A stretch of DNA of 64,000 nt, from the NCBI GenBank assembly GCA_014379345.1, contig JACMLY010000099.1, forward strand, positions 1-64,000, given 5' to 3'. The notes beneath the pieces were generated by a model that saw only the letters and a program-made list of their open reading frames with translations, did no database searches and was not told the origin of the DNA. A program made the translations under genes and the position numbers. This document shows positions 1 to 64,000 of this stretch, piece after piece. Numbering within the stretch: the first letter of the stretch is position 1; every line of letters starts with the position of its first letter. The DNA comes from Chitinophagaceae bacterium (GTDB lineage Bacteria > Bacteroidota > Bacteroidia > Chitinophagales > Chitinophagaceae).

Positions 1-349
1 CCACTCTCCTTCCTGGCATCCCACTCTCCTTCCTGGCATCCCACTCTCCTTCCTGGCATCCCACTCTCCTTCCTGTCATCCCACTCTCCTTCCTGGCATC
101 CCACTCTCCTTCCTGTCATCCCACTCTCCTTACTGGCATCCCAACCTCCTTCCTGTCATCCCGAGGTACGAGGGATCTGGGAGACTTAATCATTCAGACG
201 TCAACCTATCGGTAGGTTCTCAAAAAGTGTAAGTCTCTCAGATCCCTCGTACCTCGGGATGACAGGAAGGAGGTTGGGATGCCAGTAAGGAGAGTGGGAT
301 GACAGGAGCGGCGTGGGATGACAGGAAGGAGAGTGGGATGACAGGAAAA
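1..349. repeat. Inverted arrays of a 20-bp repeat
   Basis: Eight consecutive 20-bp units (CCACTCTCCTTCCTGGCATC and near copies) fill 1-160, and the array may continue left of the window. After the sequence CCGAGGTACGAGGGATCT (161-178) comes a spacer, and from about 231 the same material returns as its reverse complement (AGATCCCTCGTACCTCGG, then about four units of GGGATGACAGGAAGGAGAGT) to about 349. The spacer holds its own small hairpin, AACCTA-TCGG-TAGGTT (203-218). The whole block could fold as one long cruciform or RNA hairpin. The reading frames that cross it are low-complexity and occur on both strands, so I do not regard it as coding. Confidence 0.9.
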
Positions 350-351
350 AA

Positions 352-495
352 ACATGATGACACAAGAAAACATGATGACAAAACAAAACATGATGAGAAA
401 AGAAAACAAGATGAGAAAAGAAAACAAGATGACACAAGAAAACATGATGAGAAAAGAAAACAAGATGAGAAAAGAAAACAAGATGACAGACAAAG
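352..495. repeat. 18-bp tandem repeat, eight units
   Basis: Eight head-to-tail 18-bp units of the form ACAAGATGAGAAAAGAAA (variants ACATGATGACACAAGAAA and similar) run from 352 to 495, directly after the 20-bp inverted arrays. Each keeps the word GATGA(C/G)A, also present in the neighbouring 20-bp unit, which suggests one word spread into two formats. It ends 15 bp before the 3' end of the minus-strand LysE-type gene. Confidence 0.85.
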
Positions 496-510
496 AATAC
501 AAGGATCGAT

Positions 511-1182
511 TCATTCAGATTTCCCCGCATTCCCGTCCTTCATCTCACTGATCGCATCTTTCTTGCGGATCATTTTCCAAAACATGAGGATAGCGGTAAT
601 GGCGAAAATACTGCCTATTGCATACTGAATAATATGCTGGTTATTGTTCAGGCTATCTACAAGTAAACGCCCGCCGAAGATGAACACGAGGTTACCAATA
701 AAGGTACCCACTCCTATACCGAGAATATAAATGTTGTAATGCGTACTCTTTGGCAGTAAGATCTTTTTTGTGAAAAGGACCGTGCTCCATCCAAACCAGA
801 AAGGGATCTGAACGGGATTCAACGCGCTTAATATAACCCCGAGCCAAAAGCGATGAAATGAATAAGAGAGAATTACATTCTTTTTTTCATCCGGATCCGC
901 AGCAGCTATAAAGCTTGAAACCGCCAGCGCAGAGATGATCAGAACCGTAAACCATTCGAGAAAATGAAATAATTTTTTCCTTTTCCTCACCCAGTCCATC
1001 GCCACAAGCGAGATACGCACATAGATCACTTCTATCAACAAGGCGCCCAAAGCAAAATAAATCGCCGGACGTATCCCATCTGAAATGGAGATTTGCAGGG
1101 CTGCAATATTCAGTGTGCCCAGCGGCAGCGTACCAAGAAAACTAATGAACAACCCCGTTATGAAAATGCGCGACAACTTCAT
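511..1182 (-). CDS. LysE/RhtB-type transporter
   Basis: A 223-residue, very hydrophobic protein with about six membrane segments and no signal peptide. Its N-terminus (ITGLFISFLGTLPLGTLN) has the small-residue, proline-containing first helix typical of LysE/RhtB exporters. The segment ALNPVQIPFWFGW, around residue 120, fits the conserved NP-containing helix of that family. LysE-type proteins export amino acids or related small molecules across the inner membrane; the substrate here cannot be read from sequence. The C-terminus is basic and cytoplasmic-looking. It is flanked by a repeat block on each side, so it is probably transcribed alone. The family call is fairly safe. Confidence 0.75.
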   Translation of the reverse strand: MKLSRIFITGLFISFLGTLPLGTLNIAALQISISDGIRPAIYFALGALLIEVIYVRISLVAMDWVRKRKKLFHFLEWFTVLIISALAVSSFIAAADPDEKKNVILSYSFHRFWLGVILSALNPVQIPFWFGWSTVLFTKKILLPKSTHYNIYILGIGVGTFIGNLVFIFGGRLLVDSLNNNQHIIQYAIGSIFAITAILMFWKMIRKKDAISEMKDGNAGKSE

Positions 1183-1189
1183 GATTAAA

Positions 1190-1308
1190 AGTACGAAATA
1201 CGAAGTATGAAATACGAAGAGCGAAATACAAACCTGTATAGGACATAGCTGATGATTTGAAGGGAAGTGTCATATTTCAATCTTCGTACTTCAAACTTCG
1301 TATCTCGT
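1190..1308. repeat. 7-bp repeat arms (GTACGAA family), inverted
   Basis: Between two minus-strand genes. The left arm (about 1190-1230) is GTACGAA, ATACGAA, GTATGAA, ATACGAA, i.e. a degenerate 7-bp period. The right arm (about 1275-1308) carries the complement as CTTCGTACTTCAAACTTCGTA. Together they can form an imperfect hairpin. The same word family recurs after seven permease genes far downstream. Confidence 0.75.
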
Positions 1309-1310
1309 AA

Positions 1311-2375
1311 TTATTCCGGCATCGCTGCCAGTTTTCTTGAATTGAGCTTGTCTTCCCTGAACATCCTGACACCGTCTTTAAAATTGAGATAGTGGTACCC
1401 TCTTTTATGGTTCATCCGGCTGATGCGCCAGAGAATGATCCAATGGCGAATGATCTCTTTCCATGCAAAAAACAATGAATGCTTTGGATCATAGATATGG
1501 GTAGGCTCGGAACCTGCACCATTTACTTCTATCACAGAGAAATTTTTGCCTTTTTTCAACTCTTCCCAGGTATGATAACGGATATCCAACCGTCCAAAAT
1601 AGAAATCTTTCACCTGCATGCACACGGCATCTATGGTTGCAGTAAGCTCCTCATCGATCATTTCGGAAACATCCAGGAACTTGGCACCTCGTGCATGATT
1701 GCCATAGGGCACAAGTGTTTTCTTTTCGCCTGTTTCCAATATTTCATTCAGCTCATTGCCGTACATCGTTTCTAGGCTATCCATTTGTAGTATCGCCCTT
1801 TTTTCATTTTTCAATAATTCCCGGATGGTGTTTTTCCCATTGCCCGTTACGGACAAAAATTTCTTCTCCACGATACCCGAGATACTTCCCGTTGTTTTGT
1901 TGGGATAACGGTAATAAAAAATACCCACCTCATTTTTGAAGGCTACAAATTCCTGGATATGGAAATCAAGGAAAGCATTCTGCACATAGGATCTTACATC
2001 ATACTCATCTTTTAAAGCCTTCACGCCCCTTCCCCGGCCGCCGATATCGGGTTTGCCGATCAGCGGAAATCTCATTCCCTGGCCATTCAATTGTTCAATG
2101 ACCCTGTCTGTATTGGCAGGAAGGGAAAAAAAAACTGTTTTTGGGGAAAGGTGGGCTGGAATGATCTTGTGAATATCCTTTTTGGATTCATTCAAAAAAC
2201 CACCGTTTTCGATTGAAGGATTCGAAGCGGAAAAAAAGAAGAAAGACCGGGCACGTAAACATAAAAGTATCCATACAGGATATAACAAGGCATATACAAC
2301 ACCAAAGCTCCAGTATTCCCAGTTGAATAATTTGATAAAAAAAGGCCGATGCAGGATGCGCTGTATGCTGTTCAT
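1311..2375 (-). CDS. ATP-grasp domain protein (carboxylate-amine ligase-like)
   Basis: A 354-residue protein. The N-terminus has one hydrophobic stretch (YWSFGVVYALLYPVWILLCL, about residues 20-40). Features of an ATP-grasp fold follow: FPLIGKPDIGGRGRGVKAL (about residues 103-121) with the basic/glycine-rich ATP-binding loop, then the acidic metal-binding end FGRLDIRYHTWEEL and SVIEVNGAGSEPTH (about 260-290), where the E and N would ligate Mg2+. Family members join a carboxylate to an amine or thiol with ATP hydrolysis. It resembles D-Ala-D-Ala ligase-like proteins of Bacteroidota, but the true substrate is unknown. Its start lies directly next to the stop of the upstream NRDE gene, so the two are probably co-transcribed. 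Confidence 0.65.
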   Translation of the reverse strand: MNSIQRILHRPFFIKLFNWEYWSFGVVYALLYPVWILLCLRARSFFFFSASNPSIENGGFLNESKKDIHKIIPAHLSPKTVFFSLPANTDRVIEQLNGQGMRFPLIGKPDIGGRGRGVKALKDEYDVRSYVQNAFLDFHIQEFVAFKNEVGIFYYRYPNKTTGSISGIVEKKFLSVTGNGKNTIRELLKNEKRAILQMDSLETMYGNELNEILETGEKKTLVPYGNHARGAKFLDVSEMIDEELTATIDAVCMQVKDFYFGRLDIRYHTWEELKKGKNFSVIEVNGAGSEPTHIYDPKHSLFFAWKEIIRHWIILWRISRMNHKRGYHYLNFKDGVRMFREDKLNSRKLAAMPE

Positions 2376-3107
2376 TTATTTGTATTTCCCTGCCATTGAT
2401 TTTTCAAATACCAGCTCCTGCTGAAATGATTGATTGTTTTTTAAATCTAGGTAGCGCATGAGTGCATGTTCCCTTGAAATAGACATAGAGGTAACACTAA
2501 CCGTGAAAACCTGGCCACGGTTCATCTTTAAATCATTATAGCAATCGCCGTCACCGGTAAATTGATGAAAATGCAATATATCATCCTGTAAAGGAGTCTT
2601 CTTTTCCTGCACCCATTCTGCAAACCAGTGGTTTCTCTTCGCAATAACGGCAGGATCGTACAATGTTACGGAAGACCAGATATGCGGGCGGGTCGAATCG
2701 AGTTCTGTTACATGTTTTTGCTCACCATCCCACCTGCATTCAAATAAACGGCTGTCGTTCCATATGATCGCCGTAAAGGGCTCAATGTCACTCAAATCTA
2801 TTGTCAGAAAATGATTGGTTGGTTCCGAATGATCAATCAGATCAATTAGAATAAGTCCCCTGCTTTTGCGGTAAGGGGGCTGGGGACTGTGTGCAAAAAA
2901 GCCACCATTCAGAAAAACGATCGCATTTGCATTTTCATGGGCGGCAATCCAGGTTCCACCGGCATCCCCATCCCTCGGAAACAAGATCTTGCCGGATTTA
3001 CCAGTATATACGGCAGGCAATGAGGCGGGGGAACGCCATTGCTTTTCATCGCGGTTCGATGTTAGAAAAACAGTATGTTCCGAAGGAATAAAAGTTACTG
3101 TGCACAT
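2376..3107 (-). CDS. NRDE (TANGO2-like) family protein
   Basis: A 243-residue protein beginning MCTVTF, with the family signature SNRDE at residues 17-21. It continues with FPRDGDAGGTWIAAHENA, typical of the NRDE/TANGO2 group, whose N-terminal Cys resembles an Ntn-hydrolase nucleophile after Met removal. The biochemical role of bacterial members is not established. The start overlaps the end of the DinB-like gene by 13 bp, and its stop abuts the ATP-grasp start, giving a three-gene minus-strand unit. The family call is secure; function is open. Confidence 0.8.
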   Translation of the reverse strand: MCTVTFIPSEHTVFLTSNRDEKQWRSPASLPAVYTGKSGKILFPRDGDAGGTWIAAHENANAIVFLNGGFFAHSPQPPYRKSRGLILIDLIDHSEPTNHFLTIDLSDIEPFTAIIWNDSRLFECRWDGEQKHVTELDSTRPHIWSSVTLYDPAVIAKRNHWFAEWVQEKKTPLQDDILHFHQFTGDGDCYNDLKMNRGQVFTVSVTSMSISREHALMRYLDLKNNQSFQQELVFEKSMAGKYK

Positions 3108-3595
3108 TGTTTGCGATACTTAACGGTCGAGGAAGCCACGCCGAAATCATCCGACAATTGGATTCCCGAAACTTCAGTGATACCTACGCGTATCAGCGCC
3201 ATGTGATGGATAGTATGTTCAAGATTGTATGCAATTTCCCTGTAATAATTTGTTGTAATGGTAATGGATTCGGTTGTATGTTCATCATAGCAGGCTTCCA
3301 GCACCAATTCCTTGTTAGGCCTGCTCAATTTTTTAAATATATCCTGCAACAGCCGCGCCGCAAGATCCTTGTCGGTTTCAATAGCAATATCACGGGGCCT
3401 TTTTTCATAATTGACCATATTGGAATCATATCCATTTTCAAGGCACTGGAACAATTCTATTATATGACGTACGTGTTGGCCGATGGTATTATTGAACAAC
3501 GTATTACAGGGCTTGATATATTCCTCGTGAGAAAGTTGTTGAAGGGTATCCGCAAGTTGTACAAAAACATTATTTACAGCTTGTTGTAATTGCAT
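3095..3595 (-). CDS. DinB-like four-helix protein
   Basis: A 166-residue soluble protein with the DinB/YfiT pattern: a conserved TIGQHVRHIIE helix (His41, His44) and a second histidine cluster LEHTIHHMALI (His127, His130, His131), which in this superfamily binds a divalent metal. Many Bacteroidota members have unknown or thiol-transferase-like roles, and a DNA-damage role should not be assumed from the name. It is first in the minus-strand unit with the NRDE and ATP-grasp genes and overlaps the NRDE gene by 13 bp. Confidence 0.7.
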   Translation of the reverse strand: MQLQQAVNNVFVQLADTLQQLSHEEYIKPCNTLFNNTIGQHVRHIIELFQCLENGYDSNMVNYEKRPRDIAIETDKDLAARLLQDIFKKLSRPNKELVLEACYDEHTTESITITTNYYREIAYNLEHTIHHMALIRVGITEVSGIQLSDDFGVASSTVKYRKQCAQ

Positions 3596-3684
3596 TGTTC
3601 TGTTTTAATGGATGCAAAATAATATTATTTTTCTATTAACAATGCGCCCATGTCAATTTTTATAGACCAGTTGTACACGCCTGG

Positions 3685-4221
3685 TCATTTTCGGGCAAAT
3701 ACCTTCAACATTACTGTCAGGTTATCTCCCACAGAACTGCTCTCTCCCACACCGAAATCGATCCTGTTGATCTTAAATTCCCCGGTAAACAAATAGCCAT
3801 CCTGCCGGGCTACTGCCGTAAAGGGAAATGAAATTTCACGGCTGACATTCTTAATAGTGAGTTTACCAAACATAAAAAGTGTGCCTGATTTTGAGGAAGG
3901 TGTGATCCGAGTCGAAGCAAAGCGCATGACTGGGTAGTTTTTAACATCGAAGTAGTCCTCTTTGCGAAGGTGGTTGTCCCGCATATCGACGCCTGAATTG
4001 ACCGATTTGGTCTGAACAGTGACATCCATACTGCTTCCCGGCAAGTTATCAGGATTGAACTGAATCGTTCCCTGTAATCCCTTGAACGAACCCGTTACGC
4101 TGAATCCAAAATTCTTAATCCTGAATTTAACAGAAGATTCATCATCGACAGGCTTTAAAACCTGTGACAAGGCCGACAACCAAAATCCAAGGCTGGTGAT
4201 TACCAGCAAATATTTCTTCAT
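3685..4221 (-). CDS. YceI-family periplasmic protein
   Basis: A 178-residue protein with a signal peptide (MKKYLLVITSLGFWLSALSQ). The YceI lipocalin-like barrel follows: SSVKFRIKNFGFSVTGSFKG near the start, DNHLRKEDYFDVKNYPVMRF in the middle (the usual hLrs.dFFdv.kyP motif) and KINRIDFGVG near the end. YceI proteins bind isoprenoid-like amphiphiles in the periplasm. It lies 80 bp downstream of the DM13 gene on the same strand and has its own candidate promoter at 4238-4245. Confidence 0.88.
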   Translation of the reverse strand: MKKYLLVITSLGFWLSALSQVLKPVDDESSVKFRIKNFGFSVTGSFKGLQGTIQFNPDNLPGSSMDVTVQTKSVNSGVDMRDNHLRKEDYFDVKNYPVMRFASTRITPSSKSGTLFMFGKLTIKNVSREISFPFTAVARQDGYLFTGEFKINRIDFGVGESSSVGDNLTVMLKVFARK

Positions 4222-4237
4222 ATACCTACTTAAACGG

Positions 4238-4245
4238 CAAATCTA
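4238..4245 (-). promoter_or_regulatory. Candidate Bacteroidota-type promoter for yceI-like gene
   Basis: On the minus strand the sequence reads TAGATTTG, matching the Bacteroidota -7 consensus TAnnTTTG. TTG trinucleotides lie 17 and 20 bp further upstream (4263-4268), near the usual -33 position. It is about 17 bp before the start codon. Pattern match only. Confidence 0.45.
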
Positions 4246-4301
4246 TTGCCAAACAAGCGACACAACAATCACCAATATTGTGCATGCGATCTGTTAAAAA
4301 T

Positions 4302-4730
4302 TTACGGCATCATTAGTTCTGCCGATCCGAACAGGTGATTATACTGTTCACAATGGATCAGGGCATATTTATATTGCATGAAATCGGGGCTGCCATTGAT
4401 GTCGTAAACCTGGTTCCCTGTGGTAGATTTCAGATCGCCAAGCTTGATAAAACTCAGAGGCTGTACTTCTTTTGAGAGATATACTTTCAGATCGGGGCCA
4501 TTGGTAGTTGAGAAATTGGTCAGTTTGAGCTGCCATTTGCCGTTTGTTTGATAGATCATCACAGATCCACTTACTGTGCCGTACGGCCCTTTTTGAAAAT
4601 TTCCCTGGTATTTGAGAACGGCAGTGGTTGTATCTACCATTTCATTCACCATAGCTGTTGACGTTTTTTTGGTGCAGGAATTGAAGAATAAGCATGCACC
4701 CGCAAATAAGATAATTAAAGTATTTTTCAT
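4302..4730 (-). CDS. DM13-domain lipoprotein
   Basis: A 142-residue protein with a lipoprotein signal; the lipobox is at LFFNSC (Cys19). The mature part has the DM13 pattern: GTVSGSVMIYQTNGKWQLKL, then TTNGPDLKVYLS and, near the end, YDINGSPDFMQYKYALIHCEQYNHLFGSAEL with a conserved Cys close to the C-terminus. DM13 domains are proposed to be redox or electron-transfer modules. It is the last gene of the YHS-DoxX-barrel-DM13 operon, 6 bp after the barrel gene. The lipid anchor would place it in the envelope. Confidence 0.75.
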   Translation of the reverse strand: MKNTLIILFAGACLFFNSCTKKTSTAMVNEMVDTTTAVLKYQGNFQKGPYGTVSGSVMIYQTNGKWQLKLTNFSTTNGPDLKVYLSKEVQPLSFIKLGDLKSTTGNQVYDINGSPDFMQYKYALIHCEQYNHLFGSAELMMP

Positions 4731-4736
4731 GAGCGT

Positions 4737-5477
4737 TTACTTTATGAAATGATAGGCGATTCCTAATCCAAAATTATTGGCCTTATTCCTGAAGCGGTCA
4801 TTCGAAGAACCGTCTGAAAAAGTTTGTTTTCTGTTCACTGTTTCATATTCTACAAAAATGAACTGGTAAACTGCCTTTAAAGCCCAGCGGTCATCAAGCT
4901 GATACTTGATAAAAAATTCTGAGTTAAGTGTGCCCTTATCATGATCTCCCGTCAATAGCACATTAAAACTGCTTGGTTTTGCATTCGGTTCATTCGTTGT
5001 GGTTCCATTACTGGTGAGAATGCCGCTTCCTTTCCGGCCGAAACTGAAACCAATCAGATCAATATTGAAACCTGCATACCACTTACGGGAAAGATTGTAT
5101 CCCAGATTGATTGTCAGGTTTAAAGAGTTTGTCAATGGCCGCTGAACAGTTAAAGTATCAAAATTTTGTTCCTGCTGCCCTGCAAAAAAGATAAGAAACG
5201 GAGTTGTGGATGTTCTTGTTTTTTCAGCCGGACCAGCAGTAAGGAAATCCTTTTTAGTACCAAGGTAGGTTGTCCATCTGGCTCCAAGGCCTATCTCAAT
5301 CTTCTGCTGTTTACCGATCTTCCAATTGTATACATAGGAGGCTGCGAAGGTGCCTTGTGAGCTTCCAACAGTACCCGTGATATCTGCAAACCGGTTGGTG
5401 GAGTGAAGTTGGGCCTGTGCAATAATCGGTGCTGACGACACCATGAGTAAGACTATTATTTTTATCATGCATTTCAT
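4737..5477 (-). CDS. Probable outer-membrane beta-barrel protein
   Basis: A 246-residue protein with a signal peptide (hydrophobic run IIVLLMVSSAPIIAQAQ). The rest is alternating polar/apolar strands with aromatic ends (SYVYNWKIG, LNLTINLGYNL, ALKAVYQFIFVEY) and the closing strand GLGIAYHFIK, as in small outer-membrane barrels. I recognise no specific family. The start overlaps the DoxX gene by 4 bp, so translation is probably coupled, and the DM13 gene follows after 6 bp. A barrel encoded with DoxX, YHS and DM13 proteins suggests one envelope module. Confidence 0.6.
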   Translation of the reverse strand: MKCMIKIIVLLMVSSAPIIAQAQLHSTNRFADITGTVGSSQGTFAASYVYNWKIGKQQKIEIGLGARWTTYLGTKKDFLTAGPAEKTRTSTTPFLIFFAGQQEQNFDTLTVQRPLTNSLNLTINLGYNLSRKWYAGFNIDLIGFSFGRKGSGILTSNGTTTNEPNAKPSSFNVLLTGDHDKGTLNSEFFIKYQLDDRWALKAVYQFIFVEYETVNRKQTFSDGSSNDRFRNKANNFGLGIAYHFIK

Positions 5478-5869
5478 GTAAATTGCCTTTTTTTGATAAG
5501 ACTTAATAATTGATTGCGGTAAATAATTAATAGAATAAAACAGCAGACAAATGCCGTTACTGCATAAGTGAACAATACATAATCGCCGCCCACCTTTAAC
5601 CCGAGGATAGTTAAATGGAAGAAAATGGCTCCACTCATCAGCCCCAATCCTAAAGCTGCTCCAAAGCCAGTAGTACGGGGATAAAGAATCAGGATGGAAG
5701 CAATGAGTTCAATAACCCCTGTTCCGATTCTTCCCCAGGGTTCCATGCCCAACGTTGTAAATAATTCAACCGATTCCGGCTGTGCGGTAAATTTAAAGTA
5801 CAGTGTTTGCAACATAATGACCGCAGCCAGCAAACGCAGGATCCAGATGGCAATAACGGAGAATTTCAT
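5474..5869 (-). CDS. DoxX-family membrane protein
   Basis: A 131-residue protein with four predicted membrane helices (about residues 5-22, 45-65, 70-90, 98-120). It shows the DoxX pattern: LQTLYFKFTAQPESVELF after helix 1 and GVIELIASILILYPRTTGFGAALGLG around helix 2. DoxX-like proteins are small inner-membrane subunits linked to redox and thiol-stress complexes, but the role of this subgroup is not known. It sits between the YHS gene (24 bp upstream) and the barrel gene (4-bp overlap), so it is an operon member. Confidence 0.75.
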   Translation of the reverse strand: MKFSVIAIWILRLLAAVIMLQTLYFKFTAQPESVELFTTLGMEPWGRIGTGVIELIASILILYPRTTGFGAALGLGLMSGAIFFHLTILGLKVGGDYVLFTYAVTAFVCCFILLIIYRNQLLSLIKKRQFT

Positions 5870-5893
5870 ATTACTTGTTTTAGTTGTCAGGAA

Positions 5894-6355
5894 TTAATGG
5901 AATGTTTTCTGCCAGTTTGCATCCGCCTTTTTTTTGAGGTTGGTCTCATCCTTATTCCAGTCTTCAAGTGTATTATTAAAGAATTTATTATAGAACAGGT
6001 TTAGTTTGCCATTGACAATCTTAAAGGTCTTTGGATCAATACTGACTTTCTCGCCATCCGAACCCATTGCATAGGCGCACCATCCTCCATATGCAGGCTC
6101 ATACTTTGAAGGATTTTTCGTAAATTCTTCTTTATTGGCTGCAGAAGAAAAATTGTAAGTGATCCCTTCATGAGCCAGTGAGAAATTCTTATTTCCTTTT
6201 ACAGCTTTGGATTGATTCAGATAAGAAACGGCATCATATCCGGCAAGGGCCACACCATTATCAAGATTGAAATGCTTTTTACGCAGCGATGGATCCTGTG
6301 CAAAAGAAGCAAGGGCAAGTACACTCAAAATACAACCAACGAAGAACTGCTTCAT
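5894..6355 (-). CDS. Secreted YHS-domain protein
   Basis: A 153-residue protein with a signal peptide (MKQFFVGCILSVLALASFAQ). The YHS-like domain includes VALAGYDAVSYL, YNFSSAANKEEFTKNPSKY and PAYGGWCAYAMGSDG. YHS domains are associated with metal binding, and this exported subgroup is common beside redox proteins. It is the first gene of the minus-strand operon leading to DoxX, the barrel and DM13. A TAnnTTTG-type box lies at 6412-6419 upstream. Confidence 0.8.
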   Translation of the reverse strand: MKQFFVGCILSVLALASFAQDPSLRKKHFNLDNGVALAGYDAVSYLNQSKAVKGNKNFSLAHEGITYNFSSAANKEEFTKNPSKYEPAYGGWCAYAMGSDGEKVSIDPKTFKIVNGKLNLFYNKFFNNTLEDWNKDETNLKKKADANWQKTFH

Positions 6356-6411
6356 ATAAAATTATTTACAGACATACGATTTAAATGGAAAATTGTATTC
6401 GTATCATTTAC

Positions 6412-6419
6412 CAAAAGTA
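6412..6419 (-). promoter_or_regulatory. Candidate promoter of the YHS-DoxX-barrel-DM13 operon
   Basis: Minus-strand TACTTTTG fits the TAnnTTTG -7 box of Bacteroidota and lies about 57 bp upstream of the YHS start. I see no good -33 TTG at the expected distance, so the call rests on one element. Confidence 0.35.
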
Positions 6420-6446
6420 GACCCGGTAAATGAATCGTCCTGTCGT

Positions 6447-7148
6447 CTATGCGACACTAATGCGCTTTTGAAGTTTTTTAACATCGGGAAAACATATTTC
6501 CTGCCTGGTGTAGGTAAGAATTCCTTCGGATGATAATTCATTCAGTAAAGTGGTTACGGTTTGGCGGCTGGCACCGATAAGATGAGCGATATCTTCGTGC
6601 GTAAGATAATTGGCTATGCGAAAGCCGAGCGGCGTATTTTCACCATGATTCATTTGGATCAGATACCATAAGAAATGCAGCAGTCTTGTGCTCACATCTT
6701 TATTCAGAAGGTTTACAAGCCTGTTCTCGATCACCCTTAGCTTATTTCCAATCTGCATGCTGTATTTAAGGGCAAGCTCTGGTTTTTTGCGAAGAAGTTT
6801 TTGAAAGTCATCGATAGTAAATGCACAGAGGCTAACGTCCGATTTATAGGCTTTGGCAAACTCCCCGTTAAGATTGTTTTTCTCAAGGGTTATCTGGCCA
6901 AAAATTTCTCCTTTCTGAATGATCTCCCTGATAACCTCTATCCCCTCATCGTTGATAAATCCGATCTTAATATATCCGTCTTTAATAAAATAAAGCTTGT
7001 TGTGATGAAAGGCCTCAAAATAAACGTAATCGTCTTTCGCCGTTTCAATGAAATTGTGCACGATGTTCAACTCCTCATACTCATCATCGGTAAGATGCGA
7101 CCATAAATTATAGTTGCGAATGAGTATGGTTTTATCATCAACTGTCAT
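6447..7148 (-). CDS. Crp/Fnr-family transcriptional regulator
   Basis: A 233-residue regulator. The N-terminal cyclic-nucleotide-binding-type beta-roll (about residues 20-130) contains LYFIKDGYIKIGFINDEG and GEIFGQITLE. A dimerisation helix follows (about 130-150), then a winged helix (about 155-225) with the recognition region LTHEDIAHLIGASRQTVTTL. There is no N-terminal cysteine cluster, so it is not a classical FNR oxygen sensor; the ligand is unknown. It lies directly upstream of the YHS operon on the same strand and is a plausible regulator of it. The divergent neighbour is the Fe-S protein gene. Confidence 0.88.
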   Translation of the reverse strand: MTVDDKTILIRNYNLWSHLTDDEYEELNIVHNFIETAKDDYVYFEAFHHNKLYFIKDGYIKIGFINDEGIEVIREIIQKGEIFGQITLEKNNLNGEFAKAYKSDVSLCAFTIDDFQKLLRKKPELALKYSMQIGNKLRVIENRLVNLLNKDVSTRLLHFLWYLIQMNHGENTPLGFRIANYLTHEDIAHLIGASRQTVTTLLNELSSEGILTYTRQEICFPDVKKLQKRISVA

Positions 7149-7165
7149 ACGATCTTATTACAATA

Positions 7166-7173
7166 CAAAAATA
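7166..7173 (-). promoter_or_regulatory. Candidate promoter of the Crp/Fnr gene
   Basis: Minus-strand TATTTTTG matches TAnnTTTG, about 18 bp before the start codon. A TTG lies 15 bp upstream (7189-7191), shorter than usual. It would give a very short leader. Confidence 0.35.
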
Positions 7174-7240
7174 GACGATGGCGAGGTACAATGCCTCTTT
7201 TTATTTGCAGGTATATAGAGTGTTTACATTTTTTTTGAAA

Positions 7241-7248
7241 TATATTTG
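7241..7248 (+). promoter_or_regulatory. Candidate promoter facing the Fe-S protein gene
   Basis: TATATTTG matches the Bacteroidota TAnnTTTG -7 box. It is about 185 bp before the 7434 start codon, so the leader would contain the inverted repeat at 7283-7364. No clear TTG at -33. Confidence 0.35.
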
Positions 7249-7258
7249 ACTCAATATG

Positions 7259-7385
7259 CCCTTTCTATGTTCCTGCTATGTTTCTATGTTCCTATGTGGT
7301 AAATTGACTTTACTTAGGTAATCTTCAAAACTATGCAAGAGCCTTTGCCACATAGGAACATAGACACATAGAAAGAACATAGGCT
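7259..7385. repeat. Inverted repeat of CTATGTTC-type words
   Basis: A perfect 17-bp pair, TCTATGTTCCTATGTGG (7283-7299) against its complement at 7348-7364, extends outward with further imperfect copies of CTATGTTC/GAACATAG. It lies between the divergent Crp/Fnr and Fe-S protein genes and could form a long hairpin in the Fe-S gene leader. Same style as the other word-repeat spacers. Confidence 0.8.
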
Positions 7386-7433
7386 TTACTTATTTCAACA
7401 GTGTTTTAACAGCACAACTTTAAAAAGACAATA

Positions 7434-8213
7434 ATGCAAATAAACACGATGGCCGAAATGGCGGCAAAAGGGGAAGCACCGGAAATATTATTCTGGGTAG
7501 GTTGTGCCGGAAGTTTTGACCAGCGTGCCCAAAAGATAACAAAGGCCTTCGCAACAATTCTGGATAAGGTCGGTATCAGTTATGCTATCCTGGGAAAAGA
7601 AGAAATGTGTACCGGCGATCCGGTGCGAAGGGCGGGCAACGAATTTATGTTCCAGATGATGGCTTATCAGAATATCCAGATTTTGAATAATTATAATATC
7701 AGGAAAATTGTTACTGCTTGTCCCCATTGTTTTAATATCTTAAGAAATGAGTATCCTGAGCTTGGAGGCCAATACGATGTAATTCATCACACCACCTTTC
7801 TACAACAACTCATTGATGAAGGGAAAATAAAGTTAAACGATGCGCATTCATTCAAGGGTAAGCGTATTACCTATCACGATAGTTGCTATTTAGGCCGTGC
7901 CAATGATATTTATGAAGCTCCGCGAAAGGTTTTGGAAGCATTGGATGCAGAGCTGGTTGAGATGAAACGATGTCGCTCAAAGGGCCTGTGCTGCGGCGCC
8001 GGCGGAGCTCAAATGTTCAAGGAAGAAGAAAAAGGAACAAAACGCATTAACGAGGAAAGAACTGATGAAGCGATCGGCACGAGCGCAAACATCATAGCCG
8101 CTGCATGCCCTTTTTGCAATACGATGCTTACCGATGGAGTCAAATCAAAAGAAAAAGAAGATGCTGTACAAGTGATGGATGTAGCCGAATTGATAGCTAA
8201 GAGCTTGATGTGA
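7434..8213 (+). CDS. CCG-domain (Fe-S)-binding oxidoreductase subunit
   Basis: A 259-residue protein made of two cysteine-rich CCG-type domains, as in heterodisulfide reductase subunit B, GlpC/GlcF and LutA. Domain 1 has WVGCAGSF (about residue 21) and TACPHCFN (about 98). Domain 2 has YHDSCYLGRAN (about 149), KGLCCGAGGAQMF (about 182-194) and AACPFCNTM (about 222). These cysteines would ligate an unusual Fe-S centre that handles electrons from a partner reductase. The start at 7434 is chosen because MAEMAAKGEAPEILFW follows in the manner of close relatives. An N-terminal ferredoxin domain is absent, so a separate ferredoxin-type partner is expected outside the window. Confidence 0.8.
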   Translation: MQINTMAEMAAKGEAPEILFWVGCAGSFDQRAQKITKAFATILDKVGISYAILGKEEMCTGDPVRRAGNEFMFQMMAYQNIQILNNYNIRKIVTACPHCFNILRNEYPELGGQYDVIHHTTFLQQLIDEGKIKLNDAHSFKGKRITYHDSCYLGRANDIYEAPRKVLEALDAELVEMKRCRSKGLCCGAGGAQMFKEEEKGTKRINEERTDEAIGTSANIIAAACPFCNTMLTDGVKSKEKEDAVQVMDVAELIAKSLM

Positions 8214-8214
8214 A

Positions 8215-8421
8215 TTAGCCGATTAGCTGATTAGCCAATTAGCCGACTAGCGGATTAGCAGATTAGCAAATGTGAAAATAGAATGCAAAATACCATTCAT
8301 CGAGTGAGGTTTAAGGCAATGCAATAGAAAGACACGTTGTGTTAACCTGCTAATTGGCTTATCGGCTTATCGGCTAATTGGCTTATCTGCTAATTGGCTA
8401 ATTTGCTACTCTGCTAATCTG
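8215..8421. repeat. 8-bp repeat arms (GATTAGCC family), inverted
   Basis: The left arm (8215-8271) is a run of degenerate 8-bp units (GATTAGCT, GATTAGCC, AATTAGCC, GACTAGCG, GATTAGCA). The right arm (about 8350-8421) carries the complementary words (GCTAATTGGCTTATCG and similar). About 80 bp of unrelated sequence separates them. It lies between two plus-strand genes and could form a long imperfect hairpin in the transcript. Confidence 0.85.
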
Positions 8422-8433
8422 TATTTTTGCATC

Positions 8434-8943
8434 ATGAATTGGAATTATCGGCATTTGATACCTGAAGACTTCGCCGCGGACTCCCGGGTATGGATTTACC
8501 AGAGCAATCGCCTTTTTTTCATCAAAGAGGCGTTGGAATTGGAAGAGCTTTTAAACGAATTTGTCTTTACCTGGCAATCGCATGGTACGCCTGTCAAAGG
8601 ATACGCCAATTTATTATTCGGTCAATTCCTTGTACTGATGGCAGATGAAACAGCTGCCGGAGTGAGCGGTTGCAGCACTGATAGTTCTGTGAGGCTAATG
8701 AAAAAAATCGAAGAAGTATTTAATGTTCAGCTATTTAACCGGCAGCTGCTGGCCTTTGTGGTAAAAGATAAGGTACAAATACTTCCCCTTCCGCAACTTG
8801 CTTACGCTATTGAGAATAATTACATTACCGGCGATACACCTTACTTTAATAACCTTGTTCAAACCAAAGATGAATTATTGAACAAGTGGGTAATTCCGCT
8901 GAAAGACAGCTGGCTTAAAAGACGTCTTGAACTAAGCCTTTAG
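8434..8943 (+). CDS. Conserved hypothetical protein of Bacteroidota
   Basis: A 169-residue soluble protein with no signal peptide or membrane segment. It begins MNWNYRHLIPEDFAADSRVW and contains ESCSS-like text only loosely (GVSGCSTDSSVRLMK, about residues 88-102). I recall similar short proteins in Bacteroidota carrying the label 'ABC transporter ATPase', but no Walker A, signature or Walker B motif is present, so that label would be wrong here. Function unknown. It follows the Fe-S gene across a repeat spacer. Confidence 0.6.
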   Translation: MNWNYRHLIPEDFAADSRVWIYQSNRLFFIKEALELEELLNEFVFTWQSHGTPVKGYANLLFGQFLVLMADETAAGVSGCSTDSSVRLMKKIEEVFNVQLFNRQLLAFVVKDKVQILPLPQLAYAIENNYITGDTPYFNNLVQTKDELLNKWVIPLKDSWLKRRLELSL

Positions 8944-9204
8944 AATATATATTTCTCTTGCTCCCCGTCTGGCTCACTATTTTGGTATTACCGGTTTCTT
9001 GCTCCCATTTTGCAATTCCTTCCTGTTAAAATTTTTACTGGTTTTTATATGGGTAACAGGAGGTATTTACACTTAGTTAAGTAAAAAAAATACGGCTTTT
9101 GCCCCTGTAAATCTGGGATTTACGTTAGGGAGATTGGTCTTAATCCAATGTCAGTCTGTTAGTCATTTACATCATTCTGAATCACGATAGTGAACAATTG
9201 CCAT
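8944..9204. promoter_or_regulatory. Leader of the hybrid kinase gene with a short perfect dyad
   Basis: This 261-bp spacer has no gene. Its only clear element is the dyad GTAAATC-TGG-GATTTAC at 9107-9123, flanked by CCCT and AGGG, which would extend the stem. It could be a regulator site or an RNA hairpin in the leader. I see no convincing TAnnTTTG promoter. Confidence 0.4.
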
Positions 9205-12200
9205 ATGAAAAACTTTTGCGCCCTTTTTCTGTTGCTCTTCTGCACAACTACCTTGTTTAGCCAAACCGGTAATATCAGGTTCGATCATCTTGGAACTGCA
9301 GACGGGCTTTCCCAAAGTCATGTAAAATGCATTTTACAGGACAGCAGAGGTTTTATGTGGTTTGGAACAAGAGATGGGATAAATAAATACGACGGGTATA
9401 AATTCATCGTTTACAAACCCGACACTGCTAAAAACACGATTTCAAACGGTTATATCTGGGATATTGTTGAAGACAAGAAAGGGAATATCTGGATAGCCAC
9501 AATGGGTGGCGGAGTCAATAAATATGATTATCAGAAAAACACCTTTACCCATTTCAAGCACGATCCTAAAAATCCAAATACCGTTTCAAGTAATTTGATC
9601 ACTTCCCTGGCAAAAGACAGCAAAGGAAACCTATGGATCGGTACCGAAGACGCCGGATTGTGCATGTACAACGAAGCCTCTGGCAATTTCACAAGGTATC
9701 ATCCCAAAAATGATGGGAAAAATCTGAGCGATGCTTTGGTGAATAAAATTTTCGAAGATAGCGATGGTGATTTGTGGATCGGAACCGATAAAGGAGGATT
9801 GAATTTGTTCAACCCGAAAACAAATACATTTACCATATTCAGACAGGACTCGAAAGATCCGGCATCTTTAAGTCATGACAATGTGCGGGCAATTTTTGAA
9901 GATAGCCAGAAAAATTTATGGATTGGCACAAGTGGTGGCGGTTTAAATTTATTGGATAAAAAAACTAGAAAGTTCCGGCATTTTCGCCACGACGCCTTCA
10001 ATAAAAATAGCCTCGGTAATAACACGGCGCATGCGCTAGGCGAAGACAATGAGGGAAATTTGTGGATCGGGTCCGAAAATGGCGGCCTTACTATTTTCAA
10101 CTTTAAAACAAACACCTTTCAAAGGTACGAGCAGGATGAGATTGACAATTTAAGCCTCACCAATAATTCTATCCATTCTATTTACAAGGATACCAAAGGG
10201 AATATGTGGGTAGGCACGTTTTCAGGTGGGGTTTGCTATCTGAACAGTGATGCAAAGAAATTCACTCATTTTAAACATACCTCATCAAACAGCTTAAGCC
10301 ACAATAAGGTTCTTTGTATCTATGAAGATTCTGATAAAAACATCTGGGTAGGTACGGATGGCGGAGGGCTCAACATGTTTGACCCATCATCAGGTAACTT
10401 TACACACTACAAAAATCAGAAAGGCAACTCAAACTCTATTTGCGGCAACTACGTCTTGAATGTTCGAGAAGACAGCCAGGGTAATCTCTGGATCGGAACC
10501 TGGGGTGACGGGATTACAATTTATAACAGAAAGAAAAACACATACAGACATTTTAAAAACATTCCCGGTAAAAATGGCAGCTTAAGTATCAATCATGCAT
10601 GGACGATTTTTGAAGACAGTAAAAAAAATATCTGGGTAGGAACTTTTGGAGGTGGACTAAATCTATATAATCCCAATACTCAAACTTTTACTTACTACTT
10701 ACATGATGAGAATAATCCCGCCAGCATCAGTGATGATAAGGTGCAGTCTATCATCGAAGATCATAATGGAAACCTGATTATCGGTACGCACGGCGGAGGC
10801 TTAAATATTTTTGATAAGAATACCAAAAAGTTCACTCAATATGCTCATTCCGATAAAAAAAATTCCCTGAGCGATAATAATGTCTCATGCGTATTTCAGG
10901 ATGAGGACCATAACTTATGGATAGCCACTATGGGTGGCTTAAATTTTTTCGACAGAACAAAAAATGAATTTACAGTATATACAAAAACACACGGCTTACC
11001 TAACAATGTGACTTTCGGTATACTCGAGGATGCCGACAAAAATTTGTGGATAAGCACCAATAAAGGTTTAACACGCTATAATCGCAAAACCAGCAAGTTT
11101 AAGAATTATGATGTGTCTGACGGCCTGCAATCCGATGAATTTAAGGAAATGGCATATTGTAAAAGCAATTCAGGAGAAATGTATTTTGGGGGTAACAACG
11201 GTTTTAATAAATTTTTTCCTTCTCATATCAAAGAACATTCTTTTGAACCTCCACTGGTGTTCACTGATTTTCAGATCTTTAATCAACAGGTGCAGATAGC
11301 GCAGGATGAAAACGATCCTTCGCCTCTAAAGAGAAATATCACTGAAACAAATGCGATAACGATCCCCTATAAAAATTCTGTCATTTCTTTTGAGTTTGCA
11401 AGTTTAAACTATACCATTGTTGAAAAAAAGAAATATGCTTACAAACTGGAAGGATTTGACGAGCAATGGAACAAAGTTGGAACTAAACGATCGGCTACGT
11501 ATACTAACCTGGAACCCGGAAATTATACGCTCAAAATACGTGGTTTGAATAATGAAGGAGCGTGGGCTTCAAAAGATTTGTCTTTGCAACTCACTATTAC
11601 TCCACCTTTCTGGATGACCTGGTGGTTTAGGGGGCTTATTCTATGTTTTGTTGTAGGCGCAACCATTGCATTCATCATGTTTCGTATAAATATCATTAAA
11701 GTACAAAAAATAAAACTGGAACAACAGGTCCAGGATCGTACCGAACAACTTGTTATTTTAACGGAACAGGAACGCAGAGCAAGGGAAGAAGCAGAAGCGG
11801 CGAACCTTGCTAAAAGCACCTTTCTGGCCACCATGAGTCACGAGATCAGAACTCCTATGAACGGCGTGATCGGGATGTCCTCATTACTTGCAGAAACCAG
11901 CCTCACCAGCCAGCAGCGCGAGTTTACGGAAACCATCAGGACCTGTGGGGAAGGACTTCTTACTGTAATCAATGATATACTCGATTTTTCAAAGATAGAA
12001 TCCGGTAAAATGGAATTGGAATCGCACGATTTTGATCTGCGCAATTGCATTGAAGAAGTGCTGGATGTTTTCGGTCAAAAAGCGGCAGCGATTGGTTTAG
12101 ACCTGGTGTATCAAATAGATAATAATGTGCCTGTTCAGATAATCGGCGACGGACTAAGACTTCGCCAGATACTGATGAATCTTGTGGGCAATGCAATAAA

Positions 12201-13377
12201 GTTTACCAGCAAGGGTGAAGTGTTTGTCAGTGTACATGTTTTAAAAAGCTCGCTGGATGGCAAAATTGATTTGTCGTTCGAAGTAAAAGATACAGGTATT
12301 GGAATTCCCGAAGATAAAATCAAGCGGCTATTTAAATCCTTTTCACAAGTTGATTCATCCACCACACGAAAGTATGGAGGCACAGGACTGGGATTGGTAA
12401 TTTCGGAAAAGCTGATACAATTAATGGGTGGAGAAATTAAAGTAACCAGTGCGCCCGGATACGGCTCCACTTTCAGCTTCAACATTGTGACGCGGGCAAG
12501 TCTGGAACATCTGAAAACCTATGTATACCAGAATATGTCGGGCCTCGAAGGAAAAAGAATACTTGTTGTGGATGATAACAGAACAAACCGGAATATTTTG
12601 AAAGGCCAGTTGGAGCAGTGGAAATTAACGGCCGTGCTGGCAACTTCCGGAGCGGAAGGTTTACAGATATTGTCTCAGTCCGCTTCGTTTGATCTTGTCA
12701 TCAGTGATATGCAAATGCCGGAAATGGATGGCATCGAGTTTGCAAAATCAGTTCAGGCCAGGTTTCCTAAAATCCCTATTGTCTTATTAAGTTCCGTAGG
12801 CGAAGAATACAGCAAAAATCACCGTCATTTGTTCAGGTCAATATTAAATAAGCCAACCAAGCAAAGCGTGCTATGCAAAAATATTCTTGAAGCGCTGCGA
12901 CCACAGGCTAAAGGTATTGTTGAAGAGAAAAAAATGACCAACGTGCTTTCGGAAGAATTTGCAAAGCAATTCCCGATGAACCTGTTAATTGCCGAAGACA
13001 ATCTGATAAATCAGAAACTGATCGGCCATATACTTGTTCGCCTTGGATTTACGGCCGTGATGAAAGAAAACGGGCAGGATGCAATAGATGAATTGAATGA
13101 AAATGATTATGATATTGTACTCATGGATGTGCAAATGCCCGAGATGGATGGTCTTGAAGCCACGCGGATCATCCGCCAAAGCAATATAAAACAACCCGTA
13201 ATTATTGCATTAACCGCCAACGCCATGCAGGGCGACCAGGAAGAATGCCTACGCGCCGGTATGGATGATTACCTGAGCAAACCCGTAAAATTGGAAGAAC
13301 TGGTTAAGATGCTTGAGAAATGGTATGTACAAAAGATAAGCACCGAAAAAAACGATCGGTTGGGGATGGCGATTTGA
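9205..13377 (+). CDS. Hybrid two-component sensor with beta-propeller sensor domain
   Basis: A 1390-residue protein. ATG 9205 is preferred over the upstream GTG at 9190 because it gives a clean signal peptide ([20 protein letters not shown]). Domains: a periplasmic double propeller of about a dozen or more Reg_prop repeats (NLWIGT.GGGLN type, residues about 25-690), a Y_Y_Y domain (about 723-795), one membrane helix (about 806-829), a coiled coil, a HisKA domain with the phosphoacceptor in [11 protein letters not shown] (His879), a HATPase_c domain (about 985-1110), a first receiver with Asp1168 ([11 protein letters not shown]) and a second receiver with Asp1308 ([11 protein letters not shown]). 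The AraC-type DNA-binding end of classical HTCS regulators is missing, so output must go through another protein. It converges with the NtrY-like kinase gene. Confidence 0.9.
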
Positions 13378-13378
13378 G

Positions 13379-13498
13379 ATACAAGATACTAGGTACTAGA
13401 TGCTAGATACTAGATACTTGATGCAAGATACTATGTACATACAGTATCTATTGTATCTAGTATCTAGTATCTAGCATCTAGTATCTAGTATCTGGCAA
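13379..13498. repeat. 7-bp repeat arms (GATACTA family), inverted
   Basis: The left arm is a run of 7-bp units (GATACAA, GATACTA, GGTACTA, GATGCTA, GATACTA, GATACTT). The right arm is the complement (TAGTATC words). The centre is near 13435, giving a stem of roughly 55-58 bp with almost no loop. It fills the gap between two convergent genes and could end transcription from both sides. Confidence 0.88.
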
Positions 13499-13503
13499 CC
13501 AGT

Positions 13504-14847
13504 TTAGAATTGCAACATAAAAGCCGTCCCCTCCCCTTCAACCGATTGTACGTTGATATGGCCGCGGTGCAGCATCATAATTTGTTTGCACAAACTCAGG
13601 CCGATACCACTGCCGCTTTTTTTGGTGCTGAAAAAAGGAATAAAGATCTTATCCAATACTTCTTCGGGCATTCCGGTTCCGTTATCGGCCACTTTTATAA
13701 CCGTTTTGAAATTTGCGGCTAAATAAGTAGACAAAATAATCCGCGGAAATTCTTTTTCCTTGATAGCTTCAATGGCATTTACCACAAGGTTGATAAGTAC
13801 CTGCTCAATCAGGTTCGTATCTGCTTCCAGCATCAGGTCGGGATCTTTGAGAATGATTTCCAGCTCAATATTCTTTTGCTCAAGCGTAGGCTGCATCAGC
13901 TGGTTCAGGTTTTCGAATAAATCCCTGACGTATATTTTTTTCAGATTGGGTGCCGTGATCTTATTAAGGTTACGATATGTTTCAGCAAATTTCAGTAGTC
14001 CTTCACTCCTTCTCTTAATGGTTTCAATTCCGATCTCGAGATCATCAAAAGATCCTGAATCGTTTTTAAGCTCTGCGACGGACTGGTTGAGCCGGTTCTT
14101 TAACGTATCTGCGAGAGAAGAAATGGGAGCGATCGAATTCATGATCTCATGGGTCATTACACTGAGAAGTTTTTGCCAGGCTTTTGATTCCGTTTCGTCA
14201 AGGGCCTCACTTACATTTTGAAAAGCGATCAGTTTAAATTTTTTGCCATCCGTTTGAAAAGCAGTAGCGGATAACAGCACCTTAAATGCATTTCTTTCGA
14301 GATGGGCCGTGGCAATTTTATGATCAGTGGATTTCAGCTCAATTATTTCCTTATATAATCCGGGATCACGTTTTGATAAGGACTCAATTGTTTTCAGATA
14401 GGGTAACTGCAACATTTTCTTTAATGACTCATTCATCCATACAACCTCTCCACTATTTATTTCATAGGACAATATTCCCGTATCGACCAGCTCGAGAATT
14501 TTTTGCAGGTACTGGTACTGTGTTTCTTTCTCCTTTGAAATAAGCTTAAATGTTGAATTGATCTCATTAAATCCTTTGCGCAACGGTTGCAATTCGAGCG
14601 GAGCATGCTTCACATCAAAATAACGCGAGAAATCACGGTAATGAATAGCTTCTACAAACTGATCCAGCTCTACATGAGCTTTATGCTGAAACCGGTAAAA
14701 TTCAATGACCTGGTAAATGATCACAGGAACAATGAATGCCAGGTACACATACCATGTTTTCACAAGTATGAATGAAGCTATACTCAGCGTAATGAATAAG
14801 AGCATTACTCTGAGTAATATACGCCATTCAAATTTTTTTAATGCCAT
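13504..14847 (-). CDS. NtrY-like sensor histidine kinase
   Basis: A 447-residue kinase. Two adjacent N-terminal membrane helices (about residues 10-50) leave almost no periplasmic loop, so it probably senses a membrane or cytoplasmic signal. A HAMP-like/PAS region spans about 60-215. The HisKA motif is LLSVMTHEIMNSIAPISSL with His233. The ATPase domain has VLINLVVNAIEAI (N box), VADNGTGMPEEV (G1) and KSGSGIGLSLCKQI (G2). It is encoded just downstream of the sigma54 activator on the same strand, separated by a word-repeat spacer, and is its likely partner. The pair stands next to the adaptor/ATPase/permease array. Confidence 0.88.
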   Translation of the reverse strand: MALKKFEWRILLRVMLLFITLSIASFILVKTWYVYLAFIVPVIIYQVIEFYRFQHKAHVELDQFVEAIHYRDFSRYFDVKHAPLELQPLRKGFNEINSTFKLISKEKETQYQYLQKILELVDTGILSYEINSGEVVWMNESLKKMLQLPYLKTIESLSKRDPGLYKEIIELKSTDHKIATAHLERNAFKVLLSATAFQTDGKKFKLIAFQNVSEALDETESKAWQKLLSVMTHEIMNSIAPISSLADTLKNRLNQSVAELKNDSGSFDDLEIGIETIKRRSEGLLKFAETYRNLNKITAPNLKKIYVRDLFENLNQLMQPTLEQKNIELEIILKDPDLMLEADTNLIEQVLINLVVNAIEAIKEKEFPRIILSTYLAANFKTVIKVADNGTGMPEEVLDKIFIPFFSTKKSGSGIGLSLCKQIMMLHRGHINVQSVEGEGTAFMLQF

Positions 14848-14852
14848 GGGGA

Positions 14853-14998
14853 GGTTTACAGTTTAAAGTTTAAGGTTTAAGGTTTGTATAGAGACCTGGT
14901 GTAATTAATGGCTTGCAAGGTCATTGTTTAAGTTACAAGTGCCACCCAAAAGCTAAACTTTAAACCTTAAACCTTAAAGTTTAAACCTTAAACCTTAA
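14853..14998. repeat. 7-bp repeat arms (TTTAAGG family), inverted
   Basis: The left arm is GTTTAAAGTTTAAGGTTTAA (from about 14862). The right arm is the complementary AAACTTTAAACCTTAAACCT (about 14955-14998). About 65 bp lie between them. It sits between the minus-strand sigma54 activator gene and its kinase gene. Confidence 0.85.
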
Positions 14999-15013
14999 TC
15001 CTATCAAACACCA

Positions 15014-16375
15014 TCAAATATCGTATTTACTCAACCGTCGGTACAATGCTGTCCTTGTCAATCCCAGTTCTTTGGCAGCGCGGGTTATATTGCCATTGTG
15101 TTTTTCAATAACCTGCAGAATGGTGTTCTTTTCCACAGCGCTCAGCTTTGTTTCCCTCGGCTCATCTGCCGCTGCAAGAGCACTTTCAATCGGTGAAAAA
15201 ATAAGGTCCTTTGGTTCTAATACTTCGCCTTCCGACATGATCACCGCGCGTTCAATCGTGTATTGCAATTCGCGCACATTACCGGGATAGTGGTAACCCA
15301 ATAATTTATCCATGGCCTTTTCATCAAATGCAAGTCCGGGCTTCAGGTATTTATTGCTATAAAGCCGGCTGAAATGTTTCGCCAGTAATATAATATCATC
15401 CTCTCTTTTTCTTAATGGAGGTACTATAATTTCCACAGTATTGATCCGGTAAATAAGGTCCTTTCTGAACCTGGCTTCATTCGCCAGTTCGGCCAGGGGC
15501 AGATTGGTTGCACAGATCAGACGGATATTGATCGGGATTGGCTGGTTGGTACCCAGACGCGTTACCTGCCGGTTTTGCAGCACACTCAAAAGTTTAGCCT
15601 GCTGATGCAATGAAATATTTCCAATTTCGTCGAGAAACAGCGTGCCGCTTTCGGCGGCTTCAAATCTGCCAACCCTGTCTTCCCTGGCATCTGTAAAAGC
15701 CCCTTTTTTATGCCCGAATAATTCACTTTCGAACAATGATTCGGTTAATGCGCCAACATCCACTTTTACATACGGTTTATTACTCCGCAATGAGTGCTGA
15801 TGGATCGCTTTGGCGATAAGATCTTTCCCGGTTCCATTTTCTCCAAGGATAAGGATATTCGCGTCGGTGGGTGCAATCTTTTCCACTTTGTAAAATATCT
15901 CCTGCATTACCTCGGATTGCCCTAATAATTCTTTACCGATAATCGAATCTGCGGTAGCTGAATAAGAAACAGCGGATTTAGGATGCCCCTTTCGCCCGAG
16001 TGCCTCTTTAATGGTGGTGATCAGCTTTTCATTATGCCATGGTTTCACCACAAAATCCGTGGCTCCCTCTTTCAAACAACGAACGGCAAGATCAATGTCG
16101 CCATAAGCGGTGATCATGATCACAGCCGCCTCCGACTTAAATTCCCTGATCTTCGAGAGCCAGAACAATCCTTCATTGCCTGTATTGATAGAGCTGGTAA
16201 AATTCATGTCCAGCAATATCAGGTCGAATGATTGTTTCGATAGCTGCCATCGCAGGTTTTCCGGGTTTTTTTCGGTAACCACTTCCTTCGCTTCGGTCTT
16301 TAATAAAAGTCTTACTGCTGTAAGTACATCTATATCGTCATCAATGACTAGTATGCTCGCATTTTTTAAAACCAC
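15014..16375 (-). CDS. NtrC-family sigma54-dependent response regulator
   Basis: A 453-residue activator. The receiver domain (residues 5-125) has an acidic pocket IDDD (11-14), phosphoacceptor Asp56 (LILLDMNF) and ITAYGD. The AAA+ domain (about 148-380) has Walker A GENGTGKD, the sigma54-contact loop written GAFTDA (a variant of GAFTGA), Walker B GTLFLDEIG and YHYPGNVREL. The C-terminal Fis-type helix-turn-helix is GNITRAAKELGLTRTALYRR. It activates sigma54 promoters after phosphorylation, presumably by the adjacent kinase. It is transcribed away from the adaptor gene. The three shared dyads at 16594, 43889 and 55787 are the best candidate targets. Confidence 0.92.
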   Translation of the reverse strand: MVLKNASILVIDDDIDVLTAVRLLLKTEAKEVVTEKNPENLRWQLSKQSFDLILLDMNFTSSINTGNEGLFWLSKIREFKSEAAVIMITAYGDIDLAVRCLKEGATDFVVKPWHNEKLITTIKEALGRKGHPKSAVSYSATADSIIGKELLGQSEVMQEIFYKVEKIAPTDANILILGENGTGKDLIAKAIHQHSLRSNKPYVKVDVGALTESLFESELFGHKKGAFTDAREDRVGRFEAAESGTLFLDEIGNISLHQQAKLLSVLQNRQVTRLGTNQPIPINIRLICATNLPLAELANEARFRKDLIYRINTVEIIVPPLRKREDDIILLAKHFSRLYSNKYLKPGLAFDEKAMDKLLGYHYPGNVRELQYTIERAVIMSEGEVLEPKDLIFSPIESALAAADEPRETKLSAVEKNTILQVIEKHNGNITRAAKELGLTRTALYRRLSKYDI

Positions 16376-16437
16376 TGGGATGCTTGGGATTTTTATGATT
16401 AATAAGATTGTTGACCCGGAGGGATGATATTCTTGCT

Positions 16438-16498
16438 AGGGATGACATCCTTGTCCCTGCATGATAAACCCATCATCAAGAGCAAGGATGTCATCCCT
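16438..16498. repeat. 16-bp perfect inverted repeat
   Basis: AGGGATGACATCCTTG (16438-16453) is repeated as its exact complement at 16483-16498 with a 29-bp loop. It lies 62 bp upstream of the sigma54 activator gene, in the divergent region. GGGATGACA also begins the repeat unit at the left edge of the window. Confidence 0.75.
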
Positions 16499-16593
16499 CT
16501 GTTTTAAATGCAACATTATGAAACTATTATTATACCATATTTACAAAGCTGTGTCAATTAGTTTTTTACGTATAAATAATTGGTTATGGGCAC

Positions 16594-16632
16594 TGTATCA
16601 AAACCGGACAGATGGTGTAACAGTAACGAACA
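16594..16632 (+). promoter_or_regulatory. Candidate activator site A (upstream of adaptor gene)
   Basis: A 39-bp stretch that begins TGTATCAAAACCGGACAG and ends TAACGAACA. Read on the minus strand it has TGTTCG at one end, TGTCCGGTTTTG as core and TACA at the other end. Sites B (43889) and C (55787) have the same layout. The GG of a TTGGCATA element begins 55 bp beyond its end. Proposed as the upstream activating sequence for the NtrC-type regulator encoded next door. Confidence 0.55.
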
Positions 16633-16684
16633 GCTTCGTAGATAAATTGATTTTAAAAATTTGAAAATCATAGTAGTTATATTA

Positions 16685-16701
16685 TTGGCATACTGTTCCG
16701 A
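16685..16701 (+). promoter_or_regulatory. Possible sigma54 -24 element
   Basis: TTGGCATACTG matches the -24 half of a sigma54 promoter (TTGGCAC). The expected TTGC at -12 is poor here (TCCG). It is supported mainly by its fixed spacing to site A and by the matching element before two permease genes. Confidence 0.35.
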
Positions 16702-16739
16702 GGATGTGTTCCAGTTGGTTTTGTTATTATGAACATATA

Positions 16740-16774
16740 GTCACCTGGTTGTGATTGGCCAGGTGGCTTTTTTA
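16740..16774 (+). terminator. Terminator-like hairpin in adaptor-gene leader
   Basis: CACCTGG (16742-16748) pairs with CCAGGTG (16759-16765). The stem extends to about 10 bp with one G-T pair and is followed at once by TTTTTT. It ends 27 bp before the adaptor start and lies downstream of the proposed promoter, so it may be an attenuator, or it may end a short leader RNA. Confidence 0.6.
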
Positions 16775-16801
16775 AAACTGCAAATAATAAAAGTATAAAA
16801 G

Positions 16802-18058
16802 GTGGATAGAGTAGTCGTTAAAAAGAAATGGTCAACCAAACGGATCCTTAGTATAGCTGGAGTTGCCGGCATTATTTTTTTGATAGCTGGCAGCTATTAT
16901 TTCACGTCAGGCAAATCCAGGTTGAATGTGGATACCGAACGTATCACGATCACTGAAATTACTAAAGGTCCTTTCCAGGAAAATATTCCTGTGAACGGAA
17001 TTGTTCTTCCTGTTACCACCATTTACCTCGATGCCATTGAAGGGGGCCGGGTGGAAGAGCTGTATGTTGAAGATGGTGCTATTATGAAAAAAGATCAACC
17101 TATCCTCCGCCTTGCAAACACAGATCTCGAACTTAGCCTGTCGAACCAGGAAACCGCCGTTTTCGACGTTTTGACGCAAATGCAAAATACCCGCAATAAC
17201 GCAGAACAGAATACCATTCGGCAGTTAAACCAGATGGCGGAGGTTGATAATGCAATGGCAGAAGCCGAACGGATATATAAGCTGAATAAAAAGCTTTATG
17301 ATCAAAAAGTGATCGGCTCCCAGGAATTCAGATCTTCCGAAAATACATACCAGTACCAGGCCCGTAGAAAAAAATTGACAGAAGAAACTTTAAGAAATGA
17401 TTCTGCCTCAGGCAAACTACAGATCAGCCAGATGGGTCAGTCCTATTCAAGAATGCAGAATGCGTTGGGGCTTATGCGCAGAAAAGTAGGTGACCTTATT
17501 GTGAGAGCGCCGGTAGATGGCCAATTAACTTCTCTGGATGCGGAAGTAGGACAGTCAAAAAACAAGGGGCAGACGCTGGGACAACTGGATGTTTTGAGCG
17601 GGTACAAAGTGAGAGCGGATATTGATGAACATTATATCTCCCGGATCTTTATCGGCCTCACCGGCAGCTTTGATTTTGCCGGGAAATCGTACAAACTTAA
17701 AATCAAGAAAGTATATACACAGGTTTCTAACGGGCGCTTCCAGGTTGATATGGAATTTGTGGGCGATACTCCCCAGGGCATTCGTCGCGGACAAACATTA
17801 CAGATTCGTTTAGCACTCAGTGATGAAACCCAGGCCATATTACTAGCAAAAGGCGGATTCTACCAGAAAACAGGAGGTAACTGGATCTTTAAAGTCACTG
17901 AGTCGGGAAAAACAGCTTACAAAACAGATATCCAGTTAGGCCGTCAAAGCCCGGATTACTATGAAGTATTGCAGGGACTGAACCCGGGAGACAAAGTAGT
18001 AACATCGAGCTATGAAAATTACGGAGATATGCAGGAGCTGGTGCTGAAGAAGGAATAA
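16802..18058 (+). CDS. HlyD/MacA-type periplasmic adaptor
   Basis: A 418-residue membrane-fusion protein. A GTG start is the only plausible one, because an in-frame stop lies at 16796 and no ATG occurs before the membrane anchor. One N-terminal helix (about residues 16-32) anchors it. A lipoyl/barrel-sandwich half follows (IEGGRVEELYVEDGAIMKK), then a long coiled-coil hairpin (about 110-225), the second lipoyl half (VRAPVDGQLTSLDAEVGQ) and C-terminal beta-barrel domains (NGRFQVDMEFVGD, GDKVVTSSYENY). Adaptors of this kind join an inner-membrane ABC permease to an outer-membrane TolC channel. It heads the array and is followed by the ATPase gene after 132 bp. No TolC-like gene is in the window. 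Confidence 0.88.
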   Translation: MDRVVVKKKWSTKRILSIAGVAGIIFLIAGSYYFTSGKSRLNVDTERITITEITKGPFQENIPVNGIVLPVTTIYLDAIEGGRVEELYVEDGAIMKKDQPILRLANTDLELSLSNQETAVFDVLTQMQNTRNNAEQNTIRQLNQMAEVDNAMAEAERIYKLNKKLYDQKVIGSQEFRSSENTYQYQARRKKLTEETLRNDSASGKLQISQMGQSYSRMQNALGLMRRKVGDLIVRAPVDGQLTSLDAEVGQSKNKGQTLGQLDVLSGYKVRADIDEHYISRIFIGLTGSFDFAGKSYKLKIKKVYTQVSNGRFQVDMEFVGDTPQGIRRGQTLQIRLALSDETQAILLAKGGFYQKTGGNWIFKVTESGKTAYKTDIQLGRQSPDYYEVLQGLNPGDKVVTSSYENYGDMQELVLKKE

Positions 18059-18062
18059 TAAT

Positions 18063-18151
18063 GTCGACGGTCAACCGTCAACTGCAAAAAAGAATATCTG
18101 TTAATATGGAAAAAAATTCTTCCGGCGGACGGTCGTCGGTCGACCGTCGAC
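18063..18151. repeat. GTCGACGGTC-type inverted repeats
   Basis: GTCGACGGTC (18063-18072) is matched by its complement GACCGTCGAC (18142-18151). Each arm also holds smaller dyads such as GACGGT-CA-ACCGTC. It lies between the adaptor and ATPase genes and is unusually GC-rich compared with the other spacers. Confidence 0.7.
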
Positions 18152-18190
18152 GTTTCAAACAACAACCTCAAACATCAAACATACACACTC

Positions 18191-18868
18191 ATGATCAAAA
18201 TCGCAGAACTCGAAAAAATTTACCGCACTGAAGAAGTGGAAACCGTTGCCTTGAATAAATTATCCTTCGAAGTAAAAGAAGGAGAGTTTGTTGCCGTGAT
18301 GGGGCCTTCGGGATGCGGGAAATCAACGCTGCTTAATATTGTTGGATTGCTTGACGATCCCGATAAAGGCAGTTTCTTATTCAATGGCATTGAAGTAGCT
18401 GATTTTAACGAACGCAAAAGAGCAGATCTCCGCAAAAGAAATATCGGCTTTGTGTTCCAGAGCTTTAACCTGATCGATGAGCTGACTGTGTTTGAAAATG
18501 TAGAACTGCCACTCATATACCTGGGAGTGAAGGCTCCGGAAAGAAAAAAAAGGGTGGAAGCTGTGCTTGACAAAATGCAGATCATGCATCGACGCAATCA
18601 CTACCCGCAACAACTATCCGGCGGTCAGCAACAACGTGTTGCTGTTGCGCGGGCAGTGGTGAATAAACCAAAGCTGATCCTGGCAGATGAGCCCACGGGT
18701 AACCTCGATTCTTCCAATGGTAATGAAGTTATGCAACTACTCACCGATCTCAATGAACAAGGTACTACCATCATAATGGTTACACACTCTGAACACGATG
18801 CCCGCTACAGCCATCGGATCATCCGTATGCTTGATGGCCAGACGGTGACGGAGAATATTCTTGTATAG
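18191..18868 (+). CDS. LolD/MacB-type ABC transporter ATPase
   Basis: A 225-residue stand-alone nucleotide-binding protein. Walker A is GPSGCGKST (residues 38-46), the Q-loop is FVFQSF (Gln90), the signature is LSGGQQQ (from 142), Walker B is LILADEP (Glu167) and the switch histidine is MVTHSEHD (His199). The length and the TGNLDSSNG D-loop fit the LolD/MacB/FtsE group, which powers mechanotransmission permeases rather than substrate channels. It is the only ABC ATPase gene in the 47-kb array, located between the adaptor and the first permease, so it is the likely motor of that permease and possibly of all the others. Confidence 0.93.
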   Translation: MIKIAELEKIYRTEEVETVALNKLSFEVKEGEFVAVMGPSGCGKSTLLNIVGLLDDPDKGSFLFNGIEVADFNERKRADLRKRNIGFVFQSFNLIDELTVFENVELPLIYLGVKAPERKKRVEAVLDKMQIMHRRNHYPQQLSGGQQQRVAVARAVVNKPKLILADEPTGNLDSSNGNEVMQLLTDLNEQGTTIIMVTHSEHDARYSHRIIRMLDGQTVTENILV

Positions 18869-18889
18869 TTAATTCATGAGGTTAGGTTT

Positions 18890-18957
18890 AAAGTGTAAGG
18901 TTTAAAGTTAATGACGTTAAACCTTCAACCTTAAACCTTAAACCATAAACCTTCAAA
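18890..18957. repeat. 7-bp repeat arms (TTTAAGG family), inverted
   Basis: Plus-strand units GGTTTAAAGTGTAAGGTTTA face complementary TTAAACCTTCAACCTTAAAC words with only a few bases between. It fills the 95-bp gap between the ATPase and the first permease gene and could form a hairpin of about 27 bp. Confidence 0.8.
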
Positions 18958-18963
18958 ACAGCT

Positions 18964-21387
18964 ATGATCTACAATTATCTGAAAATAGCCATCCGCAACC
19001 TGCTGAAGTATAAATTCATTTCATTCATTAATCTGTTTGGATTAACAGCAGGCATTGCCTGCTGCCTGTTGATCCTTACATATATCATCAATGAATTGAG
19101 CTACGATAAATATCATCCTGATGCTGATAGAACATATCGCGTTACAAGAAGTTTCAGAAATGCGCAGACGGGAATTGTTTCATTGAATCTCGGTACGGTG
19201 GCCCCTCCGTTCGCTCCCCTACTCGTCAATGATTTCAAAGAAATCGAAAAGATTACCCAACTTCTTCCCAATGGTCGCACTCCGGTTCGTTATGGTGAAA
19301 AAATGTTCAATGAGGAAAATGTGTATTGGGGCGATGAACATTTTTTTGATTTCTTTAAGGTAAAGGTAGTCAAGGGCAATCCCGCAAAAGCACTCAATGA
19401 TCCCTATGGCATCATGTTGACAGAGGAGACAGCCAAAAAATATTTTGGCAATGAGGAACCACTCGATAAAATGATCAGACTGGATAACCAGTTGAATTTT
19501 AAAGTTACCGGTGTTTATAAAGCTTTCCCCGCTAACTCACATGTACATCCCAACATTCTTATCTCTTTCAATACGTTAAAGGATACGGCCGTTTATGGGG
19601 AAGAAAATCTGCGAACCAATTTTGGCAATAATTCCTTTCTGACATATATAAAACTGCCTAAGGATTATGATATCGGAAAAATGGAAAAGCAGTTCCCTGC
19701 TTTTCTGAACAGGCACATGCCACAGGGTGGTAAGTTCAAACCCTCCGAGGGAACGGCCCTTGCCTTGCAAAAATTAACTGATATACATCTACACTCACAA
19801 CTGGACTATGAAGCAGAAGAAAATGGAGACATTAAAAGAGTATATATATTTTCTGCCATTGCGTTATTTATCTTACTGATAGCAGGTATTAATTATATGA
19901 ATCTCTCAACCGCAAGGTCTGCACTGAGAGCCAGGGAGATCGGTGTCCGCAAAGTTGTGGGTGCACAACGAAAAGAAATCATCGCGCAGTTCTTAAGCGA
20001 ATCCGTTTTGGTTTCATGGTTAGCCATGATATTGGCCTTGCTACTAACCTGGCTGACATTACCCTGGTTAAACAAGCTATCGGGCCAGCAATTGTCGATT
20101 CATATTTTATTAAGATGGGATGTCATCGTTCCAATGGCTTTGGTTCCATTCGTGGTCGGAATTTTATCAGGCATATATCCCGCTCTTTTCATGTCATCGT
20201 TCAGGCCTGTACAGGTATTGAAGGGCTTGTTCAAAGTTGGAGGAAGCACAATTTCTTTCCGCAGGATCCTTGTAACTACACAGTTTGCTATTTCCATTGT
20301 CCTTATCATAAGTACCATTACTGTTTTTAGACAAATGCACTACATGCAGCAAAAAGAATTGGGATTTGATAAAACACATATTGTTACCCTCCCCTATTCT
20401 GCGGGCCTGAATGACGGATTCGATGCATTCAGGACTGAACTTTTATCTAATACATACATTAAAAATGCAGGACGTTCCTCAAGAATTCCAACCGGAAGAT
20501 TATTGGATGCAATGGGGGCCCGCATTAAAAGATCTGATACCCTTGAACCTGCCAATGCAGATATTAAGTTCGTATCTGCCGATCAGGATTTTATTTCAAC
20601 CTATGGCATAAAGGTTGTTTCCGGAAGAGGATTCTCGAAAGATTTTAGTACCGATACCGGTGCATTTGTTATCAATGAAGCAGCAGTTCAAGCACTCGGA
20701 TTAAACTCGGGTGAAGACGCTATCGGAAAAGATTTCGGCTATGGGAACAGAACCGGAAAACTGATTGGGGTATTTAATGATTTTCATTTTGAATCTATGC
20801 ACCAGAAAATAGTTCCGCTTGTGTTGCTCATTCCCACGTCCGCAAACGCATATGGAAACATCTCCATTAAGATTGCAGGAACCAATATTCCGGCTGCACT
20901 TTCACATATTGAAAAAACTTGGAGAAAATATTTACCTGAAACACCTTACCAGTATAATTTTCTCGACGAAAATTTCGAACGGTTGTATCAGTCGGAAGAA
21001 AGACAGAAATCCATTTTTACCGTATTTGCATTTATTGCCATTTTTATAGCCTGCCTTGGCTTATTTGGTTTATCAGCCTTCGCAATATCACAACGGATCA
21101 AGGAGATCGGGATACGCAAGGTTTTGGGAGCGAGCGTGAATACCATTGTTGCCTTGTTATCGAAAGACTTTCTAAAGCTCATTCTTATTGCAGCCGTCAT
21201 TGCATTTCCCATAGCATGGTTTGCGATGGACACCTGGCTGCAGGATTTCGCGTATCGCATCAATATACCATGGTGGATTTTTGTAGTAGCGGGAGTAATC
21301 GCCGGCATCATTGCCTTTGTAACCATCAGCTTCCAGGCGATCAGGGCTGCTATTGCGAATCCGGTGAAATCGTTACGCTCAGAATGA
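18964..21387 (+). CDS. MacB/FtsX-type ABC permease, copy 1
   Basis: An 807-residue two-module permease. Predicted layout: a cytoplasmic start (MIYNYLKIAIRNLLKYK), membrane helix 1 (about 20-41), a MacB_PCD-like periplasmic domain (about 43-290), three helices of a first FtsX domain (about 292-412), helix 5 (about 435-456), a second periplasmic domain (about 457-680) and a second FtsX domain (about 682-795). The cytoplasmic loops AREIGVRKVVGAQR (about 322) and KEIGIRKVLGASV (about 712) are the probable ATPase-contact (coupling) segments. The tail is NPVKSLRSE. This family does not translocate substrate through a pore; it transmits ATPase motion to the periplasm, as in MacB and LolCDE. With the adaptor and ATPase genes just upstream it completes a tripartite unit. 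Confidence 0.92.
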   Translation: MIYNYLKIAIRNLLKYKFISFINLFGLTAGIACCLLILTYIINELSYDKYHPDADRTYRVTRSFRNAQTGIVSLNLGTVAPPFAPLLVNDFKEIEKITQLLPNGRTPVRYGEKMFNEENVYWGDEHFFDFFKVKVVKGNPAKALNDPYGIMLTEETAKKYFGNEEPLDKMIRLDNQLNFKVTGVYKAFPANSHVHPNILISFNTLKDTAVYGEENLRTNFGNNSFLTYIKLPKDYDIGKMEKQFPAFLNRHMPQGGKFKPSEGTALALQKLTDIHLHSQLDYEAEENGDIKRVYIFSAIALFILLIAGINYMNLSTARSALRAREIGVRKVVGAQRKEIIAQFLSESVLVSWLAMILALLLTWLTLPWLNKLSGQQLSIHILLRWDVIVPMALVPFVVGILSGIYPALFMSSFRPVQVLKGLFKVGGSTISFRRILVTTQFAISIVLIISTITVFRQMHYMQQKELGFDKTHIVTLPYSAGLNDGFDAFRTELLSNTYIKNAGRSSRIPTGRLLDAMGARIKRSDTLEPANADIKFVSADQDFISTYGIKVVSGRGFSKDFSTDTGAFVINEAAVQALGLNSGEDAIGKDFGYGNRTGKLIGVFNDFHFESMHQKIVPLVLLIPTSANAYGNISIKIAGTNIPAALSHIEKTWRKYLPETPYQYNFLDENFERLYQSEERQKSIFTVFAFIAIFIACLGLFGLSAFAISQRIKEIGIRKVLGASVNTIVALLSKDFLKLILIAAVIAFPIAWFAMDTWLQDFAYRINIPWWIFVVAGVIAGIIAFVTISFQAIRAAIANPVKSLRSE

Positions 21388-21420
21388 GGCGAGTGGTGAA
21401 AGGTGAATGGTGAATAATTG
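21388..21420. repeat. 7-bp direct repeat (GTGAGTG family)
   Basis: Directly after the stop codon: GCGAGTG, GTGAAAG, GTGAATG, GTGAATA. The same family follows the hydrolase gene (38579), permease copy 13 (55545) and the DUF4097 gene (62920). Confidence 0.7.
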
Positions 21421-21460
21421 TTCAATGATCACTTACAATTCGATATTAAATAACTATTCA

Positions 21461-21485
21461 ATTTCCCCTCCCGGGGGCCGGACTT
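21461..21485 (+). promoter_or_regulatory. Start-proximal C-tract/G-tract hairpin
   Basis: CCCCTCCCGGGGG (21465-21477) can form a compact stem that ends 8 bp before the ATG of permease copy 2. One of ten such leaders in the array. Confidence 0.6.
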
Positions 21486-23888
21486 ATGACATATTTTAAA
21501 ACAGCGTGGAGAAACATAACAAAAAGAAAAGCATATTCTTTTATTAATATAGGCGGACTCGCCGTAGGAATTGCTGCGTGTTTACTATTGTTTACTGTTG
21601 TGAGATATGAATTGAGCTACGACAGTTTTGAACCAAATTATAAACACATTTACCGGGTAGTAACGCAGGATGATTTTGCAGATGGGGTAGATTATACCCC
21701 GGGCATTCCTTTCCCTGCGCATGATGCGGTAAAACTAGCCTTTCCCGGCATTACGACCGGGGCATTGTTTGCGGGCTATGGCAGACAGGTGACGGTTGTA
21801 GAATCAAATACGGCCGCCGGCAAAAAATTCATAGAAGAAACCGGCTTCTTTTTTTGCGATCCTCAATTTTTCCAGGTGTTTCACCACAACTGGCTGGCAG
21901 GCTCACCCGATGTTTTAAGTCAACCGAATACAACAGTGCTTACTCAAAAGATGGCCGTAAAATATTTTGGCGACTGGAAAAACGCTGTTGGCAGGTTTTT
22001 GATGTTAGACAATGATGTTACTGTGAAAGTGGAAGGGATCATACAGGATTCGCCGCTTAATTCTGATTTTCCGCTCGGCATCATAAGCTCCCTTGAAACA
22101 GCCAAAGCCAATGCCAGCACTTATGGGTATACAAGCGACTGGGGCAACACAACCAGCAATTTTCAATTATACATGCTGCTGCCTGACCACGTACCTGTTG
22201 CCAAAATCAACGCGCAGTTCGAACACCTGAGCAGGGTGTACTACAAGGATGAGAAAACAAGTAAAAAAATAAGTTTTCTTCAACCTCTTTCCGAATTACA
22301 TTTTGACAATCGCTTCGGCAATTTTGGTGATCACACAATCAACAGGTCTACCCTTTGGACGCTTTCCCTGATAGGTGTGTTCATCGTTATCATGGCTTGT
22401 ATCAATTTTATCAATCTTTCTACTGCCCAGGCGGTAGGAAGATCAAAAGAAATTGGTATAAGAAAAGTATTGGGTAGCGACCGTTTGCAATTATTAGGTC
22501 AGGTAATGGGTGAAACTTTTTTTATTGTATTCATTGCTCTGGTATTAGCAATTTTTGTGGCAGCCTTGGGTATGCCTTATATAAAACATATTGCCTCCAT
22601 ACAGGAACGACTCAGCCTGCTGAATTGGCAAACCATGTACTTCATGCTTGGTTTGATTGTGGTGGTAACTTTATTTGCAGGCTTATACCCTGCCCTGATA
22701 CTTTCGGGATTTAAGCCTGTACTCGCACTTAAAAATAAAATAACCTCCGCTACTGTTGGCAAAACATCTTTAAGAAAAGGATTGGTAGTAACACAATTCG
22801 CTATTTCGCAGGTACTGATCATAGGAACCATCGTTGCAATCAGCCAAATGAATTATGTACACGACGCAGATCTTGGTTTCAATAAGGAAGCCCTGTTCAT
22901 TATCAATGCAAATGCAGACAGCGTTATGCAATCGAGACAGGGTGCATTCAAACAAAAGCTGTTGCAGATACCGGGTGTACAGTCAGTCAGTTTTAGTTCA
23001 GATGTGCCTTCGTCCGATAATAATTGGAGTGGAAATTTTGGATTTGATCATAAGCCAGACGAGAAGTTCAATATTTTTCGCAAAGCCGGAGATGAAGATT
23101 ATTTCAAGACTTATGGATTGAAAATTGTAGCCGGAAGAGGCTTTACAAAAAGTGATACAGCCAACGAGATCGTTATTAATGAAACGCTGGTACGAAAACT
23201 GGGTATTAAAAATCCGAACGATGTTGTTGGAAAAGAAATTCGTTCGGGACGCAGCGGCTGGAAAACAATTGTAGGCGTTGTAAAAGATTTCAATACCAAT
23301 TCGCTTAGGGAAGAACTAAAGCCATTGATGTTGTTTGCCCGCAAAGACCGCTATTCGGTAACCGGCGTAAAACTAAGATCAGCAAATATCTCTAAAACAC
23401 AGGCTGCTATTGAAACTGCCTGGAATCAATATTTTCCCGAGTATGCATATACCAGCTCTTACATGGACGAAAATATTGCGAGATTCTATCAGCAGGAAGA
23501 TCAACTCTCGTTATTGTATAAAATATTTGCAGGTATTGCCATTTTTATTTCCTGCCTGGGATTGTACGGGCTGGTTTCTTTCATGTCCCTGCAACGAACA
23601 AAAGAAATCGGCATTCGAAAAGTACTGGGTGGTACGATCGGGCATATTCTCTGGATTTTCGGAAAGGAGTTTTTTATTCTACTCCTGGTTGCATTCCTTA
23701 TTGCCGCTCCCGTTGCCTGGTGGATAATGAATAACTGGTTGCAGGATTTTCAATTCCGTATTCCGATAAGCCCATGGATATTTATTTTGTCAATACTGAT
23801 TTCAATAGTTGTTGCGGCATTCACCGTTGGCTATCGGTCTATACGTGCAGCCATTGTGAATCCAATAAAAAGTTTAAGAAATGAATAG
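21486..23888 (+). CDS. MacB/FtsX-type ABC permease, copy 2
   Basis: 800 residues, same eight-helix architecture as copy 1. Coupling loops are SKEIGIRKVLGSDR (about residue 319) and TKEIGIRKVLGGTI (about 704; GGT replaces the usual GAS). The tail is NPIKSLRNE. Its first periplasmic domain belongs to a subgroup shared with copy 6: DGVDYTPGIPFPAHDAV near residue 78, and FGDW at the position where most copies have FG.(D/E)(D/N)P. That makes copies 2 and 6 likely products of one older duplication. The gene starts 98 bp after copy 1, behind a hairpin leader. Confidence 0.9.
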   Translation: MTYFKTAWRNITKRKAYSFINIGGLAVGIAACLLLFTVVRYELSYDSFEPNYKHIYRVVTQDDFADGVDYTPGIPFPAHDAVKLAFPGITTGALFAGYGRQVTVVESNTAAGKKFIEETGFFFCDPQFFQVFHHNWLAGSPDVLSQPNTTVLTQKMAVKYFGDWKNAVGRFLMLDNDVTVKVEGIIQDSPLNSDFPLGIISSLETAKANASTYGYTSDWGNTTSNFQLYMLLPDHVPVAKINAQFEHLSRVYYKDEKTSKKISFLQPLSELHFDNRFGNFGDHTINRSTLWTLSLIGVFIVIMACINFINLSTAQAVGRSKEIGIRKVLGSDRLQLLGQVMGETFFIVFIALVLAIFVAALGMPYIKHIASIQERLSLLNWQTMYFMLGLIVVVTLFAGLYPALILSGFKPVLALKNKITSATVGKTSLRKGLVVTQFAISQVLIIGTIVAISQMNYVHDADLGFNKEALFIINANADSVMQSRQGAFKQKLLQIPGVQSVSFSSDVPSSDNNWSGNFGFDHKPDEKFNIFRKAGDEDYFKTYGLKIVAGRGFTKSDTANEIVINETLVRKLGIKNPNDVVGKEIRSGRSGWKTIVGVVKDFNTNSLREELKPLMLFARKDRYSVTGVKLRSANISKTQAAIETAWNQYFPEYAYTSSYMDENIARFYQQEDQLSLLYKIFAGIAIFISCLGLYGLVSFMSLQRTKEIGIRKVLGGTIGHILWIFGKEFFILLLVAFLIAAPVAWWIMNNWLQDFQFRIPISPWIFILSILISIVVAAFTVGYRSIRAAIVNPIKSLRNE

Positions 23889-23891
23889 GGA

Positions 23892-23947
23892 ATATGTACG
23901 AGATACGAAGTACGAGGTACGAGGTACGAAGTACGAGGTAGGATGTA
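23892..23947. repeat. 7-bp direct repeat (GTACGAA family)
   Basis: Starts at the stop codon of copy 2 as GGGAATATGTACGAGATACG, then GTACGAG, GTACGAG, GTACGAA, GTACGAG, GTAGGAT, GTACGAT. All units are in one orientation, with no facing arm. Confidence 0.8.
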
Positions 23948-24028
23948 CGATTTGGAATGGGTGTCTGGATGTAAGATGTGATTTAATCAATGGACGATAA
24001 ACCATCAATTATGAATTATCAACAATTT

Positions 24029-24077
24029 TTATATAACCATTCAAATTCCCCCCACCGGGGAGTAGGAGGCCGGGTCT
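24029..24077 (+). promoter_or_regulatory. TATATAACCATTC box plus start-proximal hairpin
   Basis: TATATAACCATTCAAATT is followed by CCCCCCACCGGGG and a purine stretch AGTAGGAGGCCGGG, then the ATG of copy 3. AGGAGG would serve as a Shine-Dalgarno site about 9 bp from the start and is next to the hairpin. Confidence 0.65.
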
Positions 24078-26456
24078 ATGTTAAAAAATTATCTAAAAAT
24101 CGCATTACGTAACCTGTGGAGGCACAGGGTTTTTTCGTTTATTAATATCATGGGTCTAACTGTGGGGATGACGGCCTGCTTCCTGATCTTTTTATATATC
24201 CGGTTTGAGCTGAGCTATGATTCATTTCACTCAAAGGCCGATAGGATCTACAGGATCGTATGTGATATCAAAACACCCACTGAGGTCATCAAGGCAGGCG
24301 GTCCTTCCTGGGCTGTGCCACCGAATGTGAAGGATGAATTTCCGGAAATAGAATCTTTTGTTCGCTTAAGTAACACGGGGATACTGGTAAGAAAAGGTGA
24401 CGCAAAATTCCAGGAAGAACATTCAATGTGGGCCGATTCTTCGATTTTTCATGTATTTGATTTCAGGCTACTGAAAGGAAATCCGAAAACAGCGCTCAGA
24501 GATGAGCTTTGCGTTGTGTTTTCCGAAACGGCGGCAAAAAAATATTTTGGCAAAAGCAATCCAATCGGACAAACCTTATTGCTTTTTGGCGAGGGCTTAC
24601 CTGCCAGAGTAACCGGCATCATGAAAGACATCCCTGAAAACTCCCATATCAAAGCAGATATGCTCCTGTCGATGAGTACCCTCACAAAAAGGTTTAATCC
24701 GGACCTGGATGGTCAATGGGGAAATTATGGTGCTTCCGCTTACCTTCTATTAAAGCCGGGTTCAAATCCAAAAGCGTTGCAAGCTAAATTTCCCGCCTTT
24801 CTTGAAAAAAGAAACGGCAAGGAAATGAAGCAAAGCCAGATGTATGCCACACTGACGCTAGAACCATTACAGGATGTATACCTGCGCTCAACCAGAGATG
24901 GCAAAAACACAGGCAACATCACGAACGTCTATATATTTTCTGTTGTAGCTACATTCATACTAATGATTGCATGTATCAATTTTATTAATCTTACAACAGC
25001 CCGTTCATCTGAGCGGGCAAAAGAAGTAGGAATACGCAAAGTGGTGGGTGCTGCCAGAACACAACTCGCGAGGCAATTCATCGGTGAGTCGGTGATCATC
25101 TGCATAATTGCCTTCCTACTGGCAGTTATACTTTCATCCTTATTGCTTCCATTGTTCAACCAGTTGGCAGGTAAAACGGTCAGTCAGGGCATTTTTCAGA
25201 ATGCCAGGTATGTACTCATGTTATTTCTTGCTGCTATTGGGATAGGGTTACTGGCCGGCATCTATCCTGCTCTTGTGTTATCATCTTTTAAACCGGTGGT
25301 CGTATTGAAAGGACGATTTGCAACAGGCACCCGCGGAATTATTTTAAGAAAGGGTTTGGTGGTGGCCCAGTTCTCCATATCCGTTGCTTTAATCATCGGA
25401 ACCATTGTGGTATACGACCAAATGAATTTTATGCGTAACCGGGCGCTTGGTTTTAGAAAAGACCTGATGCTCGTTATGAACACAGACGGTGATCCCGGAA
25501 CAGAGGCATTTAAACAGGCCATTAAAGGTATCCCTGCAGTTAAATCAACGTCTTTATCCTCCAGTGTTCCAGGTAGTGGGAACCCCGGGGCATATTCTGA
25601 AATCGAAAACAAAAAAGGCGATCTGCAAATTGCCAATCTCGACCTTTATTTTGTTGACTTCAATTATATAGATCAATTCAAAATTAAAGTGCTGGCAGGC
25701 CGTGGATTTTCCAGGGATTTTTTAACGGATACTACCCAGGCAATGGTACTCAATGAAGCAGCGGTGAAAATGTTCGGATACAGCTCCCCGCAAGAAGCCA
25801 TTGGCAGGCGGTTCAAACAGTGGGGACGCGAAGGAAAGATCATCGGAGTCATCAAGGATTTTCACTTCCGCGCATTACAGGAACCCATCAAACCTTTAAG
25901 TATGCGCATCGAACAGCGCACAAACCTGGTTTCTGCAAACGTATCAGCAGCGAATATGACTGCAACACTTGCATCTATTGAAGCCAAATGGAAAACGCTG
26001 ATCCCCAACAGGCCGTTCAGTTATTTTTTCCTGGACGAATTTTTTAATAAGCAATACCGCGATGAAGAAAGATTTGGAAAACTATTTTTGAATTTTGCTA
26101 TACTGGCCATTTTTATATCCTGTCTGGGATTGCTTGGACTGGCTTCCTACAGTACGATGCAGCGTACAAAAGAGATCGGTATCCGGAAAGTCATGGGGGC
26201 CTCCGTTCGGGGGATCATCAATTTATTATCAAATGAATTTTTGACGCTGGTGATTCTTTCTTTTTTCATTGCCATGCCGATAGCCTGGTACTTCATGCAT
26301 GCGTGGTTGCAGGATTTTGCCTACCGCACAGAGATAGGCTGGTGGGTATTTGTTCTTGCCGGTAGCATCGCCGTCTTGATCGCCGTGTTTACAGTTAGCT
26401 TCCAGGCAATCAAAGCAGCGATCGCGAACCCTGTGAAATCGTTGAGAACTGAATAG
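24078..26456 (+). CDS. MacB/FtsX-type ABC permease, copy 3
   Basis: 792 residues. Helix 1 lies in NIMGLTVGMTACFLIFLYI. Coupling loops are AKEVGIRKVVGAAR (about 314) and TKEIGIRKVMGASV (about 696). The tail is NPVKSLRTE. The first periplasmic domain has GGPSWAVPPNVKDEFPEIES, closest in style to copy 5 (equivalent stretch WAAGAAGIGLAAKQEIPEVE). The second periplasmic domain keeps the family signature IGVIKDFHFRAL. The ATG at 24078 follows a good Shine-Dalgarno-like AGGAGG and aligns with MLKNY starts of other copies. Confidence 0.9.
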   Translation: MLKNYLKIALRNLWRHRVFSFINIMGLTVGMTACFLIFLYIRFELSYDSFHSKADRIYRIVCDIKTPTEVIKAGGPSWAVPPNVKDEFPEIESFVRLSNTGILVRKGDAKFQEEHSMWADSSIFHVFDFRLLKGNPKTALRDELCVVFSETAAKKYFGKSNPIGQTLLLFGEGLPARVTGIMKDIPENSHIKADMLLSMSTLTKRFNPDLDGQWGNYGASAYLLLKPGSNPKALQAKFPAFLEKRNGKEMKQSQMYATLTLEPLQDVYLRSTRDGKNTGNITNVYIFSVVATFILMIACINFINLTTARSSERAKEVGIRKVVGAARTQLARQFIGESVIICIIAFLLAVILSSLLLPLFNQLAGKTVSQGIFQNARYVLMLFLAAIGIGLLAGIYPALVLSSFKPVVVLKGRFATGTRGIILRKGLVVAQFSISVALIIGTIVVYDQMNFMRNRALGFRKDLMLVMNTDGDPGTEAFKQAIKGIPAVKSTSLSSSVPGSGNPGAYSEIENKKGDLQIANLDLYFVDFNYIDQFKIKVLAGRGFSRDFLTDTTQAMVLNEAAVKMFGYSSPQEAIGRRFKQWGREGKIIGVIKDFHFRALQEPIKPLSMRIEQRTNLVSANVSAANMTATLASIEAKWKTLIPNRPFSYFFLDEFFNKQYRDEERFGKLFLNFAILAIFISCLGLLGLASYSTMQRTKEIGIRKVMGASVRGIINLLSNEFLTLVILSFFIAMPIAWYFMHAWLQDFAYRTEIGWWVFVLAGSIAVLIAVFTVSFQAIKAAIANPVKSLRTE

Positions 26457-26609
26457 TTTAAGGTTTAAAGTCTAAAGTTTAAAGTTTTTAAACCATTGGC
26501 AATTGTTATTGAAGTTTATTGTAATTGAAAAAAGAAAGTTTTAAAACTTAAACCTCTCAATCTCGCAAAAAATAACCTTAAACTTTAAACCTGAAACTTT
26601 AAACTTCTC
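26457..26609. repeat. 7-bp repeat arms (TTTAAGG family), inverted
   Basis: The left arm begins at the stop codon (GTTTAAGGTTTAAAGTCTAA). The right arm (about 26540-26609) is the complementary AACTTTAAACCTGAAACTTT type, ending a few bases before the next start. The central part is unique AT-rich DNA. Confidence 0.8.
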
Positions 26610-26613
26610 TAGC

Positions 26614-29043
26614 ATGAACCAGATGCATACATTCCTGAAAATATCAGTTCGTCATCTTTGGCATAGCCGGCTTTATTCTGTTATTAATATACTGGGACTG
26701 GCTACTGGAATTACATGCATGTTGCTCGCTGTTCTTTACTGGAAATATGAACACGGTTTTGATGGCTTTCACAAGAACAATCCTCACCTGTACCGGATTA
26801 CCACCACTTTAATTGAAAACAAAGGATCACGTTCCGCAACTGTCGGTGGCACGGGCCAGGTTCAGGGGCCTGCGTTTAAAGAAGCTATCCCGGAAGTAAG
26901 ATCGTATGTACGGGTTATGGGTGGTGATATTTACAACGATGTTTTTTCGGGAAATAAAACGCTGAATCTGCAACCCCTTTTTGTAGACGATAGCTTTTTT
27001 GATGTATTTAATTTTCCCCTGCTTAGCGGTGATCCGAAGACGGTGCTAAAGGATATCAATTCAGTAGTAATTACTGAAAGCACTGCAAAAAAATTCTTCA
27101 ACAGCAGTGATGTAATAGGGAGAACACTAAATATCGATGCCGATCCTTCTTTTGAAAAACTTGGTAAACCCCTTGTCATTTCAGGTGTGGTAAAAGACCC
27201 CCCTGAAAATTCTTCACTTCAGTTTGATGCACTGTTCACATTTAGATTCATGCATCTTTCGTTCGAAGATAGCAATTGGCTAAATGCCTATTTGGGAACT
27301 TTTGTCACCCTGCATCCAAATGCAAATATTGGTGCAGTGGAAAAGAAATTCAACAAGGTTTACTCTTTCCATGCAAAACAACAATTGGCAGAAAATATCA
27401 AAACGTATGGGTATGATCCTCAAATCAGTTACGGTTTACAACGCATCACTGATATCCATCTTAATCCCCTGATGCGAACAACCGGCAATGCCGAAGCTGG
27501 CATCATCAATGGCAGCAGTCCTGTTTATTCCTACATGTTCATGGGCATCGCTTTATTTATATTATTGATGGCAGCAATCAACTTCATAAATATCAGCATT
27601 GCTAGTTCATTGAAGAGAAGTAAAGAGGTTGGAGTAAGAAAGGTTGCAGGAGGTAGCAGGACACAGATCATTTTCCAGTTCCTGCATGAATCAGCTATAC
27701 TTTGCGTGATGGCCTTCTTTTTATCGGTCATATTACTGAATATTTCATTGCCTTTATTCAATAACCTCACGGGCAAACAACTGGTTCTTTCGGAATCCTT
27801 CGATGCAAAGCTGCTCATTTATTTTATAACAGTATTAACGGGAATCATTTTACTCACCGGCGTGTATCCTGCCTATGTACTTTCGAACTTTAAGCCTTCT
27901 GAAGTATTGTACAACAAGCAGAAATTATCAGGGCGTAACGTATTAGGTCGCGGCCTCGTAGTGATGCAATTCTCGCTAACTGTATTTCTTTTGATAGCAA
28001 CTATCGTTTACTATAATCAAATGGATTATATACGTACAAAAGATCTTGGCTATAATCCCAACCAGATTATCCGTACTGCTATTGGTGGCGACAGAGATTA
28101 CAGGCAGATCATCGGTTTATTTAAAAATGAACTTGAGAAAGAACCTTCGATAAAAATGGTTTCTTTTGGAAATGATGGATACGCTGAAGATATGTATGTA
28201 AATGGTCGCGTATTTAAAGGAATATTTAAGAATGTAGATGAAAATTTTCTGCCCGCGCTGGAGATCCCTTTAAAAGCAGGCGAGAATTTTTCACCGGTCT
28301 GGACTGCAAATGAAAAAAACGGCGCCATTGTTAATGAAGCCTTCGTTAAAGCTGCCGGATTGCAACATCCCATAGGCCAATCCATCAAAATAAACAGGTA
28401 TTATGATAGTTGCCAGAAAATGATCACCGGGGTTGTAAAGGATTTCCATTTCGGATCGTTGCGCGAGCCGATCAGCCCGATGGTAATGTACATGAATGAA
28501 TGGCCCGATGGAGGCATTTGGGTAAAGTTCGAAAAATCAAAACAAAAGCATGCGATGGCAGCCATGGAACGGATATACAGGAACGCCATGCCTAATGCTA
28601 TCTATCACTATAATTTTCTGGACGAGCTGAATGCAAAACAATACCTGCAGGAACAAAGATGGCACCAGGTGATCAGCATTGCAACGATCCTTTCATTTAT
28701 TATTTGTTGCCTGGGACTTTTTGGTCTGGCACATTTATCAACCAATCAACGCATCAAAGAAATTGGTATCAGGAAAGTTTTAGGTGCTTCTGGTAGCCAG
28801 ATCGTCGCATTGCTTTCAGCTGATTTTTTAAAACTGGTAGTGATCGCTTTTGCCGTTTCAGCCCCAGTATCCTGGATAGTAATGAACAATTGGCTACAGG
28901 ATTTCGCATATAGAAAGGAGATCAGTTGGCCGGTATTTGCTTCGGCAGGTGTAATTGCTTTTTTGATCGCACTGGTAACGGTGAGTTTCCAGGCAATCAA
29001 AGCGGCCATCGCAAACCCTGTGAAGTCGTTAAGGACGGAATGA
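26614..29043 (+). CDS. MacB/FtsX-type ABC permease, copy 4
   Basis: 809 residues. It starts MNQMHTFLKISVRHLWHSR, longer than the MLKNY consensus. Coupling loops are SKEVGVRKVAGGSR (about 335) and IKEIGIRKVLGASG (about 713). The tail is NPVKSLRTE. It forms a subgroup with copy 12: both have a (P)GPxFKxAxPEVxxYVRV stretch after residue 80, a longer first periplasmic domain ending ASNP/GSSPVYSYM, and LY where others have LKG after the fourth helix (SEVLYNKQKL here, QTLYGRF there). The leader lacks the G/C hairpin and uses TTTAAGG-type repeats. Confidence 0.9.
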   Translation: MNQMHTFLKISVRHLWHSRLYSVINILGLATGITCMLLAVLYWKYEHGFDGFHKNNPHLYRITTTLIENKGSRSATVGGTGQVQGPAFKEAIPEVRSYVRVMGGDIYNDVFSGNKTLNLQPLFVDDSFFDVFNFPLLSGDPKTVLKDINSVVITESTAKKFFNSSDVIGRTLNIDADPSFEKLGKPLVISGVVKDPPENSSLQFDALFTFRFMHLSFEDSNWLNAYLGTFVTLHPNANIGAVEKKFNKVYSFHAKQQLAENIKTYGYDPQISYGLQRITDIHLNPLMRTTGNAEAGIINGSSPVYSYMFMGIALFILLMAAINFINISIASSLKRSKEVGVRKVAGGSRTQIIFQFLHESAILCVMAFFLSVILLNISLPLFNNLTGKQLVLSESFDAKLLIYFITVLTGIILLTGVYPAYVLSNFKPSEVLYNKQKLSGRNVLGRGLVVMQFSLTVFLLIATIVYYNQMDYIRTKDLGYNPNQIIRTAIGGDRDYRQIIGLFKNELEKEPSIKMVSFGNDGYAEDMYVNGRVFKGIFKNVDENFLPALEIPLKAGENFSPVWTANEKNGAIVNEAFVKAAGLQHPIGQSIKINRYYDSCQKMITGVVKDFHFGSLREPISPMVMYMNEWPDGGIWVKFEKSKQKHAMAAMERIYRNAMPNAIYHYNFLDELNAKQYLQEQRWHQVISIATILSFIICCLGLFGLAHLSTNQRIKEIGIRKVLGASGSQIVALLSADFLKLVVIAFAVSAPVSWIVMNNWLQDFAYRKEISWPVFASAGVIAFLIALVTVSFQAIKAAIANPVKSLRTE

Positions 29044-29044
29044 G

Positions 29045-29098
29045 ATAATAAGTACGAAGTACGAAATACGATGTACGATGTACGATGTACGATGTGAG
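29045..29098. repeat. 7-bp direct repeat (GTACGAA family)
   Basis: Right after the stop of copy 4: AGTACGAAGTACGAAATACG, then GATGTAC-type units repeated to about 29098, one orientation. Confidence 0.78.
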
Positions 29099-29113
29099 GT
29101 GTAAGGTGTAGCT

Positions 29114-29173
29114 CCCTTCAGTCCTGAGCGCGGTCGAATGGAGGAGAAGAGTCGGGGATGAGGTGAATTTGAA
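29114..29173. repeat. Dispersed spacer element (CTTCAGTC...GAGCG...GATGAGG)
   Basis: CTTCAGTCCTGAGCGCGGTC followed by GAATGGAGGAGAAG and GGGGATGAGGTGAA. Recognisable copies occur at 41193, 58602 and 61303, always between a GTACGAA block and a hairpin leader, with a partial copy at 34431. Confidence 0.7.
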
Positions 29174-29191
29174 CGAGAACCATCAACAATT

Positions 29192-29240
29192 TTATATAAC
29201 CATTCAAATTCCCCTCACCGGGGATAAGAGGGCCGGGTGT
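29192..29240 (+). promoter_or_regulatory. TATATAACCATTC box plus start-proximal hairpin
   Basis: TATATAACCATTCAAATT, then CCCCTCACCGGGG and GATAAGAGGGCCGGG, ending at the ATG of copy 5. Nearly the same as the leader at 24029. Confidence 0.65.
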
Positions 29241-31652
29241 ATGATAAAAAACTATTTCAAAACAGCAATGAGAAATCTTTTCAAGCATAAGATATTCTCG
29301 ATGATCAATATTTTCGGGTTGGCTATCGGGATAGCGGCCTGTCTGTTGATCCTGCAATATGTGCGTTTCGAATTAAGCTATGATAATTTCCACGAAAAAA
29401 GTGACCGTATTTTCCGTGTTCAACAGGATCGTTTCAACGAAGGAAAAATTAGCACACAATGGGCGGCAGGGGCGGCAGGCATCGGTCTTGCGGCCAAACA
29501 GGAAATTCCGGAGGTGGAATCTTTTGCAAAGCTCACGAAAACAGGAGGTGTTTTAAACTACGACAATAAAAAATTCAGGGAAGAGAAAATGTATTTCGCC
29601 AATGATGATTTTCTTCCGATGTTTTCTTATACGGTTGTAAAGGGAAAATCAAGAGGCGCCTTGGCAGAACCCAATACAGCAGCCATTACCGTTTCCGCTG
29701 CCAAAAAATATTTTGGTTCTGAAGATCCCCTGGGAAAAACAATCAGCAGGAATAAAAGAGAGGTTTATAAGATCACTGCCGTCGTGAGTGATATGCCTGT
29801 CAATACTCATCTGAAATTCGATGTATTGCTGTCGTTCGCCACGTTTGTAAAACTCACCAGTCCGGAAGCAGAAACAAAATTTGATTGGGATGGTTTCTAT
29901 ACTTATTTGCTTTTGAAGCCCGGGTCCGATCCGAAAACCGTGGAGACAAAAATTGCAAAGCTTGTTGAAAAAAGGATCGGAGCCGGAATGAAGCAAACCA
30001 ACGAAGCTGTTGTATATCACCTTCAACCGGTAAGGGATATTCATCTTTATTCCAATTACATGATGGAGGCCGAAGTAAACGGCAATGGAAAATCTGTCAG
30101 CTTTTTGCTGATCATCTCAATCTTTATTATCGTAATCGCCTGGATAAATTATATCAATCTTTCTACCGCCCGTGCACTCGATCGTGCCAGAGAAGTGGGC
30201 ATTCGTAAAGTGATGGGTTCTTACCGCTTTCAATTGATCCGCCAATTTCTTTTGGAATCATTTTTAATAAATCTTTTCGCAGTGATACTGGCTTTTTTAT
30301 TGGTGATCATCTCGCTGCCCTTATTCAACTCGTTAACCGGAAAGGAAATCAGCTTTTCATTGTTATCAGATGGAAAATTCTGGCTTGCCCTGTCCGTCAT
30401 TTTCATAGGTGGAACATTTTTATCGGGCCTCTACCCTGCTTTTGTACTGTCCTCTTTCAAACCGATTGAGGTCTTAAAAGGAAAACTGGTCAAAACAAAA
30501 CATGGATCTCTCTTAAGACAGTCGCTTGTTATCATTCAGTTTGCTGCATCGGTGGCGTTGATGGTAGGCACCTACAGTGTTTACAGCCAGCTCCAATACA
30601 TGCAAAAGCAGGATCTGGGTGTACAGATCGATCAAACCCTTGTACTTCGAGGACCGAATGTAACGGATTCAACTTATGAGGATAAATTGAATGCTTTTAA
30701 GACTGCCTTGTTGCGGGTACCCTCTATCCGGAAAGTTTCAGCGTCTACCGAAGTACCCGGTCATAAAGTAGGTTGGAATGCAGGTGGAATACGCCTTGTG
30801 GGCAGTGACCCGGGAAAATCGAACCAATACCGCATCATTGGCATCGACTATGATTTCATTGAATCTTATGGTTTGAAAATTCTGAAAGGAAGAAATTTTT
30901 CTGAACAGTATGGTACTGATCCGAACGCGGTAATTTTTAATGAAGCCGCTGTGAAATTAATGGGATTTACCAGGTTGGAAGATGCGTTGAATAAGCGCAT
31001 CGAATTTTGGGGAGATACCTATACCATTATCGGCGTTGTCACCAACCACCACCAGGAATCCTTACGGGCAGCTTATGACGCGCATATTTTCAGATTAATT
31101 CCCGATAGTGACAATTATTATTCAATCAAGTTACAGCAGGCAGATATTTCGTGGACGGGGATCATTAAAATTGCCGAGATCAACTGGACCAAATTCTTTC
31201 CCGGCAATCCATTTGAGTACTTCTTTTTAGATGAGCATTTTCAGGAACAGTATAAGGCCGATCGCCAATTTGGAAAAACATTTGGTCTGTTTGCCGTACT
31301 TGCCATTGTAGTTGCCTGTCTCGGATTATTTGGACTGGCCTCCTTCGTAACCACGCAACGCACAAAGGAGATCGGCATCAGGAAAATCTCCGGTGCCAGT
31401 ATCCCGAATATCTTATTGTTATTGACAAAAGATTTTCTGAATCCTATCCTGATCTCATTCGTCATTGCAACACCGATAACCTATTACTTACTGAGACAAT
31501 GGCTCGAAAACTATGCCTTTAAGATAAATATCAACCCATGGATGTTTATAATACCGGCCCTGATCATTTTATCTATCGCTCTTATAACAGTCAGCATGAA
31601 AGCTATTAAAGCAGCTACTGCGAATCCTGTGAAATCGTTGCGAACGGAATAA
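29241..31652 (+). CDS. MacB/FtsX-type ABC permease, copy 5
   Basis: 803 residues from ATG 29241. An in-frame ATG at 29163 would add 26 residues read through the spacer repeat and hairpin and is rejected. Coupling loops are REVGIRKVMGSYR (about 316) and TKEIGIRKISGASI (about 707), with ISG where nearly all copies have VLG or VMG. The tail is NPVKSLRTE. It shares with copy 14 the membrane motif IAW(I/V)NYINL (others IACINF(I/M)NL), GVV..(H/Y)HQ(E/K)SL in place of GVVKDFHF.SL, and a similar second periplasmic domain, so the two form a subgroup. Confidence 0.9.
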   Translation: MIKNYFKTAMRNLFKHKIFSMINIFGLAIGIAACLLILQYVRFELSYDNFHEKSDRIFRVQQDRFNEGKISTQWAAGAAGIGLAAKQEIPEVESFAKLTKTGGVLNYDNKKFREEKMYFANDDFLPMFSYTVVKGKSRGALAEPNTAAITVSAAKKYFGSEDPLGKTISRNKREVYKITAVVSDMPVNTHLKFDVLLSFATFVKLTSPEAETKFDWDGFYTYLLLKPGSDPKTVETKIAKLVEKRIGAGMKQTNEAVVYHLQPVRDIHLYSNYMMEAEVNGNGKSVSFLLIISIFIIVIAWINYINLSTARALDRAREVGIRKVMGSYRFQLIRQFLLESFLINLFAVILAFLLVIISLPLFNSLTGKEISFSLLSDGKFWLALSVIFIGGTFLSGLYPAFVLSSFKPIEVLKGKLVKTKHGSLLRQSLVIIQFAASVALMVGTYSVYSQLQYMQKQDLGVQIDQTLVLRGPNVTDSTYEDKLNAFKTALLRVPSIRKVSASTEVPGHKVGWNAGGIRLVGSDPGKSNQYRIIGIDYDFIESYGLKILKGRNFSEQYGTDPNAVIFNEAAVKLMGFTRLEDALNKRIEFWGDTYTIIGVVTNHHQESLRAAYDAHIFRLIPDSDNYYSIKLQQADISWTGIIKIAEINWTKFFPGNPFEYFFLDEHFQEQYKADRQFGKTFGLFAVLAIVVACLGLFGLASFVTTQRTKEIGIRKISGASIPNILLLLTKDFLNPILISFVIATPITYYLLRQWLENYAFKININPWMFIIPALIILSIALITVSMKAIKAATANPVKSLRTE

Positions 31653-31735
31653 GTTTAAGGTTTAAAGTTTAAGGTTTAAAGTTACCAACCTAGAACCTTA
31701 AACCTTAAACTTTAAACCTTAAACCTTAAACCCTA
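31653..31735. repeat. 7-bp repeat arms (TTTAAGG family), inverted
   Basis: GTTTAAGGTTTAAAGTTTAA from the stop codon, a short centre near 31690, then complementary CCTTAAACCTTAAACTTTAA. The stem would be about 35 bp with a loop of about 15. Confidence 0.85.
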
Positions 31736-31766
31736 CATTATGGACTATCACTAAAGGGAAAAAACC

Positions 31767-34181
31767 ATGATCAAAAATTATTTCAAAATTGCATTCCGCA
31801 ACCTGCTTCGTAACAAAACGTATGCAGCTATCAACATAACAGGCCTGGCCGTTGGAATTGCTGCCTGCTTATTAATCTTTCTAGTGATCCAGTATGAAAG
31901 CAGCTTCGATGCCTTTCACAAGAAGAAAGATCGTATATACCGGGTCGTATCCGAATTTAAATCCCCCGATGGGGTATCTTATTCACCAGGCGCTCCTTTC
32001 CCGGTAGCTGAAGCGCTACGTATCGATTTTCCACAGTTAAAAAAAGTGGCTGCCATATTTAACAGCAACAGGTTGGTTACTATTCCGCAGGATGGCACAG
32101 ATCAGCCTGCAAAAAAGTTCAGGGGGACAGGAATTTTTTTTGCTGAACCTCAGTTTTTTGAAATGTTCGATTTTGCCTGGCTGGGAGGTGATGCAAAACA
32201 GACATTGACCGATCCCAATAACGTGGTACTTACCAGGGAGACGGCAGAGCTGTATTTTGGCGACTGGAAAACGGCGATTGGTAAATCCATCAAATTTGAC
32301 AACAAGAATATTTTCAAAATAACAGGTATCCTGCAAAATACTCCTTCAAATACGGATTTTCCGTTAAGGATGGTGGTTTCTTATGCTTCACTGAAAAATA
32401 TGAATACTGCCAGAAATCTCAATGATTGGGTAAGTACTTTCAGCCAGGCATATTGTTTTGTTGAATTACCGGAGAACCTTTCGAAAGCACAATTCAATAC
32501 AATGCTGGCAGGATTTAATAAAAAACACAAACCGGCCGATTATGCCAAAGATGGTCTAATTGTTCAACCTCTTACCGAAATGCATTTTGATGACCGTTTT
32601 GGGAATTTCAATGATCGTGTTTTCGGAAAAGACCTGATCACCGCATTATTTTTGATATCGGTATTTGTGGTGGTAATAGCCTGTGTCAATTTTATTAACC
32701 TGGCTACTGCCCAGGCCGTAAACCGGTCAAGGGAAGTAGGCGTTAGGAAAGTATTGGGCAGCAACCGCACGCAACTCGCTATCCAGTTTCTCAGTGAAAC
32801 ATTTTTAATCACCCTGTTTGCTATCATCATTGCTGTGGGCATAGCCACCATCGCCTTGCCTTTTTTAAATAAACTCCTACAGATCAAAGTAAAAATAAAT
32901 TTTACGGAAAATCCTTTGCTGATGGCAGTTCTCGTCACTGTTACGGCATTGGTCACTGTACTATCCGGGTTATATCCTTCCATTGTGCTTTCAGGTTTTA
33001 ATCCGATCACCGCATTAAAAAGTAAAGTATCGTCAACAATGATCGGTGGCATTTCTCTTCGAAGAGGGTTAGTGGTTTTACAATTTGCCATTTCACAGGT
33101 TTTGATCATTGGAACACTGATCGTAGTAAGCCAGATGGATTATTTCAGGAACGCCTCTCTTGGATTTACCAAAGAAGCTATTCTCACTGTTCCGGTTCCA
33201 CGGGATAGTATCAGCAATAGTAAAGTTGATTATCTACGCAACCAGCTTTTACTGAATCCCGGCATCCAGCAGGCAAGTTTTAGTTACGCGAGCCCTTCCG
33301 ATGATGGCAACTGGCATAGTGATTTTAAATTCAACAAATCAACCAAGAGCACCCAATTCGGTGCGAACCTTAAATGGGCAGATACCTCCTATTTTAATAT
33401 TTACGATCTGGAATTTATTGCCGGCAGGCCATATATACAGGCTGATACAGTGCGTGAATTCGTGGTAAATGAAACATTGGTCAGAAAGTTAGGGATACGG
33501 AATACACAGGATGCCATCGGCAAGCAGATTGAATTCTGGGACGGAGAAGTAACCGCACCAATTGTAGGAGTGATAAAGGATTTCCATTCGAATTCATTAC
33601 GCGATCCCTTGTCACCCGTGGTATTGGGTTCATGGAAAGCACTTTACCAGAATATCAACATTAAAATAAAACCTGTCAATGTAAAAACCACGCTTGCTTC
33701 TATCCAAAAACTATGGAGTGAAACATTTCCCGATTATGTATATGAACAGGAGTTCTTAGATGAAAAAATAAATAATTTTTACCGCCAGGAAAACCAGCTT
33801 TCTCAATTGTATAAAATTTTTGCCGGCATCGCTATATTTATTTCATGCCTCGGCTTATACGGACTCATCTCCTTTATGGCAGTACAGCGCACAAAGGAAG
33901 TTGGTATCCGTAAAGTATTGGGCGCAAGTGTTGGCAAAATCGTTTTTCTTTTTTCCAAAGAATTCATGCTTTTAATCATCATCGCCTTTGCATTAGCGGC
34001 TCCTGTCTCCTATTACATTATGCACGAATGGCTCAAGGATTACACATTCAGAATAAAGCTCGGAGCAGGGTTTTTCGTACTCGCCATCCTGATCTCTGTT
34101 ACGATTGCCTGGATCACGGTCGGTTACCGTGCCGTGAGAGCAGCATTGGCAAATCCTGTGAAATCGCTGCGGACGGAATGA
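31767..34181 (+). CDS. MacB/FtsX-type ABC permease, copy 6
   Basis: 804 residues. Coupling loops are SREVGVRKVLGSNR (about 321) and TKEVGIRKVLGASV (about 708). The tail is NPVKSLRTE. It is the partner of copy 2 in the DGVSYSPGAPFPVAEAL subgroup, with FGDWKTAIGK at about residues 165-174 and QAVNRSREVG before loop 1. In these two copies the end of the first periplasmic domain also matches closely (MHFDDRFGNFNDRVF here against LHFDNRFGNFGDHTI). The leader has the TTTAAGG hairpin instead of the C/G hairpin, so leader type does not follow subgroup. Confidence 0.9.
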   Translation: MIKNYFKIAFRNLLRNKTYAAINITGLAVGIAACLLIFLVIQYESSFDAFHKKKDRIYRVVSEFKSPDGVSYSPGAPFPVAEALRIDFPQLKKVAAIFNSNRLVTIPQDGTDQPAKKFRGTGIFFAEPQFFEMFDFAWLGGDAKQTLTDPNNVVLTRETAELYFGDWKTAIGKSIKFDNKNIFKITGILQNTPSNTDFPLRMVVSYASLKNMNTARNLNDWVSTFSQAYCFVELPENLSKAQFNTMLAGFNKKHKPADYAKDGLIVQPLTEMHFDDRFGNFNDRVFGKDLITALFLISVFVVVIACVNFINLATAQAVNRSREVGVRKVLGSNRTQLAIQFLSETFLITLFAIIIAVGIATIALPFLNKLLQIKVKINFTENPLLMAVLVTVTALVTVLSGLYPSIVLSGFNPITALKSKVSSTMIGGISLRRGLVVLQFAISQVLIIGTLIVVSQMDYFRNASLGFTKEAILTVPVPRDSISNSKVDYLRNQLLLNPGIQQASFSYASPSDDGNWHSDFKFNKSTKSTQFGANLKWADTSYFNIYDLEFIAGRPYIQADTVREFVVNETLVRKLGIRNTQDAIGKQIEFWDGEVTAPIVGVIKDFHSNSLRDPLSPVVLGSWKALYQNINIKIKPVNVKTTLASIQKLWSETFPDYVYEQEFLDEKINNFYRQENQLSQLYKIFAGIAIFISCLGLYGLISFMAVQRTKEVGIRKVLGASVGKIVFLFSKEFMLLIIIAFALAAPVSYYIMHEWLKDYTFRIKLGAGFFVLAILISVTIAWITVGYRAVRAALANPVKSLRTE

Positions 34182-34187
34182 GGGAAT

Positions 34188-34320
34188 ATGTACGATGTAT
34201 GAAGTTAGATGTACGAAGGTGGATGTACGAAGTTGGATGTACGAAGTTAGATGTACGAAGTTTGATGTACGGAGTTGGATGTACGAAGTTGGATGTACGA
34301 AGTTAGATGTACGAAGTGCA
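34188..34320. repeat. 14-bp (2 x 7) direct repeat, GATGTACGAAGTTG family
   Basis: About nine units of GATGTACGAAGTTG/GATGTACGAAGTTA follow the stop of copy 6. Each is two 7-bp GTACGAA-type words, so this is a higher-order form of the family at 23892. The repetitive reading frames that cross it are a by-product. Confidence 0.82.
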
Positions 34321-34430
34321 ATGTGGGGGTGTATGATGTTGATACGCGTTGTGGGTTGCGTGTTAAAGACCTTGATTAGAAATAAATTGACGAAATAGTA
34401 GTTCAAGAGATGATAAATATTCAATGCCTG

Positions 34431-34470
34431 GTCCCCTTCTCCTTGGGAGAAGGGCTGGGATGAGGTGAGC
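34431..34470. repeat. Partial dispersed spacer element with C/G hairpin
   Basis: CCCCTTCTCCTTGGGAGAAG followed by GGCTGGGATGAGGTGAGC. The first part is a stem (CTTCTCC/GGGAGAAG); the second part matches the GGATGAGGTGAA end of the element at 29114. The rest of the 390-bp gap (34321-34572) has no gene. Confidence 0.6.
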
Positions 34471-34540
34471 GGTGAATTAATTATTTAACCAAAAACAATG
34501 AACTATGAACATCATACATAAAATATTAACTATGAAAATT

Positions 34541-34572
34541 TCCCCTTTCCCCCGGGGGATTAAGGAGGGCTC
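34541..34572 (+). promoter_or_regulatory. Start-proximal C-tract/G-tract hairpin
   Basis: CCCCTTTCCCCCGGGGGATT then AAGGAGGGCTC directly before the ATG of copy 7. AAGGAGG is a strong Shine-Dalgarno match, close to the stem. Confidence 0.6.
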
Positions 34573-37038
34573 ATGATAAAAAATTATTTTAAAACAGCAT
34601 GGCGGAACCTTTGGAGAAACAAGCTGTACACTTCACTCAATATAGCAGGGCTGACATTTGGAATCAGTTGCTTTTTACTAATTGGTCTTTATCTTTTTGA
34701 TGAACTTACATTCGACCAACAACATGTCAAAGCAGATAGGATTTACCGGGTAATCGAGCATAAAAATGTAAATGGCGAAACAACTACCGTTGCTGCTGCC
34801 AGTTATAAATTGGCGGAGGAATCGAAGAAAACAATCGCGGAGGTAGAAAATACAACACGGGTTCAAAGAATGGGACGGGCTAATCTTATTAATCCTGAAA
34901 ACCCTGTCAATTTCCAGGAAACCGTAACCGTCGCGGACGAAAATTTTTTACAAATTTTTGATTTCCCCTTGCTTTCGGGAGATAAAAAAACTGTTTTGCA
35001 AGAGCCGAATTCGATAATCATTAATGAGGATCTTGCTATGAGACTGTTTAATAAAATCGATGTGTTAGGAAAAACTTTACAGTTCAGTTTTATGGAATCA
35101 CCTTTAAAAATTACTGGTATTTTAAAAAACCTACCGCGCAATTCAAGTTTTGATTTCAATTCAATAACGTCTGAAGCTTCTTTCAGAAACGGGAACTTTT
35201 ACAGGACCTTGGCGGCCAGTGATTGGCTATCAAATAATTTTTCAGTGTATGCCCTGCTAAAATCAAATTCAAATCCGGAATCTGTTTCAGGGAAACTCAC
35301 ACGGCTGGTTCATGATAATTTCAAACCGGCCGCTGGCACCAGTTTTTCTTTCAGTCTCCAGTCATTAACAGACATCCATTTGAACTCCAAAAATGTTGTT
35401 GATGGTGCCAGAAATTCCAATGTAGAAGCTATTGCCCAGGGAAATCCTTTGTACATTAAAATATTTTCTTTTGTAGCTCTTTTTATTTTGCTAATAGCAG
35501 GAATCAATTACATGAACCTGACTACCGCAAGAGCTTCCAGCCGTTTGAAAGAAATTGGTGTTCGCAAGACAATTGGTGCATTTCAAAGCCATCTAATTAA
35601 ACAATTCTTGTTGGAGTCTCTGATAGTAACAGCAATTTCCTTCATCATTGCTTTAATTGTTGTTAACCTTTTGCTTCCCGCTTTCAATCATTTTACTCAT
35701 AAACAGCTTTCTCTCGGGCTTTCAACGGATTCACGTATTTGGCTGCTTGCTATTGCTTTTGTAGCAATTAGTAGCCTGCTAGCAGGCAGTTATCCGGCAT
35801 TATTGCTTTCCCGTTTTAAACCTGTCTTATTATTAAAAGGTTTGCAACGTCAAAATAAGAGTGATTTATCGTTAAGAAAAGGATTGGTTGTTTTCCAATT
35901 TACCATTTCCGTCATCATGATTATCGGGACGATGGTTCTCTTTCTGCAGGTTCGCTATTTAAACAATACCAGTTTAGGTTTTAATAAAGAGCACCTGGTG
36001 GTGATTGATGTAAATACGCGGAAAGCACGAGAAAATTTCGAAGCTGTAAAAAATGAAATGGCGAAAATTCCGACGGTAAGAAATGTCTCGGTTACATCAA
36101 GAGTACCTGGTGAATGGAAATCGTATAGAACCATCAAAATAAAAAATACCGGAAGCCCCGATGAACATAAAGTAGCATATATGTTTGGTGCGGATAAAGA
36201 TTTCCTACAAACATTTGAGGTTACATTATTGAAAGGCAGAAATTTTGTGAATACAAATGATTCAGCAAATATTATTGTCAATGAAACGGCCGCTCAGATT
36301 TTGGGTATTACCGAACCAGCAAATCAGATCGTTGAAATTCCGGCCTCGGCCGAAACAGGAGGAGCTTTTACCCCTCTTAATGAAGCAAATATTCCATTTA
36401 AGCCAAGGGTAATTGGAATAGTTAAGGATTTTCATTTTCAGTCGTTGCGGGATAAGATCGAACCCCTCGTTCTCGCGTATAGCTTAAATCCCATCCACGT
36501 TATTGATTATTATACCGCAAGAATAAGTTCTACAAATATTCAAGGCACGCTGGATAAATTAAAATCGGTAATGATAAACAATGATGCAAACGACCCTTTC
36601 GAGTACCATTTTTTAGACGAACAGCTTGCAAGATTTTATGTTGAAGACCAGCGTCGCCAAACGCTTCTGATTTGGGTGGCACTGGCAACTATTTTCATCG
36701 CTTGCTTAGGTCTGTTTGGCCTCGCAACCTATTCAGCGGAGCAAAGAGTAAAAGAAATTGGAGTAAGGAAGGTATTGGGAGCAAGTGTAGTCAATCTTGC
36801 TTCATTGTTATCAAAAGATTTTTTGAAACTGGTTTTGATTGCGAATGGCATTGCCTTCCCCATTGCGTGGTGGGCAGCAAACAAGTGGCTACAAGTCTAT
36901 GCCTATCATATTGATGTAAAATGGTGGGTATTTGGTTTGGCGGGTGCTTCAGCAATCTTTATTTCATTATTGACGGTGAGCTTTCAGGCAGTGAAAGCGG
37001 CTATTGCCAATCCTATCAAGAGCTTGAGAACAGAATGA
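34573..37038 (+). CDS. MacB/FtsX-type ABC permease, copy 7
   Basis: 821 residues, the longest complete copy. Coupling loops are LKEIGVRKTIGAFQ (about 325; TIG is unusual) and VKEIGVRKVLGASV (about 726). The tail is NPIKSLRTE. The extra length lies in the second periplasmic domain, where an insertion around residues 590-610 (VEIPASAETGGAFTPL) separates the G..P strand from the conserved IGIVKDFHFQSL. Its first periplasmic domain (TTTVAAASYKLAEESKKTI) is not close to any other copy. AT-richer than its neighbours by eye. Confidence 0.9.
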   Translation: MIKNYFKTAWRNLWRNKLYTSLNIAGLTFGISCFLLIGLYLFDELTFDQQHVKADRIYRVIEHKNVNGETTTVAAASYKLAEESKKTIAEVENTTRVQRMGRANLINPENPVNFQETVTVADENFLQIFDFPLLSGDKKTVLQEPNSIIINEDLAMRLFNKIDVLGKTLQFSFMESPLKITGILKNLPRNSSFDFNSITSEASFRNGNFYRTLAASDWLSNNFSVYALLKSNSNPESVSGKLTRLVHDNFKPAAGTSFSFSLQSLTDIHLNSKNVVDGARNSNVEAIAQGNPLYIKIFSFVALFILLIAGINYMNLTTARASSRLKEIGVRKTIGAFQSHLIKQFLLESLIVTAISFIIALIVVNLLLPAFNHFTHKQLSLGLSTDSRIWLLAIAFVAISSLLAGSYPALLLSRFKPVLLLKGLQRQNKSDLSLRKGLVVFQFTISVIMIIGTMVLFLQVRYLNNTSLGFNKEHLVVIDVNTRKARENFEAVKNEMAKIPTVRNVSVTSRVPGEWKSYRTIKIKNTGSPDEHKVAYMFGADKDFLQTFEVTLLKGRNFVNTNDSANIIVNETAAQILGITEPANQIVEIPASAETGGAFTPLNEANIPFKPRVIGIVKDFHFQSLRDKIEPLVLAYSLNPIHVIDYYTARISSTNIQGTLDKLKSVMINNDANDPFEYHFLDEQLARFYVEDQRRQTLLIWVALATIFIACLGLFGLATYSAEQRVKEIGVRKVLGASVVNLASLLSKDFLKLVLIANGIAFPIAWWAANKWLQVYAYHIDVKWWVFGLAGASAIFISLLTVSFQAVKAAIANPIKSLRTE

Positions 37039-37127
37039 TTTGGTGAGAGGTGAGTAGTCAGTGCTCAGTTACAAATTTGGTGTCAAAGAATCGAACTATT
37101 TTGTTAAAAGGTAAAATATCCTCTCAA

Positions 37128-38576
37128 ATGAAAATATACAAGAAATTAATTCAGCTATTAGTTGCTGTCCTGCCTTTGTGTATACATACCAATGCTCAAA
37201 CCATTTCTCCGGATTTGCAGGATAGGGATAAATGGAGACTCGTGAACCGCATTGCCCAACCTGTCACAGAGGAAGGAAAAAAAGGGATCAGGGTAAGCGA
37301 AACACCTAATGACGGAGCAATGATCCTCAAAGATTTTGAGTTTGGAGAGGGCATCATCGAACTCGATATCAGAGGTAAAAATGTATTGCAGCAAAGTTTT
37401 GTCGGAGTTGCATTTCACGGTCAGGATAGCAGTACATACGATGCAATATATTTTCGTCCATTCAATTTTGTTAATACTGATACTGCCAGACGAAGCAGAG
37501 CCGTACAATACATTTCGATGCCAGGTTTCCCATGGGAAAAATTAAGACAGGATCATCCGGGAAAATATGAGAACAAAGTGCACCCGGTTCCAAATCCGGA
37601 TGCCTGGTTCCATGTAAAGATCACTGTTACGGGCAAACAGATCAAAGTGTTTGTTGACAATGCCGGCAAACCGTGTCTTGAAGTGGAGAAGTTAACCGGT
37701 ACCACCAAAGGGGACTTTGCTTTATGGGTAGGCAATAATTCAGGGGCTGCCTTTGCGAACCTCAGGATCACACGGCGGTCTACCGGAACAAGTGCTGCAA
37801 CGATACCATACGGAAACAATCCGGAAACAGGAAAATACTTCAATGCAGGCGATGCCCGATTATATTATGAGGTATATGGCAATGGTGATCCAATTCTGAT
37901 GTTGCATGGGGGTGTGTATGGGTACATCAGCGAATTCGAACACCTGATCCCAAAATTGGCGGAAAATCACCGGGTGATCTGTTTAGCTACACGGGGACAT
38001 GGCAAATCAGAAATTGGCAGGCAACCATATACATACAAACAAAGAGCAGAAGATGCTTATTCGCTTTTGAAGCATTTGAACATATCAAAAGCATCCGTGA
38101 TTGGTTTCAGCGATGGCGCCTACTCCGGGTATAAAATGGCAGCGTTGTACCCGGAAACGGTAATAAAACTAGTTGCGATGGGTGCCGGCGATAAAAAAAA
38201 CAACGCATCCACGGAGCGGTTTAATTATAATGAGACAGATCTGTTGAAAACAGCGGGGAACTATTTCGCCGGCTTAAGAAAACTAATGCCAGAACCTCAG
38301 CGATGGAATGAAACCCTGGCCATGTTGAATAACCTTTATAACAATGATGTGATCAGCAATGAAACATTTGAAAAAATTAAGTGTCCTGTATTGGTAATGG
38401 CCGGTGATAAAGACAATTATTCAAATATTGACAAAGTGGTGAGTAGTTACAAACAAATACCCGGGGCAATGCTATCGATTATTCCAGGCTGTGGACATGT
38501 TATTTTTTATTGCAATTTCCCGGCAGTATGGGAAGCGATGAAGGGATTTGTGAATAATGAAATAAAGAAGGGATGA
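37128..38576 (+). CDS. Exported alpha/beta hydrolase with N-terminal lectin-like domain
   Basis: 482 residues from ATG 37128, chosen over the in-frame GTG 37050 because it gives a signal peptide (MKIYKKLIQLLVAVLPLCIH, cleavage near NAQ). Residues about 25-225 form a beta-sandwich of the LamG/DUF1080 type (GIIELDIRGKN, FVGVAFHGQD, WFHVKITVTGKQIKVFVDN). Residues about 245-482 are an alpha/beta hydrolase with nucleophile elbow VIGFSDGAYSG, acid VMAGDKDNYSN and catalytic His in IPGCGHVIFY. The oxyanion region is LMLHGGVYGY. Likely a periplasmic esterase or peptidase-like enzyme; substrate unknown. It sits between permease copies 7 and 8 on the same strand. Confidence 0.8.
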   Translation: MKIYKKLIQLLVAVLPLCIHTNAQTISPDLQDRDKWRLVNRIAQPVTEEGKKGIRVSETPNDGAMILKDFEFGEGIIELDIRGKNVLQQSFVGVAFHGQDSSTYDAIYFRPFNFVNTDTARRSRAVQYISMPGFPWEKLRQDHPGKYENKVHPVPNPDAWFHVKITVTGKQIKVFVDNAGKPCLEVEKLTGTTKGDFALWVGNNSGAAFANLRITRRSTGTSAATIPYGNNPETGKYFNAGDARLYYEVYGNGDPILMLHGGVYGYISEFEHLIPKLAENHRVICLATRGHGKSEIGRQPYTYKQRAEDAYSLLKHLNISKASVIGFSDGAYSGYKMAALYPETVIKLVAMGAGDKKNNASTERFNYNETDLLKTAGNYFAGLRKLMPEPQRWNETLAMLNNLYNNDVISNETFEKIKCPVLVMAGDKDNYSNIDKVVSSYKQIPGAMLSIIPGCGHVIFYCNFPAVWEAMKGFVNNEIKKG

Positions 38577-38578
38577 TG

Positions 38579-38620
38579 ACAGTGAGTAGTGAGTGGTGAA
38601 TAGTGAATCTTGAATGAGAA
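38579..38620. repeat. 7-bp direct repeat (GTGAGTG family)
   Basis: After the hydrolase stop: GTGAGTA, GTGAGTG, GTGAATA, GTGAATC, TTGAATG. One orientation. Confidence 0.7.
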
Positions 38621-38700
38621 ATCAAACAACTTTAGCTTTAAAATCCCGCTATGAACTCTCAATTGTGTGTGTATAAGCTACCAACACTGAACTTAAAACA

Positions 38701-38753
38701 AATTATATAACCATTTCGAATTCCCCTCAACGGGGGTAAGGGGGCCGGGCTTT
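38701..38753 (+). promoter_or_regulatory. TATATAACCATT box plus start-proximal hairpin
   Basis: TATATAACCATTTCGAATT, CCCCTCAACGGGGG, then TAAGGGGGCCGGGC and the ATG of copy 8. Three separate G-runs precede the start. Confidence 0.65.
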
Positions 38754-41132
38754 ATGCTTAAAAATTATTTTAAAACCGCATGGCGGAACCTGATCCGCAA
38801 CAAGGCATTTTCGTTCATTAATATTTGTGGTTTGGCACTGGGGCTTGCCTGCAGCCTGCTGATCATATTATGGGTACAGGACGAACGTAGCGTGGATGGG
38901 TTTCATGTAAATAACAAACAATTGTACCAGGTCTATGAACGCTGGCATCAAGACGGAAAAGTAGAAGCCAGTTATCCTACACAGGGCCTGCTGGCGGGGG
39001 AACTAAAAAAAGAGATCCCTGAAGTTCAGTATGCCAGCGGATTCGAGTATGCCTCGGCCCCGGGCACCCATAATACTTTTGAAGTGAATGGCAAGATGAA
39101 TAAAATGCAGGGATATTTCGCCGGTGCAGATTTTTTCAGCATGTTCAGTTACCCATTGTTACATGGGAAAGCTACGACCGCATTAAATTCACCCGGATCG
39201 ATCTCCATTTCCCGGGAAATGGCGGAACAATTTTTTGGCGCCCCCGCACAGGCCATTGGGAAAATGCTACGGTTTGAAAACAAAGAATCGTTACTGGTGA
39301 CCGCGGTCTTCGAAAATATTCCCCACCATTCGTCACAACAATTTGATTTTTTAAGATCCTGGATAGATTTTGTTAAGCAGAATCAGTGGGTGAATAACTG
39401 GGGAAATACAAGTCCTGCAAGTTTTATAATGTTAAGAAAGGAAGCCGATGCCGTCAAAGTTGAAGCTAAAATCAAAGATTTTATTTACAGATATCAAAAA
39501 AAGAGCGAAGGCTTAACCATAGAATTGGCTTTGCAGCGATATAGGGAAAAATATCTCTATTCCTCATTCAAAAATGGATATGTCGATGGTGGCCGCATCG
39601 AATATGTCAGACTTTTTACATTGGTTGCAGCGTTCATTCTGATAATCGGTTGTATCAATTTCATGAACCTTGCTACTGCACGTTCAACAAAGCGCGCCAA
39701 AGAAGTAGGCGTCAGGAAAGTGATCGGGGCTGTTCGCTCAGCCCTGATTGGCCAATTTATGGGTGAGGCCATGCTCCTGACATTTTTTTCGGTTATTGTT
39801 GGGATGATCATTGCAGTCTTGTTTTTACCTGCTTTTAATGATCTTACCGGGAAACAACTTTCTCTTCCTCTTACCCAACCTGGTTTTTGGGGAGCACTGT
39901 TTGGATTACTTACAATTACCGGCCTCGTTGCCGGTAGCTACCCTGCCCTATTTTTGTCTTCGCTCAATCCTGTCAGCGTTTTAAAAGGCAGTTTAAAATT
40001 CGGTTGGCGAGCCACTTTCTTTCGGCAAGGACTGGTTGTATTTCAATTTACGCTATCCATTGTTCTTATCGTAGGCATGATCGTCATTTATCGCCAGATG
40101 AATTATATCCAAACTAAAAATATCGGTTACGACCGGGAAAATCTTTTATACATTCCGATTGAAGGTGAGTTGATCAATAAATATTCTTTATATAAAGAAG
40201 AAGCGGGAAAGATAACCGGCATAGAGACAATTTCCAAAATGAGAAATTCACCAACTGTAATCGAACACCATACAGGAAGCATAAACTGGGAAGGAAAGGA
40301 TCCCAATCTATCGGTGTCCTTTGCTGATGGAGTTGTGGGATATGATTTTGCAAAAACACTGAACCTTCAGTTTAAAGAAGGCCGCGACTTCTCGCCAGCA
40401 TACGGAACGGATTCGGCAAGTTATATTCTCAACGAAACGGCTGTCAGTAAAATCGGATATAAAAATCCTCTTGGCCAGACGATAACCTGGGGTAACCGAA
40501 AGGGCACAATCATAGGAGTTCTCAAAGATTTTCATTTCGCTTCCATACACTCAACAATAGAACCCCTGATCATCAGGCTGGATGAGAACTGGGGCTGGGG
40601 CACAATCCTTATTCGCGTGAAAGCGGCTAAAACTAAGGAAGTGATTGCAGGACTGGAAAGATTAAACAAACAATTAAATTCAAAAATCCCATTCACTTAT
40701 CAGTTCTCCGATCTGGAATACACTAATCTTTATAGGAGTGAACAGGTCGTGAGTAAACTCGCGAACATCTTTGCGTTTTTAGCAATTGCTATTTCCTGTC
40801 TCGGCCTTTTCGGCTTAGCAACATTCACTGCCACCCAGCGCACAAAAGAAATTGGCGTTCGAAAAGTATTGGGGGCATCGATGCCGGATATTGCCGCCAT
40901 GTTATCCGCTAATTTTTTAAAACCGGTTATCCTCGCCACGTTTATTGCATTCCCGATCGCATGGTATACTATGAATGTTTGGCTAAAGGGCTTTGCCTAT
41001 AAGATCGATATCGAATGGTGGATGTTCGCATTGGCTGGTTTGGCAACTGGTTGCATTGCACTTATCACGGTAAGTTATCAAAGTATCAGGGCTTCGTTGA
41101 GTAAGCCTGTGAAGAGTTTGAGAATGGAATGA
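38754..41132 (+). CDS. MacB/FtsX-type ABC permease, copy 8
   Basis: 792 residues. Coupling loops are AKEVGVRKVIGAVR (about 315) and TKEIGVRKVLGASM (about 696). The tail is SKPVKSLRME, the only copy with SKP in place of NP and a terminal ME. Helix 1 is NICGLALGLACSLLIILWV. The first periplasmic domain (EASYPTQGLLAGELKKEIPE) and the INWEGKDPNLSVSFADG stretch in the second domain resemble copy 9 (GFNWEGKDPNLAIDFPNS), so copies 8, 9 and the broken copy at 61410 probably form one subgroup. Confidence 0.9.
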   Translation: MLKNYFKTAWRNLIRNKAFSFINICGLALGLACSLLIILWVQDERSVDGFHVNNKQLYQVYERWHQDGKVEASYPTQGLLAGELKKEIPEVQYASGFEYASAPGTHNTFEVNGKMNKMQGYFAGADFFSMFSYPLLHGKATTALNSPGSISISREMAEQFFGAPAQAIGKMLRFENKESLLVTAVFENIPHHSSQQFDFLRSWIDFVKQNQWVNNWGNTSPASFIMLRKEADAVKVEAKIKDFIYRYQKKSEGLTIELALQRYREKYLYSSFKNGYVDGGRIEYVRLFTLVAAFILIIGCINFMNLATARSTKRAKEVGVRKVIGAVRSALIGQFMGEAMLLTFFSVIVGMIIAVLFLPAFNDLTGKQLSLPLTQPGFWGALFGLLTITGLVAGSYPALFLSSLNPVSVLKGSLKFGWRATFFRQGLVVFQFTLSIVLIVGMIVIYRQMNYIQTKNIGYDRENLLYIPIEGELINKYSLYKEEAGKITGIETISKMRNSPTVIEHHTGSINWEGKDPNLSVSFADGVVGYDFAKTLNLQFKEGRDFSPAYGTDSASYILNETAVSKIGYKNPLGQTITWGNRKGTIIGVLKDFHFASIHSTIEPLIIRLDENWGWGTILIRVKAAKTKEVIAGLERLNKQLNSKIPFTYQFSDLEYTNLYRSEQVVSKLANIFAFLAIAISCLGLFGLATFTATQRTKEIGVRKVLGASMPDIAAMLSANFLKPVILATFIAFPIAWYTMNVWLKGFAYKIDIEWWMFALAGLATGCIALITVSYQSIRASLSKPVKSLRME

Positions 41133-41135
41133 GGA

Positions 41136-41182
41136 ATATGTACGAAGTACGAAGTACGAAATACGAAGTACGAAGTACGATG
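41136..41182. repeat. 7-bp direct repeat (GTACGAA family)
   Basis: AATATGTACGAAGTACGAAG from the stop codon, then ATACGAA, GTACGAA, GTACGAT: a nearly pure 7-bp tandem of six units. Confidence 0.85.
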
Positions 41183-41192
41183 TCTTGTGATT

Positions 41193-41235
41193 TTCTTCAG
41201 TCTGAGCGCAGTGGGGGGATGAGGTTATTTGAATG
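41193..41235. repeat. Dispersed spacer element (CTTCAGTC...GAGCG...GATGAGG)
   Basis: TTCTTCAGTCTGAGCGCAGT then GGGGGGATGAGGTTATTTGA. A shorter copy of the element at 29114. Confidence 0.65.
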
Positions 41236-41278
41236 CTGAACATGCACTATGAGCTATAAACAATATTTAATATCATTT

Positions 41279-41307
41279 AATGCCCCTTAGGGGGCGAAGC
41301 GGTTTTT
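41279..41307 (+). promoter_or_regulatory. Start-proximal C-tract/G-tract hairpin
   Basis: GCCCCTTAGGGGGC forms a stem ending 13 bp before the ATG of copy 9. The TATATAACCATT box is absent here. Confidence 0.6.
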
Positions 41308-43689
41308 ATGCTAAAAAATTATTTCAAGATCGCCTGGCGCAATCTTATTAGAAACAAAGGATATAGCGCGATTAATATCGGTGGCCTGGCAGTGGGTATG
41401 GCTGTAGCTATGCTTATCGGGATGTGGATATGGGATGAACTATCTTTTGATAAGTATCATAAAAACTACGACCGCATTGCAAGGGTAATGCAACACCAAA
41501 CTTACAATGGTGAAATAGAAACCCAGTTTGCTAACCCTGCATTGATGGCTCGGGAGATCAAAAATAAATATGGCAGCGACTTTAAATACGTACTACAATC
41601 TTCCTGGAATTTTCAGCATACACTTGCTTACGGCGAAAAGAAACTGCTTAAGTCCGGTTCCTTTTTCGAGCAGGAAGTAGCAGAAATGCTATCGTTAAAA
41701 ATTGTAAAAGGAATAGGCAATGGGTTGAAAGAGCCCTATTCTATCATGCTTTCTGAATCTCTTGCCAAAGCTTATTTTGGTAGTGAAGAACCAATTAATA
41801 AAGTACTCAAATTAGATAATAAAGCAGATGTAAAAGTAACCGCCGTCTATGAAGATTTGCCATACAATACCTCGTTCAGGGATTTGACTTTTATTCTGCC
41901 ATGGCAACTTTACTTAATCCAAAATCCATGGATTAAAGAAATGGAAAATCCCTGGGGCAGCAACTTTACGCAAACCTTTGCACAAATATCTGACAATGCG
42001 GATATGGAAAAAGTTTCTGCAAAAATTAAACATGTAAAGTTGGATGCTGCTAAGGCAGAAGAGAAAAGGTACAAGCCGATAGTTTTTCTGCAGCCAATGA
42101 AAAAATGGCATTTGCAGGGAGATTTTAAAAATGGAATCAACGTTGGTGGTCGTATTCAGTACGTATGGCTTTTTGGAATTGTGGGGTTATTTGTATTGAT
42201 GCTGGCCTGTATCAATTTTATGAATTTAAGCACGGCGCGTAGCGAAAAAAGAGCAAAAGAAGTGGGGGTTCGAAAGGCCATTGGTTCGGCTCGCAGTCAG
42301 TTGATATTGCAGTTCTTCAGCGAGTCTTTTTTGGTCGTCGTTTTTTATTTTGTTTTATCCCTGATTTTAGTGGTAATATTTATTCCATTTTTTAATGATG
42401 TTGCTGACAAAAAATTATCTCTGTTATGGCTCAACCCGGTTTTTTGGTTGGTAGGAATTGGATTTAGCATTTTTACCGGTTTGATTGCAGGAAGTTACCC
42501 TGCATTGTATTTATCCTCTTTTCAGCCGATTAAAGTATTAAAAGGAACATTCAGCGTTGGCCGCTTTGCCTCCGTTCCCAGAAAAGTATTGGTAGTAATA
42601 CAGTTTTGCGTATCGGTAATTTTAATTATAGGAACCATTGTGGTGTACCGGCAAATACAGCATGCCAAAAGCAGACCGGTTGGTTACAACAGGGAAAGCC
42701 TTGTTACGAATGGAATAAATGAAGTACTTCACGCTAAATTCGAAGCCCTGCGAAATGAGTTGAAAAGCAATAGTGTAATTGTGGAGATGACTCAATCAAC
42801 CAGTCCCACTACAGATGTCTGGAATACGAATGGTGGCTTTAATTGGGAAGGAAAAGATCCGAACCTGGCAATTGATTTTCCTAACTCCGGAGTTACTCCC
42901 GAATTTGGTAAAGTAATCGGTTGGAAAATAAAAGAAGGCCGCGATTTTTCCAGAGAATTTGCTACTGACTCCGCTGCATTTATTTTAAATGAGTCCGCTG
43001 CTGCATTTATCGGCCTGAAAGATCCTGTCGGTAAAACAATCACATGGGAAGATAAGCCATATAAAATAATAGGAATTGTAAAAGACATGTTGGTTCAATC
43101 GCCTTATGAGCCTATCCGTGCATCATTGTATCACTGTACTAATGAAAGGGGTAATATAATTATACTGAAAATAAATCCAAAGCTTTCGCCCAAAGATGCC
43201 ATTAGTAAAATAGAAAATGTTTTCAAAAAATACGACCCTGCCGCTGCTTTTGAGTTCAAGTTTGTAGATGAGGATTTCACAAGAAAATTCGGTGATGAAG
43301 AACGCATTGGGAAATTAGCGAGTGTGTTTGCCATGCTTGCCATTTTTATTTCCTGTTTAGGATTATTCGGCCTGGCATCGTTTGTAGCCGAGCAGCGCAC
43401 CAAAGAAATTGGCATACGAAAAGTTATAGGTGCTTCTGTTTTCAATCTATGGAAATTATTATCTAAGGATTTCATACTGCTGGTAATTATTGCCTGCCTC
43501 ATTGCAGTGCCACTGGCATGGTATGGCATGCACCAGTGGCTTCAGAAGTACCATTACCGCACCACTATAGGTTGGTGGATTTTTGGCGCCGCCATTTTTG
43601 GGGCACTATGTATTACGCTATTCACCGTAAGTTTCCACGCAATAAAAGCAGCCCTTGCGAATCCGGTGAAGAGCTTGAGAACAGAGTAA
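41308..43689 (+). CDS. MacB/FtsX-type ABC permease, copy 9
   Basis: 793 residues. Coupling loops are AKEVGVRKAIGSAR (about 316) and TKEIGIRKVIGASV (about 698). The tail is NPVKSLRTE. Helix 1 is followed by GMWIWDELSFDKYHKNYDRI, matching the broken copy at 61410 almost residue for residue (GLWIWDELSFDKYHRNYDKI). Both also share SDFKYVLQSSWNFQH-type sequence near residue 95. In the second periplasmic domain, IGIVKDMLVQSP replaces the usual KDFHF.SL, which may alter its partner surface. Confidence 0.9.
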   Translation: MLKNYFKIAWRNLIRNKGYSAINIGGLAVGMAVAMLIGMWIWDELSFDKYHKNYDRIARVMQHQTYNGEIETQFANPALMAREIKNKYGSDFKYVLQSSWNFQHTLAYGEKKLLKSGSFFEQEVAEMLSLKIVKGIGNGLKEPYSIMLSESLAKAYFGSEEPINKVLKLDNKADVKVTAVYEDLPYNTSFRDLTFILPWQLYLIQNPWIKEMENPWGSNFTQTFAQISDNADMEKVSAKIKHVKLDAAKAEEKRYKPIVFLQPMKKWHLQGDFKNGINVGGRIQYVWLFGIVGLFVLMLACINFMNLSTARSEKRAKEVGVRKAIGSARSQLILQFFSESFLVVVFYFVLSLILVVIFIPFFNDVADKKLSLLWLNPVFWLVGIGFSIFTGLIAGSYPALYLSSFQPIKVLKGTFSVGRFASVPRKVLVVIQFCVSVILIIGTIVVYRQIQHAKSRPVGYNRESLVTNGINEVLHAKFEALRNELKSNSVIVEMTQSTSPTTDVWNTNGGFNWEGKDPNLAIDFPNSGVTPEFGKVIGWKIKEGRDFSREFATDSAAFILNESAAAFIGLKDPVGKTITWEDKPYKIIGIVKDMLVQSPYEPIRASLYHCTNERGNIIILKINPKLSPKDAISKIENVFKKYDPAAAFEFKFVDEDFTRKFGDEERIGKLASVFAMLAIFISCLGLFGLASFVAEQRTKEIGIRKVIGASVFNLWKLLSKDFILLVIIACLIAVPLAWYGMHQWLQKYHYRTTIGWWIFGAAIFGALCITLFTVSFHAIKAALANPVKSLRTE

Positions 43690-43910
43690 AAAGGTTTAAG
43701 GTTTAAAGTTTAAGGTTTAAGGTTCTCATCACAAGAAGTTATTACTGATCTGTCAGCTTTAAACCTTAAACTTTAAACCTTAAACCTTCTCGCGAAAGTG
43801 TACAATGATCATGGCCGACTACAAGAATTTATTCCTGATCTGTCAACTTTAAACCTTAAACTTTAAACCTTACACCTTCTCGCGAAAGTGTACGATTATG
43901 ATGACCGACC
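43690..43910. repeat. TTTAAGG arms plus exact-length 90-bp tandem duplication
   Basis: AAGGTTTAAGGTTTAAAGTT follows the stop codon of copy 9. Then two tandem 90-bp copies (43731-43820 and 43821-43910) each contain CTGATCTGTCA, complementary TTTAAACC repeats and CTTCTCGCGAAAGTGTAC. The second copy ends inside activator site B, and the first holds a decayed half of that site (TGTACAATGATCATGGCCGA). The remaining spacer to 44110 contains the promoter elements listed separately and no gene. Confidence 0.88.
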
Positions 43911-43925
43911 GTCCGTTTATGAACA
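43889..43925 (+). promoter_or_regulatory. Candidate activator site B (upstream of permease copy 10)
   Basis: 37 bp beginning TGTACGATTATGATGACC, with core GACCGTCCGTTT and ending ATGAACA. It is nearly identical to site C over the first 13 bp and over the 12-bp core. A TTGGCATA element begins about 52 bp downstream. Confidence 0.6.
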
Positions 43926-43975
43926 CTCCGAATTCAAAATCCTGCTTAACTCCCTGATTATAAAATAGTTTTCTA

Positions 43976-44021
43976 TTGGCATAGCGCTGGTATTGATAAC
44001 TCATACGTAAAGTGTCGTACA
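43976..44021 (+). promoter_or_regulatory. Conserved promoter-like segment (TTGGCATAGCGCTGGTAT)
   Basis: TTGGCATAGCGCTGGTAT, then CATACGTAA and GTGTCGTA, all repeated in the same order and spacing at 55874. The -24 half fits sigma54; the -12 half reads TGGTA against the TTGCA consensus, so the sigma factor is not certain. Confidence 0.5.
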
Positions 44022-44110
44022 TTTTAAGTAAAGCAACCGGGGGCGATAAATTTTACAGCATATATACCAGCGGTGGATGATCCCTGCGATAGTTCATTAA
44101 ATGATTTTCT

Positions 44111-46510
44111 ATGCTCAAAAACTTTTTTCTAATAGCATATCGCAATCTTGTAAGGAACAAGATGAATACATTCCTCAATGTTTCCGGCCTGGCTATTGGT
44201 GTTGTCGTTTGTCTCCTGATTGGCGTATGGCTTCAAAGAGAATTGAGCTTTGACAATTTTCATCCGAATGGCCATCAGATTTTCCGTTTAACCAATACAT
44301 TTAAAAGCGAAAGCGAATCATTTTCGCAGGCGCCCTCCGGCCCCGCATTCGGAGCGCAATTACCGAAACAATTGCCCGCTATAACTTCGGCTTGTCGCTT
44401 GTTTGAAGAAGAATACAAGATTAAAGCCGGCAACAATGAATTTTTCGAATCGAATATTTTGGTGGTTGATTCAAATTTCTTTCAATTTTTTGGCTTTGAC
44501 CTGGTACAGGGAAATGGATTGCAGGTATTGCAATCTATTGATCGCATAGTATTAACCGAAGCCATGGCTACAAAATATTTCGGAAAGGAAAATCCCATTG
44601 GCAAAACGATCATGGTAGAAGGAGAATACCCGATGATTGTTAGTGGCATTGCTGCAAACAGCCCGGTTAATTCACAGATCCGGTTCGACTTTCTGATCCC
44701 TTTTTCTTTCATGAGAAGAATGGCTCACGAACAATGGAAGTTTGATATTGATAACTTTTGGGTAGGTGGATGGCCACTGACGTATGTTCAAATAAAAGAT
44801 CCGAAAGAATCAAAAAGGGTCGAAACAGAAATCAATAAAATTGCTGCACGGTTTTCCGAGAAAGAATGGAAGGAAAATAAAATGTCGTACAAATATCATT
44901 TACAACCGATCCTCGATGTTCACTTAAGATCGAACCTGCGTTATGATGCCGACAATAATGGTAGCCTTGCAAGGGTAAGGGTATTTTCAATTGTGGGAAT
45001 TATTGTACTGTTACTGGCTTGTATCAACTACATCAATCTCACTACCGCCGGAGCTATCAAAAGGGCAAAGGAAACAGCGGTTCGAAAAGTAATCGGAGCT
45101 ATCAAAATACAATTGCTCAGGCAATTTTTCATTGAAACTTTTATCACCTGCACCATTGCCGTTCTTCTTGGATTAATATTATTCAAAATGGTGCTGTCCT
45201 CCTTTTCGCAATGGATCGGCCAACCCTATCAATTCTCTTTGACCGGCATCAACCTATTACTGCTTGCAGGATTGATACTTTTCATTTCCATCATTGCCGG
45301 AATATACCCGGCAGCGATTTTATCGTCTTTTAACCCCGCCACTACCCTGAAAGGAAATTTCTTGCAAAGCACACGGGGTAACCTGATCAGGAAAACACTG
45401 GTTGTATTTCAATTTACGATGACCATTGCGTTGATCGCTTCTATATTGATAATCAACCAGCAGATGAGATATATTAAAAGCAAGTCCCTTGGCTTTAATG
45501 ACGATGCCATTCTTGAAATACGTTTCCACGGTCAATCAGCCGTTATTGATCAATACAATGTTATCCGAAATGATTTTCTTCGAAATCCGCATATACTAAA
45601 TGTAAGTAAGCACAATCAGAATGTTGTTGGCGGACTGGGCAATGGATGGACAACAACAGAAAATCTTAAAGGCGACGAAATTTCGACGAGTCTGTACAAC
45701 CTATATGTTGACACGACTTATTTCAATACTTACAATATGCAGCTGGCAGCAGGTCGGTTTTTTTCCAATCAAATGCCTACAGATACTACTAAATCAGTTT
45801 TGGTAAACGAGGCCGCTGTGAGAACCTTCGGCTGGCAAAAACCTGAAAATGCTATCGGGAGAAAATTTGGCAAAGGAGATGACACGCGATACGTGATCGG
45901 GGTAGTGAAGGATTTTAATTTCGAAAGCCTGCATAAACCAGTTGAGGCGCTGTTGATTGGATATTCAACGCGCGGAAGCAGACTTTCCGTAAAAATCGAC
46001 ATGGCTTATGCCGGCAATGTTATTGAGCATATTGAAAAAACCTGGGAATCCAGGGTGCAGAATGTTCCACTACAATATTCCTTTGTTGATGAAAGCATTG
46101 CAAAGCAATACGGACATGAAAAGAAGATGGAGGGAATCTTCTATGGATTTTCCGGTTTGTCTCTCCTGATCGCCTGCCTGGGTCTTTTCGGGCTTTCCAT
46201 TTTTGTTGTAGAAAGAAAGATAAAAGAAATCGGTGTACGAAAAGTTTTGGGAGCAAGTGTTTCGGGCATCGTTACACTTCTTTCGAAGGATTTTGCAAAA
46301 CTTATCCTAATCGCATTTTTAATCGCCACTCCCCTGTGCTGGATTTTTATGAATAAATGGCTGGAAGATTTCGCATATAGGATCAGCATCAACGGGTGGG
46401 TATTCGCAATAGCCGGAGCCATCGCTTTACTGATCGCACTATTAACAGTGAGTTTCCAGGCAATTAGAGCAGCGATCTCAAGCCCGGTGAAAAGCTTGAG
46501 AACAGAATAA
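44111..46510 (+). CDS. MacB/FtsX-type ABC permease, copy 10
   Basis: 799 residues. The first coupling loop is AKETAVRKVIGAIK (about 318): TA replaces the otherwise near-constant (I/V)G. The second is normal (IKEIGVRKVLGASV, about 702). The tail is SSPVKSLRTE. Helix 1 is NVSGLAIGVVVCLLIGVWL. The second FtsX domain has SIFVVERKIKEIG where most copies have a TQRTKEIG-type approach. It is preceded by activator site B and the GGCATA segment rather than the C/G hairpin, so it is one of two permeases likely to share control with the adaptor gene. Confidence 0.9.
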   Translation: MLKNFFLIAYRNLVRNKMNTFLNVSGLAIGVVVCLLIGVWLQRELSFDNFHPNGHQIFRLTNTFKSESESFSQAPSGPAFGAQLPKQLPAITSACRLFEEEYKIKAGNNEFFESNILVVDSNFFQFFGFDLVQGNGLQVLQSIDRIVLTEAMATKYFGKENPIGKTIMVEGEYPMIVSGIAANSPVNSQIRFDFLIPFSFMRRMAHEQWKFDIDNFWVGGWPLTYVQIKDPKESKRVETEINKIAARFSEKEWKENKMSYKYHLQPILDVHLRSNLRYDADNNGSLARVRVFSIVGIIVLLLACINYINLTTAGAIKRAKETAVRKVIGAIKIQLLRQFFIETFITCTIAVLLGLILFKMVLSSFSQWIGQPYQFSLTGINLLLLAGLILFISIIAGIYPAAILSSFNPATTLKGNFLQSTRGNLIRKTLVVFQFTMTIALIASILIINQQMRYIKSKSLGFNDDAILEIRFHGQSAVIDQYNVIRNDFLRNPHILNVSKHNQNVVGGLGNGWTTTENLKGDEISTSLYNLYVDTTYFNTYNMQLAAGRFFSNQMPTDTTKSVLVNEAAVRTFGWQKPENAIGRKFGKGDDTRYVIGVVKDFNFESLHKPVEALLIGYSTRGSRLSVKIDMAYAGNVIEHIEKTWESRVQNVPLQYSFVDESIAKQYGHEKKMEGIFYGFSGLSLLIACLGLFGLSIFVVERKIKEIGVRKVLGASVSGIVTLLSKDFAKLILIAFLIATPLCWIFMNKWLEDFAYRISINGWVFAIAGAIALLIALLTVSFQAIRAAISSPVKSLRTE

Positions 46511-46534
46511 ATTGGAAACCCACAAAAAATATTT

Positions 46535-47065
46535 ATGAAACACATTCGCTTTTTATACACGATGCTCATATTAGCCCAGTCATTTGCAATGGCACAAGAA
46601 AGCGGTGACAAGCAAAAAGCTGAACAAATAGCCAAAGAAGACTTCAGCAAATCAAAATATTTAAAAAAGGAAAAATACGGTGTTGTAAAAGAGCTCAACA
46701 GAGTAATAATTTCTCAACCTGTCATCAAACAAAACAAATACGAGTATGCAGGCGTGTACACAGTACAGGATTTGGGAAACACAATAGAACTTATCATAAC
46801 ACAAAATACGATTGAAGCCATACTAATAAAAGGTAATAACGATGGCATCAACGACCTTTTTTACAAGTTGAAGAATATAGTGATAACTGATGCCTTGTTC
46901 AAGGCGGCCATGATTAATAAAAACGGAAACGAAGAAATGGTCGAAGGTGTTTTTATAAACAAAAACGATAACGGCGCCATTGATTTTGGTCTCGGCATCA
47001 AGCTGCCACAAAGTATCACCATTAATGGGCTGCATATAAACAAACTCTTCTTCAAAAAGATGTGA
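46535..47065 (+). CDS. Exported protein of unknown function
   Basis: A 176-residue protein with a signal peptide (MKHIRFLYTMLILAQSFAMA, cleavage near AQE). The mature part starts with a charged, helical stretch (GDKQKAEQIAKEDFSKSKYL) and continues with beta-rich sequence (YEYAGVYTVQDLGNTIELII, INGLHINKLFFKKM). I recognise no domain. It begins 24 bp after permease copy 10 and ends 34 bp before copy 11, with no repeat block on either side. That makes it the tightest non-permease member of the array and probably co-transcribed with both. Confidence 0.65.
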   Translation: MKHIRFLYTMLILAQSFAMAQESGDKQKAEQIAKEDFSKSKYLKKEKYGVVKELNRVIISQPVIKQNKYEYAGVYTVQDLGNTIELIITQNTIEAILIKGNNDGINDLFYKLKNIVITDALFKAAMINKNGNEEMVEGVFINKNDNGAIDFGLGIKLPQSITINGLHINKLFFKKM

Positions 47066-47099
47066 TCCAGCTGACCGAAACAACAGCAAAAAGCATTGT

Positions 47100-49496
47100 A
47101 TGATACAAAATTATCTGAAGATCGCCTGGCGGAATATCTGGAAAAACAAAGTCTTTTCAACGATTAATATTTTAGGATTGTCAATCGGTTTGGCTTGCTG
47201 CATCCTGATGCTTCTATTTATCCAAAATGAATTAAGTTTCGACAAATTTCACCTGAAAGCAAAAAGCATTTATAGAATAACTTCAGTACCACAGGTTGGG
47301 GAAGAAAAAAAGCAACTTGCTGTAACCCCTGCGCCCTGGGGGCCATTAATGAAAAATGACTACCCGGAGATAAAGCAATTCGTTCGTTTATTGAAAGATG
47401 AAAGAACTCTTGTGGGTGAGAAAGGAAAGGAACATACTTTTATAAAAGACGTACTATTTGTTGACTCAGGTTTCTTTGAGGTCTTTTCTTTCAAGCTAAT
47501 AAAAGGCAATCCTGCTAATGTTTTAGCACAGCCAAATTCCATCGTACTTACGAAAGACGTCGCAACAAAATACTTCGGCAACATTGATCCGATTGGTAAA
47601 ACCTTACAAGCCACCACAGCATTTACTTCTACAATCGATGTGCAGGTAACGGGAGTTATTAACGAGGCCCCAGCTAATTCTCATATTAAGTTTGGGTGCC
47701 TCATTTCCATGTCAACGCTGGGAGATATGAGCGGTTTATGGTCTTATCACATGCATAACACCTATGTTGTTTTAGCAGATGGCGGATCAAAAGAAATGAT
47801 GGATAATAAACTCAAATCTTTTTCAGCAAAATATATAGACAACAATCCGAATGCGGATGGCAAACAACAAATTAATCTTCAGCCATTAGCTGATATACAC
47901 CTCCATTCTCAAATGGTTGGCGAACTGGAGGCTAATGGTGACATAACATACGTTTACATTTTTTCAGGAATTGCATTATTTGTTTTGTTAATAGCCTGTC
48001 TAAACTTCATGAACCTATCAACTGTACGCTCACTTAAAAGAGCAAAGGAAATAGGTATGAGAAAAGTAGTAGGCGCAGAGCACAACCAACTTGTGAAACA
48101 ATTTTTAACGGAGTCAATTTTAATTGCTTTTTTTTCTCTTATAATTTCAATTGGTATAGTTGCTCTTGCACTGCCTGTTTTTGAAATGCTTTCAGAACGC
48201 AAGCTTGAAGTAAATTTCTCAGGCAATTCTCCATTTCTACTAATGCTCATAATCTTAACAGCTGTAGTGGGCCTGCTTTCCGGCATATACCCGGCATCTG
48301 TTTTATCTTCTTTCAAACCGGTTGAAGTTCTAAAAGGCACATTTCAAAAAAGCAGTAAGGGAAGTTCATTAAGAAAAGTTCTGGTGACGATGCAGTTCGT
48401 TATTTCTATTGCCCTTATAGCCAGTACCGCACTCATTTACAGGCAACTTGATTTTATTCAAAATAAAAAATTAGGGTTTGATAAAGAGAAAGTCATTGTT
48501 GCCACTATCCAGAAAAATGCTGATACTGAAAAACTGAAATCCCTGAAAACTTCACTTCTCAATACCACCGGAGTGATCTCCGTGTCAGCAGCCTCCACAA
48601 TACCCAGTACAAAAATTCCTGTCAATTTGATCCACGAGGAAAATGCAGCTGACAAACAAAACCGTTCGATGCAAATGCTATTTGTAGATCATGATTTTGT
48701 AAAAACAATGAAAATGGAATTGGTGGAAGGCAGGGATTTTTCTGCAACATATGCTACTGATGAAGACGAAGGGTTTATTATTAACCAGGAAGCAGTTAAA
48801 CAATTAGGCTGGCAATCTGCCAAGAATGCCGTGGGGAAGTCTTTTCAATGGGTACTGCCTAATTCGGTGCTTAAGAGCGGCAAGATTATAGGTGTTGTGC
48901 AAGACTTTAATATCACGCCGCTTAAAACTATTGTTCAGCCTCTTGTAATGCATATTCTACCTCGCAGGTTTCAATATTTGTATATCCGGGTCAATGCAAA
49001 CAACACGCTAAGCGCAGTTGAAAATAAATTCAAAGAATTTAATGCGGACCAGCCCTTCGAATATATTTTTTTGGATGATGTTGTCAATTCCATGTATGCA
49101 AGCGAAAAAAAACTTGGAAAGATTTTCGGGTACTTTTCATTTCTTGCCATATTAATTGCATGTATGGGAATTTTTGGTCTCTCGATTTACTCCGCCCAAC
49201 AACGGACAAAGGAAATAGGAATAAGAAAAGTTTTGGGTGCCAGCATCATCAGCATTATCGGAGAATTATCAAAAGAATTTTTCAAACCCGTACTTATCGC
49301 TGCTCTAATAGCGTCACCGATCGCGTGGTGGATAATGAATAAATGGTTGCAGGATTTTGCGTATCGGATAGGTATTAGCTGGTGGATATTTCTGGTTGCC
49401 GGCATTGTAGCAGTATGCGTTGCATTAATAACCGTTAGCTTCCAGGTGATAAAAGCAGCAATTGCCAACCCGGTGAAAAGTTTGAGAACAGAATGA
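47100..49496 (+). CDS. MacB/FtsX-type ABC permease, copy 11
   Basis: 798 residues. Coupling loops are AKEIGMRKVVGAEH (about 314) and TKEIGIRKVLGASI (about 702). The tail is NPVKSLRTE. The first periplasmic domain has EEKKQLAVTPAPWGPLMKND, in the style of copy 15 (SDLKLAVASDPMGATLKKD). In the second domain IGVVQDFNITPL stands for KDFHF.SL. It starts only 34 bp after the unknown exported gene and has neither a hairpin leader nor a repeat leader, so it probably relies on the promoter of copy 10 (site B). Confidence 0.9.
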   Translation: MIQNYLKIAWRNIWKNKVFSTINILGLSIGLACCILMLLFIQNELSFDKFHLKAKSIYRITSVPQVGEEKKQLAVTPAPWGPLMKNDYPEIKQFVRLLKDERTLVGEKGKEHTFIKDVLFVDSGFFEVFSFKLIKGNPANVLAQPNSIVLTKDVATKYFGNIDPIGKTLQATTAFTSTIDVQVTGVINEAPANSHIKFGCLISMSTLGDMSGLWSYHMHNTYVVLADGGSKEMMDNKLKSFSAKYIDNNPNADGKQQINLQPLADIHLHSQMVGELEANGDITYVYIFSGIALFVLLIACLNFMNLSTVRSLKRAKEIGMRKVVGAEHNQLVKQFLTESILIAFFSLIISIGIVALALPVFEMLSERKLEVNFSGNSPFLLMLIILTAVVGLLSGIYPASVLSSFKPVEVLKGTFQKSSKGSSLRKVLVTMQFVISIALIASTALIYRQLDFIQNKKLGFDKEKVIVATIQKNADTEKLKSLKTSLLNTTGVISVSAASTIPSTKIPVNLIHEENAADKQNRSMQMLFVDHDFVKTMKMELVEGRDFSATYATDEDEGFIINQEAVKQLGWQSAKNAVGKSFQWVLPNSVLKSGKIIGVVQDFNITPLKTIVQPLVMHILPRRFQYLYIRVNANNTLSAVENKFKEFNADQPFEYIFLDDVVNSMYASEKKLGKIFGYFSFLAILIACMGIFGLSIYSAQQRTKEIGIRKVLGASIISIIGELSKEFFKPVLIAALIASPIAWWIMNKWLQDFAYRIGISWWIFLVAGIVAVCVALITVSFQVIKAAIANPVKSLRTE

Positions 49497-49499
49497 GAA

Positions 49500-49585
49500 A
49501 TATGCACGATGTGGGGTGTGCGAAGTTGGATGTACGAAGTTGAGTGTACGAAGTTGGGTGCACGAAGTTGGGTGTACGAAGTTAG
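49500..49585. repeat. 14-bp (2 x 7) direct repeat, GTACGAAGTTGGAT family
   Basis: GTGTGCGAAGTTGGATGTAC followed by several GAAGTTGGGTGTAC-type units. Same higher-order form as at 34188. Confidence 0.8.
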
Positions 49586-49660
49586 TGAGATGTTGATGTC
49601 TTCATGTGGGGTGTGCTTTAATAGATGAACGATGAACCAGCGGGTATGAATCATTAACAA

Positions 49661-49710
49661 TTTTATATAACCATTCAAATTCCCCCACCGGGGGTGAGGG
49701 GGCAGGGTTT
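49661..49710 (+). promoter_or_regulatory. TATATAACCATTC box plus start-proximal hairpin
   Basis: TATATAACCATTCAAATT, CCCCCACCGGGGG, then TGAGGGGGCAGGGTTT and the ATG of copy 12. Confidence 0.65.
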
Positions 49711-52098
49711 ATGCTAAAAAACTATTTTATAACTGCACTTCGAAATCTTTGGCGCAGCAAAGTGTTTTCGTTTATCAATATTCTGCGCTTAAGTGTTGGG
49801 CTGGCATGCTGCATGCTGATATTCCTGTATAGCAAAGATGAAGTGAGCTATGATCGTTTCCACAAGAAAAAGGATAATATTTATAGGATTACTGCAACCA
49901 TTGCGAGAGCGGATGGGAATGTAGACAAAATAGGCAGCACAGGCATGATGCCCGGACCAACTTTCAAAGGGGCTGTACCTGAAGTGGAAGATTATGTTCG
50001 GGTACAGAGCGCTTTCTTCAATATAAAACATGCAAATGAGATCTTTCGCGAGGAAGCATTGTATGTAGATTCTAATTTTTTCTCTGTTTTTTCTTTTCCG
50101 CTTGTGGCTGGAAACTCAAAAACAGCTCTTAATGATATCCACGGTATCGTTCTTTCACAGGAGATCGCAGAAAAATATTTTGGTAAAAAAAATGCAGTTG
50201 GGCAAATATTGGAATTGCATACGGGTGAGAAATTTGAACCCTTTGTGGTTACAGCAATAGCCAAAAGATCGCCGCAGAATTCATCTATCAAGATTAAAAT
50301 GCTGGTACCGTTTAAGTTTCAGCTGACCCAGTTTGAAGACAAAAACTGGGTGAATTTTTTTCTCAACACATTTGTTATTTTAAAACCGGGCGCGGATATA
50401 GAAGCAGTCGAAGCAAAATTCGCCGGCGTATTTCGTACTGAGGCCGCAGACGAACTGAAGGATATGTCGGAAAAATACGGATTCAAAGATAAAGTCAGTT
50501 TTAATCTGCAGTCCTTTCAAAAAATGCATTTGAGTACTGATTTCCCTTCCGACAACGGCTTAACCGATGCCAGTAATCCCGTATATTCTTACATTCTAAC
50601 AGGAATTGCTTTATTCATACTCCTGATAGCCTGTATCAATTTTATCAATCTCTCTGTTGCACATTCCCTGAAAAGAGCAAAGGAAATCGGAATCCGCAAG
50701 GTTGTTGGCGGACAAAGAAAACAATTGATCGCACAATTTCTGGGAGAGTCATTTATATTAAGTCTTTTTGCATTTTTGTTTGCCATCCTGCTGGTGCAGA
50801 TCGTACTTCCCTATTTTAATACACTTGCCAATAAGGCTTTGGCATTCTCATATCTATTCGATTTAAAACTGATAGCAGGTTATATTTTCTTATTCCTGCT
50901 AACCGGATTGATGGCGGGCTTTTATCCGGCACTTGTGTTATCACGATTTAACCCAGTACAAACCTTGTATGGAAGATTCAGGTTAGCCGGAAAGAATTAT
51001 CTATCGAAGGGCCTGGTTGTGTTCCAGTTTGCGCTGGCCACTTTCCTTATTGTTGCCACCATGATCATCTATTCACAGTTCAGTTACCTCATGAATTTTG
51101 ATATTGGTTATAATGATAAAAATATAGCCATCGTGAATACGGGAAACATTCTTCAGGAAAAATTGGATATTTTCAGAAATGAATTACTAAAGAATCCTTC
51201 CATCGAAAAGATAAGCGCCGACCAGGGTGGCAGATGGGGTACCATCGCCCATATCAATGAAGGAAAAGAAATATCATTTGACTTTAAGCATGTCGATGAA
51301 AATTATCTTTCTCTGTTCGAAATTCCGATTGTAAAAGGAAGAAATTTTTCGAATAATTTCATATCAGATACTGCTGAATCGGTGGTCATCAATGAATCTT
51401 TTGCACGCGCTGCCGGATGGAAAGATCCTGTAGGGAAACAGGTAGATTTCTTTTACTATAATAAAAAATACAACGTGGTTGGTGTTATCAGGGACTACCA
51501 CTATCGGTCACTTGCTGAAAAAATAGAACCGCAGCTTTTCACCATGAGCCCGCGGTATTCATTCGGCGATGTGTTCATAAAAATAAAAGATGGCAATACT
51601 TCACAGGCCCTGGCTCAAATAGAAAAAACTTTCAAAAATCTTTTTCCTTTTCAACCATATAAGCACAATTTTAAAGATGCCCAGAATGCAGAACAATACG
51701 AACGTGAAGCAAAATGGAAACAAATACTCACATTTGGTGCTGTATTGACCATCTTTATTTCAAGCATTGGATTGTTTGGACTGGCAACACTTTCAGCGGA
51801 GAAACGAACCAAGGAGATTGGTATCAGAAAAGTCCTCGGCGCTTCAGTTGCGGTAATAGCAGGAAAGCTCACCGGTGATTTTCTAAGGCTGATTGTACTG
51901 GCCGCCGTAATTGCTTCGCCTCTGGCCTGGTGGGTGATGAACAAATGGCTGGAAAATTACCCATACCGCATTAGTATCAGCTGGTGGATGTTTGGCTTAA
52001 CTACCGTGGCGGTATTACTGATCGCTTTACTAACTGTAAGCTTCCAGTCAATAAAAGCCGCAGTTGCCAACCCGGTGAAGAGTTTAAGGGCGGAATGA
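49711..52098 (+). CDS. MacB/FtsX-type ABC permease, copy 12
   Basis: 795 residues. Coupling loops are AKEIGIRKVVGGQR (about 322) and TKEIGIRKVLGASV (about 699). The tail is NPVKSLRAE. It is the subgroup partner of copy 4 (MMPGPTFKGAVPEVEDYVRV; QTLYGRF). Oddity: in helix 1 it reads NILRLSVG where every other copy has N..G(L/F)...; the codon is CGC where GGC would give glycine. An arginine inside this membrane helix could weaken the protein, or be a sequencing error. Otherwise the reading frame is intact. Confidence 0.88.
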   Translation: MLKNYFITALRNLWRSKVFSFINILRLSVGLACCMLIFLYSKDEVSYDRFHKKKDNIYRITATIARADGNVDKIGSTGMMPGPTFKGAVPEVEDYVRVQSAFFNIKHANEIFREEALYVDSNFFSVFSFPLVAGNSKTALNDIHGIVLSQEIAEKYFGKKNAVGQILELHTGEKFEPFVVTAIAKRSPQNSSIKIKMLVPFKFQLTQFEDKNWVNFFLNTFVILKPGADIEAVEAKFAGVFRTEAADELKDMSEKYGFKDKVSFNLQSFQKMHLSTDFPSDNGLTDASNPVYSYILTGIALFILLIACINFINLSVAHSLKRAKEIGIRKVVGGQRKQLIAQFLGESFILSLFAFLFAILLVQIVLPYFNTLANKALAFSYLFDLKLIAGYIFLFLLTGLMAGFYPALVLSRFNPVQTLYGRFRLAGKNYLSKGLVVFQFALATFLIVATMIIYSQFSYLMNFDIGYNDKNIAIVNTGNILQEKLDIFRNELLKNPSIEKISADQGGRWGTIAHINEGKEISFDFKHVDENYLSLFEIPIVKGRNFSNNFISDTAESVVINESFARAAGWKDPVGKQVDFFYYNKKYNVVGVIRDYHYRSLAEKIEPQLFTMSPRYSFGDVFIKIKDGNTSQALAQIEKTFKNLFPFQPYKHNFKDAQNAEQYEREAKWKQILTFGAVLTIFISSIGLFGLATLSAEKRTKEIGIRKVLGASVAVIAGKLTGDFLRLIVLAAVIASPLAWWVMNKWLENYPYRISISWWMFGLTTVAVLLIALLTVSFQSIKAAVANPVKSLRAE

Positions 52099-52290
52099 GG
52101 TTTAAGGTTTAAGGTTTTTTATGGGTCCGTACGTTGGTTTTCATCTTGATATGTGCTGCGGGGATAAGAGATGAATGGTTGAAAGGGGGCAGATAGATGA
52201 AGATGAAATTGTAATTATAATGAGTTTGGCACAATCGATCAATGAACATATTCGTGAACCTTAAACCGCCCTACTGTAAAATAACAAAAC
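52099..52290. other. Spacer with TTTAAGG words; no gene seen
   Basis: GGTTTAAGGTTTAAGG follows the stop of copy 12, then about 170 bp of unique DNA including TTTGGCACAATCG at about 52225, a good -24-like half with no -12 half. Confidence 0.6.
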
Positions 52291-52552
52291 ATGTTTAGGA
52301 ATTAGTTGAAAGCCGCCTTTAGGCAATTGCGAAAACAAAAAATGTATTCAGCTATACAGATTGGCGGTTTTGCGCTTGGTATTGCGGCTTGCCTATTGAT
52401 TTCGTTATTTAGCAGGAATGAACTTAGCTATCGGAGCAGGAGTTTTTGTAATGGCAGCAGTTGTTGCGATCGTAATTACGCTTATAACAATCAGTTTCCA
52501 ATCTGTTAAAGCAGCTTTGATGAACCCCGTAAGATCATTACGATCAGAATAA
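52291..52552 (+). pseudogene. Remnant of a MacB/FtsX-type permease (internally deleted)
   Basis: The N-terminal frame reads MFRN-stop-LKAAFRQLRKQKMYSAIQIG: the tyrosine codon expected at position 5 is TAG (52303-52305). After GFALGIAACLLISLFSRNELSY the sequence jumps, near 52427-52432, to the last 40 codons of a permease (IGAGVFVMAAVVAIVITLIT and tail NPVRSLRSE, stop TAA 52550-52552), now in a different frame. So about 2.1 kb (over 85 per cent of the gene) is lost, with a nonsense mutation and a frameshift. The join lies at GCTATCGGA, consistent with recombination at a few shared bases. No functional product is expected. Confidence 0.9.
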
Positions 52553-52588
52553 ATTAACTGAGGAGTATGTTAGAATGAATATCTATTT

Positions 52589-53083
52589 ATGAGGACACAA
52601 TACATGCTGATATCAATTTTCACAGTGTTGGGCTGCGGACAGATCGACAGCAGCATTAAATCAAAAGATAGTACGGCAACAATCCCTGTTACCATTTCCT
52701 ATTCGATGAAAGATCTTCATAAACTAAAATGGATAGAGGGGAAATGGAGAGGTACCCATCATACCAAACCTTTCTACGAGATCTACAGGTTTGCGAATGA
52801 CAGCACCCTGGAAATAATCAGCTATGACTGGAATGGAAAAGACAGTAGCCATTCTTCAAAAAGCAGGGTGTATTGGAAAGATGGCGCTTATTACCTGGGA
52901 GATCATTTAAATTGGAAAGTAACGGAGATCACCGATTCATCCATCATGATGCTGCCGAATAACAAGGCCTCCAATGATATTCTTTGGAAATATAGTGATA
53001 GTACCAGTTGGGATGCAATACTCAACGATAAAAAAGAAACATCTGAATATCACATGCAGGCTTATGACCCGTTTTTAAAATAA
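52589..53083 (+). CDS. Small lipoprotein, DUF6265-like
   Basis: A 164-residue protein with a lipoprotein signal: MRTQYMLISIFTVLGC gives a lipobox with Cys16. After a short linker comes LHKLKWIEGKWRGTHHTKPF, typical of small beta-barrel proteins of the DUF6265 type, followed by YEIYRFANDSTLEIISYDWN. Function unknown. It lies between the permease remnant and copy 13 and ends 65 bp before the latter's start. An envelope-anchored location fits with the other passengers of the array. Confidence 0.65.
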   Translation: MRTQYMLISIFTVLGCGQIDSSIKSKDSTATIPVTISYSMKDLHKLKWIEGKWRGTHHTKPFYEIYRFANDSTLEIISYDWNGKDSSHSSKSRVYWKDGAYYLGDHLNWKVTEITDSSIMMLPNNKASNDILWKYSDSTSWDAILNDKKETSEYHMQAYDPFLK

Positions 53084-53126
53084 TTATCAAAGCCATGTAC
53101 AAATACATGCTATTTTATAAATTATT

Positions 53127-53148
53127 AATTCCCCCGTTCAGGGGGGCT
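53127..53148 (+). promoter_or_regulatory. Start-proximal C-tract/G-tract hairpin
   Basis: CCCCCGTTCAGGGGGG forms a stem ending 2 bp before the ATG of copy 13, which would bury the ribosome-binding region. Confidence 0.6.
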
Positions 53149-55539
53149 ATGTTTAAAAATTATTTTAAAGTAGCATTCCGGAACCTGGCCCGCCACAAAT
53201 TGTTTGCATTTATAAACATTTTCGGGTTGGCATTAAGTATGTCTGTATGTTTGATTGTATTGGTCGCACTGAAGGACCAGATCAGTTATGATAAGTTTCA
53301 TCCCCATCCTGGCAGAACATATCGCATCATCACGCAACTCACTAATAGGCAAGGAAGAGAATATCGACTAGCGACATCGCCACTCCCTTTAGCAAGTAGC
53401 CTTTCAAAAGACTATGATTTTCTGAATGGATCCGTCCGAATTTATCCAATCGGATCAAGAACTGCCAGTGCTGAAACCAAAGAATTGGCAATTACCGCTG
53501 CTTTCACTGACCCGGATTTCTTTAAAGTGTTCGGTTTCCCGCTAAAATCGGGAAATGCTTCTTCTGCATTGATAAATCCCAATAGCATTGTATTAACCGA
53601 GGAAACTGCCGTAAAATATTTCGGAAATGCCGACCCGCTAGGAAAAATCCTCTTATTGGGGGAGTTGGGAAAATTCGAGGTAAAAGGTGTTCTGGCTAAA
53701 GCAAAAGATAAATCGCATATAAATTTTGAATGCCTGGTCTCGATATCCTCACTACCATACCTTGAAAGATCAGGAAAGCTCTCTCCTATTTCTGAACTAT
53801 GGAACAATGGCCCTTCCACATATACTTATGTTTCTTTAAAGGAAGGCAGTTCAAAAAAACAATTATCCCAGGCGGTCTCCGAGATCTCTTCCCGATTGAT
53901 GAAAAATGCAACTGTAGTAGGCAGGGAAAACGTTGAGTTTGATGTACAACCGCTGAATGATATTATTCTTGGCGAAGAGTTAGGAAACAATCTGGGTAAT
54001 ACCGGTTCGCGAGAAAAAGTGATCGCTACCATAGTGATCGGCTTTATTATTTTATTATCCGCTTGTTTCAATTACACAAACCTCTCTCTTGCTCGTGCTT
54101 TGAAGCGAGGGAAGGAAGTGGGTGTGCGCAAAGTGGCCGGCGCATTTCGATCTCAGATATTTTATCAGTTTATCATTGAATCCGTTGTAATAGCCCTGTT
54201 ATCATTGGGCGTTGCTGTATTTTTTTTCAAAATATTAGACGACTATGCTCCATTCGGTGGAGAGCTGATTCCGCAAGATGCAACATTTAACCTGGGTCTT
54301 GTGGGATGGCTATTGATTTTCGCGCTGTTTACAGGGCTACTTGCCGGTGCATTGCCTGCGTGGGCTCTCTCTTCTTTTAAGCCCGTTGAAGTTTTAAAGA
54401 ATTTATCGACCATAAAATTGTTTGGAAGCAATGGCTTGCGAAAAGGATTGATTGTCATTCAATTTGCACTCTCTCTTGTAATTATCGTTTTCACCTTAAC
54501 CTTTTATAAGCAATTTAAATACATGGCGAATGGTGATCCCGGATACAATGTTAAAAATATTGTCAATATTCAATTAAAGGGCGCAGACTATAAACTACTT
54601 GTCAGCAATCTTACACAGCTTAAGGGAGTTGAATCCATCTCAGCTACTTCAACCAATCTTGGCAGAAGTGCTGCCGGCTCAGTTGTTGTAAAGCAGGCAA
54701 AGGATAAGGATCCGATCGGCATGGAATTTTATGATGTTGATCCCAACTTTATAAAAAATATGGGACTTACTTTGCTAGCCGGGACGAGTTTCGATTACAA
54801 GACCACAGATAAAGAGACAAGCATTATTATTTCAGATTTAGCGAGGAAAATTCTGCAATTCAAATCGTCCGCTGATGCTATCGGGCAGATAATATGGATC
54901 AATGATACTACCGAAGTTCAGATCGCAGGAGTGTTGAAGGATTTTTATTACCGGGGACTTGAAACCCAGTTTGGACCAATGGTTCTACGCTATCGTCCAC
55001 AGGAATTTAAATATTTACATGTTAAAACAGCCGCGGCCGGTAACAAGGCTATGATGGCGTCTATCGAAAGAATATGGAATCAAACCCGTTCCCTGAAATC
55101 ATTCGAAGCAACCTGGCTTTATGATGAAATATCTGAAAGAAAGGGGGCATGGGGCACCGTCTCCATGCTGGGCTTTCTCGCTATCATCACTATCACTCTT
55201 GCATGTATGGGTTTATTGGGAATGATTGTATACAATACGGAAACACGAAAAAAAGAAATTGGCATACGCAAGGTGATGGGTGCCAGTGTTACTGCAATCA
55301 TGACTTTGCTTTCAAAAAACTTCATGCGGTTGGTCATCATCGCAGGGCTGATAGCATTGCCTATAAGTTATGGGCTTAGCTATTTCTTCTTACACATGTT
55401 CGCCAACAGGATTAATATCGGATTTGGAATTCTCTTTTTCAGTTTTATAATCATGCTATTACTCAGTTTACTGACCATCGGCTTACAGATCTATAAAGTT
55501 GCCGTGGCCAACCCGGTAAATGCTTTGAGGGCGGAGTAA
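53149..55539 (+). CDS. MacB/FtsX-type ABC permease, copy 13 (divergent)
   Basis: 796 residues from ATG 53149 (MFKNYFKVAFRNLARHK). An in-frame ATG at 53095 would add 18 residues encoded through the hairpin and is rejected. Coupling loops are GKEVGVRKVAGAFR (about 320) and KKEIGIRKVMGASV (about 701). The tail NPVNALRAE has NA for KS. Helix 1 reads NIFGLALSMSVC, with Ser for the second glycine. The usual FLDE(N/E)F stretch before helix 6 is replaced by ATWLYDEISERKGAW. It is the most divergent intact copy in the array. Confidence 0.88.
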   Translation: MFKNYFKVAFRNLARHKLFAFINIFGLALSMSVCLIVLVALKDQISYDKFHPHPGRTYRIITQLTNRQGREYRLATSPLPLASSLSKDYDFLNGSVRIYPIGSRTASAETKELAITAAFTDPDFFKVFGFPLKSGNASSALINPNSIVLTEETAVKYFGNADPLGKILLLGELGKFEVKGVLAKAKDKSHINFECLVSISSLPYLERSGKLSPISELWNNGPSTYTYVSLKEGSSKKQLSQAVSEISSRLMKNATVVGRENVEFDVQPLNDIILGEELGNNLGNTGSREKVIATIVIGFIILLSACFNYTNLSLARALKRGKEVGVRKVAGAFRSQIFYQFIIESVVIALLSLGVAVFFFKILDDYAPFGGELIPQDATFNLGLVGWLLIFALFTGLLAGALPAWALSSFKPVEVLKNLSTIKLFGSNGLRKGLIVIQFALSLVIIVFTLTFYKQFKYMANGDPGYNVKNIVNIQLKGADYKLLVSNLTQLKGVESISATSTNLGRSAAGSVVVKQAKDKDPIGMEFYDVDPNFIKNMGLTLLAGTSFDYKTTDKETSIIISDLARKILQFKSSADAIGQIIWINDTTEVQIAGVLKDFYYRGLETQFGPMVLRYRPQEFKYLHVKTAAAGNKAMMASIERIWNQTRSLKSFEATWLYDEISERKGAWGTVSMLGFLAIITITLACMGLLGMIVYNTETRKKEIGIRKVMGASVTAIMTLLSKNFMRLVIIAGLIALPISYGLSYFFLHMFANRINIGFGILFFSFIIMLLLSLLTIGLQIYKVAVANPVNALRAE

Positions 55540-55544
55540 TGTGG

Positions 55545-55570
55545 TGAGTAGTGAGTGGTGAGTGGTGAAT
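55545..55570. repeat. 7-bp direct repeat (GTGAGTG family)
   Basis: GTGAGTA, GTGAGTG, GTGAGTG, GTGAATA directly after the stop of copy 13. Confidence 0.72.
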
Positions 55571-55625
55571 AAAATAATCAGTACTCAACGCTCCATTTTC
55601 AATTTTAAAATTCCCTGTTTTTCAT

Positions 55626-55683
55626 GACTTCCCGTGTACCTCCTTCCCTTACCTAGGTAAGTCACGGAGGTACACGGGAAGTC
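55626..55683. repeat. 58-bp near-perfect palindrome
   Basis: GACTTCCCGTGTACCTCC (55626-55643) and its exact complement (55666-55683) enclose a second perfect palindrome, CTTACCTAGGTAAG (55648-55661). Only the two 4-bp joints fail to pair. It lies between copy 13 and the promoter of copy 14 and is followed by an AT-rich stretch, so it may be a terminator or a relic of a small mobile element. The rest of 55571-55786 shows no gene. Confidence 0.85.
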
Positions 55684-55786
55684 GCAAAATATTTTTATAT
55701 TATTCTTCAGGCCATTAATAAGACCAGCATCCATCGATTACTCCCACAAAAGGTTTTTAAGAAATGATGCAGTTTAAATTATCGAC

Positions 55787-55823
55787 TGTACGATTATGAA
55801 AAATGACCGTCCGTTTCCGTACA
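55787..55823 (+). promoter_or_regulatory. Candidate activator site C (upstream of permease copy 14)
   Basis: 37 bp beginning TGTACGATTATG, with core GACCGTCCGTTT and ending CCGTACA, so that TGTACG and CGTACA form perfect dyad ends. The GG of TTGGCATA lies 53 bp downstream, exactly as for site B. Confidence 0.6.
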
Positions 55824-55873
55824 CCCGTCTTTAGTCAGACATTACAACCAATTGATTGTAAGCTTGTTTACTC

Positions 55874-55919
55874 TTGGCATAGCGCTGGTATGAAGTATTC
55901 ATACGTAATGTGTCGTAGA
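55874..55919 (+). promoter_or_regulatory. Conserved promoter-like segment (TTGGCATAGCGCTGGTAT)
   Basis: Same order as at 43976: TTGGCATAGCGCTGGTAT, CATACGTAA, GTGTCGTA. The flanking sequence has diverged between the two loci, so the match suggests selection rather than recent copying. Confidence 0.5.
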
Positions 55920-56002
55920 CCAGGAACTCCTTTCCAACGAGGACAGATTATAATGAACAGCGGCGGTTTTCCAAACTATTTTAAGAACTGAAAAATTTTT
56001 CC

Positions 56003-58456
56003 ATGCTGAAAAATTACATCAAGATCGCTGTCCGGCATTTCCGCAAGAATAAAATCTTTTCGCTGTTAAATATCATTGGACTTGCAATCGGCATGGCAGC
56101 CTGTTTACTGATACTGCAATACACCAGCTTTAAGTTGAGCTACGACCAATTTCACAGGAACGCTGATCAACTATACCGTGTAGTGAACGACCGTTATCAG
56201 AACGGAAACCTGATACAGCATGGAACAATTACATATTCGGGCGTCGGCAAAGCCATGAATGATGATTTTGAAGAAGTAATACAGAACACCCGTATAGTTC
56301 CCGGCGGTGAAAAAATAATCTTCCATAACGATAAAAAAATAAGCGAAGAAAAAACGCTTTATGCAGATAATGATTTTTTTTCGATGTTCTCCTTTCCTCT
56401 TCTGACAGGAAATGAAATATCGGTATTGAACGACCCTTATGCTTTAATACTTTCGGAAGAGCTTATAAAAAAGACTTTTGATTATAGTGGAACAGATTAT
56501 GATCAATTTATCGGCAAATCGTTAAGATTGTCTACTGATTCAATGCCCTATAAAATTGAGGGCGTTTTTAAAAACGTTCCTGAAAATTCACATCTTCAAT
56601 TTGATCTGCTGATCTCGTATAAAACACTGGTAAGCCAGGGTTGGAAAGAAGCAGACTATGACTTCACAAATTCCGATTTCTGGCACTACGTAAAATTAAA
56701 GCCGGGTGCAGATTATCAGGCTATAGATGCAAGGCTCCCCGCTTTTTCCAAACGCCATTTCCAGGGAAATAAGATTTCACGGAGCGATGAAACATTTTAT
56801 TTACAACCACTTTCAAAGGCGCATCTCTATTCCGACTTTGAATATGAGATCGGCACAACAGGTAATGCTTCGGTGGTTTGGGGATTATTATTGATCGCTT
56901 TATTCATTATCGTAATAGCCTGGGTAAATTATATTAACCTGGCTACTGCAAGAGCAACAGAAAGGGCAAAAGAAGTTGGGATTAGGAAAGTGGTGGGTGG
57001 GTTGAAAAGGCAATTGATCAACCAGTTCCTGATCGAATCCGCTATTGTCAATTTTCTTGGAATAGCCCTGGCGTTTGGATTGGTTTTTCTCATACAACCC
57101 GCATTTAACAACCTGTTACAGCATCAATTGTCGTTGTCTTATCTTCTTGCGAAAGGATTAAACGGATATAGTATTTTGTTCGGCCTCATTCTTATTATCG
57201 TAACAGGAATTTTCGTATCAGGCTTCTATCCTGCATTTGTTCTCTCTTCCTTCAAACCCATTACTGTTCTTAAAGGAAAAATAAGCGCCTCCAAAAAAGG
57301 AATTCAATTCCGGAAGATGCTGGTTATTGGTCAGTTTACAGCAACCGTTGCACTCATTATTGGATCCGCCGTGGTTACGCAGCAGATCAGATACATGAAT
57401 AAAAAGGAATTGGGATTTAATATGGATCAAATGCTGATCATCAAACCACCGGTATTAACAGGATGGGACTCCACATTCATCGATCGTACCACGAGTTTTA
57501 AAGAAGAGCTCAAATCGTTACCTGGAGTGAAGGGAACAACAACTTCTTGGCGTGTGCCAGGCGTTGAGTTGGGAAGAACTTTTAATATACGCCGTGCAGG
57601 AGCGGGTGATGCGGAAAAATTTACAATGCGCCATGTCGGTGTGGATTACGAATTCATGAATGTGTATGGAATCAAAGTATTGGCGGGCAGGAATTTTATA
57701 TCCACGGACCATAATCCCGACTTTGGCAAACTTCGGAATACCATCATCAATCATTCAGCAGCAAAATTACTTGGCTTCAAATCGCCGGATGACGCAATCG
57801 GAAAATCGATCATGAGAGGCAGCAGGCAATGGGATGTGATAGGAGTGGTTGCAGACTATCACCAGAAATCACTGCACTATCCACTGGAACCCATCTTGTT
57901 TATGCCCGCCTACAGCTCTAACAGCAGCATTTCAGTAAAAGTAAGTGCGAAAGATCTTGCTGGTACAGTGTACTCATTGAAACAAAAGTACACAGCCTTT
58001 TTTCCAGGGAACCTTTTCGATTATTACTTCCTCGATGAAAAATTTAACCGGCAATACAGCAATGAACAGTTATTCGAAAAAGTATTCGGCATTTTTACTG
58101 CGTTCGCCATTTTCGTAGCATGTCTTGGTTTATTTGGCCTCACCATGTTCTCAACAATTCAGCGCACAAAAGAGATCGGCGTACGAAAAGTATTGGGAGC
58201 GTCTGTTTCAAATATTATTGTATTGCTCTCAAAAGATTTTATTAAACTGGTCGGAATTGCCTGTCTTATCGCTTTTCCGATCTCCTGGTGGGTGATGAAC
58301 AATTGGCTACATGATTTTTCCTATCGTACACCAATAAATGGATGGGTGTTTTTGATAGCAGGCGGTTTTGCTTTGGTGATTGCTTTAGTAACAATAAGCT
58401 TCCAGGCAATAAAGGCAGCCGTAAGAAATCCTGTGAAGAGTTTGAGAACGGAATAG
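56003..58456 (+). CDS. MacB/FtsX-type ABC permease, copy 14
   Basis: 817 residues. It starts MLKNYIKIAVRHFRKNK. Coupling loops are AKEVGIRKVVGGLK (about 321) and TKEIGVRKVLGASV (about 722). The tail is NPVKSLRTE. It is the subgroup partner of copy 5 (IAWVNYINL; GVVADYHQKSL). Extra length comes from the first periplasmic domain, where FDYSGTDYDQFIGKSL replaces the compact FG..DPIGK motif. It is transcribed from behind activator site C, and copy 15 follows after a 305-bp spacer with its own hairpin leader. Confidence 0.9.
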   Translation: MLKNYIKIAVRHFRKNKIFSLLNIIGLAIGMAACLLILQYTSFKLSYDQFHRNADQLYRVVNDRYQNGNLIQHGTITYSGVGKAMNDDFEEVIQNTRIVPGGEKIIFHNDKKISEEKTLYADNDFFSMFSFPLLTGNEISVLNDPYALILSEELIKKTFDYSGTDYDQFIGKSLRLSTDSMPYKIEGVFKNVPENSHLQFDLLISYKTLVSQGWKEADYDFTNSDFWHYVKLKPGADYQAIDARLPAFSKRHFQGNKISRSDETFYLQPLSKAHLYSDFEYEIGTTGNASVVWGLLLIALFIIVIAWVNYINLATARATERAKEVGIRKVVGGLKRQLINQFLIESAIVNFLGIALAFGLVFLIQPAFNNLLQHQLSLSYLLAKGLNGYSILFGLILIIVTGIFVSGFYPAFVLSSFKPITVLKGKISASKKGIQFRKMLVIGQFTATVALIIGSAVVTQQIRYMNKKELGFNMDQMLIIKPPVLTGWDSTFIDRTTSFKEELKSLPGVKGTTTSWRVPGVELGRTFNIRRAGAGDAEKFTMRHVGVDYEFMNVYGIKVLAGRNFISTDHNPDFGKLRNTIINHSAAKLLGFKSPDDAIGKSIMRGSRQWDVIGVVADYHQKSLHYPLEPILFMPAYSSNSSISVKVSAKDLAGTVYSLKQKYTAFFPGNLFDYYFLDEKFNRQYSNEQLFEKVFGIFTAFAIFVACLGLFGLTMFSTIQRTKEIGVRKVLGASVSNIIVLLSKDFIKLVGIACLIAFPISWWVMNNWLHDFSYRTPINGWVFLIAGGFALVIALVTISFQAIKAAVRNPVKSLRTE

Positions 58457-58462
58457 GGAATA

Positions 58463-58520
58463 TGTACGATGTGGATGTACGAAGTACGAGGTACGAAGTT
58501 GGAAGTACGAAGGGGTGTTC
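58463..58520. repeat. 7-bp direct repeat (GTACGAA family)
   Basis: AATATGTACGATGTGGATGT, then ACGAAGT/GTACGAG-type units after the stop of copy 14. Confidence 0.75.
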
Positions 58521-58601
58521 GATGTATTGAAGTTTTTTAAATGCTCATTGAAGAATTATTGCTTATATGTTATGACAAAAGATGATAAACATTCATGACG
58601 G

Positions 58602-58657
58602 CCCGTTCAGTCTTGAGCGCAATCGATGGAGGAGAAGGGCTGTGGATGAGGTGAATG
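58602..58657. repeat. Dispersed spacer element (CTTCAGTC...GAGCG...GATGAGG)
   Basis: GTTCAGTCTTGAGCGCAATC, GATGGAGGAGAAGGGCTG and GGATGAGGTGAATG. The fullest copy of the element first seen at 29114. The rest of the 305-bp spacer has no gene. Confidence 0.7.
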
Positions 58658-58725
58658 TAATAAACTAATCCGTATAACATCAATCATGAGCCGAGACTAT
58701 AAACAATCGATATCAATAACGAATT

Positions 58726-58761
58726 TAATTCACCCCTTCGAGGGGGCTGGAGGGGTTTTCT
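58726..58761 (+). promoter_or_regulatory. Start-proximal C-tract/G-tract hairpin
   Basis: CACCCCTTCGAGGGGGCTGG then AGGGGTTTTCT and the ATG of copy 15. The TTCG loop closes a stable stem. Confidence 0.6.
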
Positions 58762-61194
58762 ATGCTTAAAAACGATCTCAAGATCGCCTGGCGAAATCTT
58801 TTAAAGAATAAAACTTTTTCAATCATCAATATTGCGGGTCTTGCCATCGGCCTTTCATGCTTTATCTTGATCGCGTTGTGGGTATTAGATGAAATAGGCT
58901 ATGACAGGTTTCATGAAAAAGCGGATCGTATTTACCGTATCAATTCTCATATCCGGATGGGTGGATCAGATCTGAAATTGGCCGTTGCGAGCGATCCGAT
59001 GGGCGCTACTTTGAAAAAAGACTATCCCCAGGTGGAAGATTATACCCGTTTGTACGCTTCCGGCGGATCAAAACTTATTAAGAAGGGAAATGAATACATC
59101 AATGAATCGAATGTAATTCATGCCGATTCAACAATATTCAATGTATTTACATTACCGGTTCTGTCTGGCAATGCTGCAACTGCGCTCAATGAACCAAATA
59201 CCGTTGTAATAACCAGATCTGCTGCAATAAAATATTTTGGCAATGACGATGCGATTGGAAAAACGCTTGAAACGGACGACAATAACAGTACTCTCTATAA
59301 AGTGACCGGTGTTATTGAAGATATTCCGGAGAATTCTCATTTTCATTTCGACTTTATTTTTTCGATGGACAATGTGTCCTATGATTTCGGCAATTATCTC
59401 AGTCACAACTTTCACACTTATATATTATTAAAGCCAGGCACCGATTACAAAGCATTCGAAAAAAACTTCAGCCAGTACATCAATAATTATATTCTGCCTC
59501 AGGCACAACACCTGATGCAGATAAAAAGCATGGATGATTTTGAAAAAAGTGGAAACACACTGGCTTACACGCTGATGCCTTTAACCAAGATCCATTTATA
59601 CGCCGACTCATTTCCTGAACTGAGTGCCAACGGCAATGTTCAGTACGTGTATATTTTTTCTGCTGTGGCCATCTTTATTTTGTTGATAGCCTGTATCAAC
59701 TTCATGAATTTGTCAACAGCACGATCAGCCAACAGAGCAAAAGAAGTGGGTATTCGCAAAGTTTTGGGAACCGGGAAAAGAAACCTGATCCAGCAGTTCC
59801 TGACTGAATCAACATTAATGGCCATCTTTTCGTTACTGGCCGCCACACTTATTGCGTGGATGGTGATTCCCTTTTTTAATGATATCTCTAACAAAACACT
59901 TACGATCAAAAGTCTTTTGAGCTACCGGATCTTGCCGGTATTGATCGCTTTACCGATCGTTGTTGGCATACTGGCAGGAAGTTACCCGGCATTTTTTTTA
60001 TCCTCTTTCCAACCCATCCAGGTGTTAAAAGGAAAGATCAATGCAGGGTTTAAACGAAATATTTTACGAAGCTCACTAGTGGTCTTCCAGTTCGCAATCT
60101 CGATTTTCCTGATCATCGGAACAATCGTCGTATATAAACAACTCAATTACATTCAGACAACAAAACTGGGGTTTAATAAAGACCAGGTGCTGATCATCAA
60201 TGGAACCGGCGCGTTAGGAAAGAATGCGAGTGCTTTCAAAAATGAAGTATTGAATATGCCGGGTGTTGTCAGCGGTTCTTTAAGCGGTTATCTGCCTGTT
60301 TCAGAATCGTCAAGGAGCGACAGAACATATTCGAAGGAAGCAGTAATGGATGGGAAGAATGGTTTTAACATGCAAACCTGGTATGTGGATTACGATTACG
60401 TGAAAACGCTGGGTATGGAGATCATCGCGGGTAGAAATTTTTCTCCGGAATTTGGCAGCGACTCATCTGCGGTAGTTATCAATGAAACCACCGCAAAGAT
60501 CTTAGGATACTCTGACCCGGTAGGTCAGAAACTCTATGCTCCGGATGAGAAAGGAGGGCAACCTTCGGTATTTAATATTATCGGAGTGGTTAAGAACTTT
60601 CATTACGAATCATTGAGGCAAAGTATAGGTCCATTATGTCTGGCTTTAGGAAAAAGCACATGGCTCTCCTCCTTTAAAGTAAAAACTGCAAATATTCAGT
60701 CGCTTGTGAAGCAGATAGAAGATAAATACAAGACAATGGCTCCCTCCCTACCCTTTAGTTATCGCTTCCTTGATGACTCATTCGATAATATGTACCGCAC
60801 AGAGCAGCGTGTTGGTAAAATAGCATTGACGTTTGCAGTGTTAACAATTTTGATCGCATGCCTGGGTTTATTCGGGCTGGCAACGTATATGTCGGAGCAA
60901 CGTACCAAAGAGATCGGTGTACGAAAAGTTCTTGGGGCCACGGTAAGCAATATCGTGCACATGCTATCGAAAGATTTTTTAAAGCTTGTCATTATTTCTG
61001 GAGTATTCGCAGTGCCGCTTGGATGGTGGGTAATGAATATCTGGCTTCGTGATTTTGCGTACCGTATTGATATAAGCTGGTGGGTATTTGGAGCTGCTAT
61101 CGGGGTTGCGGTTCTTATTGCATTGTGCACAGTGAGTTTCCAGGCAATCAAAGCAGCCATTGCAAATCCGATTAAGAGTTTGAGAACGGAATGA
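58762..61194 (+). CDS. MacB/FtsX-type ABC permease, copy 15
   Basis: 810 residues. Coupling loops are AKEVGIRKVLGTGK (about 326) and TKEIGVRKVLGATV (about 714; GAT for GAS). The tail is NPIKSLRTE. Helix 1 is NIAGLAIGLSCFILIALWV and is followed by DEIGYDRFH where most copies have (N/D)ELSYD. The first periplasmic domain ends with an unusually long linker (INNYILPQAQHLMQIKSMDD) before helix 2. IGVVKNFHYESL keeps the family signature with Asn for Asp. Last complete copy in the window. Confidence 0.9.
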   Translation: MLKNDLKIAWRNLLKNKTFSIINIAGLAIGLSCFILIALWVLDEIGYDRFHEKADRIYRINSHIRMGGSDLKLAVASDPMGATLKKDYPQVEDYTRLYASGGSKLIKKGNEYINESNVIHADSTIFNVFTLPVLSGNAATALNEPNTVVITRSAAIKYFGNDDAIGKTLETDDNNSTLYKVTGVIEDIPENSHFHFDFIFSMDNVSYDFGNYLSHNFHTYILLKPGTDYKAFEKNFSQYINNYILPQAQHLMQIKSMDDFEKSGNTLAYTLMPLTKIHLYADSFPELSANGNVQYVYIFSAVAIFILLIACINFMNLSTARSANRAKEVGIRKVLGTGKRNLIQQFLTESTLMAIFSLLAATLIAWMVIPFFNDISNKTLTIKSLLSYRILPVLIALPIVVGILAGSYPAFFLSSFQPIQVLKGKINAGFKRNILRSSLVVFQFAISIFLIIGTIVVYKQLNYIQTTKLGFNKDQVLIINGTGALGKNASAFKNEVLNMPGVVSGSLSGYLPVSESSRSDRTYSKEAVMDGKNGFNMQTWYVDYDYVKTLGMEIIAGRNFSPEFGSDSSAVVINETTAKILGYSDPVGQKLYAPDEKGGQPSVFNIIGVVKNFHYESLRQSIGPLCLALGKSTWLSSFKVKTANIQSLVKQIEDKYKTMAPSLPFSYRFLDDSFDNMYRTEQRVGKIALTFAVLTILIACLGLFGLATYMSEQRTKEIGVRKVLGATVSNIVHMLSKDFLKLVIISGVFAVPLGWWVMNIWLRDFAYRIDISWWVFGAAIGVAVLIALCTVSFQAIKAAIANPIKSLRTE

Positions 61195-61201
61195 GGAAAT
61201 A

Positions 61202-61300
61202 GGTACGATGTACGAAGTACGAAGTACGATGTACGAAGTACGAAGTACGATGTACGAAGTACGAAGTACGATGTACGATGTATGAAGTACGATGTACGAT
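61202..61300. repeat. 7-bp direct repeat (GTACGAA family), about 14 units
   Basis: The longest pure block: GTACGAT, GTACGAA, GTACGAA repeated as a 21-bp super-unit about three times, then further GTACGAT/GTATGAA units, all in one orientation, directly after the stop of copy 15. Confidence 0.9.
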
Positions 61301-61302
61301 GC

Positions 61303-61347
61303 TTCCTTCAGTCTTGAGCGTAGTCGAATGGCTGTCGATGAGGTGCA
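61303..61347. repeat. Dispersed spacer element (CTTCAGTC...GAGCG...GATGAGG)
   Basis: CTTCAGTCTTGAGCGTAGTC then GAATGGCTGTCGATGAGGTG. Lies between the GTACGAA block and the leader box of the broken copy. Confidence 0.68.
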
Positions 61348-61364
61348 ACCATGAACTAGAAACA

Positions 61365-61409
61365 ATTTTATATAACAATTCAAATTCCTTCGTTCGGGGA
61401 GTGGAACTT
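61365..61409 (+). promoter_or_regulatory. TATATAACAATTC box plus weakened hairpin
   Basis: TATATAACAATTCAAATTCC, TTCGTTCGGGGAGTGGAACT, then ATG of the broken copy. The C-tract half is eroded (CCTTCG), so the stem is weaker than elsewhere, matching the loss of the gene behind it. Confidence 0.55.
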
Positions 61410-61829
61410 ATGCTTACAAACTATCTTAAAATCGCCTGGCGTAATCTACTGAAGAGCAAATGGTATTCTTCTATCAATATCATCGGGCTTGCAACCGGTA
61501 TGGCGGTCGCATTACTGATCGGGTTGTGGATATGGGATGAGTTATCATTTGATAAATATCACCGCAATTATGATAAGATCGCCCAGTTAATGACAACCCA
61601 GACTTTCAATGACCAAACAGGAACCGGACCTGCTGTTTCGATGGCAATGGGAATGGAATTGCGTTCAAAGAATACCAGTGATTTTAAATATGTAACTCTT
61701 GCATCCTGGAACTTTGAACATATAATTATGGTGGGTGAAAAAAAATTGACACATTCAGGCATGTGGGCCCAGCCAGAATTTCCTTTATTACTTTCTTTAA
61801 AAATAATAAAAGGCAGCATCCGTTGTTGA
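61410..61829 (+). pseudogene. Truncated MacB/FtsX-type permease (N-terminal part only)
   Basis: An open frame of 139 codons covering helix 1 and the start of the first periplasmic domain (MLTNYLKIAWRNLLKSKWYS; GLWIWDELSFDKYHRNYDKI). It is closest to copy 9, with which it stays alignable to LSLKI(V/I)KG. The frame then ends in four unrelated residues. About 650 residues, including both FtsX domains and all coupling loops, are missing, so it cannot act as a permease. The stop codon falls within a 9-bp inverted repeat at the breakpoint. The leader is still of the array type. Confidence 0.88.
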
Positions 61830-61847
61830 TGCTATCGCCAACAACGG
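61820..61847 (+). terminator. Hairpin at the truncation point
   Basis: CCGTTGTTG (61820-61828) and CAACAACGG (61839-61847), a perfect 9-bp stem with a 10-base loop. There is no U-run, so a terminator role is only possible; it may mark the deletion join. Confidence 0.45.
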
Positions 61848-61879
61848 CTATACTTAAACTTTAAATAAAAACAATCAAT

Positions 61880-62917
61880 ATGAAAAAGTATTTACTGTTT
61901 TTGATCCTGATAGCCTCCGTGTTCTTAGTACAGGCACAATCGAAAGAAGAACCCTATCAAACAAAATCATTGGCCAATGAGTCGATCAAAAATGTAAAAG
62001 TAGAAACATCCGGAGGAAGCATTTCCGTTATGGGCGTAAGCAGTTCGGAGTCGCGGATAGAAGTATATGTAAGGCCAAACAATGGCAAAGAGAACAGCCT
62101 GACAAAAGAAGAGATTCAGAAAAGGCTTAGCGAAGATTATGACCTGAACATTTCAGTAAGCAATAATAAACTCACTGCTATTGCCAGGCCAAAAGAAAGA
62201 AATATGAACTGGAAAAGAGCCCTGAATATTTCTTTTAAGATCTATTCTCCACAAACAATTACTACAGATCTTTCCACAAGCGGAGGCAGCATTCATCTGA
62301 GCAATGTAACCGGCTTGCAAGACTTCACCACAAGTGGCGGCAGCCTGCATATTGACAAGGTGGGTGGAGAAATAAATGGAAGAACTTCCGGTGGCAGTAT
62401 TCATCTAAAAGATTCTAAAGACAAAATTGATCTCTCGACAAGTGGCGGAAGCATACACGCCGATAACTGCAGTGGTGAGATCAAGCTTACAACTTCCGGA
62501 GGTTCATTAAAATTGCAAGATCTGAAAGGACAAATAAAGGCAAGTACAAGTGGAGGCAGTGTTATTGGCAATACGATACAAGGTGAATTATCGGCACATA
62601 CCTCTGGTGGTAATATCAGGCTGGAAGATCTTTCCTGCAGCCTGGAAACTTCTACAAGCGGCGGACACATTGATGTGGCCATTAAAGAATTTGGAAAATA
62701 TGTTACCATCACCAATTCAGGAGGCAATATCAATCTGCAGATCCCAAATAATAAAGGGATCGATCTGAAACTCAGAGGAGATAAAATCAATACGACCACG
62801 CTAACCAATTTCAGCGGCAGCGTGGAGGACGATGAAATAGACGGCAAATTAAATGGCGGTGGGATACCGGTTACAGTACGCGCAGGAAGTGGAAGAATAC
62901 AGCTGGCAATGAAATAG
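61880..62917 (+). CDS. Exported DUF4097-type beta-repeat protein
   Basis: A 345-residue protein with a signal peptide (MKKYLLFLILIASVFLVQAQ). About ten copies of a TSGGSIHL-type strand recur, mostly about every 18-20 residues from about residue 132 on (STSGGSIHL, TTSGGSLHI, RTSGGSIHL, STSGGSIHA, TTSGGSLKL and so on). This pattern predicts a right-handed beta-solenoid, as in DUF4097/DUF2807 proteins. These are envelope or surface proteins of unclear role. An outlying repeat (ETSGGSISV) stands near residue 44. It lies between the truncated permease and the partial sixteenth copy and is the last of the four exported passengers. Confidence 0.78.
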   Translation: MKKYLLFLILIASVFLVQAQSKEEPYQTKSLANESIKNVKVETSGGSISVMGVSSSESRIEVYVRPNNGKENSLTKEEIQKRLSEDYDLNISVSNNKLTAIARPKERNMNWKRALNISFKIYSPQTITTDLSTSGGSIHLSNVTGLQDFTTSGGSLHIDKVGGEINGRTSGGSIHLKDSKDKIDLSTSGGSIHADNCSGEIKLTTSGGSLKLQDLKGQIKASTSGGSVIGNTIQGELSAHTSGGNIRLEDLSCSLETSTSGGHIDVAIKEFGKYVTITNSGGNINLQIPNNKGIDLKLRGDKINTTTLTNFSGSVEDDEIDGKLNGGGIPVTVRAGSGRIQLAMK

Positions 62918-63152
62918 TGAATAACCAATGGTGAATAGTGAATATCGATTAGGCATAAAGTTTATCAACTACAAAAAGCTCTCCGTCCCCTCTGTGCCTA
63001 CCCTCCGATACCTCTGTGGTAAAATTGGTCTTGACCGTAGGAAGTCTTCGAATGCGAAGAGATTTAACCACAGAGGCACAGGAGGGAAAGCACAGAGATA
63101 CACAGAGTGATGATATTGTTCCACAACGGCAAATTGTTAAATAAAAAAATCT
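62918..63152. repeat. Spacer with CCTCTGTGG/CCACAGAGG inverted repeat
   Basis: GTGAATA words after the stop codon, then CTCTGTGCCTACCCTCC and ACCTCTGTGGTAAA (about 62981-63024), answered by TTTAACCACAGAGGCACAGG and AAAGCACAGAG (about 63063-63098). CTTCGAATGCGAAG lies in the centre. A long imperfect hairpin; no gene. Confidence 0.8.
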
Positions 63153-64000
63153 ATGCTCAAAAATTATTTCAAAGTTGCACTCCGCAATCTTTCTAAAAAT
63201 AAAAGCTCAACGATCATCAATGTGATTGGTCTTAGTACGGGATTGATCTGTTTTATTTTGATCTTTCTATTTGTGAAAGATGAATTGAGCTATGACCGCT
63301 TTAATAAAGAGCCTGAGCAGGTATACCGTATCGTAAAAGATTTTGTAAATGACGATAAATCGCGTATCCCCGATGCTACTACCCCACCCGCACTGGCACC
63401 TGCAATGCAGAAAGATTTACCCGAAGTGGCCCAGGTAACCAGGCTATTTCCTTCCTGGGGAAGAAGGTATATATTACAGGTCGGGGACAAAAAAATGAAC
63501 GAGCAGGGATTGATGCGCGTCGACAGTAATTTTTTCGAAGTATTTAATTTCCCTTTCTTAAAAGGCAACCAACAATCGGCCTTTAAACAATCCAGGTCGA
63601 TCATTCTTACTGAATCATCAGCAAAAAAATATTTTGGTGAGCAGGATCCTATTGGCAAAACCATTAAGCTGGATATAGACAATGGCACCGACTATGCAGT
63701 AACTGCCGTATTAAGAGATGTTCCTTCCACTTCGCATTTCAGATTCGATTTCCTGATACCATTGAAATTTGGCAACACAGATCTCAGTACTGAATGGGGA
63801 TGGTATAATTTCTATACCTACGCAAGGCTTAAACCTGGCGTAAATCCGGAAATTTTTGAAAGCAAGCTGCAGCCATTATTTAAAAAGTACCAGCCGGATA
63901 ATACCAATATTTTTTACTCTCAGGCTTTAACCGATATACACCTCGATTCAAGATTGAAATGGGAACTTGGAAATAATGGAGATCGCTCCTATGTACATAT
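63153..64000 (+). CDS. MacB/FtsX-type ABC permease, copy 16 (partial, runs off window)
   Basis: The first 282 codons are present and the frame is open to the window edge. It starts MLKNYFKVALRNLSKNKSST, helix 1 is NVIGLSTGLICFILIFLFV, and the first periplasmic domain shows KKYFGEQDPIGKTIKLD and VTAVLRDVPSTSHFRFDFL. The next block, HLDSRLKWELGNNGDRSYVH, matches the lead-in to helix 2 of the other copies, so the cut falls just before the first FtsX domain. It has neither the C/G hairpin nor a GGCATA element. Its presence shows the array continues to the right. Confidence 0.88.
   Translation, partial: MLKNYFKVALRNLSKNKSSTIINVIGLSTGLICFILIFLFVKDELSYDRFNKEPEQVYRIVKDFVNDDKSRIPDATTPPALAPAMQKDLPEVAQVTRLFPSWGRRYILQVGDKKMNEQGLMRVDSNFFEVFNFPFLKGNQQSAFKQSRSIILTESSAKKYFGEQDPIGKTIKLDIDNGTDYAVTAVLRDVPSTSHFRFDFLIPLKFGNTDLSTEWGWYNFYTYARLKPGVNPEIFESKLQPLFKKYQPDNTNIFYSQALTDIHLDSRLKWELGNNGDRSYVH

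Follow-up and report, generated by a model that had tools for sequence, protein, structure and literature searches.

Acidobacterial duplicated orphan permeases (ADOP; TIGR03434) occur as large paralogous sets and usually have no adjacent ATPase. In the darobactin exporter DarBCD (NF038008, NF038010, NF038007), a separate adaptor and ATPase accompany one duplicated permease, and YbbAP(-TesA) of E. coli has one permease for one ATPase and is not known to use an HlyD/OEP conduit. YbbP is a one-chain duplicated permease with two coupling helices (PMC12646458); in MacB, as described in PMC5985334, the ATPase is fused to one permease half and is touched by the coupling helices and the C-terminal helix. 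Use of one ATPase or module by several membrane subunits has been described for FhuC, MsiK-type ATPases and ECF modules (PMC10147376, PMC7755397), FhuC being said to energise at least four. Duplicated permeases that lack an ATPase form a large class, for the most part unexplained; two Dyadobacter genomes carry 28 and 33 such copies (PMC11573002). Our searches of the open-access PMC literature, with subscription papers mostly outside it, showed among their top-ranked results no paper that deals with the present locus or with motor sharing among type VII permeases.

We analyzed a 64,000-nucleotide stretch of DNA (the window; Table 1). According to its list of open reading frames (ORFs), 15 complete ORFs between 18964 and 61194, all on the + strand, encode duplicated permeases of 792 to 829 amino acids. 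The initial annotation had correctly described 15 complete, one partial and two broken copies behind one HlyD-type and one LolD-type gene; it gave a length range of 792 to 821 codons. The 829-residue ORF at 29163 probably starts at 29241, since homologues align from its residue 27. The copy at 63153 is cut only by the end of the window and is intact in the contig (793 amino acids). ORFs that do not encode permeases interrupt the row at 37050, 46535, 52589 and 61880. Searches of the window for Rfam families and tRNAs returned nothing. We also considered signal peptides of inter-permease ORFs as a hint of cargo and discarded the idea: by a crude rule, 9 of 18 such ORFs had one, versus 183 of 586 outside, and several of the 18 look spurious.

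Table 1. Features of the window and the basis of each assignment
Feature	Position	Strand	Basis or remark
Histidine kinase (HK); two TM segments joined by hardly any loop	13504..14847	-	HATPase_c; hydropathy peaks 10-28, 32-50
Response regulator (RR) with sigma-54 activator domain, GAFTDA variant	15014..16375	-	Response_reg, Sigma54_activat, HTH_8
17-base motif TGTATCRAAASCGNACA, upstream of HlyD	16594..16610	+	
HlyD-type periplasmic adaptor	16802..18058	+	Profile matches; single copy in relatives
ATP1, LolD/DarD-like ABC ATPase	18191..18868	+	Profile; Walker A, Q-loop, LSGGQ, H-loop
Permease P1, duplicated MacB_PCD and FtsX	18964..21387	+	Profile matches, two stretches of each domain
Permease P2	21486..23888	+	Profile match
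Permease P3	24078..26456	+	Profile match
Permease P4	26614..29043	+	Profile match
Permease P5, likely start 29241	29163..31652	+	Profile match, homologue alignment
Permease P6	31767..34181	+	Profile match
Permease P7	34573..37038	+	Profile match
Accessory ORF, alpha/beta hydrolase with 3-keto-disaccharide hydrolase domain	37050..38576	+	Domain matches
Permease P8	38754..41132	+	Profile match
Permease P9	41308..43689	+	Profile match
Permease P10	44111..46510	+	Profile match
Accessory ORF	46535..47065	+	No family match
Permease P11	47100..49496	+	Profile match
Permease P12	49711..52098	+	Profile match
Broken permease, N-terminal piece beside C-terminal piece	52291..52553	+	Stop at codon 5
Accessory ORF, lipoprotein-like start	52589..53083	+	No family match
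Permease P13, homology from 53149	53095..55539	+	Profile match, homologue alignment
Permease P14	56003..58456	+	Profile match
Permease P15, structure modelled	58762..61194	+	Profile match, model
Broken permease, N-terminal piece only	61410..61829	+	About 135 residues align to permease, remainder diverges
Accessory ORF, TSGGS repeats and signal-peptide-like start	61880..62917	+	No Pfam match
Permease P16, cut by window end, whole in contig	63153..64000	+	Contig ORF

In a profile search, the NCBIfam models for ADOP and DarB matched all 15 complete permeases, ADOP being the best NCBIfam match each time. The ADOP matches are beyond chance (E-values of 5.9e-72 to 8.8e-104) and cover one nearly full-length stretch in 13 permeases, and two pieces in those at 26614 and 47100. 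Like ADOP, the proteins are about 800 residues long and duplicate MacB_PCD and FtsX, with two permease copies per chain and no ATPase domain. However, their ADOP scores of 243 to 348 bits lie below the cut-off of 622.3, and they go with a dedicated HlyD-ATP1 and ATP2-OEP set (ATP2 and OEP are described below). DarC and DarD are likewise the best NCBIfam matches for HlyD and ATP1, but all three Dar models score below their equivalog cut-offs (DarB, 110 to 195 of 700 bits; DarC, 166.7 of 450; DarD, 300.3 of 375); there are many permeases here rather than one, and, in contrast to DarBCD, we noticed no peptide-maturation genes among the ORFs examined. The YbbP equivalog model NF041854 (cut-off, 999) gave 21.3 and 27.8 bits for two of the 15 permeases and was unlisted for the other 13. 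Judged by sequence, the permeases are distant relatives of ADOP and DarB.

A structural model of P15 matches the YbbP, MacB and LolCDE folds, with coupling helices of the TM2-TM3 type, as in YbbP, at residues 326 to 334 and 715 to 723; these helices contain E328 and K333, and E717 and R721, respectively. YbbP is the closest solved fold (Z, 25.0; rmsd, 9.3; 663 aligned residues), and the predicted permease fold is closest to that of YbbP. In an alignment of 71 of 73 chosen permeases, 7 of the 13 invariant columns belonged either to one of the two coupling helices or to the C-terminal helix; the coupling helices were among the best-conserved segments, and two TM segments were as conserved as the first of them. 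With a predicted FtsX-type TM bundle and MacB-like periplasmic domains, the array permeases belong to the type VII (MacB-like) ABC superfamily.

Neither a second ATPase of the ATP1 type nor a TolC gene was seen in the window, as the initial annotation had noted for TolC. The window is only part of the locus. A second contig of the same genome, C122, shares an overlap of exactly 119 bases with the end of the window's contig. On it lie, at C122:8463-10617, the gene for a further ATPase, ATP2, and one for a TolC-type duct (OEP). A 119-base self-repeat lies at the contig end. If the two contigs join, the array has 19 intact permeases. The earlier count of one ATPase holds for the window and not for the system. 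Identity between ATP1 and ATP2 is only about 51%; Walker A, the Q-loop, LSGGQ and the H-loop are retained in each. ATP1 was the most conserved of seven components compared, with a mean identity of 87.0% to six genomes. The gene set resembles MacAB-TolC in its adaptor, in a type VII permease with MacB periplasmic domains and in its TolC-type duct, which also lies beside ATP2 in relatives; it differs in that the ATPase is separate and the permease duplicated and multiplied.

We determined how these genes are distributed in relatives. Among 60 genomes of the family, 28 had ATP1 and permeases, 1 had ATP1 only, none had permeases only and 31 had neither; this survey scored at most 16 permease candidates per genome and was used for presence only, with counts taken from separate searches. 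HlyD occurred once in each of 10 genomes with permeases and in none of 8 without. In three single-contig genomes, permeases numbered 2, 19 and 44; each of these genomes had a single ATP1 and a single ATP2. The order regulator/HlyD-ATP1-permeases-ATP2-OEP recurs in relatives. From relatives we also retrieved an array of 13 permeases and seven dispersed regions; none contained an ORF resembling ATP1 or ATP2. There were departures from this pattern: ATP1-like and ATP2-like genes are each present twice in G030; a third match occurs in G043 and in G048; no ATP2 was seen in the fragmented genomes G002 and G044; G053 has an ATP2-like match (55%) and no permease; G063 has ATP1 and no permease at threshold; and at locus L114 ATP2 follows ATP1, with no permease between. 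We also looked for a set of ATPase genes elsewhere that co-varies with individual permeases, which the initial annotation had named as refuting its idea, and found none. In the window's genome, a permease at C81 has an ATPase of its own.

The HK gene is beside the RR gene in most of 80 loci, and RR is divergent to HlyD in 79 of the 80. The RR loop reads GAFTDA here and in 63 of 79 relatives, with exact GAFTGA in one, and rpoN (Sigma54_DBD) was found in all 6 genomes searched, including one that lacks permeases. Scanning upstream of HlyD for a sigma-54 consensus yielded only a weak signal (mean best scores of 10.42 in the forward direction, 9.98 in reverse and 9.71 in shuffled sequence). The -24/-12 promoter pattern TGGYAN8GC occurred in 2 of 73 HlyD-direction regions and in 12 of 73 in the RR direction, against 1.3 in shuffles. 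Two elements emerged instead: the 17-base motif and TGGCA, which in the window follows the motif, upstream of HlyD, by about 92 bases (counted by eye). TGGCAC was present in 33 of 73 HlyD-direction regions, 1 reverse and 3.3 in shuffles.

The 17-base motif precedes HlyD, ATP2 and many dispersed permeases. Of 53 motif sites, 38 preceded a gene for a permease, HlyD or ATP2, compared with 0.04 expected, and another 13 lay at other or unclear genes; this count leaves out the permeases of G041 and, for the window's own genome, takes only those outside P1 to P15. At the same setting, the HlyD genes of G009, G012 and G041 had no site. In the motif logo, positions 1 to 10 are set by the way in which sites were selected. 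The exact core lay within 400 bases upstream of only 5 of 280 permeases of the fetched loci, most of which sit inside arrays, and in G069, 12 of 44 permeases are in units without the motif at up to one mismatch.

These data are best fitted by one shared motor because of the co-occurrence of the genes, the motor copy number, the conservation of coupling elements and the common promoter motif. We propose, with a probability of about 0.6, that the locus encodes a tripartite, MacAB-TolC-like type VII ABC exporter whose motor and conduit are common to a large, diversified repertoire of one-chain permeases. The initial annotation's suggestion of a single motor with many interchangeable permeases is partly supported: it agrees best with the genomic pattern, except that there are two ATPase genes rather than one and that the system includes a TolC-type gene.

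Other readings of the array deserve weight. The permeases might be powered mainly by general type VII ATPases such as LolD or FtsE, with ATP1 and ATP2 serving one or few; other LolD-type ATPases were indeed present in 18 of 18 genomes searched. We consider this unlikely, as these genomes include permease-free ones, whereas HlyD and ATP1 are present or absent together with the permeases, and one promoter motif is common to ATP2-OEP, HlyD-ATP1 and the dispersed permeases. It is similarly improbable that most permeases, dispersed and arrayed, work independently of an ATPase, acting, for instance, as sensors or scaffolds in the envelope, and that only a few form pumps with ATP1/ATP2. The word "orphan" in the family name, the lack of an adjoining ATPase at the dispersed copies examined and the two-component system beside the array all fit such a role, but the segments that contact the ATPase in MacB, as described in PMC5985334, are among the most conserved of the permeases.

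Two separate machines, with ATP1 driving one permease set and ATP2 another, would accommodate the divergence of two ATPases that both keep their motifs, as well as the separation of ATP2-OEP from ATP1 in G010 and G069. We regard this as quite improbable, given that G007 has both ATPases for two permeases, that there was one HlyD per genome in all 10 cases and that relatives' layouts place any permease kind between ATP1 and ATP2. Very improbable is the initial annotation's alternative of a recombination reservoir or dosage amplification akin to antigenic variation. A tandem array with two remnants, intergenic heptamer repeats between permeases and the self-repeat at the contig end might suggest it. 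However, the 22 permeases of this genome that we compared have a median identity of 35% and a maximum of 57%, and each of the 22 is closer to a homologue from another genome than to the others; recent amplification was rejected on permease identity. Direct repeats in the array are short and diverged within genes (20 of 22 repeat families listed), and the heptamers are not array-specific, the pattern having 68 (overlapping) matches genome-wide versus 1 for a control.

In the shared-motor exporter, ATP1 and the HlyD adaptor would form the motor and conduit together with the OEP/TolC duct and probably ATP2. Each permease would supply both transmembrane halves and both periplasmic domains, and its conserved coupling helices would recruit two ATPase subunits (an ATP1 pair or ATP1/ATP2). 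As ATP drives the TM bundle to move, substrate would be pushed out of the periplasm or outer leaflet and into the HlyD-OEP conduit, with the choice of substrate set by the variable periplasmic domains. Through the 17-base motif, the adjacent kinase and sigma-54-type regulator may turn on the motor genes together with the array and many dispersed permeases. It is from the genomic pattern that we infer physical sharing of the ATPases, the direction and nature of transport and binding of the regulator to the motif. We lean slightly towards a broader picture: an export platform whose single ATPase/adaptor/duct set can dock, interchangeably, with as many as 44 one-chain mechanotransmission permeases, each of them substrate-specific; these would be arrayed or scattered, and most would belong to one two-component regulon.

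The shared-motor systems described previously are importers, whereas here one genome has up to 44 type VII permeases; the platform, if real, would be the exporter counterpart of ECF modules. The 17-base motif provides a handle for finding system members and the inducing signal. If one motor serves the duplicated permeases, which ATPase drives them becomes directly testable, and ABC export can diversify by multiplying only the substrate-handling subunit. A shared motor would then explain the orphan permeases of Bacteroidota.

As the initial annotation had described, the window holds a row of duplicated permease genes behind one gene for an HlyD-type periplasmic adaptor and one gene for a LolD/DarD-like ATPase, ATP1. 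The ORF listing of the window gave 15 complete permeases of 792 to 829 amino acids; P1 carries two MacB_PCD and two FtsX stretches. All 15 matched the NCBIfam duplicated-permease models ADOP (243 to 348 bits; cut-off, 622.3) and DarB (110 to 195 bits; cut-off, 700), and all scored under both cut-offs. The copy listed as partial is complete once the full contig is read, and both broken copies are real. Heptamer and 14-mer tandem repeats lie right behind permease stop codons; the pattern TACGAWG has 68 overlapping matches across the genome versus 1 for a control. Another repeat type, AAACCTT, lies between other genes.

Features of the window
Feature	Position	Strand	Remark
Tandem repeats, 18-20 bases	1-488		several, at window start
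Large hybrid two-component protein	9190-13377		upstream of locus; Reg_prop repeats, Y_Y_Y, kinase and receiver domains
Promoter motif core	16594		only site in window
HlyD	16802	+	upstream of permease row
ATP1	18191	+	upstream of permease row
Permeases P1-P15	18964 to 61194	+	
Hydrolase	37050		inside array
90-base unit, two copies	43731-43909		91% matches; between P9 and P10
16th permease	63153		
TACGAAG/TACGATG-type repeats	23896-23950, 29052-29095, 34194-34317, 41140-41180, 49506-49583, 58477-58512, 61203-61299		behind permease stop codons

The contig carrying the array (C116; 65,928 bases, of which 1-64000 are the window) is one of 173 in a 5.14-Mb genome. Another, C122, begins within a permease and continues with two more permeases, a further ATPase, ATP2, which shares about 51% identity with ATP1, and a TolC-type outer-membrane duct (OEP). 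Hence, the claims of a single ATPase and of no TolC-like gene hold within the window but not for the genome. C122 opens with 119 bases identical to C116 from 65685 onward, and the final 119 bases of C116 copy another C116 stretch (5496-5614 and 5811-5929 of the fetched locus L039, 315 bases apart); 119 is a usual MEGAHIT k. Because two overlaps of exactly 119 bases resemble an assembler k-mer, C116 and C122 are probably neighbors in the assembly graph. Because the end of C116 duplicates sequence lying 315 bases before it, what looks like a short permease ORF there is probably a graph loop. If the join holds, HlyD-ATP1 and ATP2-OEP would stand at opposite ends of an array of 19 intact permeases.

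We surveyed this layout in the best 80 of 586 loci, whose titles name mostly genera that we take to be Chitinophagaceae and Sphingobacteriaceae. The response regulator gene was divergent from and upstream of HlyD in 79 of the 80; permeases lay between the two in L071 and ATP2-OEP in L126. ATP1 was the next recognized gene past HlyD in 78 loci, the other two ending just past HlyD, and the first recognized gene past ATP1 was a permease in 75 of 76; in the exception, L114, it was ATP2, with no permease in between. ATP2 was within reach in nine loci, with OEP adjoining in seven. The order HlyD-ATP1-permeases-ATP2-OEP was found in relatives G007, G009, G011, G005, G012, and G041, with 2, 3, 5 (one short), 6, 6, and 7 permeases, respectively. 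The ATP2-OEP pair is separate from the rest in G010 and G069, and G032 has OEP upstream of HlyD and one permease between HlyD and ATP1. Permease kind and order vary between loci. The synteny comparison suggested by the initial annotation shows the layout recurring in relatives, with ATP2 and OEP as part of it. HlyD (E value of 1e-60) was found in 54 of 198 Bacteroidota genomes, as a single copy in 53.

The alternative to a shared motor, ATPase genes co-varying with the permeases, had been named as its refutation; across 10 genomes, ATPase counts were not correlated with permease counts (Spearman 0.21; P = 0.56). Three single-contig genomes have 2, 19, and 44 permeases, each with one ATP1 and one ATP2. 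Among 18 genomes, the 10 with permeases each had a single HlyD, and the 8 without had none. In 60 family genomes, ATP1 (at least 70% identity) occurred in 29, of which 28 had permeases, and 31 had neither (Fisher P = 3e-16, uncorrected for relatedness); the sole exception, G063, is 83% complete. No ATP1- or ATP2-like ORF was found in the 46 kb of a second, 13-permease array in G069 or in another seven dispersed regions from G069 and G032. Against one motor, ATP1-like and ATP2-like genes each number two in G030, a third match exists in both G043 and G048, ATP2 was not found in the fragmented assemblies of G002 and G044, and the permease-free G053 has an ATP2-like match (55%). Elsewhere in our genome (C81; L043 4510-7826), a LolD-type ATPase precedes its own FtsX/MacB_PCD permease of 857 amino acids, an ordinary one-to-one pair. 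Recent amplification is rejected: the 22 own permeases of 700 amino acids or more share a median identity of 35% (maximum, 57%), and each has a closer homologue among 261 permeases from other genomes. The set is thus the product of long-lasting gene birth and death among distinct subfamilies, and remnants show that copies also get lost.

We aligned 71 permeases (21 own, omitting the contig-edge copy) and found 13 invariant columns, three of them in the first coupling helix (E328, K333, and G336), three in the second (E717, R721, and G725), one in the C-terminal helix (P803), and six in other parts. Mean conservation was 0.81 in the second coupling helix, 0.75 in the C-tail, 0.67 in the first coupling helix, and 0.76 in transmembrane stretches 310-322 and 694-706, versus 0.37 and 0.36 in the periplasmic domains. 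The AlphaFold2 model of P15 (pLDDT, 86.3; pTM, 0.80) places short helices at 326-334, 715-723, and 803-809. Of solved structures, the nearest in fold is YbbP of E. coli (Z, 25.0; rmsd, 9.3; 663 aligned; Foldseek E value, 1e-18), a duplicated permease whose coupling helices are reported to contact each YbbA (PMC12646458). In MacB, a major (TM2-TM3) and a minor C-terminal coupling helix are described as contacting the ATPase domain (PMC5985334). ATP1 was the best conserved of seven components (mean identity to six genomes, 87.0%; ATP2, 77.6%; two other LolD-type ATPases, 78.5 and 73.0%; the regulator, 73.0%; HlyD, 65.7%; OEP, 44.7%), which is consistent with a hub having many partners.

Of 73 regulator-HlyD regions, 55 had a core, TGTATC[AG]AAA, pointing toward HlyD (reverse, 0; shuffles, 0.1); 63 aligned sites extended it to TGTATCRAAASCGNACA. 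TGGCA follows mostly at 90 to 92 bases (36 cases) or, two helical turns shorter, at 68 to 69 (15 cases). By chance, 0.57 core sites are expected in 64 kb, and the window has one; the core also lies upstream of ATP2 on C122. A scan of 13 genomes that tolerated a single mismatch gave 53 sites, versus 4 for a backward control. Thirty-eight were correctly oriented and no more than 450 bases ahead of the gene for a permease, HlyD (including the OEP-HlyD unit of G032), or ATP2 (0.04 expected). Of the 15 remaining sites, two proved on inspection to head a permease and a unit of an esterase-like gene (judged by eye) followed by a permease, respectively; 13 are at genes of other or unclear kind. In three genomes without permeases, the scan found 1, 0, and 0 sites. 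Of the 15 sites in G069, 14 belonged to system genes; site-headed units contained 32 of its 44 permeases, the other 12 lying outside them. No site with up to one mismatch was found at HlyD of G009, G012, or G041. Among 280 permeases in the loci fetched, the exact core lay no more than 400 bases ahead of just 5; most of these permeases are inside arrays. The regulator linked to the locus is the obvious candidate for binding this 17-base motif; it has the loop variant GAFTDA, as do 63 of 79 relatives, so it may or may not depend on sigma-54. The motif also precedes small ORFs of 95 and 126 amino acids with a hydrophobic stretch and no permease nearby (L187, G000:C19; L188, G032:C1 near 2293275), possible extra regulon members. 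The esterase-like unit (L193 143-3908; G009:C11) encodes what by eye is an esterase-like secreted protein and then a permease, paralleled by the hydrolase within our array; both recall YbbAP-TesA.

We conclude that a type VII exporter with a shared motor and a swappable permease repertoire best explains the locus. That the motor is physically common to the permeases is something we infer, as are the substrate and the direction of transport. Among importers, a single FhuC ATPase is reported to serve several systems (PMC10147376), and S-components are proposed to compete for one ECF module (PMC7755397). Among the papers listed by our searches of the open PMC literature, which mostly lacks subscription papers, we found no report of a shared motor for type VII systems. 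The kinase beside the regulator has two transmembrane segments almost without a loop, as do kinases that sense via BceAB-type transporters, and by analogy it might possibly sense envelope-active compounds via the permeases.
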